From: Anadara kagoshimensis
Lineage: Eukaryota; Mollusca; Bivalvia; Arcoida; Arcidae
Assembly (NCBI GenBank): GCA_021292105.1
Contig: CM037863.1
Location: forward strand, 3,422,892-3,486,891
Direction: 5' to 3'
Length of the DNA stretch: 64,000 bases
Part shown: positions 1-64,000 of the stretch, piece by piece
Position numbering within the stretch: position 1 is the stretch's first letter
Layout: every line of letters starts with the position of its first letter
Notes under the pieces: model-generated
The model's input: the letters and a program-made list of their open reading frames with translations, nothing else
What the model was told of the DNA's origin: nothing
Database searches by the model: none
Program-made: the position numbers and the translations under genes

Positions 1-3000
1 GTGACCTCACGTGATCAATGCCTAAAAAACTTCTTTTTTCTAAAAGAAATATTTTAAGTAGTCTAGTTTAGATTTACAACAAAATTTGTTAAAAAAATTA
101 ATTTTTTAACTTAAAAACGATCATACACTTCCGGTATGACATGAGCAATTGACCTCGTTTTTACACCCGTTTTTACATCATATTATATAGTGAAAAATGC
201 ATATATTTTATTAAAAATGGCGTAACTATTACACGTTTTTGATTTCGCTAAAAACTTAATTTACCTGGTACAAAATGTTTTAATGAGGATCAGATAAATA
301 GGTCAGAGACTCTGATGTGCAGAAGGCATAGGTCACATCTTGATTTATTCTCGGTTTCGGTGTGACGTCACAGGTGAAGATGGCCACTTAAGACACCTTG
401 GAAACGGTGACACTAACCTCTTAGATACTATAGATTAATATAGCGATTCGTACAGATCAATATTAAAAAATGGAATAAAATTTAAGTTTGGCAAGGTTAA
501 ATGACATGAAACTTCCCACCAAAAAAATTATGACTTTAATAAGTGATTAGAGATTTTAAAATTTTTTTCAAAAAGTCAAAAATATTAAATTTATAAGCCA
601 GTATATTTGGCAATTGAGGCGGGGTAAAAATAAAATATAATAAAATGACCATGGAACATGGGGAACATTCTTTAATTTTTTTTTGTAACATTTCTTTAAA
701 CTATTACAGTGTTACATCATTAAAAATTTAAATAATTATTTCATATATTTTTTCGATTGTGTATTATTGATCAGTAAATTATGCATGAAATTGTAATTTA
801 GCGGTACCTCTCATTCTCCTTCTCTGTATCTTCCATTCTTTCGTAATTCATTTTCTCATTCTGCTATAACTCCAATTGTAATATTTCCCATGATATCTTC
901 ATAATACAATTTTAAAACTTAAAATTCAAAAATAATTAAAAATTATAATAACTAAGAAATTGTCTCTATTTAGGTATATTTTAAATTACGTAAAAAAATA
1001 TTGGTAAAACAGCCCGGGAATCACGCAACAACTAAAAACTTGGAATAAAACATTCTTTTATTTTTTCCACGATATTTATTTGATCTCAATTTATTAAAAG
1101 TAGAATTTACATCCGATTCTCACATACCGGCAATTAAGAGATTATCAATAAACTGAAGTACCAGTATATCCTGTTTATTAGACATTCCATCGCCGGTAAT
1201 CAAGAGGTAGATCTACCTTACAATATACAAAATTGATTGACAGGTGTTAATATAGTAATATAAAGTATTCATGATGTCTCATATTAAATGTTAGTTGTCA
1301 TCAAGTTGGAATTTGGAAAGATTTATATTTTAATTTTTGATTTTTAATGTATTTAGTGATGAACCGAGTGATCTACGGTAGGAAATTAAACTTATTTAAA
1401 TTCACGAAATGTTGCTCTTTGTATTTTGAAAATCTCAAAAATGATTATTTTACTTTTTAAGTTTCTTGTGTCATTTACACAAAAAAAACAAGTATGACCA
1501 AGTTCATGACCATTATGAACGTCGACGGACAGGTCTGTCCTTTAAAAAATATGTATGAATTTACATATAAATAACTAATTTTTTTAATCATTCCATCCAT
1601 ATGACAATGTTATCAAATAGACTCGACTACAAATTTGAATGAAAATCGCTTAAAGACTAAAGTAAAGTATAATATCTGATGATAGGGATGTACTACCATT
1701 TACCACGGATAATATCTGTGGTAAATGATAGGGATGTACTTCCATTTACCACGGATAATATCCGTGGTAAATGGTAGTACATCCCTATCATTTACTATGC
1801 TATATAACCGTATGTTTTCACCGTATCCAAGGCCACCGATAAAATCTTTACCTGAAATGCCCGAATGTCCGGAACCGAGAATATTACATGTGCCGAAAAA
1901 ATAAAGTGATAGTTTTAGAACAATTTAGGAATAGTAAAATCTGTCTAATAATTCTTATTTTTTAAAATATTTTAACATTTTTCTAACTAAGAATGAAAAG
2001 TTAAACTCTTAGGGCGCCTTTTTGACTTTGAACATGTGCATTGATGTGCTTCCTATGATTGATATTCGGTATAAACAAAATGCCACGAACTTGACGCTAC
2101 CACGAAGTTAAAGCACTTGAAGTACTGAATTGATTTTCTTACAAACTGAAATTTTAGCAAAAACAGTGGAGGGGCCACTCCCCCTCTTTTTTCGGATTGC
2201 CGCTGATCTGAATTCTACGATTTAGTGAAAACCACACATACGTAAATTTAAAAGGAAACAATATTTTTCAAATTATCAAATTAATGACAGGATTGGCGTC
2301 TGTACGTAGCCTCAAATCACAAATTATGATATAACGAAGTATCGTTTACAGTTCAGTGGAACTTCAGTGACAGGGTGTTTACGAAAAATTACTGTAAATA
2401 ACAAGGAAGTCAGCTGTACCTTCATCAAGTATATATCCTGTAAAAAGTTTAAATTAAATAAATCCGCGCTTATATAATATCAGAAATCATAATAATAACT
2501 TACTTGTCCCATCGTAACTTTCTGTAAACTTTTTTAACCTTTGACCTCTTTCACCTTTTTTATAAAAGATAAATAGGATCAGGAACAGAATAGACACACC
2601 TCGGAATTGATTCTAGGTTTCGGCGTGACGTCACAGATGAAGATAACGACTTTTAAACATCTTATCTCTAATCTATAAATTAACCCAATTTAAAACATTT
2701 CAAAACGCTATTTTCTTGTTTTCTGATCAGAGGACAGTTGTTTTTATTTTATTTTTAATTTATAAATATTGAGAAGAATTTTTGAACTGAGTTCGGAATT
2801 TCAAGCAAGCCACTACAAAGCTACATACTATGATATAATCAATCGTAATAGTTAATTCCACTTTATTTTATTTTTTTCATTACGAAGTTAGTATTATCTG
2901 TCTCTCTCAATCTATTAGACATTTTCACGGAGACGGACTTCAGAGACGGAGACCGAGACGGAGACGGTTAATTAGGGGTTTTCTCAAAATCTTATCATTA

Positions 3001-3147
3001 TTTAGATGTGTCCACCCTGTATGCCTGCCTGTCTGTCCGTCCGTCACACTAGTTTGCGTAAAGTCTGAGCTCAATTTTTGCCATCATCAAGTTCGAGTCT
3101 CTTCATGAACGGAGTAAACAGCAAAAACCACAGAATATTTTTAATTT
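1..3147. other. Non-coding, AT-rich stretch
   Basis: No gene is seen apart from the palindrome at 1679-1791. Two similar segments (about 290-390 and 2570-2655) share TTTCGGNGTGACGTCACAG, a dispersed repeat. Confidence 0.5.
1679..1791. repeat. 113-bp palindromic sequence with a nested third arm
   Basis: ATGATAGGGATGTACTACC at 1679 is matched by its reverse complement ending at 1791. The intervening sequence carries another copy of the same module (GATAGGGATGTACTTCC). It is a likely foldback or MITE remnant with no coding content. Confidence 0.65.
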
Positions 3148-3477
3148 TTACTTCTGGCTTGCCCTGCACGAGATAATTTTATATTAAGAAGAATTCAAAC
3201 AAGACAAAATGCTTCAAATAAAGAAAGTTTATTTCTTGAAAAAAATTCAATAGCTCAATATGACCTGTTCGGATCGTATATAACCCCCGGTGCGTGAACA
3301 CCAATCATGGGTTGTAACAACAACGGAATTTTAACAGGGGTGGTATATAAAATGTAAACGAAAAACACGTGTCTACAATGTTTTCAAGAAATATACCTTC
3401 TTTATTTGAAACATTTTGTCTGGTTTAAATTCATTTTTTAATATGAAATCATCTCATGCAGGGCAAGCCAGAAGTAA
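3148..3477. mobile_element. About 330-bp MITE with roughly 100-bp terminal inverted repeats
   Basis: TTACTTCTGGCTTGCCCTGC at the left end is repeated inverted at the right end. The similarity continues inward for about 100 bp (including CAAATAAAGAA), leaving a non-repeated centre around 3260-3370. The outer TA on each side fits a TA target site. There is no ORF. Confidence 0.75.
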
Positions 3478-5695
3478 ATCAAAACACCGAAGGTGCCCAG
3501 CGAACAGAGAGCGAGAACAAAATGCAAGCATCTTTTACAATTGCTAATTACCTATCATCATGAAGGATGTTATAACTGTGCCAGTTTTTAAGTACAAGTC
3601 AAGATTGCACTGAGTCTCATTTTTTCCAATACATGTATGTATTATTCTTCACATGTTTTTTTCTTCACAGAAGTGTTTTCAAAGTAGGCATATATTCTGC
3701 ACAGCTGAAAACTTAAGAATCAAATGTTGCATAATACATGTAATTTTCTTGTCGCCTGTACATCTGTACATTGTATTTAGTTCTATCTTTGGTTGTGGCA
3801 AGACAAGTTTTATTCAGTTGAAAATTTCAGTGTTCTATTTTAAAATTGTCATAAGCGGTCTACAATTTTTGTTCAGTGGTTGTCTTGATCTTTAGTGTAT
3901 GTAGTGTGCATCTTGTAATTTATTCAATATTTACAATATACGCCTTGCGTAAGATTTTACAAAGTACATTTTGTTCAGCTGCAAACTTTTCTAAATACTT
4001 TCCATTTTTGAGAAGACTTGTGTTTTTTTCACAGGCTCTGATTTTAAAATGCTGTTGTTACCAATGTAGCAATTGTCAAATCCTGAGGAAACATTGTCAA
4101 ACATAGAGAAGCTCAATTGAAAACTGCAAATGTATACACTATTGTCTTATAAAAAGGGAGCTCAAAGAAGTAGGAATTGCTCACCTGGCTCGATTGACAG
4201 GAAAATGGCCGCCATCACTCAGAACAATATTGTGTCATCGACATTAAAATCTGTATATTCCCATGTATATTTCATTGAAATCAAAACAACTTATAAATTT
4301 CGCAGTGAAATGGTGACCATATCACAAATGGCCAACCGGAAACAATTTGTGTCTGTGCCACTTAAGTATGCATACCACGTTATTCGTGTAAACCAAATAC
4401 TCTGGAATTTCGAGCAACTTGAAAATTTGTGGAGAAAGGGCGGGCTTGCAGAAAATGGCCGTTCATTTTTTCGTCATCCCCACTGATCTCGGCATACCAT
4501 GTTTTTCATAACCTGAACATGGTCGCTCATAAAAAAAAAAAAAAACAAAAAAACAAAAAAAAAACGCCTTGTTCTTGTCGGATCACTCCAAAATGAGGAA
4601 TCTTTGTAGCAAACATGTTATACAGTTTCAAGCAACTTCATTTATCAGTTTCAGCGAAGATTTTTTTTTTTTTTTTTTTTTGGAGATTTTGAGAAGTTTA
4701 CAGATTCACTATTAGACCAAAATGAAATTTTGAGGAAAACAGAGAGACTGGAATAGAAAGCCTAACAACATAAATGTTTTACACCGATATACATGTAGTT
4801 ATATTATAAGCACGAAGCCTTCTGTATGGTACCATTCTGATTTATGGACAACGAGCGGCCTTCAAGGCAAGCGACAATTCAACACCGCGGCTCACACCGT
4901 GAAAAGAGAAAAGTTGCAAAGAAACTTGCTTTAATGGTTGCTGCTGCTTAAAAAGCAAATTATATCCATTATGAATAATGGAAATATCCAGTTAAAAGTT
5001 CAAATTTAAAAAATCACTTTTGAGGTCACTCTGGGCAGTTACGATAGTTTTCATTATTTGCAATTCGTTAACAAAAAAGATGGCACTCAAACGCATCTGA
5101 CAAGTATCATGTCGATGATACCAAATGTGAAAGTCTAGCAATTTATCAAGATTTCTCCGAGATTTGAAGCATTTCTCTACTGAAGAAAATCAAACAACGA
5201 TCACTCACGGTTCGTTTTTAATATTAAAAAAACAAACAAACCAATAACTTCAGGATTTCCAACTACATGTACAACTCAAGTGGATAGGTGAATTTTCACC
5301 CGCCGCGGTGTCAAAAGGGATTAATTTTCCACCGCGGTCCACCGTGATCCATAGACATTCACAGCAACTTAATAAATATTTCTGCCGCGGTGGACAGTCA
5401 AATCGTCCGCCGGCAGGAAGAATCCCACCGCGATGTTTATTGAAAATGAATTACACTTAACCATTGATGGATTATCACATTATCTAGGTACATGTACAGT
5501 CTAACTTAGTTTATTCAAACTTCGATTTTTCAAATGCCTTTGGTTATTCGAAGTTCCCATCATTCATTATAATTCTTATTATTTTTTTTAAAATCGAATA
5601 CCGCAGATTATTCGAACCTGAATTCCGGCGTGTATGTTTTCATCACCTCATTAACCAAGCGTAACTGATTGTAATTTCACAGAGTGGCATGTACT
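3478..5695. other. Non-coding stretch with a GC-rich patch
   Basis: There is a 118-codon open frame at 4130-4486 without recognisable homology or splice context. Poly-A and poly-T tracts lie at 4530-4565 and 4663-4680. CCGCGG-containing sequence at 5300-5435 stands out from the AT background. Confidence 0.5.
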
Positions 5696-5744
5696 TACGG
5701 AAGCGTATTAGGGCCACATTTTTAATTTACTTTTTTTATTTTTT

Positions 5745-7186
5745 ACACTTTAATCTGTAAATTTTACACTTCAATCTGTAAATTTTACACTTTAATGTGT
5801 AAATTTTACACTTTAATCTGTAAAATTTACACTTTAATCTGTAAAATTTACACTTTAATCTGTAAAATTTACACTTTAATCTGTAAATTTTACACTTTAT
5901 TCTGTAAAATTTACACTTTAATGTGTAAAATTTACACTTTAATCTGTAAATTTTACACTTTAATCTGTAAAATTTACACTTTAATGTGTAAATTTTACAC
6001 TTTAATCTGTAAATTTTACACTTTAATCTGTAAAATTTACACTTTAATGTGTAAAATTTACACTTTAATCTGTAAAATTTACACTTTAATCTGTAAATTT
6101 TACACTTTAATCTGTAAAATTTACACTTTAATGTGTAAAATTTACACTTTAATCTGTAAAATTTACACTTTAATCTGTAAAATTTACACTTTAATCTGTA
6201 AATTTTACACTTTAATGTGTAAAATTTACACTTTAATGTGTAAAATTTACACTTTAATCTGTAAAATTTACACTTTAATCTGTAAATTTTACACTTTAAT
6301 GTGTAAAATTTACACTTTAATCTGTAAAGTTTACACTTTAATCTGTAAAATTTACACTTTATTTTGTAAAATTTACACTTTAATCTGTAAATTTTACACT
6401 TTAATCTGTAAATTTTACACTTTAATCTGTAAAATTTACACTTTAATGTGTAAAATTTACACTTTAATCTGTAAAATTTACACTTTAATCTGTAAATTTT
6501 ACACTTTAATCTGTAAAATTTACACTTTAATGTGTAAAATTTACACTTTAATCTGTAAAATTTACACTTTAATCTGTAAAATTTACACTTTAATCTGTAA
6601 ATTTTACACTTTAATGTGTAAAATTTACACTTTAATGTGTAAAATTTACACTTTAATCTGTAAAATTTACACTTTAATCTGTAAATTTTACACTTTAATG
6701 TGTAAAATTTACACTTTAATCTGTAAAGTTTACACTTTAATCTGTAAAATTTACACTTTATTTTGTAAAATTTACACTTTAATCTGTAAATTTTACACTT
6801 TAATCTGTAAAATTTACACTTTAATCTGTAAAATTTACACTTTATTCTGTAAAATTTACACTTTAATGTGTAAAATTTACACTTTAATCTGTAAAATTTA
6901 CACTTTAATCTGTAAATTTTACACTTTAATCTGTAAAATTTACACTTTAATCTGTAAAATTTACACTTTAATCTGTAAAATTTACACTTTAATCTGTAAA
7001 TTTTACACTTTATTCTGTAAAATTTACACTTTAATCTGTAAAATTTACACTTTAATCTGTAAATTTTACACTTTAATCTGTAAAATTTACACTTTAATCT
7101 GTAAATTTTACACTTTAATCTGTAAATTTTACACTTTAATCTGTAAAATTTACACTTTAATGTGTAAAATTTACACTTTAATCTGA
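5745..7186. repeat. 21-bp minisatellite, left arm (about 69 copies)
   Basis: The unit is TAAAATTTACACTTTAATCTG, with variants TAAATTTT and AATGTG. The unit contains its own near-palindrome (GTAAATTTTACA). A higher-order repeat of 399 bp (19 units) is visible: the rare variant CTGTAAAGTTTAC occurs at 6322 and again at 6721 with the same neighbouring variants. Confidence 0.9.
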
Positions 7187-7314
7187 AAAAATCCCTGCGA
7201 TTTTTTAGTTTAGATTCCATTATTAGGTCATGGATCGGGAGTATTTAATCGGGGAGTATTTCAAACGGGGACTTAGATATAGTGAAATAATAAAATGTTT
7301 GGAAGAAATACACG

Positions 7315-7725
7315 GTCCTCATATACAGGTTTAACTTTATTTCTAAGGTCCCATAGTTGGTCTTTATATAAAGGTTTTACTATATTTTGTAGGTTCAATG
7401 GTCCTCATATATACAGGTTTAACTTTATTTCTAAGGTCCCATAGTTTCTTTATATAAAAGTTTTACTATATTTTATAGGTTCAATGGTCCTCATATATAC
7501 AGGTTTAACTTTATTTCTAAGGTCCCATAGTTGGTCTTTATATAAAGGTTTTACTATATTTTGTAGGTTCAATGGTCCTCATATATACAGGTTTAACTTT
7601 ACTTCTAAGGTCCCATAGTTGGTCTTTATATAAAGGTTTTACTATATTTTATAGGTTCAATGGTCCTCATATATACAGGTTTTACTTTATTTCTAAGGTC
7701 CCATAATTGGTCTTTATATAAAGGT
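7315..7725 (+). repeat. 86-88 bp tandem repeat, about five copies, in the element spacer
   Basis: Copies start with GTCCTCATATA at 7315, 7401, 7487, 7575 and 7663 and contain GGTCCCATAG and TTTACTATATTTT. They lie between the two 21-bp arms. Confidence 0.85.
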
Positions 7726-7799
7726 TGAGAACTCTTAAGGTGTCTTCATAAACGCCTCTTCTCCTTAGGAATGAATCAATGCTTCTTTCTACAAGATGT

Positions 7800-8685
7800 C
7801 AAAATAAAGTGTAAATTTTACAGATTAAAGTGTAAAATTTACAGATTAAAGTGTAAAATTTACACATTAAAGTGTAAATTTTACAGATTAAAGTGTAAAA
7901 TTTACAGATTAAAGAGTAAAATTTACAGATTAAAGTGTAAATTTTACAGATTAAAGTGTAAATTTTACACATTAAAATGTAAATTTTACACATTAAAGTG
8001 TAAAATTTACAGATTAAAGTGTAAAATTTACACATTAAAGTGTAAATTTTACAGATTAAAGTGTAAAATTTACAGATTAAAGTGTAAATTTTACACATTA
8101 AAGTGTAAATTTTACAGATTAAAGTGTAAAATTTACAGATTAAAGTGTAAATTTTACACATTAAAGTGTAAATTTTACAGATTAAAGTGTAAAATTTACA
8201 CATTAAAGTGTAAATTTTACAGATTAAAGTGTAAATTTTACAGATTAAAGTGTAAAATTTACAGATTAAAGTGTAAATTTTACAGATTAAAGTGTAAAAT
8301 TTACACATTAAAGTGTAAATTTTACAGATTAAAGTGTAAAATTTACAGATTAAAGTGTAAAATTTACACATTAAAGTGTAAATTTTACAGATTAAAGTGT
8401 AAATTTTACAGATTAAAGTGTAAAATTTACAAATTTACAGATTAAAGTGTAAAATTTACAGATTAATGTGTAAATTTTACAGATTAAAGTGTAAATTTTA
8501 CACATTAAAGTGTAAAATTTACAGATTAAAGTGTAAAATTTACACATTAAAGTGTAAATTTTACAGATTAAAGTGTAAAATTTACAGATTAAAGTGTAAA
8601 TTTTACACATTAAAGTGTAAATTTTACAGATTAAAGTGTAAATTTTACAGATTAAAGTGTAAAATTTACAGATTAAAGTGCAAAA
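7800..8685. repeat. 21-bp minisatellite, right arm in inverted orientation (about 42 copies)
   Basis: The unit is CAGATTAAAGTGTAAATTTTA, the reverse complement of the left arm unit, again with CAGATT/CACATT variants. One slipped unit occurs near 8430 (an extra AAATTTACA). The arm is shorter than the left one by about 27 units. Confidence 0.9.
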
Positions 8686-8731
8686 GATAAAAAAAAGTAA
8701 ATTAAAAATGTGGCCCTAATACGCTTCCGTA

Positions 8732-11236
8732 GAAGATATTAAACAAACCTTAACATCCATAATCTTAATTTTTCATCTTTATACAATAAACAGAAACAAT
8801 TGAACAATGAAGTATTAACTTACAAAACGCTTTACTAAGAATTCACGGGTGATATGCGTAGATTTATTGTATAAAAATGTACCTGGCTTGATCTGCTAGT
8901 AGTGTTTTTAAAGAAGATAATGCTCATTTTTAAAAACTAATATTTGTAAAGGAAAAATATAACAATAGTATTTTATAAAGATAAAAATAAAAAAACAAGA
9001 AGAAGAATAAACTAGAGATTGTAACTGGGATACCAGTTACGTATGATTCCCCACCATCCATAAATAGTTTATGGCATATATCTGGTGAAAAGACCCTAGC
9101 AGGGTTAGCGCTGGGTTGTAAAAGTCTGTCGTCAAGGAAATCGCCAGTTGTAAAATTTTGTTGCCAATTTCATTACTGTGTCGCCAAAAAGGGTAAATCT
9201 TGTGATTTTCACGTCACATGCGTTTTTAATGTTGTGTATAAATTGCCTTGATGAACAATTACATTTTAAAGGCAGTTGTGTATAAAGTACATTTGTACCG
9301 CGCCGACCTGGTAAACTAAAAAAATCATACCTTGATTGCTTTTTAAAATTTCTTTGAAAGTTAAATTAGATTTGAATTAAAGTTTTCGGTTGAGAAAAAT
9401 CGTACATTGGAAGGCCTTCTCGGCATAGAAAGTGACGTTTTCAATGAATTTTATTGAAACTCGTAGAACCCCTTTCAGGTCTCTGATTTGGCGTCACCGC
9501 GTGTTACAATGAATGAACACGTACAGCTGACGTATGGGAGGGTTTGCGCTGGGCATCGTTAACTGCGATTTTTTTCTTAAACTTGCGACAAAACACGGCG
9601 CTTTGCGATTTTTCTGGCCACAAGTTTTCAAAGTTCACCGGTATCTTGGTCACCAGTAATTAACAGGTGATAACACATTGAAGCCAGTGACGGATTGGCG
9701 AGTGTCACTGAATAAACACAGTAATTAACGACTGAGTTGATTAAGATCGTTGTCTTAGGTGCGAATGTAAGACCATCTAATGATGGGCAGGTAGATCCAA
9801 GTAATATTGGAGCGTGTCGACACTGCCTGAGGATATACCCAGGTGCCCCCGATGTCGTCAGACAGTATAAACACCGATGGACTCGGAATTATTGTAAAAT
9901 CCAAAATAAAATATAATAAAAGTTACTCTTTGTGATGTTATTTTTCTAAAAAGTTTATTGATTAATAATCGTGATTCAATGCGCAATACACATCATAGGA
10001 GGTCATCTGTTTGTATTTTAATTACGCGACTTATATCGGTTATTCCTATATGTTTGAGGTTCATGATCATAACGATACATCTACTCAGTCAAAAAGTAAA
10101 GACGGACATTTTTATATGAAGCATGTATGTTAACTCTGTGTATAGTGCATGTGTTGAAATAGATCGACGCTGTATATATAGTCCGATTTAAAAGACCCTC
10201 TCTATTGAAAAAAAGTACTTTTCAACACGTTGAGGTACATATTAGTTTAGGTGTAATATACGGAATAAATCTCATATTGTATTTCCAGCATCTAAAAGAC
10301 TCAGATCTTCATTGCTCTATAGATTATTTAGGTGTTTTAGATGCAAAAGAAATAAAGTCGACTCTCGTTAATTCGAAATCGGTTGAATCGAAATTTCGCT
10401 TAAATCGAAATGATACAAATGGTCCCGTCAGATCGCTATGTATTTCTATGTAAATTTGTTAGTTAATTCGATATGCTGAATTTGAAGCGAATTTTTAGTC
10501 CAAATTACGAAATATTACGAAAATTCCCATGTTTAAATCGAATAAAAAGACACAAAAATATTTTATCTTAAACTTGAACAATATCTGAAATAATTGTCCA
10601 TCTCTTATTTGAAAAGTGTTAATAGTAACAGAGTGACGGCTTACTCGGAAGATTCATTTCCGACTAAAACTACAAATTTTTGTACTCGACATACCGGTCA
10701 TTAGGAAAGTGTCAGTCAGTAAAAGGAGACATTTCATTGATGTAAACTTAAAAAAAGTGGGCAGTCTTCTACTTCCACAGTCAGTGATTAACAGAAAACC
10801 CCCAAGCTATTTGATCTATCAAGGCAAATTGTATACACCATTCATCTCATTGTGTAAGGTTTTAAGTACAGGCGTGTGACGTGACAAGCTTTGGTTTTAA
10901 AAATCGCCAAGTTTTTAACGGTCACTAATCGGATTAACTCATAGGTGAAAGCATTGACTTGGTATAATTAAGGTGTCGTAACCAGCTTATGTCCATTCAG
11001 AATTGGTTTCCCCGGGTATTTTACTACGTATTTATTTACACCCACCCACCCACCTTTAAGATAACGAAAATGAACGCGTCTTGATTATATACACAGACAA
11101 CAGATTATTGGTAGCAAATTTCATCTAAATCCATCAAGCAGTTCCCGAGATATGCGTCAGCATATGGTCTTGAGAGAAGAATAATAATAAGAATAATAAA
11201 AATAATAATAATAAGAAGAAACAGAACGAAAACAAT
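8732..11236. other. Non-coding stretch
   Basis: No gene is seen. TTCGAA-rich sequence near 10370-10500 resembles decayed DNA-transposon ends. Confidence 0.45.
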
Positions 11237-11268
11237 ATGATTCCCCACCTTCGGTGGTGGGGAATCAT
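11237..11268. repeat. Strong 13-bp stem hairpin at the end of an AAT/AAG-rich repeat
   Basis: ATGATTCCCCACC and GGTGGGGAATCAT pair around a six-base loop. It follows an ATAATAATAAG-rich tract from about 11170. The half-motif GATTCCCCACC also occurs near 9048, so it is likely the terminal part of a dispersed element. Confidence 0.6.
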
Positions 11269-11279
11269 AATTAAAAGGT

Positions 11280-11347
11280 ATTCGGGTGGGATTTGAACTC
11301 ATGCCGTACAGGTTACAAAGCGTCCTCGCTACCGACTGAGCTAACCA
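11280..11347 (-). repeat. tRNA-like SINE head (degenerate, Thr-like)
   Basis: On the minus strand an A-box (GGTTAGCTCAGTCGGTAGCG) and a B-box (GAGTTCAAATCCC) are spaced as in tRNA, with a TTTGTAA anticodon-loop-like segment resembling tRNA-Thr. The acceptor ends do not pair, so it is a tRNA-derived repeat and not a functional tRNA. Confidence 0.55.
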
Positions 11348-12156
11348 CAGCAGTAAATGCCAGCCGAGTTAAAATGCAACATAAGTTATATGTGATCAGT
11401 TTAATTTTCCTAATTTTCAAAAATTGACAATTTTCTCCTAAGGGGACAATTTTTTGAAAACTCGTAATGATTGCATTTTAAAAATATTTTCAGAAACAAT
11501 AACATAAAAAATGGTCTTCCGAGGAGAACACTTTAAAAATAATTATCAAAGACGGTAAAACCTCCTCATTTTTCATTTTTTAGCAAAAGAGCACAAAGAT
11601 GAGCTTATTAAGAAAAATACCAATAAAATATACCTTTGAATGAGGCAAAATTTAAAAGCCAAATAAAATACTACTGCTTTATAAATTAAGTGCATGGATA
11701 TTTAGACTTTTATTTTTTAAAAACCAAAACGGTGCATTTAGGGTTAAATCACATCAAACCCGCCATACCTTTTGCCAGTTGAGCACTATAGGTCCTTTTT
11801 GGCCTCTTGTATTAAATTATGGTCATTTTAAGCATATTTTTACCCCTAAAACCAACGGACCGTTTCAACCATAATTTTCAGAAGGCCATTTAAACCATAA
11901 AGTCCAAGAGATCATGCACTAAAATCCGGGTGAACGAGGCCAATTTATGCATATATTTATTTATTGTTACAGTACATATAGATTTTAATATACTGGTAAC
12001 AACATCCATCCTAATTGAAAGTACTGTTTTGTCGCAATTTTCTTTTGAATAAAATGAAAAATTATTTTAGGTGTTGAACTAAGCATAAATAAAAATAATG
12101 TGGTAGTCTTTGTAAAAAAGATCTAAAGTATCCATATTCCATTGTTATTTCTATAG

Positions 12157-12192
12157 ACATAGCTAAAAAACGTCGACTGGCAGAGGTTGAAG
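12157..12192 (+). pseudogene. gene 1 exon remnant, module 1 with a 48-bp internal deletion
   Basis: The sequence matches the 3' part of the gene 2 exon at 60650-60733 (CGTCGACTGGCAGAGGTTGAAG is shared in two pieces), but 48 bp of the 84-bp exon are missing. The remaining stretch still begins after a CTATAG acceptor-like AG and is 36 bp long, so phase 1-1 is kept. The donor is GTTAAT, weaker than GTTAGT in gene 2. It could be a short functional exon or a dead one; splicing cannot be judged from sequence alone. Confidence 0.5.
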
Positions 12193-12656
12193 GTTAATTA
12201 TTAAAGTTATTTTGCTTTTCACAAACATCAAAGTGATTTTCACAATTTCGAAAAATATAATTGACTCTAAAACGATAAAAGAATTGAAATAAAAGTGAAC
12301 TATTTATAGAATACACCTTGGCTACAGCAGATATACATTTTATCCCCAGACTTTTGAACAAAGAGGGGAACATAGCACACATAGTGATTCTAATTTTTTT
12401 GCTACGGCAATATTGTTATATATTTACAATTATGGATTGTATTAAACTCTGTTTTAGACCAAGTAAAGTTATAGGACTATAATTACATTTGCTAATGTGA
12501 CGTCACTCATTTCTTGCTGACACCTATGCTCGTGACGTCATTGATAGGCTGTTCCAGGAATTGGAGTTGCATGTCGTACACGACAGTGTTTTAAATTTAT
12601 TTCCGGATTCAAAAAACAAAAATAAGATTTTTAAAAAATGCGAAATGTAAATATCT

Positions 12657-12784
12657 AGAAATGGCGTTTATAGTGCTATAACTTCCATTGCCGTGCAATG
12701 CAAACTAGCCATAACGCGCTAGTGCGCGTTATTCGGTTTGCTTTGCACGGCAATGGAAGTTATAGCACTATAAACGCCATTTCT
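12657..12784. mobile_element. 128-bp perfect-stem palindromic MITE
   Basis: AGAAATGGCGTTTATAGTGC and the following roughly 25 bases are repeated inverted at the right end, with a GC-rich centre (CGCGCTAGTGCGCG-like). It lies in a roughly 375-bp insertion that is absent from the paralogous intron near 61010. Confidence 0.8.
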
Positions 12785-13037
12785 TGACAGTTTAATGGTT
12801 AATTAACTTGTTGATTTGTCGTTGAAAAAACTCTATAAAGTGAAAGATAAGAAATGAAAATAATTGTCTTTTGTAATGGAAGTATGAAATAATTGGACAT
12901 TGCACACATAATTGCGTAGCATGGTTTTCCTACGAATATTTTTTGTTTTACCTGTTTATAGAAGAAGTTGGTTCCTAATTGAATGGTACTTTATTAAATG
13001 ACAAGAAAAATAACCCTTAATTCATTATTATTAACAG

Positions 13038-13121
13038 GTGAATTAGCTGAAGTTAAACATATTTCCACATCCGCAAAGGCAGCAGTCACTGCTACTAATA
13101 GTAGGCTAGCGAGGATGGAAT
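13038..13121 (+). CDS. gene 1 exon: 28-residue coiled-coil-like module 2
   Basis: This is an 84-bp exon with acceptor TTATTAACAG and consensus donor GTAAGT, phase 1-1. It encodes ELAEVKHISTSAKAAVTATN followed by SRLARME and is the orthologous position of 61247-61330. The last exon base is T instead of G, which would change the junction residue from Gly to Cys when joined to the next GT-starting exon. Confidence 0.65.
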
Positions 13122-13560
13122 GTAAGTAGAAAGAGTTCTTGGTGGACCATATTTGGGGCCGATAATGGTCTCTAATCATAATTTAAATTCTTGTGTTGTT
13201 TCACAAATATTAAGCTAAACCTGATTTCTACAATGTAACCGACTAAAATAGTTAATAAGTAATATAAAAAAATCTTTCGCAATAACCTGGTGGACATTTA
13301 CATGATTATCTTTGTTTTGTCAATTTGCAAAGTTTTTTGTTTACTTTTAAATTGTGATTTTGACATGGATTGTTATGTTTGGCTTCAAATAGTTTAGCAA
13401 TTAAAGTCAACTTTACCTACCATACCAGTAACAACAAAACACTGGCTGCAGTACACATACTTGGTTCACAAGTCAAGAAATTATCAGACAATAAAAGAAA
13501 TGGGTACCAACATTAATTTTACATTTTTGTAAGAAAAAAATAATCTATTCTTCTTTACAG

Positions 13561-13643
13561 GTGAAGTAACTGAAAAAAAAAAAATTCCACATCCACGGAG
13601 ACAGCAGTCACGGCTACCAATACTAGACTAGCGAGGGTAGAAG
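13561..13643 (+). pseudogene. gene 1 exon: module 3 with a 1-nt frameshift
   Basis: The exon has a good acceptor (TTCTTTACAG) and donor (GTTAGT) and is collinear with 61734-61817, but it is 83 bp instead of 84. One base is missing within the A-rich run (12 A then TT, against AAATT then 9 A and T in gene 2). Including it breaks the frame. Skipping it would restore the frame, because the exons on both sides are phase 1. A homopolymer assembly error is an equally good explanation. Confidence 0.55.
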
Positions 13644-14121
13644 GTTAGTACAAAGAGCCGTCACTGGTTCATATTATGTGTCGATATTGGTTCCCATTCA
13701 CAATTTAAAATCAATTTTCAAACAGTAACTTGATTTTCACATTTTAAAAAAGTGATAAACTTGATACAGTTGTAGCAAGAAATAAAATCACCATATTTAT
13801 GACGTAATAATTAAAAATGTTTGTCGTCCATTACAATATTTTTTGCGCTGAATGCTAATAAAATGAAAATGTATTTAAATTATTATTTATAGACAATTCC
13901 TGTCCGACGTTATTTTCCAAAACTATAAATAATTGATTCGATATTCACATACCATTATTGTAAGTAATTACTGGCTTGGGATCCTAATTCACTGAATTTG
14001 CTACTTTTAAATAATACTTGAGCCAATGTTACCAAATAAAATAATATGAATTTAAAAGAAAATTTCAGACCAATAACATCTTTTAAGAAAAAATGTTATA
14101 GGAATGAAATTAATTTTTCTC

Positions 14122-14229
14122 TGTGCTATGCAAGTGTGAAAGAATTGGACATTTTGCGCACTGAGAAATTAGCATAGCGAATTATTCTATGTGTGCAAAT
14201 TGTCCAATTCTTTTATACTTCCATAACAA
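14122..14229. repeat. Hairpin element, copy 1
   Basis: AGAATTGGACATTTTGC on the left and its inverse GCAAATTGTCCAATTCT on the right are separated by about 30 bases. Both arms extend towards GGAAGTAT and ATACTTCC. A single arm of the same family lies at about 12877-12910. The hairpin was present before the segmental duplication. Confidence 0.65.
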
Positions 14230-14512
14230 AATGAAAATTTGTTTCATTTCTTTTAATTTAATTTTTAGAAATTTTTCAATAACAAATAAATAACTTAACA
14301 ACAACATAGCTGTAGCAAGTAACTTATGCCGTAGGAATTCAAATGCCTCTGTACGCCATCCATAATTAGATCACGTCACTGAGAGCCAATTAATTCATGC
14401 AAAGGTAGAAGAAAAATCTGACCAATGAATATGCTTTTAGCAAATGAGAATTGAAAAAAATTATGTGAAATTAAATTCAATGTGTTCTCTATTGATGTAT
14501 TTATTAACACAG

Positions 14513-14569
14513 GGCAAGTAAAGACATTAACTGAGGGACAAATCAAAGACAAAGCAACAGAGTTTGATG
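14513..14569 (+). CDS. gene 1 exon: 19-residue helical linker
   Basis: This is a 57-bp, phase 1-1 exon with acceptor TTATTAACACAG and donor GTAGGT. It encodes G-QVKTLTEGQIKDKATEF-D. Relative to 62731-62796 it lacks three codons near its start, an in-frame 9-bp difference. Joining its last base G to the AA that opens the exon at 26901 gives a Glu codon, so it is the probable immediate upstream neighbour of the NTPase exon. Confidence 0.6.
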
Positions 14570-14904
14570 GTAGGTATACATAAAAACGTTTTGAAATTAT
14601 TATACCCAATGGAACTAAAGTTATGAAGGGTATAATGTTTTTGACCCATCAGTCTATTACTACACTTTTAAGCTCATCTGAGCCATAGGCTCTGTCCATC
14701 GTTTGTAATTCATTGTTCGTCGTGTGTAAACTTTAATCAACTCCTCCAAAACACCAAATTAAACAAATGAAATACAGAAATGGTTTATTATCTCCATAAC
14801 TATGAATGAAGATCTTGGGTTCAAAGGTCAAGGTCACAGATGCAAATGAATATTGAAATGGTTCATAATCTAAAAAACTATAAACTTTTTGTATAGACAC
14901 ATAT

Positions 14905-14939
14905 ATGAGCCGCTCCATGACAAAACGACCCTTATGGCA
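14905..14939 (+). repeat. Left member of a widely spaced inverted repeat
   Basis: ATGAGCCGCTCCATGAC, then a short spacer, then ACCCTTATGGCA. The inverse lies 11 kb away at 25900-25926. The same motif also occurs near 63124 in the second duplication copy. Confidence 0.6.
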
Positions 14940-17900
14940 TAAAAAATCGATTTTGAGTTTTTATCAGATCCTGAAAGTGCATTTTCTTGTGATTCCAAAA
15001 ATGTATATCTTGTCTAAAAATTCCCGTATTTGACGTCGCTATGGTAACTTTAACACACAAGTGGTTTAAGTTGTGACGTAATGTAACGTCACTGTAAGAT
15101 AAACGAAAAAGAATTAAATTATAGTTTCGGAAAATATTTAATTCATAAATTTCAAGTTTCCAAACATTTTATTCTCGGAGCATATTCAAAATCCTGTATT
15201 ATTGAAAAAGAATAAAATTCGAAATGCATTGATATAAAATAAATTACAATTATTTGGTGATTTCCAATTATTGACACAGGGAAAAACTTCCATTTTAATA
15301 TTTTTTTATGTTGTTGAAAAAAATAAACAAATTAGAATTACTTTAGATAATGATGACCAGGTGGTGCAGTGGTTCGCGTTTCCACTCATCATCAATCAAG
15401 TTCATAACCACCTTTCTAAGTGACACCTAATTGGATTCATCATAATCTCCAATTTTTGTACAGCGTGAACAAAGTGAACGCGTACTTTGCTATCACTTTC
15501 TTCCAAGATATCGAGCTTCTTTGCTATGAAATTATAAGATATGAGTACACCTGAAAATAGTGCGCCTGGTAAATGAGCGTGAAAGAAGTATATCTGTTTT
15601 ATCGTGAGATATGTATTCTGAGACGGGTAATGCATTTGGTTACATATGCACATTTGGAATAAATTTTCGGAATCTAGTAAAATATTGCGACGGGATGCAT
15701 CTAATAATTTCTGCAATTTGGCGAACTGATCTCATGTTTACAATAAAAAGTAGTTCGAGAAGTTTGCGGCCTACGATGTAAAATCATAACTTTTTATGAA
15801 ACGAACAGCAAGGACAGGTTGTTTAATTAATTCTTCATGAAATCTACGGAAATTTAAATTTATTTTGAAGGTCATGATAACGTATTTTGATGTTGAGGCA
15901 ATTGTGTCATATTTAAAATGTTTATCGATTAGATTTTACTTTCGTGAAAGGGAGATAATTCGTACAGTGTTGTGTGGAAATTTTAAATACAGTCGTTTTA
16001 CCAGTTCCGAACAGGGTTTCATATAAGCGCTGCTGCAGACCTCATCCACAAGCAGAGGAAATAAAATTTATGTGGTGTAATAATACAAATGTTTACTGAT
16101 TCCAAAATATCGACACCTGTCCTCAAAAACACGTGGTAGTATGTTTTCTTGAAAAAAGCATTTTCGTGATCATGAATTGTTTACATCGTTAAACTAGGTC
16201 ACCAACAATCTGTCGACTTGTCCTGCACATACATTTAGGAAGCGGTTGAAGTTTATATTATTTAAACAATTAATGCCAATACATTCAAGTAGAAGCAAAT
16301 TTAGAAAGTTATTTTGCGATTCCTTTAATTGAACGGGATTGAAATTTTAGATTATTCGGTAGTAAAAATTCGGAACTGGTAAAACAACAACATGAAACGG
16401 GAATATTGTGAGTGATACCGGTAATCAGCAGTTAATTAAAACCCAGATTTAACAGCAAATGATCCAGTTACATACAACCGCTAGAATGTACCCCCTCATA
16501 GCGACGGTAGGATCTGCAAAACTCTACTTTCTCTCTATCCGAAATGACAAAACGATCGGGTACAACTTTTTTAAATTTTAATTACCGATTGTCTTTTTCA
16601 TATATTTATGAAATTATTATTTCTACCATTTAATTCAGCAATACATGGTTTGGTACATTGTTTCTTTTTCCAAAAAAGAAGATCTGTCGGACTATGCATA
16701 GATCGACACACGTTTTGATTGACAACAGGTTTCTGCAAACGAGAATGACATTTTTGGGACAGTGTAATGATTTGCTTGTTTTATTATCCCCGTGAGGGTA
16801 GGGGGGCTGTATGTACATGTACATGTTTGTGTATGTGTTCTTGGATAATTTGGTTTCGATGCATTTTAAAGAAAACCGTTCATCCAATTTAGATGAAACT
16901 TGGTCAGTTAATTTATTATGGTGGTGAGTGATATGGGTTTGCTCGACAGCCTTATAGCATATCCAAGATGCCCATCGTTACTATAAACAGCAAAAACCTG
17001 TAAATGATCATTACAGCCTTATTTATGTACTGATTTTGTTTATATTTTAAACAAAGAAAAAAGAATTCATGTTATTAAACATAGTTAACGGTTTTTCTGT
17101 TTTCCTTATTTATGTACCAATTTTGGTAGAATTTTAAACATAGAACAGTGATCGACATTAACACTAGCCCATTTATCAGAGGCAAGTAAAAATTAGTCAC
17201 GGTTAGTGAATCTTGTATTACCAGTATCCTGATGGGCTAGTAGCTTATCTCAAAACAATTAGTTCATATACTCGATTCAGATCTTTCTAGACCTATGAAT
17301 ATATAATCTAAAATTCTCCCGATTGTAGGATTTTTCCCATTTTTTCTATTTTTTCGGGGGTGAAAGGGGGAACAGGACATTTTCCCTATTTTTCGGGAGT
17401 GGAAGGGGGAACAGGACATGCCCCAGACTACTCAACTTCAAGCAGGGCTAGCGATTTCCAACAACTACTAGCCCTGTGGGCTACTATTGAAAAAGTTAGT
17501 GCCAAACCCTGTAGAAAAAAATGACTCTAAGCATTAAATATATGTAACAGGTTTTTCCGTTAAATTTTTAGTTTGCGTAATTTTGATGCAAATAAGGTGT
17601 ATCTATAGCCTAAGTATATTATTCTTTAGTATGGTTTTCAATCTATTAAATGGCCCAAACACCCAAATTATTTTACAGCCAGTGGTAAAAAAAACATATT
17701 TCACTTTGTATGGGATTCACTGCCGGGGAGGGGGTAGTGTTCTCTGAACACCTTGTTTTGCTTGGCAACATCATGTGGCCTTTTTAGCTCAACAGTTGTA
17801 ATCAATTCACACCGGTGTAACATTCAAAAGTAAACCTAACTTTTCTTCTGTCAAACAATGTGCAGATTAAACTGCTTTGCTTTTATAACAAGACTTGATT

Positions 17901-17968
17901 TTTGAAATCTGAAGATGGGATTATATAAAACTAGTTTTATACAACGTTGACTTAACATTTGTAGGTGT

Positions 17969-17998
17969 GTATTTTTTTTTTTTTTTTTTTTTTTTTTG
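17969..17998 (+). repeat. Poly-T tract
   Basis: A run of about 28 T in an otherwise mixed intron. It may be the tail of an old minus-strand retrotransposed copy, but no body was recognised. Confidence 0.6.
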
Positions 17999-18370
17999 AA
18001 AAATAGATTGTTGTTGTTGTAATGTTGTTTAACCTCACATCAACATTCTTTCAGCTAAGAAAACTAATTTATGAATGTCTAACGATAACATGTAATCTAA
18101 GAACAAGTTCATGTATGCATGAGATGTGCAAGTGTGTGGTGTGTTTTGTACTAGCCTGAACTCATGCATGACCACTTTATGGTGCAAACTCACCAAGTAT
18201 GTATGCCAATCTTCTAATCCAAGTCATGTTATACTGAGCTCATTTGAATTATTCAATAATCTGCCCTCAAAATACTGAGTGCCAGGTGAGAAAGCAGGGT
18301 CTCAAATGTTAACAATCTTAGATATGGACCCGACCTGAGTTCTAACCTACAACCTCCCGCTCTCAAGGCG

Positions 18371-18372
<2 letters not shown>

Positions 18373-18412
<40 letters not shown>
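18373..18412 (+). repeat. (GA)n microsatellite
   Basis: About 20 GA dinucleotides lie directly after a degenerate repeat (18270-18370). Confidence 0.9.
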
Positions 18413-18416
<4 letters not shown>

Positions 18417-19404
18417 CATCTACAATTTCTTGTTTCCACATTTACGGTTATTGATGACAATTAAGATAAAATGCTTTAAATGTGTATTGTTATGTAATAA
18501 GGTTGAGTTATACAAAGATATTTGACATGCCCTTACATAAAAGTTTGATTCAATTCCTATAAAAATGTGCTCAAACTTCGACAGATTTTACTGGAAAGAC
18601 AAAATGCCCTCAAATACTAAAAACTCTGAAGTAACTTTTTCAGTTTTATGCCTCCAGTCAAGATTTTACCCGTTAAATAGCCGGGGATGGAGAAACCGGG
18701 ATATCAGGGGAAAACCCCAGACTTAAATCAAATTAACTGACAAAATATCTTACAGTGTCCCATGTCGTTCGAACCTAGGCAGTGAGAGCACAACAATCAT
18801 TAATTGGGCACTCAGTCACCCAGGGACTCGCATATTGCAGGATAAGGACAAAAATATCCTTTAAATAAAGTGTATACCTGTAGTTGTATTCAAAGATAGC
18901 ATGTGGCACTTTCATCAAATTCAATGTATGGATATTTACTACAATCTCTACTGAGTACTTAAAAGAGCATGCATACGATATTTATTTTAAACATAGCACT
19001 GCAGTGCTGATCTACAGCGTAGTTGTAAATATGCTGTAAAAGGGAAGGAAATTGTAATCTACCCATTCATACAGATATGGGGGTTTTGAAAGTTGTGACT
19101 GGCATATTACATAGAAGTTGAAAGAAAATATACCAGCATATTTCAGTAACTGTCACAGATTTTTATAGGACTTGTGTAAACTTTTAAACACACTCATGAT
19201 TGATCAAATGATGTTCACAATAATGCATTATCAATATGATGTTTTGTATTCAAAGTGTATTAGATCTTACATTCATCAAATACAAAGAAATATATTGATG
19301 GACTGTACTCTGAAAATCGGAAGAACTATACTTCACAAAGCACTACAATTTTCTTATGATGAAGATGGTTTCTCCGTGTTGATGATGATGTGACATGAGC
19401 AGCA

Positions 19405-19936
19405 ACAGTAGAACTTGTGTCACAACCACCACCACTATCATCATCAAATTCATCACTATCAGAAATCCTCATGTCACATGATTGTAACAGTATCATCATC
19501 AGCAGTAGCAGCAACAGAACTGACATGTCACCACCATCATCATCTTCATCATTCCTCATGTCATATCATTATCATCATGAATCGGCATCATTATAAACAG
19601 CAGGAGAACTCAATGATATCCACACCATCATCATTGTCAGAAATCCTCATGTCACATCATCATCATCATCATCATTGGCAGCAACAGAATTCATGTCACC
19701 GTCATCATAACTCCCCATTCGCATCATATCATCATCACAAATCTTCATGCCACATCATCATCAACATGGTGACGTCATTATTATTATGAATCATCATCAT
19801 CTGCAGCAGCAGAAATCAATGTCACCATCACCATCATCAGATCATCCCCATAATCAGATTTACTCATGTCATCATCAACATAAGGACATTGTCATCATCA
19901 TCACGGTCATCAACATCATCAGATTTACTCATACCA

Positions 19937-19983
<47 letters not shown>

Positions 19984-20167
19984 CATCAATGTCACATGAG
20001 CAACATGGTGATATTATCATGAATCAACATCATTATAAGCAGCAGCAAAACTTAATGTCATCTCCTATCATCATCATTATCAGAAATCCTCATGTCACAT
20101 TATCATCATCATCATCATTGGCAGCAACAGAACTCATGTCAGCATCATGATAAACTATCATCATCAC

Positions 20168-20215
<48 letters not shown>

Positions 20216-20244
20216 ATTTACTTATGTCATCATCAACATGAAAA

Positions 20245-20294
<50 letters not shown>

Positions 20295-20590
20295 GATTTA
20301 CTCATGTCACACCATCATCAACATGAAGACATCATCATCATCACAAATCTACATGTCAAATATCTTTGTCACATCATCATCATCAACATGGTAACATCAT
20401 TTTTATAATGAATTACCATCATCATTATCAGCATCAGAACTCGTGTCACCACCACCATCATCATGTCGCATTACATTAACATGGTGACTTCATCTGCAGA
20501 ACTCAATTTAATCACCACCACAACCACCATCATTATCATCATCAGAACATCATCATCATATCATCAGAACTCCTCATGCCACATCATCAA
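19405..20590 (+). repeat. CAT/ATC-rich low-complexity tract with an embedded degenerate higher-order unit
   Basis: ATC/CAT triplets dominate. Recurrent words such as AGAAATCCTCATGTCACAT and GCAGCAACAG recur at irregular spacing of a few hundred bases, so it is a degenerate minisatellite and not a simple microsatellite. Histidine- and serine-rich open frames on both strands are products of the triplet bias. Confidence 0.85.
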
Positions 20591-21156
20591 CTGGTGTCGT
20601 CATTACATGAAAAACATATACACATGTATTTAAACCCTGCACTATGACCATTTACTTCCTTTGAATTAAGTTGTATTACTCTCCATTGTTTAAGTCATTG
20701 ATTTAATTCACAATAAATTTGAATAAAAATAAAATAAAATCTTTGTTTTTATATCTTTCAGTGCTAATTTAAATGTTAAAATTATTGATGGATTTATATA
20801 AATTGACCAAGTGAACTTAAAAGGCCTGAAGTGGTATAAACCATTCTTGCACAACTTGTTGTCCTAATAATTTACATCTTCCAACTACAGACGGTTGACG
20901 AGATTGTTTGTACAAAAAGGGAAATATTTCTTAACATGGATTGATTGATAATTTTTGGACAACTTAATGTCCAACATAATCCTCTGCAAAAATTAAATTA
21001 CTTTGAATTTAAGTATTATTAAGCGGTCTGATAATATTATTTTTACTGATTTTACATGTCCAGGTAATTTACTTCCGCTGTGAGCCCCACTGAAAGGTGA
21101 TAAAAAAATCAATACATGTACTTCTAAAGAACCAGACACCGCTCTATTTATAGTTT

Positions 21157-21169
21157 TGACAGTGAATAA
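21157..21169 (+). repeat. LINE target-site duplication, 3' side
   Basis: TGACAGTGAATAA directly abuts the poly-T (the A tail of the minus-strand element). Confidence 0.9.
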
Positions 21170-23494
21170 TTTTTTTTTTTTTTTTTAAATTGAATGCATT
21201 TATTTTTTTTTTATTTTCATTTTTTAACACATATTACAAAAAATTTTAAGTACACCATTCACACACTCATACATACACAGGTACATGTATAAACTTTTAA
21301 ACTTAACATGTCCGAAAAAAGCCAAAAAACTTAATGCTTAGGAAAATAATTTACTCGCTAAACATGTTTTTATAATCTCCCCATATTTTTTCAAAAATCT
21401 TTAAATTATCTGAAAGTTGATATTGTTTCTTTTCTGTTATATATAAATAAAAAAAGTGGTGTTTGAGTTCATTAAAATTCAAACATTGTTCATTGTATCT
21501 TTTAACTGTAATATAATGTTTTGTGGTGTTTACTTTTTTATTTATAATTTGTTCTTTTTTCCCATATTTACCTAGAATAGCATCTCTTACTGTTACATTA
21601 TGTGTAATTTTCACTTTATTGCTTATCCACTCTTCTATATTAGACCAAATAGTTCGTACATATGGACAGTCAAAGAATAAATGACATAAGTCTTCTTCGT
21701 AAGTTTTACAAAAGGTACAAAGCGATGAACTTTTTAATTTGATCTTTTGAAGAAAAACATTCGTACCATATATTCTATGTATTATCCTAAAGTTTAACCA
21801 TTTTAATTTAGGGTCTTTTACATTTTTATACAAATTTGTGTACACGTTACTCCAGTTAAAAGATTCTGGTAAATTGAGTTCTTGTGTCCATTTTGATTCA
21901 ATTTTTGGTTTAATATACATTTCTTTTATAAATACATCATATATGTGTTGTGTTCCTTTCGAATACTTACTAATACATTTTAAATCGGATATATATGAGT
22001 TATCAATATTTTGATCATTCTCTTTGATATTAAGAGTCGATATTATGCTTCTTTTTATCCCTTCATAATTAGTAAAATGTATTTTAATGTCATATTTATT
22101 TTCAATTTCTTTTAATTCAATAATTTTTCTATTTCCATTCAATAAATCTCTAATTTTTATAATTCCTTTTTCATACCATTTTTTCCAAAAATAGTGGATT
22201 TATCCATTTTTATCTTTGAATTATACCATAAACTATGATCAAGTACAGAAAATCGCTTATTTGACTTTGGTGTTATTCTTTTGAATTCAGCGAAATATGT
22301 TAAGACTTCTTTCCAAAATACATTTTTAGCAGAGTTCGCTTTTAATTGACAGAAATCGTCTCCGAAGTCATCAACATGTTTTAGTTTAACATTTACTATT
22401 GTCGAAAACAATCTAAAAATATTATCATTCCTAAGCTGTAGTCGGCGAAGCCAACTTAACTTAAGTGCTTTGATAAAACTTTTTATATCAACCATTCTGC
22501 ACCCCCTCGTTCATAATCCTGTATAATAAGCTTTCTGTTTACTTTATCTATTTTACCCTCCCATAAATAGTTATAAAATGCTTTTTCTAATTTTTGGATA
22601 ATATTATTTTCTGGTTTTGGGAGACTTGTGAAAAGATGTGTTAGTTTAGGAAGGAGTAGGCTTTTTATTACAGTAATTTTACCAAACAGGGTGAGGTTTC
22701 TTTTTGACCAGGATTTTAAATCACGCTGAATTTCAGATAACTTGTTGCTATAATTACTGATTGATATATGTTCCAAATCTGGTGTGTACTTAATACCAAG
22801 AACTGTAAATGCTTCTGATGTCCATTCTAAACCGGTATCTTTACACAACATATCTTTACTATTTATTTTTGACCCTATCACAATTGCTTTAGTTTTTTCA
22901 ATATTTGGTTTTAAACCTGAATATTTTGAAAATTGAAATAAAAGGTCTAGCGAACTCTTAAGACTTTTTTCACTTCCATCAAGAAAAATACAAGTGTCAT
23001 CAGCATATTGTAATAAGCAAATTTCAGTATTGTCAATGTTTATACCCTTTATATTCTTGTTATGTCTGAACATGTTTGCCATTATCTCTGCACAAAGAAT
23101 AAATAGATATGGTGAGATGGGATCCCCTTGGCGACAACCTTTAAATATTTTAAAGAATTGAGAGAAAATTCCATTCTGTATAACACACAATTCAGCATTA
23201 TTGTAAAGAGTTTTAACATATTTTATAAATTCATGTCCAAAATTAAAAAATTGTAATGTTTTAAATATAAATTTCCACGATACTGAGTCGAACGCTTTTT
23301 CAAAATCGATCAGAAGTAAAGCACCTGGGATATTTTTTTCTTTTGTAATTTGCAGAACATCATAAATTATTCTAGTATTTTCGCCAATAAAGCGACCACC
23401 TATAAAACCTCTTTGATTTTCGTGAATTAAATAATCTAACGTAGACTTCAATCTATTAGCAATGCAGCTTGAAATTAGTTTATAAGTCACAAAG
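21170..23494 (-). mobile_element. 5'-truncated LINE (L1/Tx1-like) with target-site duplication
   Basis: The element runs on the minus strand. A 17-base A tail (T at 21170-21186) marks the 3' end, and the 5' end falls inside the reverse transcriptase at about 23494. The 13-bp duplication TGACAGTGAATAA flanks it exactly (21157-21169 and 23495-23507). The endonuclease and start of ORF2 are missing, so it is dead on arrival. It lies in the gene 1 intron in antisense orientation. Confidence 0.92.
21351..23490 (-). pseudogene. Reverse transcriptase (ORF2 C-terminal part) with frameshifts
   Basis: Three open segments in different frames (23490-22483, 22495-22157, 22142-21351) are consecutive pieces of one ORF2. 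The first carries reverse transcriptase signatures: LLIDFEKAFDSVSW, GCRQGDPISPYLF and QYADD (near 23000). The last carries a C-x2-C...H-x4-C zf-RVT-type knuckle (CTFCKT, then HLFFDC). The frame changes near 22490 and near 22170, the latter in an A-rich run. It is non-functional as read. Confidence 0.9.
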
Positions 23495-23507
23495 TGACAG
23501 TGAATAA
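23495..23507 (+). repeat. LINE target-site duplication, 5' side
   Basis: A perfect second copy of TGACAGTGAATAA at the truncated 5' junction. Confidence 0.9.
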
Positions 23508-25377
23508 ATTTACCTGGATTTTAACTGTTACAAATTACTGAACACATTGTAAGTGTCTGAGGATTTTATTATTATTAGCTTCTAATTAACGGATTAATTA
23601 TCAAGTGACAACCAGTACTGTTATGAATAAAATCAGTAAGAAATATGCACTTTTGGACATCTGTGCAAGTTATCATCGTGATTAAAAGGTAAATGAAATT
23701 TTATTGGAAAGTTTTCAAACATACTGTAGCAACCCCATGGCCAGGTGATTACCTGTGACTGCTTTTCATTTAATTCTATTTTGTTAGGTTTTGTTTTTAT
23801 AAAGAGTTATATCATTGAAAACAGAATGAAATACAATAGTTTTGTTATGAGATTTTTACACCTGAGATATTGTGTATTAATTGTAAAAATTCCAGGTAAA
23901 AATTGTAATACACTTAAGGGCCGATTTTCGGGTAAATCGTTTTAGAAAGGGGTAAATAAGTTTTTCTTTCCGAAGGGACTGCAATTAATCCAGGACCCTG
24001 ATTTTTAGGACCAATCAGAAAAAAGAATTATCTATTATCCATCGTTTGCAGCTTCCTTTTATCTGTGGTAGAAAAAAGTTATAACACCAAAAAGTTGATA
24101 GACGCTTGCGCAAAAATATTTGGTAATTTTTTTTTGCTGCATATATATTTTAATATGATTATTTTAAGATAAAAATCATAAAAATTCATTAAGTACAAGC
24201 CCCTCGAAAACCCAACAAAAAAGACGATATTGTCAGTTCGCACCAACGTTCTTCTTTTTGACCTACATGTGGATTTTTAAATTTACGCTAAGTGATATCG
24301 ATAAATAAACACAAAATGTGCTCTTTATATAGCATTTTAGGTTAATAAAGTTTATAATCAACACAAATATATTCACAGCTATCAGTGTTGAAAGCAGTTT
24401 TAATTTTCACGGACGATTTTATTATGAACATGAAAATATGAAAATTTTGAATATGGGAAAATCCCGTCTATCCTCCGAATCTGTTGACTAGATATTGCAG
24501 TGTGATTCAAATCGGGACAAAGATCCGAGAATAAAGAATAAAAGCTTTGACATTTAAATGATTATAAAAAGGACAGGGTGTCGTGATCATTTTAATTAAA
24601 CGTACAAATCCGTTGACGAAAACTACTTAGTCGCCGAATCGACTCTCTCAGTTTGAATGGGCGCAGTACTTTCTGATATAGACAAAGTTTGAATGGACGG
24701 ACTACTTTCTCTTAGGTTTATTATTGCCATACGCAATTGTCAATCACCTATGTAAATGTTATCTTAACGGGTCTAATGTGAATTTTATGCACACTGTTTC
24801 ATGCACAAACGACTCTCGCAAAATTCATTCAGATCTTGGAATCCCCGGTGCGCACTATATTATCTTATGCGTACTTATTTCATAGCAAACCGCCCGATCT
24901 TCAAATGCTAGGTAATGACATACTACAGCGTTCACGCTGGCTTTGCTTAACTATCGTTAAGCTACACTTAGCGCGATGCTGTAGAAAAAACCGTATCTTC
25001 GCCAAAAAAGAAATTACTTGTCCCTATTTTGACACAATACACGTAAACTGTGTGTATGGTTTCAAATTTTCAATTTCAACCAACGTAAATAAAATGTCAT
25101 ATTCTGAAACAGAACTATATTATATCATGGTATTGCATTTACAAAACTTGACATTGTTTCAACTGTATTGTCCATTTAAGTCTCATGATTAGCAAATTAT
25201 ATCATAACAAATACCATTAAAAAAATAGGGATTAAGGCATTATTTCAGTACACAGAATTCTTTTTTAAATTTAAGGACACACCACTTGGTTCAGATAAAC
25301 TAAACTATTTTATCTATTTGAGAATAATGTTGAATTGTCCGTATAGTTATTGTTTACATATTCTCACTATAAAAAAT

Positions 25378-25410
25378 AAAAAAAAAAAAATAAAAAAAAA
25401 AAAAAATAAA
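25378..25410 (+). repeat. A-rich simple repeat
   Basis: Poly-A interrupted by single T, in a non-coding intron stretch. Confidence 0.8.
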
Positions 25411-25899
25411 AAACCGTGCAACACCATGTCGATCATAAAAATACAATTTCTCCAATTTCTCTTGATAGCAAATTTCCTTTTGAAATAAAGAATAATAATG
25501 AATGTTGTGTTTTGTGTGAATTTGACATTGTCACAGTTAATACAGAAATCATTATTATTTATTTTCAGTAATTTTCCAAATATTTTCTGTTCGCTACAGT
25601 GATAGCTAAAGGTTATGGAAAAGTTCTAAAATAATCAAGCTGGACTTTTAAAAAATTCTTCCACAGTTTTTCTTAGTGACATTAAAATGGAATATGATAT
25701 TCTTAAATAATGTATGAAACTGCGATTATTTCTAAATTTAATAGTGAAAAATTCATAAAAATTCGTCCACAAATAATCCATGTGATTCGTTTTAAAAATG
25801 GATGTATTTTTAAGACTAATATAAAATCTAACGACGTAATCGAATGTTTTGAGAAACAAAAGAAAACTTTGACGTCATTTTCTCATATTATGACGTAAT

Positions 25900-25926
25900 T
25901 GCCATAAGGGTCATGGAGCGGCTCAT
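25900..25926 (-). repeat. Right member of a widely spaced inverted repeat
   Basis: On the minus strand ATGAGCCGCTCCATGACCCT and then TATGGCA, the same as 14905-14939 without an 8-base spacer. It could be the end of a large element or an independent copy of a dispersed repeat. Confidence 0.55.
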
Positions 25927-26900
25927 TATTATAATGTTATATTGGTCTAATGATCAGTTAGATATATCAATGAAGGTCTTGCAAAAACCCTGGCATATTG
26001 GTATTAACTGATGAAAATTCCCTTTTATTATCCATTAAACCATTGCACGAGATATGCACATACCCTCAGATGATCTTAGGTGTACGTTAAGGCCCCATGA
26101 CCTCGTGTTTCCTAACTGCTTGCTGGGTTTTAAAATATAAAAACTGCAATGTGTTTAATCATGATTTGTTTTAATGTATAAATATATTGCCATCCAAAAT
26201 TATTTTACATGTTTAAATCTGGTGATGTCATTCCAAGATGCAAATCTTCAAAAAATTATATCCTTGAAAGCATTCCTATTCTAAAGTTGACTGGTTGTCA
26301 GCTTAAACAGAATTTTTAACAATGGCATTGCTTTGTAAGCGGTTTTCTCTGTTGTATAAAGTTTGTGATGTGGTAACAAGTTCCACCATAGAGTATTAAT
26401 TGTAAAATCGTTAAAACTTTGTAAACAGAACGTGTGATTATGAAATATAAACTATTGAGGCAGTCAAGAAAATTATACAGCTAATTAATGAAATATGAGG
26501 TAAATATTAAATTTATTGAGAGTTTTTGGCTTTGAATGAGCACTGGATACATTGACAAGTGTATTCCGTAGTACTATTAGTAATAGTGAGTCCTTGTCTT
26601 TAACAGGAGATGAAATGTAGAATGTGGCTGTCATTATAAAACTGTTAATTGTGATATTTCATATCAAAAATTATTCTTTGTATATATGATGTAGTTCAAT
26701 TTTCCCACTTCCACCACACTGGCCAGTGTAGCCAGCTAGACAGGATATACTTACCATTTCCAAGGACCTAGCCTGACTTCTCTTGTGCAACTTCACTTTT
26801 TTAACTGAATTTGAGCTGTTTTTGATTTGCTTTTGTGATTGCAAATTTTACGTAGATTGTTTTTTTGTAGTCGACTGTATTTAAAACCTTTCCATTTTAG

Positions 26901-28407
26901 AACAATATAGCTCTATTGTGAGGGATTTGAAACAGGAAGAGTCTGTGTTTGTTGCAACAAGAGGGACACAAAAGGTTAAAGAGGCTATCAAGAGTAATTC
27001 TATCGTGACTGTTACTGGTAATATGGGAGCTGGAAAATCGGCCACAGTTATCCATGTTGCGATACAGCTTGAAATTGAGGGATACCAAATTCTTCCTGTT
27101 GTTTCCCCAGAGGATATACATCGTTATCTGCTAAAATCAAAGAAACAGGTTTTTGTTTTAGAAGATCCTATTGGAACACATGGGTTAGATAAAGATATTT
27201 TTAAAGTATGGCTTAAACATAATAAAACACTTTTATCTGTCATCTCGGGTAATACAAAAATGTTATGTAGTATACGTAAACAGGTGATGAATGACCCAGA
27301 TTTTAAATTAGAGACAACTGTTTTTAGTAAGACTGTTGTTGATTTACAGGATGAAAAAATCCAACTTGATGAAAAAGAAAAATTATCCATGATAAATCAA
27401 CACTTCAAAATTAATGAGATATATATGCCAATTTCCCGGAAAGCTACATTTATATTCAGAAAGATTAAAGAATTGTTTCCCCTGCTGTGTAAATTGTTCT
27501 CAACAAACAATGAATTTCGTTTGTTTGGTTGGGATTTTTTCTCTGATCCGTTCCCAGTAATATTAAAAGATCTTGAAAAAATTCAAAGCCATAACAAAGT
27601 TAAATATGATGTTTTAGTTTTGTGTTTTGCTTTTGGTAATAAGCTTGATTTAAATCTGTTTAGTCCCTCGAATCCAAAAAATCTCAAATCTAGCGCTGAC
27701 TCTGTCATAGCCAATTGCGATATAGATTTAAGAGTCCCTTTGTCAGAGTTCTCTAAAGGGGCAAAATCTTTAGTTGGTGTTTACCTTCGTCAGGAAGCAG
27801 GAATTTACAAGTTCAGTCATGATTTGATTTTTGATGTTGTTGCATTTCACTTTGGAAGTACGTGTCCACAGTTGTTACTAAAGGTTAGTACCAGTAAATT
27901 TATATGTAACAGGATTTTAGTTAACAAATCACATGCTAAAGATAATGATCCGCACGTGATAATTTTATCTCCAGAGTATTATATCAATCTCATTACACGA
28001 CTTTTAGATGATTTAAAAATTGGAATTTATAATTACTGTTTTATGAATAAATGTTGGGATGACGATCAGTTTTTTAAATCATTCATTGCTTTTGTTAGTG
28101 AAAAAAATGAAAATGATTTATCCTCTGGTATTAAAAAAGATGTGTCAAGTATGTTTATTAAAGCTAATCAAATAAATACAGAATCCATTGTCCAAGAGCG
28201 TGAAAATATTTTTACAGAAGATCCTGAGTCAACTTGGTCATGGTACTATATGGCAGTGGCAAAATTAAGTTCATCAGGTTGTACTGCATTACATTGGATT
28301 GCAGCGTTCAGGCATACAAAATTGTTTTTCTCTATATGGGAAAACTTAACATCTGATCAAAAAGAACAAATCTCTGAAACGGTTCCTTTACTAGATCTTG
28401 TTTTTTA
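26901..28407 (+). CDS. nSTAND3-like P-loop NTPase, 5' part of the gene 1 terminal exon
   Basis: The exon opens after a TTTCCATTTTAG acceptor with two bases completing a codon (phase 1). The open frame covers about 500 residues. Counting from the in-frame GTG codon at 26918, a short lead VFVATRGTQKVKEAI is followed by Walker A G34-NMGAGKS-41 and a Walker B-like strand VFVLED at 78-83. This arrangement, with the preceding FVATR motif, is that of the novel STAND NTPase 3 family in animals, which act as nucleotide-driven switches in NLR-like proteins. The rest of the domain is helical and ends in an ankyrin-like segment (GCTALHWIAAFRHTKLFFSI). The frame stops at a TAG (28406-28408) immediately after a six-T run; one extra T would read on into the next ankyrin repeat. 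That indicates a frameshift or an assembly error, not a true C-terminus. Confidence 0.8.
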
Positions 28408-28408
28408 G

Positions 28409-30915
28409 GAGGAGATTTAGAATTATGTAAAGCAATGTTATCATGTGAGAGTAGCAAGTATAATAAATCAGATAATGAAAAGCTACTGCATTATGCTGTA
28501 TTTGGAGCTGATGCTGATGTTGTAGAGTTACTTATAGCTAGAGGTGTAGATATCAATGATCAGAAAAATAGTAATAAACAAACAGCTTTACATATTGCTG
28601 CTGGATGTGGTAATACATCTGCTGTTGACATATTACTTAAAAACCAGGCTGACATTGATGTCTATGACTGTAATGGTTTTACCCCATTAATGAATGCATC
28701 ACATAATGGATATACTAGTACTGTTGAGTTATTATTACTTAAAGGTGCTAGTATTGACAAGTGTGACAATAAAGGTACTACCCCATTAATGTCAGCATCA
28801 TATTTTGGAAATACTAGTACTGTTGAGATATTATTACTTAAAGGTGCTAGTGTTGACATGTGTTACAATGATGGTTTTACCTCATTAATGTTAGCATCAC
28901 ACAATGAATACTAGTATTGTTGAGATATTATTACTTAAAGGTGCTAGTGTTGACATGTGTAGCAATAAAGGTTTTACCTCATTAATGTTAGCATCACAGA
29001 ATGGACATACTAGTACTGTTGAGTTATCATTACTTAATGGTGCTGGTATTGATATGTGTAACAATCATGGTTTTACCTCATTAATGTTAGCATCACAGAA
29101 TGGACATACTAGTACTGTTGAGATATTATTACTTAAAGGTGCTAGTATTGACATGTGTAGCAATAAAGGTTTTACCTCATTAATGTTAGCATCACAGAAT
29201 GGACATACTAGTACTGTTGAGTTATCATTACTTAATGGTGCTGGTATTGACATGTGTAACAATGATGGTTTTACCTCATTAATGTTAGCATCACAGAATG
29301 GACATACTAGTACTGTTGAGTTATTATTACTTAAAGGTGCTAGTATTGACATGTGTGACAATGAAGGTTTTACCTCAATAATGTTAGCATCGCAGAATGG
29401 ACATACTAGTACTGTTGAGTTATTATTACGTAAAGGTGCTAGTATTGACATGTTTGACAATAGAGGCAATACCTCATTAATTTTTGCATCATATTATGGA
29501 CATACTAGTACTGTTGAGTTATTACTACGTAAAGGTGCTAGTATTGACATGTGTAACAATGAAGGTTTTACCTCATTAATGTTAGCATCAAAGGATGGAC
29601 ATACTAGTACTGTTGAGTTATTATTACTTAAAGGTGCTAGTGTTGACAAGTGTAACAATGAAGGTACTACGTCATTAATGTTAGCATCAAAGGATGGACA
29701 TACTAGTACTGTTGAGTTATTATTACTTAAAGGTGCTAGTGTTGACAAGTGTAACAATGAAGGTACTACGTCATTAATGTTAGCATCAAAGGATGGACAT
29801 ACTAGTACTGTTGAGTTATTATTACTTAATGGTGCTAGTGTTGACATGTGTAACAATGAAGGTACTACGTCATTAATGTTAGCATCAAAGGATGGACATA
29901 CTAGTACTGTTGAGTTATTATTACTTAATGGTGCTGGTATTGACATGTGTAACAATGAAGGTACTACGTCATTAATGTTAGCATCACAGGATGGACATAC
30001 TAGTACTGTTGAGTTATTATTACTTAAAGGTGCTAGTGTTGACAAGTGTAACAATGAGGTACTACGTCATTAATGTTAGCATCAAAGGATGGACATACTA
30101 GTACTGTTGAGTTATTATTACTTAATGGTGCTAGGTTGACATGTGTAACAATGAAGGTACTACTCATTAATTACATCAAGGATGGACATACTAGTACTGT
30201 TAAGTTATTATTACTTAAAGGTGCTAGTATTGACATGTGTAACAATGAGGTTTTACCTCATTAATATTAGCATCATAATGGACATACTAGTACTGTTCAG
30301 TTATATTACTTAAAGGTGCTGTATTGACATGTGTAACAATGAGGTTTTACCTCATTAATGTTAGCATCACAGAATAGACATACTAGTACTGTTGAGTTAT
30401 TATTACTTAAAGGTGCTAGTATTGACATGTGTAACAATGAAGGTTTTACCTCATTAATGTTAGCATCACAGAATGGACATACTAGTACTGTTGAGATATT
30501 ATTACTTAAAGGTGCTAGTATTGACATGTGTAACAATGAAGGTTTTACCTCATTATATTAGCATCACAATGGACATACTAGTACTGTTCATATTATTACT
30601 TAAGGTGCTAGTATTGACATGTGTGACAATGATGGTTTTACCTCAATTATGTTAGCATCACAGAATGGACATACTATTACTGTTAAGTTACTTTTACTTA
30701 AAAGTGCTAGTATTGACATGTGTAACAATAGAGGCAATACCTCATTAATCTTAGCTTCATATAATGGACATGCTAGTGTTGTTGAATTATTATTACGCCA
30801 CAGTGCTCGTATTGAAATTTGTAATTATTTTGGTAAAAGTGCAATGATCTATGCATCAGCCAAAGGTCATGATCATATTGTTGAGTTATTAAAGCGCAAA
30901 GGTGCAACAACATGA
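28409..30915 (+). CDS. Ankyrin-repeat array (about 24 repeats), 3' part of the gene 1 terminal exon
   Basis: The stretch carries tandem 99-bp units encoding 33-residue ankyrin repeats of the form DGHTSTVELLLLKGAS-(I/V)DMCNNEG-(F/T)TSLMLAS. The first three to four and the last two to three repeats are diverged; the middle ones are nearly identical even at silent sites. Ankyrin arrays serve as ligand or protein recognition surfaces, here probably the sensor end of the NTPase. The frame is open at 28435-28911, 28904-30053 and 30619-30915. It is broken by a 2-nt loss near 28908, a 1-nt loss near 30056 and a cluster of small deletions to about 30610. The final TGA is 30913-30915, after a diverged C-terminal repeat (AKGHDHIVELLKRKGATT). 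Confidence 0.8.
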
Positions 30916-31050
30916 TTTGAATCTGATACTATGATGTGACAATTTACACCAGTAGTATTATGGTATTATTTATCTTAAATATTTGGAAACAGCTGTAACT
31001 TTTATTTCTTCTAAATATGTATAATCTAAAAATTATTTTTGGTTTTGAAA

Positions 31051-31056
31051 AATAAA
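31051..31056 (+). terminator. Polyadenylation signal of gene 1
   Basis: AATAAA lies about 135 bp after the final stop codon of the ankyrin exon, in an otherwise featureless AT-rich 3' flank. It is a plausible 3'-end signal; its use is inferred from position. Confidence 0.5.
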
Positions 31057-31589
31057 GAGTGCATCCAAATTTATTTTTAATTTGGTTTTAACTTTCCTGT
31101 TATAAAAAGTTACATTTTCCACTAAAATTAGCTGTAATATGTTCCCTTGGTGACCCCATATTCATATATTACCGTAAAAATTAAACTAAAGGCAACAACG
31201 AAAATGCAAATGACTTTTATTGTCGGTATTATTGAAAAAATTTTCGGCGTGTGTATCAATGCTTTAGAAGATAGAGTTTTCTTGAGAAGATAACAATATT
31301 TCTAAATTTGTCGATTTTTTATTCTTAATTTTATAAGAAACCAGATGACAATGATAAGGACTGTTAAAGAGGAACATTATAGCGGACATTTGTCGGAAAT
31401 AAATTTCACAACCGGATCGTTAAGTTACCTCAGTGTAACTCATGTTTTCCAGAAACTTTGTACTTTATAATCATTGCCACTTAACTATGAGTTAAATGGC
31501 TAAAACTATTTTAGATAAATGATATTGCATCTACCCGTATTCTTGTTTTAAAGAGGATGGAAATATATAATCAGTTGCAATTTTAATAC

Positions 31590-33540
31590 AGAGATTTACA
31601 AGTATAAAATTGTACACGTGTTAAATTATCATTTTATTTTTCTTACATTGACACATGTGTAAAATTGTATACGTATTAAATTATCATATTTTCAATAGAG
31701 ATTTACAAACATGTAAAATTGTATATGTGTTACATTATCATTTTTATTAGCTAACATGACCAAAGGTCATGTGAGCTTATGGTATGGTGCAGCGTGCGTG
31801 TGTGTGCGTGCGTCATTAACACACTTTTTCGACTTCTCCTCTGAAAATACTTGGCAGATTTAAACGAGACTTGGTCAGAAGCATGTTTGGGTCGGTGCAA
31901 TTTAGATTTGTTCATGGCGTTGCCATGGCTACCAAAACTAGGTCACAGTGACCTAGGGGTTAAAAATCTTAAAACATCTTTTCTCTGAAACTGATGATAG
32001 GAGAAAAATCTAATGTGATATTTGGCTTCTCTAGGATCTTAAACCTATAGTTTGTTCATTTTGTGAAATTCGGACAAAAAATTGGTCACGCGTTTTTGCG
32101 TTTATTTTGAAAAAATCGTAAAATAGCTTCAAATTGTTATCACTTGACTATTTGATCAGATAATAACATGGGGATTTCAGTTTTGACATCTTCTTCTTAG
32201 TATCTTTAAAATGAGTTCAAGGTCAATTGTAAAGGTCGTGACCTATTTTTTCACCTTTGATTATAATTATTATTTGGAAAACCATAAACTTTTTGTACAG
32301 GCATGTATATTAGAATGTTGTAGGTATTGATACAACGATCATTTTGATGTATAGAAAAAGGTCATGGGTTCAAAGGTTAAGGTCACGATCCGAAACAATA
32401 CTGAAATGGTTAATTATCTTGAAAACTATTAACTTTTTGTATAGGCATGTATATTAGAATGTTGTAGGTATTGATACAACGATCATTTTGATGTATAGAA
32501 AAAGGTCATGGGTTCAAAGGTCAAGGGCACAGATGCCAAACAATACAGAAATGGTTAATTATCTCGAAAACTATCAATTTGTTGTATAGGCTAGATATAA
32601 AAATGTTGTAGGTATTGGTATAACGATCATTTTTAATGTTCAGAAAAAGGTCATGGGTTCAGAGGTCCAGGTCACAGATGCGAAACAATACTGAAATGGT
32701 TAATTATCTTGAAAACTGCAAACTTTTTGTATAGGCATGTATATTACAATGTTGTAGGTATTGATACAACAATCATTTTGATGTATAGAAAAAGGTCATG
32801 GGTTCAAAGGTCAAGGTTACAGATGTGAAACAATACCGAAATGGTTTTGTATAGGCATGTATATTAGAATGTTGTAGGTATTGATACAATGGTCATTGGA
32901 TGTAAAGAAAAAGTCATTGGGGTTTCGGTATTTCTTTTCTTGAAATCTATCAGCTAGCCATTAGTTATCAGCTGAGCGTATCAGGCACATGGGCCTCTTG
33001 TTTTTAGTACAGAGATTGACACATGTGCGAAAATGTGTATGTGTTAAATTATCATATTAATTTTTAATACAGTGATTGACACACATGTAAAATTGTATTA
33101 GCGTTAACTTATGATTTTATTTTCAATAGAGATTGAAACACGTGTAAAATTGTGTATGTGTTAAATTATATTTATTTTTTAATACAAAGAATGACACATT
33201 TGTAAACTCGTGTTTTCGTTAAATTATGATATTTATTTTCAATAGAAATTGAAACACGTGTAAAATTGTGTATATGTAAAAATATATTTATTTTTAATAC
33301 AGAGAGATTGAAACACCTGTAAAGTTGTACATATTGTAATTAATCGTTTTTGTTTTCAATACAGAAATTCAAACATGTGTAAGTTTGTGCATCTGTTAAA
33401 TAATGGTTTTAATATTCAATACAGAGATTGACACATGTGTTAAATTTTTACTTTATTTCAATACAGAGATCCACACAGGTGTAAAAGTTTAAGTGTTTAA
33501 ATCAGTTGAAGTTTTAATGCAGAGATTTTCAAGTGTAAAA
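31590..33540 (+). repeat. About 60-bp degenerate minisatellite, split by an insertion
   Basis: The units resemble ATACAGAGATTGACACATGT followed by GTAAAATTGTATATGTGTTA and an AT-rich filler. About three units lie at 31590-31748 and about nine at 33003-33540, with a different element in between. Confidence 0.7.
31749..33002 (+). mobile_element. About 1.25-kb dispersed element nested in the minisatellite
   Basis: It begins AGCTAACATGACCAAAGGTC and ends GGCACATGGGCCTCTTG, with TTTTTA at both junctions as a possible target duplication. It contains five tandem copies of a 144-bp unit (ATGTTGTAGG at 32315, 32459, 32603, 32749 and 32869; the last spacing is 120). No coding potential was seen. Its class is unknown to me. 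Confidence 0.65.
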
Positions 33541-35844
33541 TTGTACGTGTAAATTATCATTAAATTGTCGTGAAAAGTTTAAAAAAAATTGGGAAATTTT
33601 TGCAATATTTCAGTATTTAACAGCACTTTTACAGCTAAAAACCACTCAGCTTTATCAGTATGACGTTGTCAACAGTTTTATTTTGTGAGGATTTTCAGTC
33701 TGTAATGATATGACCATTCTTATACTTGTATAATAATAATGGATGGCAGTTAGACATTTCTCACTTCGATATACTGTCCACACTGACGGTATACGATGTA
33801 CTGTTGAGGGGTCGATTCAAAATGTTGACAGTCCTAGTATATCTATACATTCACGCCTTCTCACGCTTTTTTACAAACATAAATATTTAGAATCACTTCC
33901 CAGAACAGGTGAATCCATTAAAAAACAATTTTATCACTTTTCTTTTAGTATGATCTCTATTTTCCAACAAAACCCATAATAATGCTGACGGCTGATATAA
34001 ACATATCTTTGACCGATGTAAAACATTATGAATGTAGACGGCATGTTTGATAACGTATTGGCACAAATAAACATGTGGCCACAGAGTATACAGTGACTTG
34101 TTCTGTTAACTGGATATTTATTGTTAAGGTATACATGTACAGTGTCCAGATGACCCTATTACTGTCATTTCAAATGTAGAGTACTTGGCAAAAAGTTCTA
34201 TTTTCTATTGTTGGTCGGACCATACAGTGGCTCAAGCCCTCAGCGTTAACATGCGCTGCTAGACATTATGCTGAGTATTTATGCAAGACTGCAAAATGCT
34301 AATAATGTTTAATATGAAATTAGTCAGGCTCTGCATCTTATGAAAAATTAAAATGTTTGATAGTGTCGGAATTTTCTGAATGATGAATTTTATCGACACT
34401 GTCTTGTCCTAACGTAGATTATCCTTTTGGTAAGTTCGCGTTTTTATTTTATTACATTTTAATGTTTTATATCTATACAATTAATTTTAGCTTTTTTTAA
34501 CTCCAGATTCCATTATATACGACGATTCGGTTCTCTTACTATACGTATTACTTCTATCATTAGATGTTGCCGACTTGTGTCCTTGTGTTTTGGATAGAAG
34601 TTTCTCGATATCTTTTCTTTTATTACTATTCAAGTTACAGTGGACAACACTAATCTAATTCGTAATACAGTGTGTGTTTTTGTGATATCAAAATAACACA
34701 ACAATATCAACTGGAAGGAACAACGTTACCATTTCCTTCCTTCTTACTGTAGTAGTTTAAGTGATAAAATGTATCCTTACACACAGAAACGGTTCTCGGA
34801 AAATGTCCCGCTTTTCTAAATAAAATAAAAGAAAATCTAACAGAGTTCAACTCTGTACAATGTTCAAGATGGAAATTAAAGTGTACAGAAAATTGAACGC
34901 TATCTGACGTTACCCGCATTTAATAATTAAAAGCGTAATGAAATATACCTCTTGTATATACAATTAGTAATATTCAAGCCATACACCATTTTCAGTGTCA
35001 ACTAAATAAGTTACATCTTTAGAAATGACCCCACTCAACTGTATACCGTAAACAGTCAGCGTTAGCAGTGTATTGAAGTGGGAAATGTCTATTTATGATT
35101 GTGTTGCATTGTCAGTGTTACAGTATTAATTTTATTTCTTTGAATAAAATTTTAATATTTATTGTTTCGTTCTTATGGTTTTTTATACATTTACATTACT
35201 TTGTAGGACTTCCTTTGACCTATGTACATCCCGGACAATAGAACTAAAATTTGAGATCAGATAAGATTGTTTTAGTTTTAAATAATAAAATTGCAGAGTT
35301 GAAAAGCATTGTCAGTCGAGACCTTAAGCTGTGAAAAGCCGAATAACTGTACAATACTTTCAGCCAATAGAAAACATGATAAAAAACGGGATACACAGAT
35401 TTGTTAGGGACCTTTTCAGATTGATTCTGCAGTAATTTTAAAAAGTAACATATGCAGGCCTACAACATGCCTCAAAATATCAAACACGGGTATGGGCTTT
35501 TCTTTAATCATTGTAGCTACAGTATTTCCTTGATCAGTATATCTGTTATCATTCCACATCTGTATCACATTATTAGACGATTGAATTTGCATTTATGACA
35601 GAATAAGCTATTGGGTCTAGCACTGAATCAGAAGCTGATCAATATTTGTCTAGCACTTAACAACAGACTTGGTCTACATTGATTCTAGCCACTCTGCCCA
35701 TATTACAGTCATAGTCTTGTAAATGTTATAAACATTCTTATAATACTCAACTGACTAGGATATGACTATCTGTCCCCAAAACCACATTCACAAATACGCT
35801 GCAGATCAGCACTGTAGTGCTGTGCTAAAAGTTCTGGAAGGAAC
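33541..35844. other. Non-coding stretch 3' of gene 1
   Basis: No gene or clear repeat is seen. Short open frames at 33743-33979 and 34707-34919 have no protein-like features. Confidence 0.5.
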
Positions 35845-36395
35845 CGTACCCTGTCATTAAATGTCGAGTGCTTGGTGAAAAACGGCCATTAAATTGTCTG
35901 TCTCAATGATATGATCAATCCCTATCTGGATTTGAATCTCTGACCTTCTACAAACTGCATAGTTCCCACACTTCAAGGAATTATTAATTTTTCTAGGTCA
36001 GGGAATTTCATACAGTGTCACGGAATTTCAATATTTCTTTTTAAGAGTTGTGCCTCTGAAATTTTAATCATGTTTTTTTTCTTATTCGGTAAAATCTCCT
36101 AAACTACTACAAAGAACATCACGTATTTTTATTAGAGCCTTAGTCTTTGTTTCTATTTCACATGATATTGCTTAAATAATTGATATCTATTTGTACTTTG
36201 TCATCTATATTGTGATCCTTACTTAACAGTTGATAACTAGTTGCAAAAATCTAAACAAAATATTTAACTGTCTGACAGCTTTCTTGTTCATAATGTAAAG
36301 GGAAACTTAAATTTCATCAGGAAAATGCCAGGGAATTAAGACGGACGGTGGGAACCATAAAAAGGGTGATCACACGACCAGCTGAGCTACACTAA
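35845..36395 (-). repeat. Degenerate SINE of the same family, interrupted
   Basis: GAGTGCTTGGTGAAAAACGG near 35868 matches the body of the SINE at 59830-60180. A B-box-like GGATTTGAATC (near 35930) and an A-box-like ACCAGCTGAGCTACAC (near 36378) lie about 440 bp apart instead of about 50. The intervening piece is bounded by GTTCCCAC and GTGGGAAC, which suggests an insertion in the tRNA head. Confidence 0.45.
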
Positions 36396-38165
36396 TACCT
36401 ATTTATACGGATGATCCGGTTTTCCCAATATCCTTGTTGTGATACCTTTAACATAATGGGCATAGCCAATGTACCATGTGATAAATACGAATTAACGTTT
36501 GTACGGAATGTTCTGGAAAACGTCAATTCCCGCAATAGCGTCTTTTCTTCGGCGAACTGCACTAATGCGATTGTGTCCAATGGAAAAAAATTTTCACACA
36601 AACGTTAGGGAATATCACCTGGTACACTTACGAAATCCATAGAAGGGCAAATTAAAATACCATTCATCGTTTTTTACTCGCACGTTATTAGAGAAATATG
36701 TTAATAAATTGCTAAATACTATTAAACTACTGTGCCGATTAAAACCAAATCTGGAGTGGAAGGAAACTAGATGAAATGAATTATAAATATTGTCTGCGGA
36801 ATCAAACGGGAGGTAATCTTTCTAATTATATAAACATATTGTTGAACCATCAAACACAAGCATGCCAATTTATGTCAAGATATCAATCCCAAAGCAGAGA
36901 GAAAAATTGTTAAGAAATGGCAACATGAACTTCCATCGACTCGCGTGCAATAAAAATTGAATATGAAAGGGAGATGGATCTTCGGCACGTTAAATATATC
37001 AAAGGTTATTTTGAATACAGAGGTACCACATTACAACAACAATATTTTGAGGGCCTTGATAAGCCCAGATTTGCAATAATCGTGAGCTTGTTGCTTTGCA
37101 TACGGTTCCCATAGTAGGAATAAGTACAACCTAGCGTATTATTTGTAAAACAAATAGAGAAGCGAGAGAAGAAGGCATATTGCTGCATCGAATAAGAAAA
37201 TTGACAAAAGGTGATGCCAAAATAGCAATTGTGGATTTGTAGATTGACCTTTTGAGTCGTGTTTGTTTAAATTTAATATAAAGAAAATAGATAGCGGGAC
37301 ATTAACATATCGAGTAAAACGGGTTTTGACGGAAAAATTATCGTATATTCACGAATTATGCAACTAGGGTGTAATATCAAGTTTTTCATTAAAAATCTCC
37401 TATAGAGCTATAGTTGAAATTCTATAGGGCTGTGTGCAAGGAACTTTTCATCAACCCAACTTACACGAATTATGAGAATGAAATCAAAACTTTTAATCAT
37501 TTCTTCGAGAATCTTCTTGAAACTGCGGTTGTCAGAATAAATGTTTCCAGATATTACTGCTCCACTGAAAACATACATAAAAACAATTTATCAAACAGAA
37601 AAAATGAAACCAACATATATTTTTGTAATTGAAATAAAAAATAGAATTAAATGTTTAATTCGTTATATAGCAACACTATTTCTATGGCAGTGAATTACAC
37701 TTCATTGTCATGGAAATCTAATAAACTTGAACAACGATTGATGGTTTTGTATTACTTGTGCCTATTCGTTACAGTAGATCCGCGATTAGCGTACAGTACT
37801 TCTGCACAGAGAAAAGGGATTAAACATGTTGAAACAAACAGGTAAAAGATGCATCCTAATGCACAGATGACGTAAACATCACCAAGGATATTAGTTCTGG
37901 TGTAAACATCAACATTATCGCATTTTGAAATCCTTATAGCGCCAACATTTTCCTTTATACAGATATATTTAATCGCGGATGACCATACAGATTTTCAGTT
38001 ACTCAGTTACGACAAAGGACAAACAATTATCTCTCTGACACCATTACAAACACCATTCGGAACTTATGGTATAAATTGTAATCCACGCTGATTTGAACAT
38101 AGGCAGATAACTTTAATCTTTCCATTTGACCTTTAATTTAAGTATTTATTATGAATGACTGAACG
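36344..38165 (+). repeat. 1.8-kb duplicated block, copy 1
   Basis: It is almost identical to 49982-51810 over the whole length, including short ORFs that have no sign of being genes. Its distal part is a diverged a-type block (GGGATTAAACATGTTGA near 37818). Confidence 0.85.
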
Positions 38166-38169
38166 GACA

Positions 38170-39165
38170 GGTCAATGTTGTTTGTCAACTCGTATTTTAT
38201 TAAGTTATTGACAATATTTATAAAATATTAGTCATTTAATTTGGATTTTTTACTTTCGTTTTCAGTTTATTGGTGTTTATAATGTCTTTTTTTACAATGA
38301 TATATCAGAGTAATTAAATACGATATCATACAAGTTAAGATAAACAATACTAAAAGTCGGATATGAACACTATAACGTTTAACTTTAAATCCTTTATTTC
38401 TCATCATTGTTATATTTACAATATAGACGACATATATTTATAACGGTACAGCATAAGTATTTAGATGAATTATTGGTGTCACTGCAACAGATCACGTTAT
38501 CTTGTTTAATACATTTTACTAACCATATTTTTGCTGTCACATGTTCGGGAAAACCAAACATTACTTGAATCATATTCATCATCAAAAATTGATTTTGTAC
38601 ATTACAACCGGATAAAATTAACACCATTTAGACGATTTGAATATAAATGCTAACATTTTAGTGATAAATATTTTGTTTCTTTAACAGTTACAATATTAGC
38701 CCAATAATTCTACTTTTACTATTAATAATAACTGAACACTATATGAGAAAACTTGATAAAAAAGAATACAGCTAAAGGGGAATAACTTGTATGAACTAAG
38801 GTACAATAAAATAAAAGCACAGAGTAGGCATGGGATTAAACATGTTGACAAAACAGACAAAAAGCGCATCCTAGTGCGCATATGACGTAATGATCACCAA
38901 GGGCATCAGTTCTGGTGTGTAAACATCGCCATTTTTTGCCATTTGAAATCCCCATAGCGGCAGCATTTTCCTTTATACAGAAATATTTAATGAATATCGA
39001 TGATGGACATACAGATTTTCAGTTACTCAGTTACGACAAGGGACAAACAATTTATCCCTGACACAAGTAAGTGAACTATTGCAAACACTATTCAGAAATT
39101 AGAAAATAGGCAGATACCTTTAACCTTTTCTATTTGACCTTTAATTTAAGTAATTATTATCGATG
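38170..39165 (+). repeat. a-type satellite block, copy 1
   Basis: It contains the marker words GGACAGGTCAATGTTGT, ATGTTCGGGAAAACCAAACA and GCGCATATGACGTAATGATC, shared with 42212-43430, 43497-45005 and 53600-54635. It has no coding potential. Confidence 0.75.
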
Positions 39166-40537
39166 ACACAATATATATTATATATGAATTACACTAGTTT
39201 ATTTGTACACATCAAGGGAAAGCTAATCCGAAATATTACGTACATTTTATTAACTGCGAAACCTACAACTATCTGTATGGATAGAATAAACAATTCTGTA
39301 TTAAAATTCCTAATTACAGGTCAAACGGACAGGTCAAAGTTCCGTGTGTATACTTTTGGTATTGGTCATTTATTTTGGACTTCTTACTGTCGTTTTTAGT
39401 TTATAGGTGTGTATAATGTCTTTTTTACAAGGACATATCAGAGTGTTTAACTACGGTATTATAAAAAACAAGATAAACAACACTGAACGTCGGACATAAA
39501 CTCATGTAACTTTTAACTTCAAATTCCTTATTTGTCATCATTGCAATATTTATAATATAGGAAGCTCATATTTAAAACGATACACCATTCGTGTATACAC
39601 TACAAACGGAAATTATCCTGAAGGACTTACTCTCTCAAAAATAACAGTTGCATATTAACATAGATGTTCAACAATGGCAACGTCTGAGTTGAAAATAAAG
39701 AATAACATTTTAAACCATTCAATTTTTTATAATGTTGTTAAAAAATTACGTCATCAATACTTAAACACACCATTATATAATGAACTCCGTCTCCAACATC
39801 TTTAAAACACCAGGTATATAATCTAACTGACTTTGGTTTGTTTTGAATTACGACATGTTTCTTTAGGTAACTAATCATTAATTTAATATAATTCTTTTTA
39901 TTTCTTTTTTGTTAAAAATTTAAGATTATAAATAATGTCGTATTTCAATATTTTAGCAAAATACATGTAACATAAGCCTTCAGATGGAATATTGATGTCA
40001 CTGCTCCACTGTTGAATAAACTGTTTACATACATTTTACTAACCATACTTTTGCTGTCAAATGTCCGGGATAACCATATATGACTTAAATCATATTCATC
40101 ATCAAAATTAATTATGTCTTACACAACCTTATAAAATTAACACCGTTTAGACCATTTGAATATAAATGCTTTAACATTAGTCCAGTTACAATATTAGCCC
40201 AAACTCTACTTTTATTAATAATAATAACTTGAGACTATATAAGAAAACTCTGATCACTTGACGAGAAAGACTACTGTTAAAGGGGGATAATTCGTATGAC
40301 CTTCAGTTCAATAAAGCTAACATTCCTGTGAATTATACGAGGTCAGTTCGATATATCATGTGTATTGCACTACAGCACAATAACGCTTTGTACTATTTCA
40401 TTTATGACGACGCGGTTGAATAGTTCTATTTCATATCATTCCAATTTAACATAAATAGTTTTAAAATTAAAGACGACAAAGACTACAGTTTAAAAGGAAT
40501 AACTTGTATAGAGTACATTTGCAGCAATAATATTATA
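39166..40537 (+). repeat. b-type satellite block, copy 1
   Basis: It shares with 45005-46406 and 54640-55956 the words CATCAAGGGAA, TAATGAACTCCGTCTCCAAC and CAATAACGCTTTGT, and leads straight into a 31-bp array. Confidence 0.75.
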
Positions 40538-42212
40538 TAACACCACTGTCATCAAGTACTCAACCACATAACACCACTGTTTCCAAGTACTCAACCAAAT
40601 AACACTACTGTTATCAAGCACTTAACCACATAACACCACAGTTACCAGGTACTCAACAACATAACAACATAACCACACTGTTACCAAGTACTCAACTACA
40701 TAACACCAATGTTACCAAGTACTCAACCACATAACGCCACTGTTACCAAGTACTCAACCAAATGACACTACTGTTACCAAGTACTCAACCAAATAACACC
40801 ACTGTTATCAAGTACTTAACCAAATTACACCACTGTTACCAAGTACTCAACCAAACAACACCACTGTTACCAAGTACTCAACCAAATAACACTACTATAA
40901 TTAAGTACTCAACTACATAACACCACTGTAACCAAGTACTCAATCACTTAAAACCACTGTTACCAGGTACTCAACCACATAACACTATTGTTACCAAGTG
41001 CTCAACCAAATAACACTAATGGTATTAAGTACTCAACCACATAACACCACTGTTACCAAGTACTCAACCAGATAACACTACTATTATCAAGTACTCAACC
41101 AAATAACACTACTGTTATCAAGTACTCAACTACATAACACTACTGTTTCCAAGTACTCAAACAAATAACACCACTGTTTCCAAGTACTTAACAAAATTAC
41201 ACTACTGTTATCAAGTACGCAACTACATAACACTACTGTTTTCAAGTACTCAACCAGATAACACTACTGTTATCAAGTACTCAACCAAATAACACTACTG
41301 TTATCAAGTACTCAACTACATAACACTACTGTTTCCAAGTACTCAAACACATAACACCACTGTTACTAAGTACTGAACCAAATAAACTACTGTTACCAAG
41401 TACTCAACCACATAACAGCACTGTTACCAAGTACTCAACCTAATAACACTACTGTTATCAAGTACTCAACCAAATAACACCACTGTTACCAAGTACTCAA
41501 CAAAATAACACTACTGTTACCAAGTACTCAACTACATAACACCCCTGTTACCAAGAACTCAACAACATAACACCACTTTTACTAAGTACTGAACCAAATA
41601 AACTACTGTTACCAAGTACTCAACCACATAACAGCACTGTTACCAAGTACTCAACCTAATAACACCACTGTTATAATTTCTCAACCACATAACACCACTA
41701 TTACCAAGTACTCAACCAAATAACACTACTGTTATCGAGTACTCAAAAACATAATCCCACTGTTACCAAGTACTCAACAGCATAACGCCACTGTTACTAA
41801 GTACTCAACAACATAGCCCCATTGTTACCAAGTACTCAATAACATCAAACCAATGTTACAAGTACTCAACAACATAACACCACTGTAACCAAGTACTCAA
41901 CAACATAACACCACTGTAACCAAGTACTCAACAACATAACCCCACTGTTACCAAGTACTCAACAACATAACCCCACTGTTACCAAGTTCTAAACAATAAA
42001 CGCCACTGTTACCAAGTACTGAACCACATAACACAACTGTTACCAAGTACCCACAAAATAACACCACGGTTACCAAGTACTCAACCGCATAACACCACTG
42101 CTAACAAGTACTTAACAACATAACACCATTGTTACCAAGTACTCAACAACATAACACAACTGCTACCCAATACTTAACAACACAACACTACTGTTATAAA
42201 GTACTAAAAAAC
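40538..42212 (+). repeat. 31-bp satellite array 1 (about 54 copies)
   Basis: The unit is TAACACCACTGTTACCAAGT followed by ACTCAACCAAA. The copies are heterogeneous, mixing CCACATAA, CCAAATAA and CAACATAA variants. Confidence 0.92.
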
Positions 42213-43423
42213 ATATATATATATATGAATTACACGAGTTTATATTTTATACATCAAGGGAACGCTAATCCCAAATCTTATGTACACTTTATTAACTGCC
42301 ATTCTACAGACACATGTATATGGGTAGAATGAAATCTTCTATATGAATATTCTTAATTACAAGTCAAACGGACAGGTCAATGTTGTTTGTCTACACCTAT
42401 TTATTAAGTTATTGGCATTTTTTATAATATATTAGTCATTTATTTTAGATTTTGTACTTTCGCTTTCAGTTTATTGGTGTGTATAATGTCTTTTTAGAAG
42501 GATATATCAGAGTAATTAACTACGGTATTATACAGATTAAGATAAACAACACTGAAAGTCGGATATGAACACTATAACTTTTAAGTTCAAATTCTTTATT
42601 TCTAATCATTGTAATATTTACAATATAGACGACATATATTTATAACGGTACAGCATAAGCCTTTGCGTGAATTATTGATGTCACTGCTCGACTGTTGTGT
42701 AAACCGTCTCCTTGTTAAATACATTTTATCCTTGTTTAATACATTGCACTAACCATATTTTTGCTGCCACATGTTCGGGATAACCAAACATTACTTGAAT
42801 CATATTCATCATCAACAAAATAATTTTGTACAATACCAGATAAAATAAACACCATTTAGAGGATTTGAATATAAATGCTTACATTTTAGTGATACATATT
42901 TTGTTTCTTTACCAGTTAATATTAGCCCAAAAATTCTACTTTTACAATTAATAATAACGGAAAACTGTATAATGTCTTGATAAAAAAGAATACAGCTAAA
43001 GGAAATAACTCGTATGAACTAAGGTACAATAAAATAAAAGCACAGAGTAAGCATGGGATTAAACATGTTGACAAAACAGAGAAAAAGCGCATCCTAGTGC
43101 GCATATGACGTAATGATCACCAAGGGCATCAGTTCTGGTGTGTAAACATCGCCATTTTTGCCATTTGATATCCCCATAGCGGCAGCATTTTCCTTTATAC
43201 AGAAATATTTAATAAAAAAATCGTTGATGGACATACTGATTTTAAGTTACATAATTACGACAAAGGACAATTATATCCCTGACACAAGTAAGTGAACCAT
43301 TACAAACACTATTCAGAACTTAGGGAATATATTGTAACTCACTGTCAAAACACAGTGATTTGAACATAGGCAGATAACTTTAACCTTTCCATTTGACCTT
43401 CTATTAAGTATTTATTATGTATG

Positions 43424-43430
<7 letters not shown>
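42213..43430 (+). repeat. a-type satellite block, copy 2
   Basis: It opens with an (AT)n and GAATTACACGAGTTTATATT and holds the same markers as 38170-39165. Confidence 0.7.

Positions 43431-43496
<66 letters not shown>
43427..43496 (+). repeat. (TA)n microsatellite
   Basis: About 33 TA dinucleotides at the block boundary. The corresponding boundaries at 39170, 42215, 45015, 51810 and 54645 also carry TA tracts. Confidence 0.95.
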
Positions 43497-43497
<1 letters not shown>

Positions 43498-45005
43498 GAA
43501 TTACACGAGTTTATATTGTATACATCAAGGGAACGCTAATCCCAAATCTTATGCACACTTTATTAACTGCAAATTCTACAAATACATGTATGTCTAGAAT
43601 GAAATCTCCTATATGAATATTCTTAATTACAAGTCAAATGGATAGGTCTATGTTGTTTGTTTATACCTTTGTTATTTAGTTATTGACAATATTTATAAAA
43701 TATTGGTCATTTATTTTGGATTTTCGACTTTCGTTTTCAGTTTATTGGTGTGTATAATGTCTTTTTACAATGACATATCAGAGTAATTTACTACGGTATT
43801 AAGATAAACAATACTAAAAGTCGGATATGAACACTATAACTTTTAACTTCAAATTCTTTATTTCTCATTTCTCATTATTGTAATATTTACAATATAGAGG
43901 ACATTTATTTTTAACGGTTCCGCATAAGCCTTTACATAAATTATAAACCAATCTCCTTGTTTAATCTTATCCTTGTTTAATACATTGTACTAACCATATT
44001 TTTGTTGTCACGTGTTCGGATAACCAAATATTACATAAATCATATTCATTATCAAAAATTGATTTTGTACAATACAACCGGATAACATTAACACCATTTA
44101 GACGATTTGAATATAAATGCTTACATTTTAATAATAAATATTTTGTTCCTTTACCAGTTACAATATTAGCCCAAAAATTCTACTTTTACAATTAATAATA
44201 ACTTGAGACCATATGAGAAAATATAGTAATGTTTTGATGACAACATTACTTGAAACATATTCATCATCAACAAATAATTTTGTACAATGCAACCTATTGT
44301 ATAAACTGATCGCTTTATTCATGTTTAATATATTTTACTAACCGTATTTTTGCTGTCACATGTTCGGGATAACCAAACATTACTTGAATTATATTCATCT
44401 TCAAAAATTGATTTTGTACAATACAACCGGATAAAATTAACACCCTTTAGACGATTTGACTATAAATGCTTACATTTTAGTGATAAATATTTTGTTTCTA
44501 AACCAGTTACAATATTAACCCAGATATTCTACTTTTACAATTAATAATAACGGAAAACTATGTGAGAAAATACACTAATGTCTTGATAAAAAAAGAATAC
44601 AGCTAAAGGGGAATAACTCGTATGACCTTTGGTACAGTAAAATTAACATGTTGACAAAAGAGACAAAAGGCGCATCCTATTGCGCATATGACGTAATTAT
44701 CACCAAGGGCATCAGTTCAGGTGTAAACATTGTCATTTTTGCCATTTGAAATCCCCATAGATCCAGCATTTTCCTTTATACAAAAATATTTAATGACAAT
44801 CGATGATGGACAGATTTTCAGTTACCCAATTACAACAAGGGACAAACAATTAACAATTATATCCCTGACACAAGTAAGTGAACTATTACAAACACTATTC
44901 AGAACTTAGGGAATAAATTGTAAATCGGTTTCAAAACACAGTGATTTGAACATAGGCAGATAACTTTAACTTTTCCATTTGACCTTTTATTTAAGTATTT
45001 ATTAT
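43497..45005 (+). repeat. a-type satellite block, copy 3, with partial internal duplication
   Basis: A segment (about 43975-44200) is repeated at about 44335-44560, each with GATTTTGTACAATACAACCG. Confidence 0.65.
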
Positions 45006-46406
45006 GGATGACACAATATATATATATATGAATTACACGAGTTTATATTACGTACACCAAGGGAACGCTAATCCCAAAACTTATAACTGCAAATCCAACA
45101 AATACATATATGGGTTGAATATAATCTTCTTTATGAATATTCTTAATTATAAGTCAAACGGACAGGTCACTGTTGTTTGTAGATATCGATTTTATTAAGT
45201 TATTGACAATATTTGTAAAATATTGGTCATTTAATTTGGATTTTCTACTATCGTTTTCAGTTATAGGTGTGTATAATGGCTTTTTAAAAGGACATATCAG
45301 AGTGTTAAACCACGGTATTATACAAGTTAAGAAAAAAACCCACTAAAAGTCAAGATTTGAACACTATAACTTTTACCTTTAAATTCTTTATTTGTCATCA
45401 TTGCAATATTTATATTATAGAGAGCACATATTCAAAACGGTACAACATTCGTGTGTTACACTACAAACAGACATTATCCTGGAGGACTTACTCTCTCAAA
45501 AATAACAGTTGCATATTAACATAGATGTTCAACAATGACAACCTCTGAGTTCAAAATAAAGAATAATATTTTAAAACATTTAGGTTTTTTATAATGATAT
45601 GAAAAATAACGTCATCAATACTTAAACACACCATTATATAATGAACTCCGTCTCCAACATCTTTAAAACACCAGGTATATAATCTAACTGAATTTGGTTT
45701 GTTTTGAATTACGATATGTGTCTTTAGGTAACTAATTATCAATTATAATTAATTCTTTTTATTTCTTTTTTGTTAAAAATGTAAGATTATAAATAATGTC
45801 GTATTTCAATATTTTAGAAAAATACATGTAACATAAGCCTTTAGATGGAATATTGATGTCACTGCTCTACTGTTGAATAAACTGTTCACATACATTTTAC
45901 TAACCATACTTTTGCTGTCAAATGTCCGGGATAACCATATATGACTTAAATCATATTCATCATCAAAATTAATTATGTCTTACACAACCTTATAAAATTA
46001 ACACCATTTAGACCATTTGAATATAAATGCTTTAACATTAGTCCAGTTACAATATTAGCCCAAACTCTACTTTTATTAATAATGATAACTTGAGACTATA
46101 TAAGAAAACTCTGATCACTTGACAACAAAGACTATTGTTAAAGGGAGGGATAATTCGTATGACCTTCAGTTCAATAAAGCTAACATTCCTGTGTATTATA
46201 CGAGGTCAGTTCGATATATAATGTGTATTGCACTACAGCACAATAACGCTTTGTACTATTTCATTTATGACGACGCGGTTGAATAGCTCTATCTAATATC
46301 ATTCCAATTTAACATAAATGTTTTAAAATTAAAGACGACAAAGACTACAGTTAAAATGGAATGACTTTTATAGCCTTGAGTAAATTTGCGGCAATATGAT
46401 ATAATA
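45006..46406 (+). repeat. b-type satellite block, copy 2
   Basis: It is collinear and near identical with 39166-40537 and 54640-55956 and leads into array 2. Confidence 0.75.
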
Positions 46407-49400
46407 TAACACCACTGTTACCAAGTACTCAAACACATTACACTACTGTTACCAAGTACTCAACCAAATAACACTACTGTTACAAAGTACTCAACCAAAC
46501 AACACTACTGTCATCAAGTACTTGACCACATAACACCACAGTTACCAAGTACTCAACAACATTTCCCCAATGTTACCAAGTACTCATCCACATAACACCA
46601 CTGAGACAAAGTACTCAACAATATAACACCACTGTTACCAAGTACTAAATAACATAACCCCACTGTTACCAAGTATTCAACTGCATAACACCACTGTTAC
46701 CAAGTATCAAGTACTTAACCAAATAACACCACTGTTTCCAAGTACTCAACCAAATAACACTACTTGTATCAAGTACTCAAGAACATAACCCAACTGTTAC
46801 CAAGTACTCAAAAACATAACCCCACTGTTACCAAGTACTCAACTACATAACCCCACTGATACCAAGTACTCAACAACATAACGCCACGGTTACCAAGTAC
46901 TCAACAGAATAACACCACTGATACCAAGTGCTCAACTAAATAACACCACTGTTATCAAGCACTCAACCAAATAACACTACAGTCACCAAGTACTCAACCA
47001 AATAACACTACTGTCACCAAGTACTCAATCAAATAACACTACTTGTATCAAGTACTCAACCAAATAACACTACTGTTACCAAGTACTCAACCAAATAACA
47101 CTACTTGTATCACGTACTCAAGAACATAACCCAACTGTTACCAAGTACTCAAAAACATAACCCCACTGTTACCAAGTACTCAACTACATAACACCAATGT
47201 TACAAAGTACTCAAAAACATAACCACGATGTTACCAAGTACTCAACAACATAACCCCACTGATACCAAGTACTCAACTAAATAACACTACTGTTATCAAG
47301 TACTCAACCAAATATCACTACTGTTACCAAGTACTTAACCACATAACACTACTGTTACCAAGTACTCAACCTAATAACACTAGTGTAATTAAGTACTCAA
47401 CCAAATAACACTACAGTTACCAAATACTAAACCAAATAACACTACTGTTACTAAGCATTCAACCAAATAACATTACTGTTATCAAGTACTCAACCAAAAA
47501 ACACTACTGTTACCAAGTACTAAACCAAATAACACTACTGTTACTAAGCACTCAACCAAATAACACTATTGTTACCAAGTGCTCAACCAAATAACACTAC
47601 TGTTACCAAGTACTCAACCAAATAACACTACTGTTACTAAGCACTCAAAAAAATAACACTATTGTTATCAAGTACTCAACCAAATAACACCACTATTACC
47701 AAGTACTCAACCAAATAACACTACTGTTATCAAGTACTCAACCAAATAACACTACTGTTACCAAGTACTCAACCAAATAACACTACTGTTACTAAGCACT
47801 CAACAAAATAACACTATTGTTATCAAGTACTCAACCAAATAACACCACTATTACCAAGTACTCAACCAAATAACATACTGTTACCAAGTACTCGACCAAA
47901 TAACACTACTGTTATCAAGTACTCAACCAATTAATACTAATGTTACCAAGTACTCAACCAAATAACACTACTATTATCAAGTACTCAACCAAATAACACC
48001 ACTGTTACCAAGTACTCAACCAAATACCACTACTGTTATCAAGTACTCAACCAAATAACACCACTGTTACCAAGTACTCAACTAAATAACACCACTGTTA
48101 TCAAGTACTCAACCAAATAATTCTACTGTTACCAAGTACTAAACCAAATAACACTACTGCTATCAAGTACTCAACCAAATAACATACTGTTACCAAGTAC
48201 TAAACCAAATAACATACTGTTACCAAGTACTAAACCAAATAACACTACTGTTACCAAGTACTCAACCAAATAACACTACTGTTACCAAGTACTCAACCAA
48301 ATAACACTACTGCTATCAAGTACTCAACCAAATAACACTACTGTTACCAAGTACTCAACCAAATAATACCACTGTTACCAAGTACTCAACCAAATAACAC
48401 TACTGTTATCAAGTACTAAACAAAATAACATACTGTTATCAAGTACTAAACAAAATAACATACTGTTACCAAGTACTCAACCAAATAACATACTGTTACC
48501 AAGTACTAAACCAAATAACACTACTGTTACCAAGTACTCAACCAAATAACACTACTGTTACCAAGTACTCAACCAAATAACACTACTATTATCAAGTACT
48601 CAACCAAATAACACTACTGTTACCAAGTACTCAACGAAATAATACCACTGTTACCAAGCACTGAACCAAATAACAGCACTGTTACCAAGTACTGAACGAA
48701 ATAACGCCACTATTACCAAGTACTCAACCTAATAACACCACTGTTACCAAGTACTCAACCAAATAACACCACTGTTACCAAGTACTTAACCAAATAACAC
48801 TACTGTTATCAAGTACTCAACCAAATAACACTACTGTTATCAAGTACTCAACCAAATAATACCACTGTTACCAAGTACTCAACCAAATAACACCACTGTT
48901 ACTGAGTACTCAACCAAATAACACCACTGTTACCAAGTACTCAACCAAATAACACTACTGTTATCAAGTACTCAACCAAATAACACTACTGTTATCAAGT
49001 ACTCAACCAAATAACACTACTGTTATCAAGTACTCAACCAAATAATACCACTGTTACCAAGTACTCAACCAAATAACACCACTGTTACTGAGTACTCAAC
49101 CAAATAACACCACTGTTATCAAGTACTCAACCAAATAACATACTGTTATCAAGTACTCAACCAAATAACACTACTTTTACCAAGTACTCAACCAAATAAC
49201 ACCACTGTTACCAAGTACTCAACCAAATAACACCACTGTTATCAAGTACTCAACCAAATAACACCACTGTTACCAAGTACTCAACCAAATAACACTACTG
49301 TTATCAAGTACTCAACCAAATAACACTACTGTTATCAAGTACTCAACCAAATAACACCACTGTTACCAAGTACTCAACTAAATAACACCACTGTTACCAA

Positions 49401-49949
49401 GTACTGAACCAAATAACACTACTGTTATCAAGTACTAAACCAAATAACATACCGTTACCAAGTACTCAACCAAATAACACTACTGTTACCAAGTAATCAA
49501 CCAAATAATACTACTGTTACCAAGTACTCAACCAAATAATTCTACTATTACCAAGTACTAAACCAAATAACATACTGTTATCAAGTACTCAACCAAATAA
49601 CACTGCTGTTATCAAGTACTCAACCAAATGACACTACTGTTATCAAGTACTCAACCAAATAACACCACTGTTATCAAATACTCAACCAAATGACACTACT
49701 GTTATCAATTACTCAACCAAATAACACTACTGCTATTAAGTACTCAACCAAATAACACCACTGTTATCAAGTACTAAACCAAATAACACTACTGTTATCA
49801 AGTACTCAACCAAATAACACCACTGTTACCAAGTACTGAACCAAATAACACCACTGTTACCAAGTACTGAACCAAATAACATACTGTTACCAAGTACTGA
49901 ACCAAATAATACTACTTTTATCAAGTACTCAACCAAATAACATACTGTT
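46407..49949 (+). repeat. 31-bp satellite array 2 (about 114 copies)
   Basis: The first third is mixed. From about 47280 the array is dominated by the CAACCAAATAACAC variant, with ACTGTTAC/ACTGTTATC alternation and a recurrent 1-nt-short CATACTG form, a sign of local homogenisation. Confidence 0.93.
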
Positions 49950-49981
49950 TCACATTATTAGACGTTTGAATTTGCATTTAT

Positions 49982-51807
49982 GACGGTGGGAACCATAAAA
50001 AGGGTGATCACACGACCAGCTGAGCTACACTAATACCTATTTATACGGATGATCCGGTTTTCCCAATATCCTTGTTGTGATACCTTTAACATAATGGGCA
50101 TAGCCAATGTACCATGTGATAAATACGAATTAACGTTTGTACGGAATGTTCTGGAAAACGTCAATTCCCGCAATAGCGTCTTTTCTTCGGCGAACTGCAA
50201 CTAATGCGATTGTGTCCAATGGAAAAAAATTTTCACACAAACGTTAGGGAATATCACCTGGTACACTTACGAAATCCATAGAAGGGCGTAAATTAAAATA
50301 CCATTCATCGTTTTTTACTCGCACGTTATTAGAGAAATATGTTAATAAATTGCTAAATACTATTAAACTACTGTGCCGATTAAAACCAAATCTGGAGTGG
50401 AAGGAAACTAGATGAAATGAATTATAAATATTGTCTGCGGAATCAAACGGGAGGTAATCTTTCTAATTATATAAACATATTGTTGAACCATCAAACACAA
50501 GCATGCCAATTTATGTCAAGATATCAATCCCAAAGCAGAGAGAAAAATTGTTAAGAAATGGCAACATGAACTTCCACCGACTCGCGTGCAATAAAAATTG
50601 AATATGAAAGGGAGATGGATCTTCGGCACGTTAAATATATCAAAGGTTATTTTGAATACAGAGGTACCACATTACAACAACAATATTTTGAGGGCCTTGA
50701 TAAGCCCAGATTTGCAATAATCGTGAGCTTGTTGCTTTGCATACGGTTCCCATAGTAGGAATAAGTACAACCTAGCGTATTATTTGTAAAACAAATAGAG
50801 AAGCGAGAGAAGAAGGCATATTGCTGCATCGAATAAGAAAATTGACAAAAGGTGATGCCAAAATAGCAATTGTGGATTTGTAGATTGACCTTTTGAGCCG
50901 TGTTTGTTTAAATTTAATATAAAGAAAATAGATAGCGGGACATTTAACATATCGAGTAAAACGGGGTTTTACGGAAAAATTATCGTATATTCACGAATTA
51001 TGCAACTAGGGTGTAATATCAAGTTATTTCATTAAAAATCTCCTATAGAGCTATAGGTTGAAATTCTATAGGGCTGTGTGCAAGGAACTTTTGATCAACC
51101 CAACTTACACGAATTATGAGAATGAAATCAAAACTTTTAATCATTTCTTCGAGAATCTTCTTGAAACTGCGGTTGTCAGAATAAATGTTTCCAGATATTA
51201 CTGCTCCACTGAAAACATACATAAAAACAATTTATTTATCAAACAGAAAAAATGAAACCAACATATATTTTTGTAATTGAAATAAAAAATAGAATTATAT
51301 GTTTAATTCGTTATATAGCAACACTATTTCTATGGCAGTGAATTACACTTCATTGTCATGGAAATCTAATAAACTTGAACAACGATTGATGGTTTTGTAT
51401 TACTTGTGCCTATTCGTTACAGTAGATCCGCGATTAGCGTACAGTATTTCTGCACAGAGAAAAGGGATTAAACATGTTGAAACAAACAGGTAAAAGATGC
51501 ATCCTAATGCGCAGATGACGTAAACATCACCAAGGATATTAGTTCTGGTGTAAACATCAACATTATCGCATTCTGAAATCCTTATAGCGCCAACATTTTC
51601 CTTTATACAGATATATTTAATCGCGGATGACCATACAGATTTTCAGTTACTCAGTTACGACAAAGGACAAACAATTATCTCTCTGACACCATTACAAACA
51701 CCATTCAGAACTTATGGTATAAATTGTATCCCACACTGATTTGAACATAGGCAGATAACTTTAATCTTTCCATTTGACCTTAATTTAAGTATTATTATGA
51801 ATGACTG

Positions 51808-51810
<3 letters not shown>
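49982..51810 (+). repeat. 1.8-kb duplicated block, copy 2
   Basis: Only scattered substitutions and small indels separate it from 36344-38165. It is attached to the end of the second 31-bp array through a 35-bp piece (49950-49984) matching 35565-35600, so about 745 bp present in copy 1 are missing, with GAC microhomology at the joint. Confidence 0.85.
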
Positions 51811-52877
<1,067 letters not shown>

Positions 52878-53086
52878 AAACAAAAAGTGAAGATTCATCG
52901 AAATTTTGTACTATTTATCTACATGTTCTATTGTAAATACACATTCCCAACCGGTTCATTGAATTTCTTCAGGGAATGAACTGTTTTCTTGACGTAACTA
53001 TAGTTATTATTATGACGTCATAGAACAATTTGCGATTACCGCGCCGTCTACCATTATAACATTGGGGAGGGGCATATAATCTCATA

Positions 53087-53512
53087 ATGATAATTATGCA
53101 TATGAATATTGAAAAAATTGGATTAAGGAAGTCAAAATTCTGGAATAAGCTGAAAAACGAACGGAAATATGCTGTGTACAATTCCTGGAAGTCTTCCAAT
53201 CCAATCATTATCCCAAGAAAATTCCAAATAAGAGAGATAAAAACAGAACCGGATGAACAACGCAAATGCCGGGAATCTCTGGCTTTACAAACTTTTAATA
53301 CGGAGATAGAACTTTTAAGGCTTAGAAGTGCCAAATGTACTGAAGAATACAAAAACATAGATATGGATATGCACAACATGTTTCGGGATCAAAACACACC
53401 AAAAATATGCAATTTACTGAAAATGATGTGGAATCAAGTATGTATGGATTATATATATACAGATTCTGTATATATATGTATTACCTACTTTATATTGCAT
53501 GTGTTTAATTAA
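53087..53512 (+). CDS. Putative ORF fragment, possibly from a retroelement
   Basis: Translation from the ATG at 53087 gives 141 residues. About 100 of them look protein-like: Lys/Arg/Glu-rich with WNKLKNERKY, SWKSSNPIIIPRKFQIRE and a helical stretch LALQTFNTEIELLRLRSAKC suggesting a coiled coil. The last 30 residues run into AT-rich sequence. Some 65 bp after the stop come AATAAA and a GAATGAATGAA tail (53580-53600), typical of a retrotransposed 3' end. I do not recognise the family. It interrupts the satellite domain between the pogo-like element and an a-type block. Confidence 0.4.
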   Translation: MIIMHMNIEKIGLRKSKFWNKLKNERKYAVYNSWKSSNPIIIPRKFQIREIKTEPDEQRKCRESLALQTFNTEIELLRLRSAKCTEEYKNIDMDMHNMFRDQNTPKICNLLKMMWNQVCMDYIYTDSVYICITYFILHVFN

Positions 53513-53599
53513 GTTTACACACGTTTAACTATTTTTTCTATTCATTTGTAGCATATTGTAAAAAATCTCTTATAGAGGAAATAAAGTTTGAATGAATGA

Positions 53600-54635
53600 A
53601 CCTGTATGGGTAGAATATACTCTTCTATATAAATATTCTTAATTACAATTCAAATGGACGGGTTAATTTTGTTTGTTTATACCTTTGTTATTTAGTTCTT
53701 GACAATATTTATAAAATATTGGTCATTCATTTTGGATTTTACACTTTCGTTTTCAGTTCATAGGTGTGTATAATGTCTTTTTACAAGGATATATCAGAGT
53801 AATTAAACAACACTGAATGTCAGATATGAACACTATAACTTTTAATTTCAAATTCTTTATTTCTCATCATTGAAATTTTTACAATAAAGAGAGCATATAT
53901 TTATAACGGTACAGTATAAACCGTTACTTTAATTATTGATGTCACTGCTCCACTGTTGTATAAACCGATCTTTTTTTCCTTGTTTAATACATTTTACTAA
54001 CCATATTTTTTTCTCTCACATGTTCGGGATAACCAAACATTACTTGAATCATATTCATTATCAAAAATTGATATTGTACAATACAACCGAATAAAATTAA
54101 CACCATTTAGACGATTTGAATATAAATGCTTACACTTTAGTGATGAATATTGTTACAATATTAGCCTAAAAATTTGTCTTGATGACAAAGAACACAGTTA
54201 AAGGGGAATAACTCGTATGGAATTAAATTCAATAAAATAAAAGCACAGAGTAAAACATTGGCGTTTTGGGGATTTGACATGTTGACAAAACAGATAAAAG
54301 GCGCATCCTAGTGCGCATATGACGTAATCATCACCAAGGGCATCAGTTCTGGTGTAAACATCGCCATTTTTGCCATTTGAAATCCCCATAGCGGCAGGAT
54401 TATCCTTTATACAAAAATATTTAATGACAATCGATGATGGACAAATAGATTTTCAGTTACTCAGGTACGACAAGGGACGAACAATTATATCCCTAACATA
54501 AGTAAGTGAACCATTACAAACACTATTCAGAACTTAGGGAATCAATTGTAACTCATACTCAAAACACTGTGATTTTAACATACACAGGTAAACTTTAACC
54601 TTTACATTTGACCTTTAATTTAAGTATTTATTATG
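53600..54635 (+). repeat. a-type satellite block, copy 4
   Basis: It carries the same markers as the other a-type blocks (GCGCATATGACGTAATCATC near 54310), with a local deletion near 53800. Confidence 0.7.
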
Positions 54636-54641
54636 GATGAC

Positions 54642-54643
<2 letters not shown>

Positions 54644-54729
<86 letters not shown>
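54644..54729 (+). repeat. (AT)n microsatellite
   Basis: About 42 AT dinucleotides at the a/b block boundary. Confidence 0.95.
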
Positions 54730-54730
<1 letters not shown>

Positions 54731-55956
54731 CACTAGTTTATTTTGTAATAATCAAGGGAACGCTAATCCGAAATATTACGTACACTTTATCAACTGCGAA
54801 ACCTACAACTATCCGTATGGATAGAATAAACAATTCTGTATAAAAATTACTAATAACAGGTCAAACGGACAGGTCAAAGTTCTGTGTGTATACCTTTGGT
54901 ATTGGATTTTTTACTTTCGTTTTTAGTTTATAGGTGTGTATAATGTCTTTTTTACAAGGACATATCAGTGTTTAACTATGGTATTATAAAAGTTAAGATA
55001 AACAACACTGAACGTCGGACATGAACACACTTTTAACTTCAAGTTCCTTATTTGTCATCATTGCAATATTTATAATATCTATAGCACATTAAAACTGTAC
55101 AACATTCGTGTGTTAAAATGTAATTTTAAAACATTTAGGTTTTTTTATAATGATTGAAAAATAACGTCATCAATACTTGAACACACCATTATATAATGAA
55201 CTCCGTCTCCAACATCTTCAAAACACCAGGTATATAATCTAACTGACTTTGGTATGTTTTGAATTACGATATGTTTCTTTAGGTAACTAATTATTAATTA
55301 TAATTAATTCTTTTTATTTCTTTTTTGTTAAAAATGTAAGATTATAAATAATGTCGTATTTCAATATTGTAGCAAAATACATGTAACATAAGCTTTTAGA
55401 TGGAATATTGATGTTGAATAAACTGTTCACATACATTTTACTTACCATACTTTTGCTGTCAAATGTCCGGGATAACCATATATGACTTAAATCATATTCC
55501 TCATCAAAATTAATTTTGTCTTACAAATGATAAAATTAACACCATTTAGACCATTTGAATATAAATGCTTTAACATTAGTAATAATATGTGCTCCAGTAA
55601 CAGTATTAGCCCAAAAAATCTACTTTTATTATTAATAATAACTGGAGTATATATAGAAAAAACTGTGTTCACTTGACGAAAAAGACTGCTGTTAAAGGGG
55701 GGTAATTCGTATGACATTCAGTTCAATTAAGCTTACATTCTTGTGTATTATACGAAGTCAGTTTGATATATAATGTGTATTGCACTACAACACAATAACG
55801 ATTTGTTCTATTTCGTTGACGACGAGGTTGAATAGCTCTATCTAATATCATTCCAATTTAATAAAAATAGTTTTAAAATTAAAGACGACAGAGACTTCAG
55901 TTAAAAGAGAATGACTTGTAAAGCCTTGAGTACATTTGCGGCAATATGATATAATA
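54730..55956 (+). repeat. b-type satellite block, copy 3
   Basis: It is collinear with 39166-40537 and 45006-46406 but shorter near 55100, and leads into array 3. Confidence 0.75.
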
Positions 55957-58651
55957 TAAAACCACTGTTACCAAGTACTCAACCACATTACACCACTGTT
56001 ACCAAGTACTCAACCATATAACACCACTGTTACCAAGTACTCAATCAAATAACCCCACTGTTACCAAGTACTCAACAACATAACATCACTGTTACCAAGT
56101 ACTCAACTACATTACACCACTGTTACCAAGGACTCAACCATATAACACCACTGTTACCAAGTACTTAACCACATAACACCTCTGTTACCAAGTACTCAAT
56201 CAAATAACCCAACTGTTACCAAGTACTCAACAACATAACATCACTGTTACCAAGTACTCAACAACATAATCCAAATGTTACCAAGTACTCCACAACATAA
56301 CATCACTGTTACCAAGTACTCAACAACATAATCCCACTGTTACCAAGTACTCAACAACATAACCCCACTGTTACCAAGTACTCAACTGCATAACACCACT
56401 GTAACCAAGTACTCAACAACATAAACCCACTGTTACCAAGTACTCAACAACATAACCCCACTGTTACCAAGTACTCAACAACAAAACCCCACTGATACCA
56501 AGTACTCAACACCATAACACCACTGTTACCAAGTACTCAACAACATAGCCCCACTGTTACCAAGTACTCAATAACATAACACAACAGTTACCAAGTACTC
56601 AACAACATAACCCCACTGTTACCAAGTTCTAAACAATATAACATCATTGTTACGAAGTACTCAACAATATAACACCACAGTTACTAAGTACTTAACAACA
56701 TGACATCACTGATACCAAGTTCTAAACAATATATCACCTCTGTTACCAAGTACTAAACAACATAACACCACTGTTACCAAGTACCCAACAAAATAACATC
56801 CCAGTTACCAGCTACTCAATAACATCACACCACTGCTACAAAATACTAAACAACATAACACCACGGTTACCAAGTACTCAACCACATCACACACTGATAC
56901 CAAGTATTCAACACCACGGTTACTAAGTACTCTACAACATAACACCACTGTTACCAATTACTCAACAACATAACACCACTGTTACCAATTACTCAACAAC
57001 ATAACACCACGGTTACCAAGTATTCAACCGCATAACACCATTGTTACCAAGTACTCAACAACATAATACCACTGCTACGAAGTACTCAACAACATAACAC
57101 CACCGTTACCAAATACTTAACTGCATTACACCACTGTAATCAAGTACTCAACAATATAACACAAATGCAACCAAATACTCAACAACAAAACACTACTTGT
57201 ACCAAGCAAACAACAACATAACACCAAAGTGACCAAGGACGTAACCATATAACACACTGATACCAAGTAATCAACAGCATAACACCAATGTTACCAAATG
57301 CTCAAGAACATTACCCCACTGTTACCAAATACACAACCACATAACACCACTGTAACCAAGTACTCAACAACATAACACCACAGTTCCAATTACTCAAAAA
57401 CATCACATCAATGTTACAAGTACTCAACACATAATACCACTGTTACCAAGCACTCAACTACATAACACCAATGTTACCAAGTACTCAACTACATAACACC
57501 ACTATAACCAAGTATTCAACATCATAATACTACTGCTACCAAGCACTCAACAACATAACACCAAAGTGACCAAGGACTCAAAAATATAACACACTGCTGA
57601 CAAGTACTCAACAACATAACACCACTGTAACCCAGTATTCAACCACACAACTCCACTGATACCTAGTACTCAACGACATAACAGCATTGTTACCAAGTAC
57701 TCAAAACCACGGTAACTAAGTACTGAACCGCAATAAACCACTGTTACTAAGTATTCAACACCACGGTTTCCAAGTACTAAACAACATAACACCACTATTA
57801 CCAAATACTCAACAACATAACACCACTGTAACCAAGTACTCAACAACTTAACGTCACTGTTACTAAGTACTCTACAACAAAACACCACTGTTTTCAAATA
57901 CTCAACAACATAGGAGCAATGAAAACAAGTATTCAACAACATAACACAACTGTTACCAAGTACTTAACAACACCACTGTTACCAAGTATTCATCTAAATA
58001 GCACCACTGTTTCTATGTTCTCAACAACATAATACCACAGTAACCAAGTACTCAACAACATCACACAAATGTTACCAAGTACTCAACCACATAACACACT
58101 GATACCGAGTACTCAACTACATAACATTACTGTTTCCAAGTGTTTATCTACATAAAACCACTGTAACCAAGTACTCAACAACATAACCCCACCGTTACCA
58201 AGTACTCAACAGCATAACCCCACTGTTACCAAGTACTCAACAACATAACACCACTGTAACCACGTACTCAACAGCATAACCCCACTGTTACGAAGTACTC
58301 AACAACATAACACCACTGTAACCAAGTACTCAACAACATAACATCACCGTTACCAAGTACTCAACAGAATAACCCCACTGTTACGAGGTACTCAACAACA
58401 TAACACCACTGTAACCAAGTACTCAACAACATAACACCACTGTTACCAAGTACTCAACAACATAATACTACCGTAACAAAGTATTCAACAACATAATACT
58501 ACCGTAACAAAGTATTCAACAACATCACACCAATGTTACCAAGTACTCACCAACACAATTTTACTGTTACCAAGTACTTAACCACATAACACCATCGTAA
58601 CCAAAGACTCAACCACAAAATGCCACTGCTAGCAAATACTTAACTACATAA
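55957..58651 (+). repeat. 31-bp satellite array 3 (about 87 copies)
   Basis: The dominant variant is CAACAACATAACACCACTGT, different from array 2. Copies are more degenerate in the middle (57150-58000). The array ends about 36 bp before the splice acceptor of the HEPN exon. Confidence 0.92.
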
Positions 58652-58741
58652 TGTTATGTAATGATTGATTTTTATTTTTATTTTCAGATTTTCTAAATGT
58701 AAGCGGTTCCAGTTTTCACTCCTTGTAATTAGAAAGAGGTG

Positions 58742-59363
58742 ATGGCTACAGGTGGAGTACCAAACTTAACACCCCAAAGTAGTAAAGAGAAGATTAATTA
58801 TGCTAGACTTTGTAGGGCTATAATTGACATTGGGACTGAAGTGTTGAGGGCAAATTTGAACCGTCATATACAGCCAGTAAATATACTTAATAATGTAATA
58901 AGATGCCCAAACTTAAAGCTGATGCCTCCGTTTATGGTGAAGGTGAACAATGCACAAACACAAGGATATTCTAAGTTTGACATTTCCCTATTATATATTC
59001 TCATTAAAAAGTTATGCCAGACTCAGATTTCTCCAACACGGGGCTGGATCCCTAATCTGAACCCATTACCAAGTGAAACCACAGAAGGAGATGATGTGGA
59101 AAGAATTCATTTAATTCGGAATAGAATTTACGGACACATACCTAATACATGTGTAAGGGATACAGAATATTCTCGCTGCTGGAAAGAACTTGAGGGTATT
59201 GTGCATAGATATGACTCAAAATACGGAACATCTTACACCAGTCAGCTGACATACATAGCCAATCAATGTATGGATGATGTCACAGAAAAGCTATATATGG
59301 ATAAGATCAAAGAATTAAATGAACAGGATGCAGAGATAAGGGATGAATTGAAAAAAGTGAAAG
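58742..59363 (+). CDS. HEPN (DZIP3-like) exon of gene 2, first coding exon
   Basis: This exon encodes 207 residues plus one base. I recognise the DZIP3-like HEPN family from the N-terminal helix around residues 19-38 (NYARLCRAIIDIGTEVLRA) and from the HEPN signature R126-N-R-I-Y-G-H132, the R-x(4-6)-H motif that forms the RNase or nucleotide-binding site in HEPN proteins. The end of the exon is charged and helical, consistent with a lead-in to the coiled coil. The ATG at 58742 is chosen because an in-frame TAG lies at 58730, and a good acceptor (TTTTATTTTCAG, ending 58687) would make 58688-58741 5'UTR. The open frame runs on to a stop at 59390-59392, but the donor GTAGGG at 59364 gives phase 1, which matches the next exon. 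Whether the HEPN is an active RNase is inference. Confidence 0.8.
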
Positions 59364-59829
59364 GTAGGGCAAGATTTCTTATTCATCGTTAAAAGGACCC
59401 AGGGGTCTTTCCGAGTCCAGGACTCTTCAATGCGAATAAAACAACCACTGAGTTGTTTTTGAAGCCGAAATTCTGCCTCATTCATCATTCAAAATTTTAT
59501 GTTTTTTCACAAATACCCTGCCAATTTTTAAAAGCAATATTCTGGGGTTTTCAGTCATCATTAGCTCATTGGCTAAAGCCAGATGATATATATGCTTGAT
59601 GCATGCATGCATACGTCCGTCCATAACAGCTGAAATTACTGGGTCAATTGAAACTAAATCTGCGGTGCTTATGCAAATGAGGTAAGATTTTGCCAGTTAA
59701 ACACTACAGGCCGTTTTTGACTCTTGTTTTATAACATTATGGTCATTTAATGCATAAATTAACCTATGAAACCAAAGAACCGTTTCAACTATATTTTATT
59801 CCTCTGAAACCAGCTGGCCATTTAAACCA

Positions 59830-60180
59830 CATAAAAGAGTTGAGTTCAGTAATTGTGTTTAACGTCCAAGTCAAGAACATTTCACTTATATCGATATGTT
59901 GCCAACTGTAGGCGAAGGTGCAGAAATTTTGCCCGTGTGTTGCGCTTATGGAATTATACAGCAGGGTTCTTTAGCGTGCCAAGCCTAATGTGACACGGGA
60001 CCTCGTTTATTTTAAGTTCCCATCCGAAAGAACCGTGACTTTCATTTCGTAATTGTGAGTGCTTGGTGAAAGAACAGTCACTACCCACTTTTAAGTCTTG
60101 GGTCAGACATGGCCAGGGTTCAAACCCTCAACCCGCCACTTACGAAGCGAGCACTGTACCAACTGAGCTACCGCAGTGGT
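59830..60180 (-). mobile_element. tRNA-derived SINE inserted in the gene 2 intron
   Basis: The tRNA-like head is at 60110-60178 on the minus strand, with A-box GCGGTAGCTCAGTTGGT and B-box GGTTTGAACCCTGG. The body of about 270 bp is followed by CATAAA-type target duplications. Copy 1 of the segmental duplication has the empty site near 11884 (AAACCATAAAGTCC), so insertion followed the duplication. Confidence 0.75.
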
Positions 60181-60649
60181 CATAAAGTCAAAGAGATCAT
60201 GCACTAAAATCCGGGTGAACAAGGCTAGAATTAGAATGTCTTAAGGACATTCTTGTAAAAAAAATGTCTCTAGTTTTTGAAAATCAATTTGTTACGCTTC
60301 AACTCGTTTCTGATTAATTTTTCAATCGGAAACAGTTTTTGTAGGAAATCCCTGAAAATTTTTATGTTTTGCAAATTATTAAAAATTTAGACTGAAGTAT
60401 TCTGTGGCAAAAACAACACTAAAACATTTATGCTTGAGTTATAACATATATTTATTCAATTTTTCAGTACATATACATATTAATATACTGGAAAAAATAT
60501 CAATCCTAATTAAAAGCTCTGTTTTTCTCATTTTTCTTTTGAAAAAAAAGAAAACTTATTTTAGGAGTTGAACAAAACATTAATTCAAGTAATTTGGTAT
60601 TCTTTATAAAACGATCTAAAGTATCCATATTCTATTGTTATGTCTTTAG

Positions 60650-60733
60650 CTGAAGTTACTGAAGTTAAAGAACTTTCCACATCCAAGGAGGCAGCAGTTA
60701 TGGCTAACACACGTCGACTGGCAGAGGTTGAAG
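60650..60733 (+). CDS. gene 2 exon: 28-residue coiled-coil-like module 1
   Basis: This is an 84-bp exon between a TGTCTTTAG acceptor and a GTTAGT donor, phase 1-1. It reads EVTEVKELSTSKEAAVMANT followed by RRLAEVE. Hydrophobic residues are spaced roughly as heptads (V, V, L, A, V, L, V), and the rest is Glu/Lys/Ser/Thr-rich, which suggests a helical linker. It shares the pattern E-x-x-E-V-K-x-x-S-T-S-x-E-A-A-V-x-A with the next two exons, so the three arose by tandem exon duplication. The phase joins it in frame to the HEPN exon upstream. The coiled-coil assignment is inferred from pattern only. Confidence 0.7.
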
Positions 60734-61246
60734 GTTAGTAGCACATACAACTCACCATAGACTATTTTTTGTCAATTTTGTTCCCCGTTCACAATTAAAA
60801 ATCTTATGCTATTCACAAACATCAAAGTAATTTTCACAATTTAGAAAAATAAAATTAACTCTAATATGATAAAAAAACTGAAATAAAAATAAACGATTTA
60901 AAGAATATACCTTGGCTATCTATACTTTTATCCCCAGAAAGAAAGACGGGAACATAGCAAACATAGCCATAGCAAGGCTAATTTTTACTTCCTACGACAA
61001 TATTGTTATTTAACTTGTTGATTTGTCGTTGAAAAAAAATCTATATAGTGAATGATAATAAATAAAAATAATTTTTCTTTTTGTTATGGAAGTATGAAAA
61101 ATTGGACATTGCATACATAACATCATTTTCTTACGAATATTTTTTGTTTTCCCTGTTTATAGAAGGAGTTAGTGTCAAAGTGAACGGTGCTTTATTAGTA
61201 GACAAGAACAAATAAAAAAATTAATCTAATTCATTATTATTCTCAG

Positions 61247-61330
61247 GTGAATTAGCTGAAGTTAAAGATATTTCCACATCCATGGAGGCAGCCGTCACAG
61301 CTACCGATAGTAGACTAGTGATTGTGGAAG
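61247..61330 (+). CDS. gene 2 exon: 28-residue coiled-coil-like module 2
   Basis: This is an 84-bp, phase 1-1 exon with acceptor TTATTCTCAG and a consensus donor GTAAGT. It reads G-ELAEVKDISTSMEAAVTAT-DSRLVIVE and is homologous to the exons at 60650 and 61734 and to 13038-13121 in gene 1. Conservation of reading frame, exon length and splice sites between the paralogues supports it as coding despite its small size. Confidence 0.72.
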
Positions 61331-61733
61331 GTAAGTAGAAAGGGTCCATGTTGGACCATATTGCGGGATGATAATGGCCTCTATTCATAATTTAAATTCT
61401 TGTGTTGTTTCACAATCATTATAGGCTAAACCTGATTTCTACAACATAAGCAACTATAATAGGTAATAATTAATATAAAAATAAATCTTTGGCAATATAC
61501 CTGGTGTATATTTACGTGATTATCTTTGTTTTTTCAATATACAAATTTTTTCTTTACTTTGGAATTGGGATTTTGACATGGATTGGTATTTTTGGTTTTA
61601 AATAGTTTAGAAAGTACACATACTTGGTACACAAGTCCAGAAACATTTAAAATTACTAGGCAATAAAAGAAGTCGGTACCAACATTAATTTTACTTTATT
61701 GTGAAAAAAGAACTAATCCATTCTTCTTTACAG

Positions 61734-61817
61734 GTGAAGTAACTGAAATTAAAAAAAAATCCACATCCACGGAGACAGCAGTCACGGCTACCAATACTAG
61801 ACTAGCGAGGGTAGAAG
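61734..61817 (+). CDS. gene 2 exon: 28-residue coiled-coil-like module 3
   Basis: This is an 84-bp, phase 1-1 exon with acceptor TTCTTTACAG and donor GTTAGT. It encodes G-EVTEIKKKSTSTETAVTAT-NTRLARVE. A run of nine A codes for the three lysines. The frame is intact here, whereas the gene 1 counterpart (13561-13643) is one base shorter in the same A-rich stretch. Confidence 0.7.
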
Positions 61818-62331
61818 GTTAGTATAAACGGCCGTCGCTGCTTCATTCTGTGTCAATATTGGTTCCTATTCACAATTTAAAATCTGATGTCTTTTTTTCA
61901 AACATTAACCTGATTTTCACATTTTAAAAAAGTGATAAACTTGATACAGTTGTAGCAAGAAATAAAATCACCATATTTATGGCGTAAGAATTGAAAAATG
62001 TGTGACGTACATTACAATATTTTTTGCGCTAAATGCTGATAAAATGAAAATGTATTTAAATTATAATGTAAAGACAACTCCTGTCCAAGGTAATTTTCCA
62101 AAACTATAAATAATTCATTCAATATTCACATACCATTATTGTCCTTTGAACATAAGTACAAACCATGAAAAAGTAATTACTGGCTTGTCATCCTAATTCA
62201 CTGAATTTGCTAATTTTACATAATACTTGAGCCAATGTTACCAAATAAAATAATGTGAAATTAAAAGAAAATTTCGGACCAATCAAAATCTTTTAAGAAA
62301 ATTGTTATAGGAATGAAATTAATTTTTCTCT

Positions 62332-62438
62332 TTGTTATGGAAGTGTGAAAGAATTGGACATTTTGCACACTGAGAGATTAGCATAGCGAATTATTCTATG
62401 TGTGCAAATTGTCCAATTCTTTTATACTTCCATAACAA
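62332..62438. repeat. Hairpin element, copy 2
   Basis: The arms are 39 bp and start TTGTTATGGAAGTGTG with the inverse ending CATAACAA. It is the paralogue of 14122-14229, and its stem is better preserved. A single-arm relative lies near 61083. Confidence 0.7.
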
Positions 62439-62730
62439 AATGAATATTTGTTTCATTTTTTTAAATTTAATGTTCAGACGTTTTTCAATAACAAATTATC
62501 AATTTTAACAACAACATAGCTGTAGCAAGTAAGCTATGGCGTAGGAATTCAAATGCCTCTGTACGCCATCCATAATTAGTTCACGTCACTGAGAGCCAAT
62601 TCATTCATGCAAAGGGAACAGAAAATCTGACCAATGAATACCCCCGGTATGCTTTTAACAAATGAGAATTGAAAAAAAATATGTGATATTAAATCCATTA
62701 TGTTCTCTATTGATGTATTTATTAACTCAG

Positions 62731-62796
62731 GGCAAGTGGAGGCTGTAAAGACATTAACTGAGGGACACCTCAAAGACAGAGCAACAGAGTTTGATG
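62731..62796 (+). CDS. gene 2 exon: 22-residue helical linker
   Basis: This is a 66-bp, phase 1-1 exon with acceptor TTATTAACTCAG and donor GTAGGT. It encodes G-QVEAVKTLTEGHLKDRATEF-D. In gene 1 the equivalent exon is followed by the nSTAND3 exon, so the NTPase and ankyrin part of gene 2 should lie beyond 64000. None of it is seen in this window. Confidence 0.65.
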
Positions 62797-64000
62797 GTAG
62801 GTATACATAAAAATGTTTTGAAATTATTATACCCCATGGAACTAAAGTTATAAAGGGTATAATGTTTTTGACCCATCGGTCTACATGTATTATTAGAAGT
62901 TTCTATACTTTTAAACTCATCTGTTCATTGTTCGTCGTGTGTAAACTTTAATCAACTCCTCCAAAACACCAAATTAAACAAATGAAATGAAATACAGAAA
63001 TGGTTTATTATCTCCATAACTATGAATGAAGATCTTGGGTTCAAGGGTCAAGGTCACAGATGCAAATAAATATTGAAATGGTTCATAATCTAAAAAACTA
63101 TAAACTTTTTGTATAGACACATATATGAGCCGCTCCATGACAAAACGACCCTTATGGCATAAAAAATTATTTTGAGTTTTTATCAGATCCTGAAAGTACA
63201 TTTTCATGTGATTCCAAAAATGTATATCTTGTCTTAAAATTCCCGTATTTGACGTCGCTATGGTAACTTTAACACACAAGTGGTTTAAGTTGTGATGTAA
63301 TCGTAACGTCACTGTAAGATAAACGTAAAAGAATTAAATAATAGTCTCGGAAAATATTTACTGTCATTTATGTATTCATAATTTCAAGTTTCAAAACATT
63401 TTATTCTCAGAGCATATTCACAATCCTGTTTTATTGAAAAAGAATAAAATTCCAAATGCATTTATATAAAATAAATTACAATTATTTGGTGATTTCAAAT
63501 TATTGACACAGGGAAAAACTTCCATTTTTTTCCATTTTAATATTTTTTTATGTTGTTGAAAAAAAATAAACAAATTAGAATTACCATTAGATAATGATGA
63601 CCAGGTGGTGCAGTGGTTCGCGTTTCCACTCATCATCAATCAAGTTCATAACCACCTTTCTAAGTGACACCTAATTGGATTCATCGTAATCTCCAATTTT
63701 TCAGAGAAACACTGAAATTCCGGTCAATAAATAGATAAGATGTTTATCAAATGATGCTAAATTTTATTCTGGTTTTAGCAATTCCTTGGTCAGAAATATG
63801 AAATGTTGATTATTTGATGTATTTTAACAGGTGTTTCACACGTTTTGATTATCAACAGATTTCTGCAAACGGGAATGACATTTTGGAGACAGTGTAATGA
63901 ATTGCTTGTTTTATTATCCTCGTGAGGGTGGGGGTAGGGGCTGTATGTACATGTACGTTTGTGTGTGTGTTCTTGGATAATTTGGTTTCCATGCATTTTA

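Follow-up and report, generated by a model that had tools for sequence, protein, structure and literature searches.

A family of HEPN–coiled coil–nSTAND3–ankyrin genes in the bivalve Anadara kagoshimensis, with two damaged members on one contig

HEPN domains of the DZIP3/hRUL138 family occur in fusion proteins of animals. A 2013 survey (Anantharaman et al. 2013, PMC3710099) lists TPR, Zn-ribbon, RING, Ankyrin, CARD, NACHT, DEATH and LRR among their partners and reports that the family has undergone lineage-specific expansion in Nematostella, oyster and Capsaspora; it also proposes RNA-cutting defence as a function of related eukaryotic HEPN fusions. The genes described for the pearl oyster (PMC9646362) and for anthozoans (PMC8260672) likewise join HEPN_DZIP3 to a STAND NTPase and to repeats, and are greatly expanded. 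The genes that we analyzed share the HEPN family, the general layout and the expansion, but where NACHT is the STAND domain named in these sources, ours carry nSTAND3, with ankyrins in place of the LRR, TPR or WD40 repeats reported for the oyster. Receptors of the HEPN_DZIP3–NACHT type have already been described; in the present genes nSTAND3 would be the switch.

The window (the whole stretch analyzed) comprises 64,000 nucleotides of contig CM037863.1 from the Anadara kagoshimensis assembly GCA_021292105.1 (positions 3,422,892 to 3,486,891, forward strand). It contains gene 1 and the beginning of gene 2, with the following features:

12157–12192, + strand: gene 1 linker exon 1, truncated (blastn, 91% over 34 nt against gene 2 linker exon 1)
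13038–13121, + strand: gene 1 linker exon 2 (83% over 82 nt against gene 2 linker exon 2)
13561–13643, + strand: gene 1 linker exon 3, with a 1-nt deletion that produces an in-frame TAG
14513–14569, + strand: gene 1 linker exon 4 (94% over 53 nt against gene 2), 9 nt shorter
16707–25138, no strand assigned: large intron tract, 98.8% identical to gene 2 63837–72276
26871–28405, + strand: gene 1 nSTAND3 NTPase exon (Pfam, 8.9e-23), with TAA at 26882–26884 and a frameshift near 28400
28573–30912, + strand: gene 1 ankyrin array, built of 99-bp units and interrupted by frame changes and stop codons (repeat and Pfam searches)
58742–59363, + strand: gene 2 HEPN_DZIP3 exon, ATG at 58742, phase-1 donor after 59363 (Pfam, 1.5e-18)
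60650–60733, + strand: gene 2 linker exon 1 (84 nt, 28 amino acids, four heptads)
61247–61330, + strand: gene 2 linker exon 2 (84 nt)
61734–61817, + strand: gene 2 linker exon 3 (84 nt)
62731–62796, + strand: gene 2 linker exon 4 (66 nt); the gene continues past the window

A preliminary description of the window had read a DZIP3-like HEPN exon followed by linkers in gene 2, and an nSTAND3-like NTPase followed by ankyrins in gene 1. Pfam searches recovered HEPN_DZIP3, nSTAND3 and Ank, each at the place so described. HEPN_DZIP3 (PF18738) scores 67.4 bits against a cut-off of 27 (residues 77–186 of the frame from 58736), and nSTAND3 (PF20720) scores 81.1 bits against 27.2 (residues 22–175 of the frame from 26885). 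NACHT and NB-ARC are absent among the Pfam families listed for the nSTAND exon, and Rfam gave zero matches at gathering scores within the window. Among solved structures, neither the HEPN nor the nSTAND domain has a convincing sequence relative. A profile of eight nSTAND3 sequences produced 377 structure matches, of which the best 60 are mostly other P-loop ATPases, headed by midasin (3.6e-07) and including a weak match to 9jap, a ‘SIR2-like domain-containing protein’ (E 0.023). Single-sequence folding of the HEPN domain was unusable (mean pLDDT 50). The Walker A motif (GNMGAGKS) is the same in both genes, and in both the first Walker B aspartate is replaced by glutamate (FVLEDP, i.e., ED); ten other sequences have DD (8) or EN (L023 and L024).

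All four gene 2 linkers are phase 1 with AG/GT borders, and their gene 1 counterparts, which span 12157–14570, are each matched by blastn, in keeping with the paralogy already proposed; for gene 1 linkers 1, 2 and 4 the exon borders were read off the sequence. Hydrophobic residues occupy 18 of 30 a/d positions vs. 8 of 76 positions elsewhere, a bias reached by none of 20,000 shuffles (heptad test). The gene 1 array amounts to 21.9 copies of the 99-bp unit, and 21 units score 45 or more between 28573 and 30828; the earlier count of about 24 ankyrins is a fair one if reading frames and broken units are ignored.

We consider gene 1 and gene 2 to belong, as damaged copies, to a large family of intracellular STAND receptors with a proposed RNase output, a reading to which we assign a probability of about 0.65. 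From N- to C-terminus, the full form would consist of a HEPN_DZIP3 effector, a modular coiled coil, the nSTAND3 ATPase with a helical region after it, and a long ankyrin array. Ligand would be bound via the variable face of the array, after which nSTAND3 would exchange nucleotide and oligomerize with the help of the coiled coil. Oligomerization would bring the HEPN domains together as dimers, in which paired RN..H motifs could create an RNase site; cleavage of RNA there would halt the infection. A variant that accepts the receptor family makes the HEPN domain a non-catalytic adaptor that binds RNA or dimerizes, with signalling rather than RNA cutting as the output; it has a real though clearly smaller chance of being correct. 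The 2013 survey rates the DZIP3/hRUL138 motif as ‘mostly conserved’ and regards HEPN domains of another family that lack the motif as probably RNA-binding (PMC3710099), and the HEPN domains of L029 and L030 have lysine in place of the arginine. However, RN..H is retained in the window and in 10 of 12 fetched HEPN loci, the gene 2 sequence RNRIYGH (R-x5-H) fits the Rx4-6H motif, and that motif is reported for 194 of 202 in the pearl oyster (PMC9646362). In the reading that we prefer, the HEPN domain probably cuts RNA.

Gene 1 is a pseudogene. Apart from its truncated first linker and the deletion in its third, it carries a TAA at the fourth full codon past the nSTAND3 acceptor, a frameshift near 28400 (T6 vs. 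T7) and, within the ankyrin array, two or more changes of frame as well as disrupted units. Neither the 40 kb preceding the window nor positions 1–26000 yielded a HEPN exon for gene 1, and candidate remnants from loose searches were at chance level (best E 0.14 for DNA, 0.22 for protein). Gene 2 has nSTAND3 and ankyrin frames beyond the window, at window-equivalent positions 73671–76347 (locus L013); extension past both ends, as the preliminary description had advised, supplied the rest of gene 2 and no upstream HEPN exon for gene 1. When splice joins are modelled (in gene 2 only), the exons for HEPN, the four linkers and nSTAND3 connect without loss of phase, giving a frame of 704 aa, and the transcript may be spliced this way in vivo. 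The single lesion seen in gene 2 is a 1-nt shift (A4 vs. A5) that cuts the ankyrins off from this frame; as assembled, the gene would encode HEPN–coiled coil–nSTAND3 without ankyrins, unless the shift reflects a sequencing error or is polymorphic. Neither copy as assembled has effector, STAND NTPase and repeats in one joined frame. With both copies disabled, no HEPN exon found for gene 1 and the nearest other HEPN match on the contig ~254 kb away, the idea of an expanding cluster at this site is not supported, and a working tandem cluster is rejected for the locus as assembled.

The segmental duplication and the shared strand that were originally proposed are confirmed: gene 1 and gene 2, both on the + strand, form a mosaic of aligned duplicate blocks. 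From 17717 on, the intron tract is 99.6–100% identical per 500-bp block (gaps not counted), while the remaining blocks are at 84–97%, except for one at 98.8% and one at 99.4%. Such a ~7.4 kb tract of near identity amid more divergent blocks, together with the homopolymer-type lesions in both genes, might indicate that the pair is partly an assembly artefact, in which haplotypes were placed serially and homopolymer errors introduced, with no true broken tandem pair. We find this improbable: blocks at 84–92% would be distant for alleles, gene 1 has additional lesions of other kinds, and the same assembly preserves frames of 962–2072 aa in other paralogues. Gene conversion would account for the near-identical tract.

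Expansion of the family is genome-wide rather than local: it is large and uneven, and is spread over many chromosomes with tandem and broken copies. At 67 of 82 nSTAND3-like places, HEPN_DZIP3 lies on the same strand no more than 10 kb upstream, none of the other three arrangements occurs, and 15 places have no HEPN_DZIP3 match. Among the best 22 Pfam nSTAND3 places, 9 have HEPN_DZIP3 within 20 kb and 13 do not, again with no other arrangement. Ankyrins follow the same order: 126 of the best 150 Ank matches, spread over 33 of the 82 places, sit within 12 kb downstream of an nSTAND3-like place on the same strand, 24 are near no such place, and none is found solely in another arrangement. Counting against the receptor reading, 50 of the 121 HEPN matches lack an nSTAND3-like place within 20 kb downstream. 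The domains of L043, L044, L047 and L048 also pass Pfam cut-offs. In the paralogue L044 all three domains are present, split over two open frames (338 aa, HEPN/coiled coil; 962 aa, nSTAND3 and Ank), and the long open frames of L047 and L048 reach 1319 and 2072 aa, although the nSTAND3 frame of L048 misses the domain start and the greater part of Walker A (the profile match begins at position 29). The gene 2 joined frame, L044 and the genome-wide colinearity support the original proposal that HEPN, coiled-coil linker, nSTAND3 and ankyrins form one gene type.

Variability is concentrated on the ankyrin binding face in gene 1 (p = 0.0007), gene 2 (p = 0.005), L044 (p = 0.027), L002, L004, L006 and L008 (p of 0.0003 or less), L047 (p = 0.00025) and L048 (p = 0.002). 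The ratios of amino-acid to silent change at face positions are not uniform, which counts against the receptor reading: 9.6 in gene 1 (with few silent changes), 1.9 in gene 2, 1.3–2.0 in L002, L004, L006 and L008, 1.16 in L047, 0.94 in L048 and 0.86 in L044, with 1.1 in the one unlinked array used as a control (L003). For the nSTAND exons, gene 1 against gene 2 gives a dN/dS of 0.37, a sign of past constraint; L043 and L044, at 0.83 (nSTAND) and 0.80 (HEPN exon), give little sign of it. That constraint would suit a non-immune scaffold family, in which ankyrin/coiled-coil proteins use their NTPase and HEPN domains for an RNA function in housekeeping or in the germline, but the large, uneven expansion over many chromosomes, the tandem and broken copies and the variable faces suit a conflict family, and we regard a scaffold role as improbable.

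For the STAND receptor family, a wider reading is possible, and we offer it tentatively. nSTAND3, not NACHT, may be the main NLR-like chassis of this genome, with at least 82 places, 69 with HEPN_DZIP3 upstream and at least 33 with strong ankyrins downstream, binding faces that repeat turnover and perhaps selection have diversified, and coiled coils lengthened by whole heptads. With 4 NACHT matches vs. more than 80 nSTAND3-like places, NLR surveys that count NACHT would rate the genome NLR-poor and miss a large repertoire, one built on another STAND ATPase that is shared with a tested bacterial antiphage system. Other molluscs are reported to have typically 5–20 NACHT genes (PMC9646362), so scarce NACHT is not peculiar to this genome, and since such genes are few in most molluscs, the nSTAND3 family could be the group's overlooked receptor system. 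It could also be the animal equivalent of bacterial STAND defence, with RNA cleavage as its output, and might take the part that RNase L plays in vertebrates. The open-frame relatives make the proposed RNase switch accessible to direct testing.

In RNase L, the ankyrins are N-terminal and a kinase-like domain takes the position of the STAND NTPase in the family described here. RNase L resembles this family in joining ankyrins and a HEPN-type RNase in a single protein, but its HEPN domain belongs to a different family from HEPN_DZIP3 (KEN row, PMC3710099). A search bearing on a link to RNase L and 2-5A returned one weak OAS1_C match (E 7.6e-4), and a survey of Aplysia reports OAS and RNase L to be absent there. 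The comparison with bacterial STAND defence, drawn in the preliminary description, is apt: the domain named in Avs5 (AVAST type 5) is nSTAND3 (PF20720) itself, placed between an N-terminal effector and C-terminal repeats as in A. kagoshimensis (PMC12931631). As described in that source, the Avs5 effector is a Sir2-like NAD hydrolase and its repeats are TPR, Sel1 or PPR in a bacterial protein, whereas the animal genes have HEPN_DZIP3 and ankyrins at the corresponding positions.

The HEPN, nSTAND and ankyrin domains claimed in the preliminary description were all matched by Pfam HMM search of the window: HEPN_DZIP3 in the exon at 58742-59363 of the downstream copy (gene 2; E = 1.5e-18), nSTAND3 in the frame at 26885-28405 of the upstream copy (gene 1; E = 8.9e-23), and ankyrin repeats downstream of that frame. 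The genes were also said to be a same-strand pair related by duplication, and this holds: both are on the plus strand of contig C7 (genome of 1.115 Gb, 36 contigs), and aligned blocks are 85-98.8% identical (85% across 12795-15457, 98.8% across 16707-25138 and 92.7% across 26182-29538).

Within the intron tract at 17717-25138, the copies are 99.6-100% identical in all 500-bp blocks (gaps uncounted). Duplication blocks outside it are 84-97% identical, except for a 98.8% block adjoining the tract and a 99.4% block at 27689. The simplest reading of the near-identical tract is recent gene conversion, with misassembly of genes 1 and 2 a possible alternative. Non-LTR retrotransposon pieces occur within this intron in both copies (21351-23520, minus strand; Pfam RVT_1, E = 1.4e-33; zf-RVT, E = 1.8e-09). 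Other repeats near the genes are as follows:

5742-7190 and 7805-8684: arrays of a 21-bp unit, in mutually opposite orientation
40537-42205: minisatellite of a 31-bp unit, 53.8 copies
46406-49949: minisatellite of a 31-bp unit, 114.5 copies
55956-58651: minisatellite of a 31-bp unit, 87.1 copies

The minisatellites have a near-identical unit with strong strand asymmetry, and the 3' edge of the last lies ~90 bp upstream of the gene 2 HEPN start codon. Both strands of the 21-bp-unit arrays have open frames hundreds of codons long, and the arrays are probably non-coding. A stretch at ~59830-60180, between the gene 2 HEPN exon and linker 1, has no equivalent at that place in gene 1; judged by eye, it ends in a tRNA-like sequence and is possibly a SINE.

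Extending past 64000, as had been proposed, shows that gene 2 continues into its own nSTAND3 and ankyrins in the adjacent sequence. This second nSTAND3 exon of the pair begins at window-equivalent 73671, and open frames reach the end of the ankyrin array at 76347. The donor of the HEPN exon and the acceptor of the nSTAND3 exon are both phase 1, and the four linker exons (84, 84, 84 and 66 nt) have AG/GT borders. Joined in silico, HEPN, linkers and nSTAND3 give 704 aa to the first stop, which supports HEPN-to-nSTAND joining at the sequence level, as a predicted in-phase frame. An 84-nt exon encodes 28 residues, or four heptads, so gain of such an exon leaves phase and coil register unchanged. 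With the register that fits best, hydrophobic residues occupy 18 of 30 linker a/d positions vs. 8 of 76 other positions, a heptad score reached by none of 20,000 shuffles, each in its own best register.

As assembled, both genes read as broken. In gene 2, a 1-nt difference (A4 vs. A5) near 74814 shifts the frame past the nSTAND region, a stop follows within ~10 codons, and the ankyrins are open in a different frame (74812-76347). Gene 1 has a shortened linker 1, a 1-nt deletion and in-frame TAG in linker 3, and a TAA stop at full codon four of its nSTAND3 exon; a frameshift follows near 28400, and its ankyrin array contains disrupted units and at least two changes of frame. No HEPN exon for gene 1 was found in the 40 kb upstream of the window or the first 26 kb of the window. 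Two of the lesions may be homopolymer errors, but such errors would hardly account for the whole set in gene 1. The dN/dS of 0.37 between the two nSTAND exons (dN 0.031, dS 0.083; 502 codons) suggests past constraint.

Genome-wide, profile searches gave at least 121 HEPN_DZIP3 matches, a lower bound because 150 of 217 candidates were scored; the 14 prokaryote control genomes had none. At least 22 nSTAND3 matches were found (22 of 312 candidates scored); the controls matched in 14 of 14 genomes, above cut-off in seven, as expected for a domain that prokaryotes share. The gene 1 nSTAND protein as query (85 of 197 candidates scored) recovered at least 86 pieces, merged into 82 nSTAND3-like places. 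Of these 82, 67 have a same-strand HEPN_DZIP3 match no more than 10 kb upstream, and 15 have none within 10 kb in any arrangement; at 20 kb the counts are 69 and 13, with additional downstream HEPN_DZIP3 at five places on the same strand and one on the opposite strand. An nSTAND3-like partner lies within 20 kb of 71 of the 121 HEPN matches, leaving 50 without. For the best 22 Pfam nSTAND3 places, HEPN is upstream within 20 kb in nine and absent in 13. Among the best 150 of 2617 Ank candidates, 126 fall within 12 kb downstream, on the same strand, of an nSTAND3-like place and involve 33 of the 82; 24 have no such place nearby, and none is solely in another arrangement. NACHT gave four matches (exon-by-exon search, 110 of 110 candidates scored). 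At locus L045 (C7:3734500-3741499), positions 609-1898 hold a HEPN_DZIP3 exon and, after it, a coiled coil of ~14-residue repeats; this exon belongs to a group of six HEPN matches at C7 3.7-5.2 Mb, none near an nSTAND3-like match in the gene 1 nSTAND protein search.

Several relatives have long open frames. Locus L044 on contig C12, whose nSTAND is 47% identical to that of gene 1, has frames of 338 aa (HEPN and coiled coil) and 962 aa (nSTAND3 and ankyrins). In L043, a locus close to L044, a 26-aa coiled-coil repeat is present in additional copies and the ankyrin frame stops early; dN/dS between L043 and L044 (0.83 for nSTAND, 0.80 for the HEPN exon) shows little apparent constraint. Loci L047 and L048 have open frames of 1319 and 2072 aa, Pfam support for both HEPN and nSTAND3 (first 500 residues scored), and 42 and 44 ankyrin units by unit scan; the L048 nSTAND3 open frame starts at profile position 29.

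The window HEPN carries RNRIYGH, and an RN..H motif occurs at the HEPN match in 10 of 12 fetched HEPN loci, with K in place of R in L029 and L030. Walker A is present in 12 of 12 nSTAND3 sequences, in an analysis that searched for it. At Walker B, the two window copies have LED, eight of the 10 others DD, and L023 and L024 EN.

Ankyrin positions 2, 3, 5, 13, 14, 26 and 33 are those randomised in designed ankyrin proteins. Variability is concentrated on them in gene 1, gene 2, L044, L047 and L048, and in arrays L002, L004 (with a HEPN match but no nSTAND3-like place nearby), L006 and L008; L005, which overlaps L004, was omitted, and L001 and L007 have only three units apiece. L003, the sole tested array (≥5 units) with no nSTAND3-like or HEPN match in its vicinity, lacks this concentration (p = 0.15). 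The pattern fits binding but is not proof of selection, since ankyrin proteins generally tend to vary at these face positions. The amino-acid/silent ratio there exceeds 1 in several arrays, is 1.1 in the control L003, and is below 1 in L044 and L048.

A 2013 HEPN survey names ankyrin and NACHT among the fusion partners of DZIP3-type HEPN, notes an expansion in oyster and proposes RNA-cutting defence for related eukaryotic fusions (PMC3710099). Other studies give >50 HEPN_DZIP3–NACHT genes in pearl oyster, with 5-20 NACHT genes called typical of other molluscs (PMC9646362), 17-83 HEPN_DZIP3–NACHT proteins in anthozoans (PMC8260672), four NACHT proteins in Aplysia, and HEPN, STAND and ankyrins among the variable partners of Crassostrea TRADD-N proteins. 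In bacterial Avs5, the named STAND domain is nSTAND3, and sensing of a phage protein triggers its Sir2-like effector (PMC12931631). The PADLOC candidate model PDC-S73 matches nSTAND3 of gene 1 (E = 3.8e-08) and of locus L020 (E = 1.2e-17). In our literature search, with many subscription papers and all preprints outside it, the word nSTAND3 appeared in the Avs5 study and in one on a mosquito virus, neither of which deals with animal receptors; this is no proof of novelty. We file the family under the known HEPN–STAND plan with a different switch: NACHT in the HEPN_DZIP3 proteins of pearl oyster and anthozoans, nSTAND3 here.
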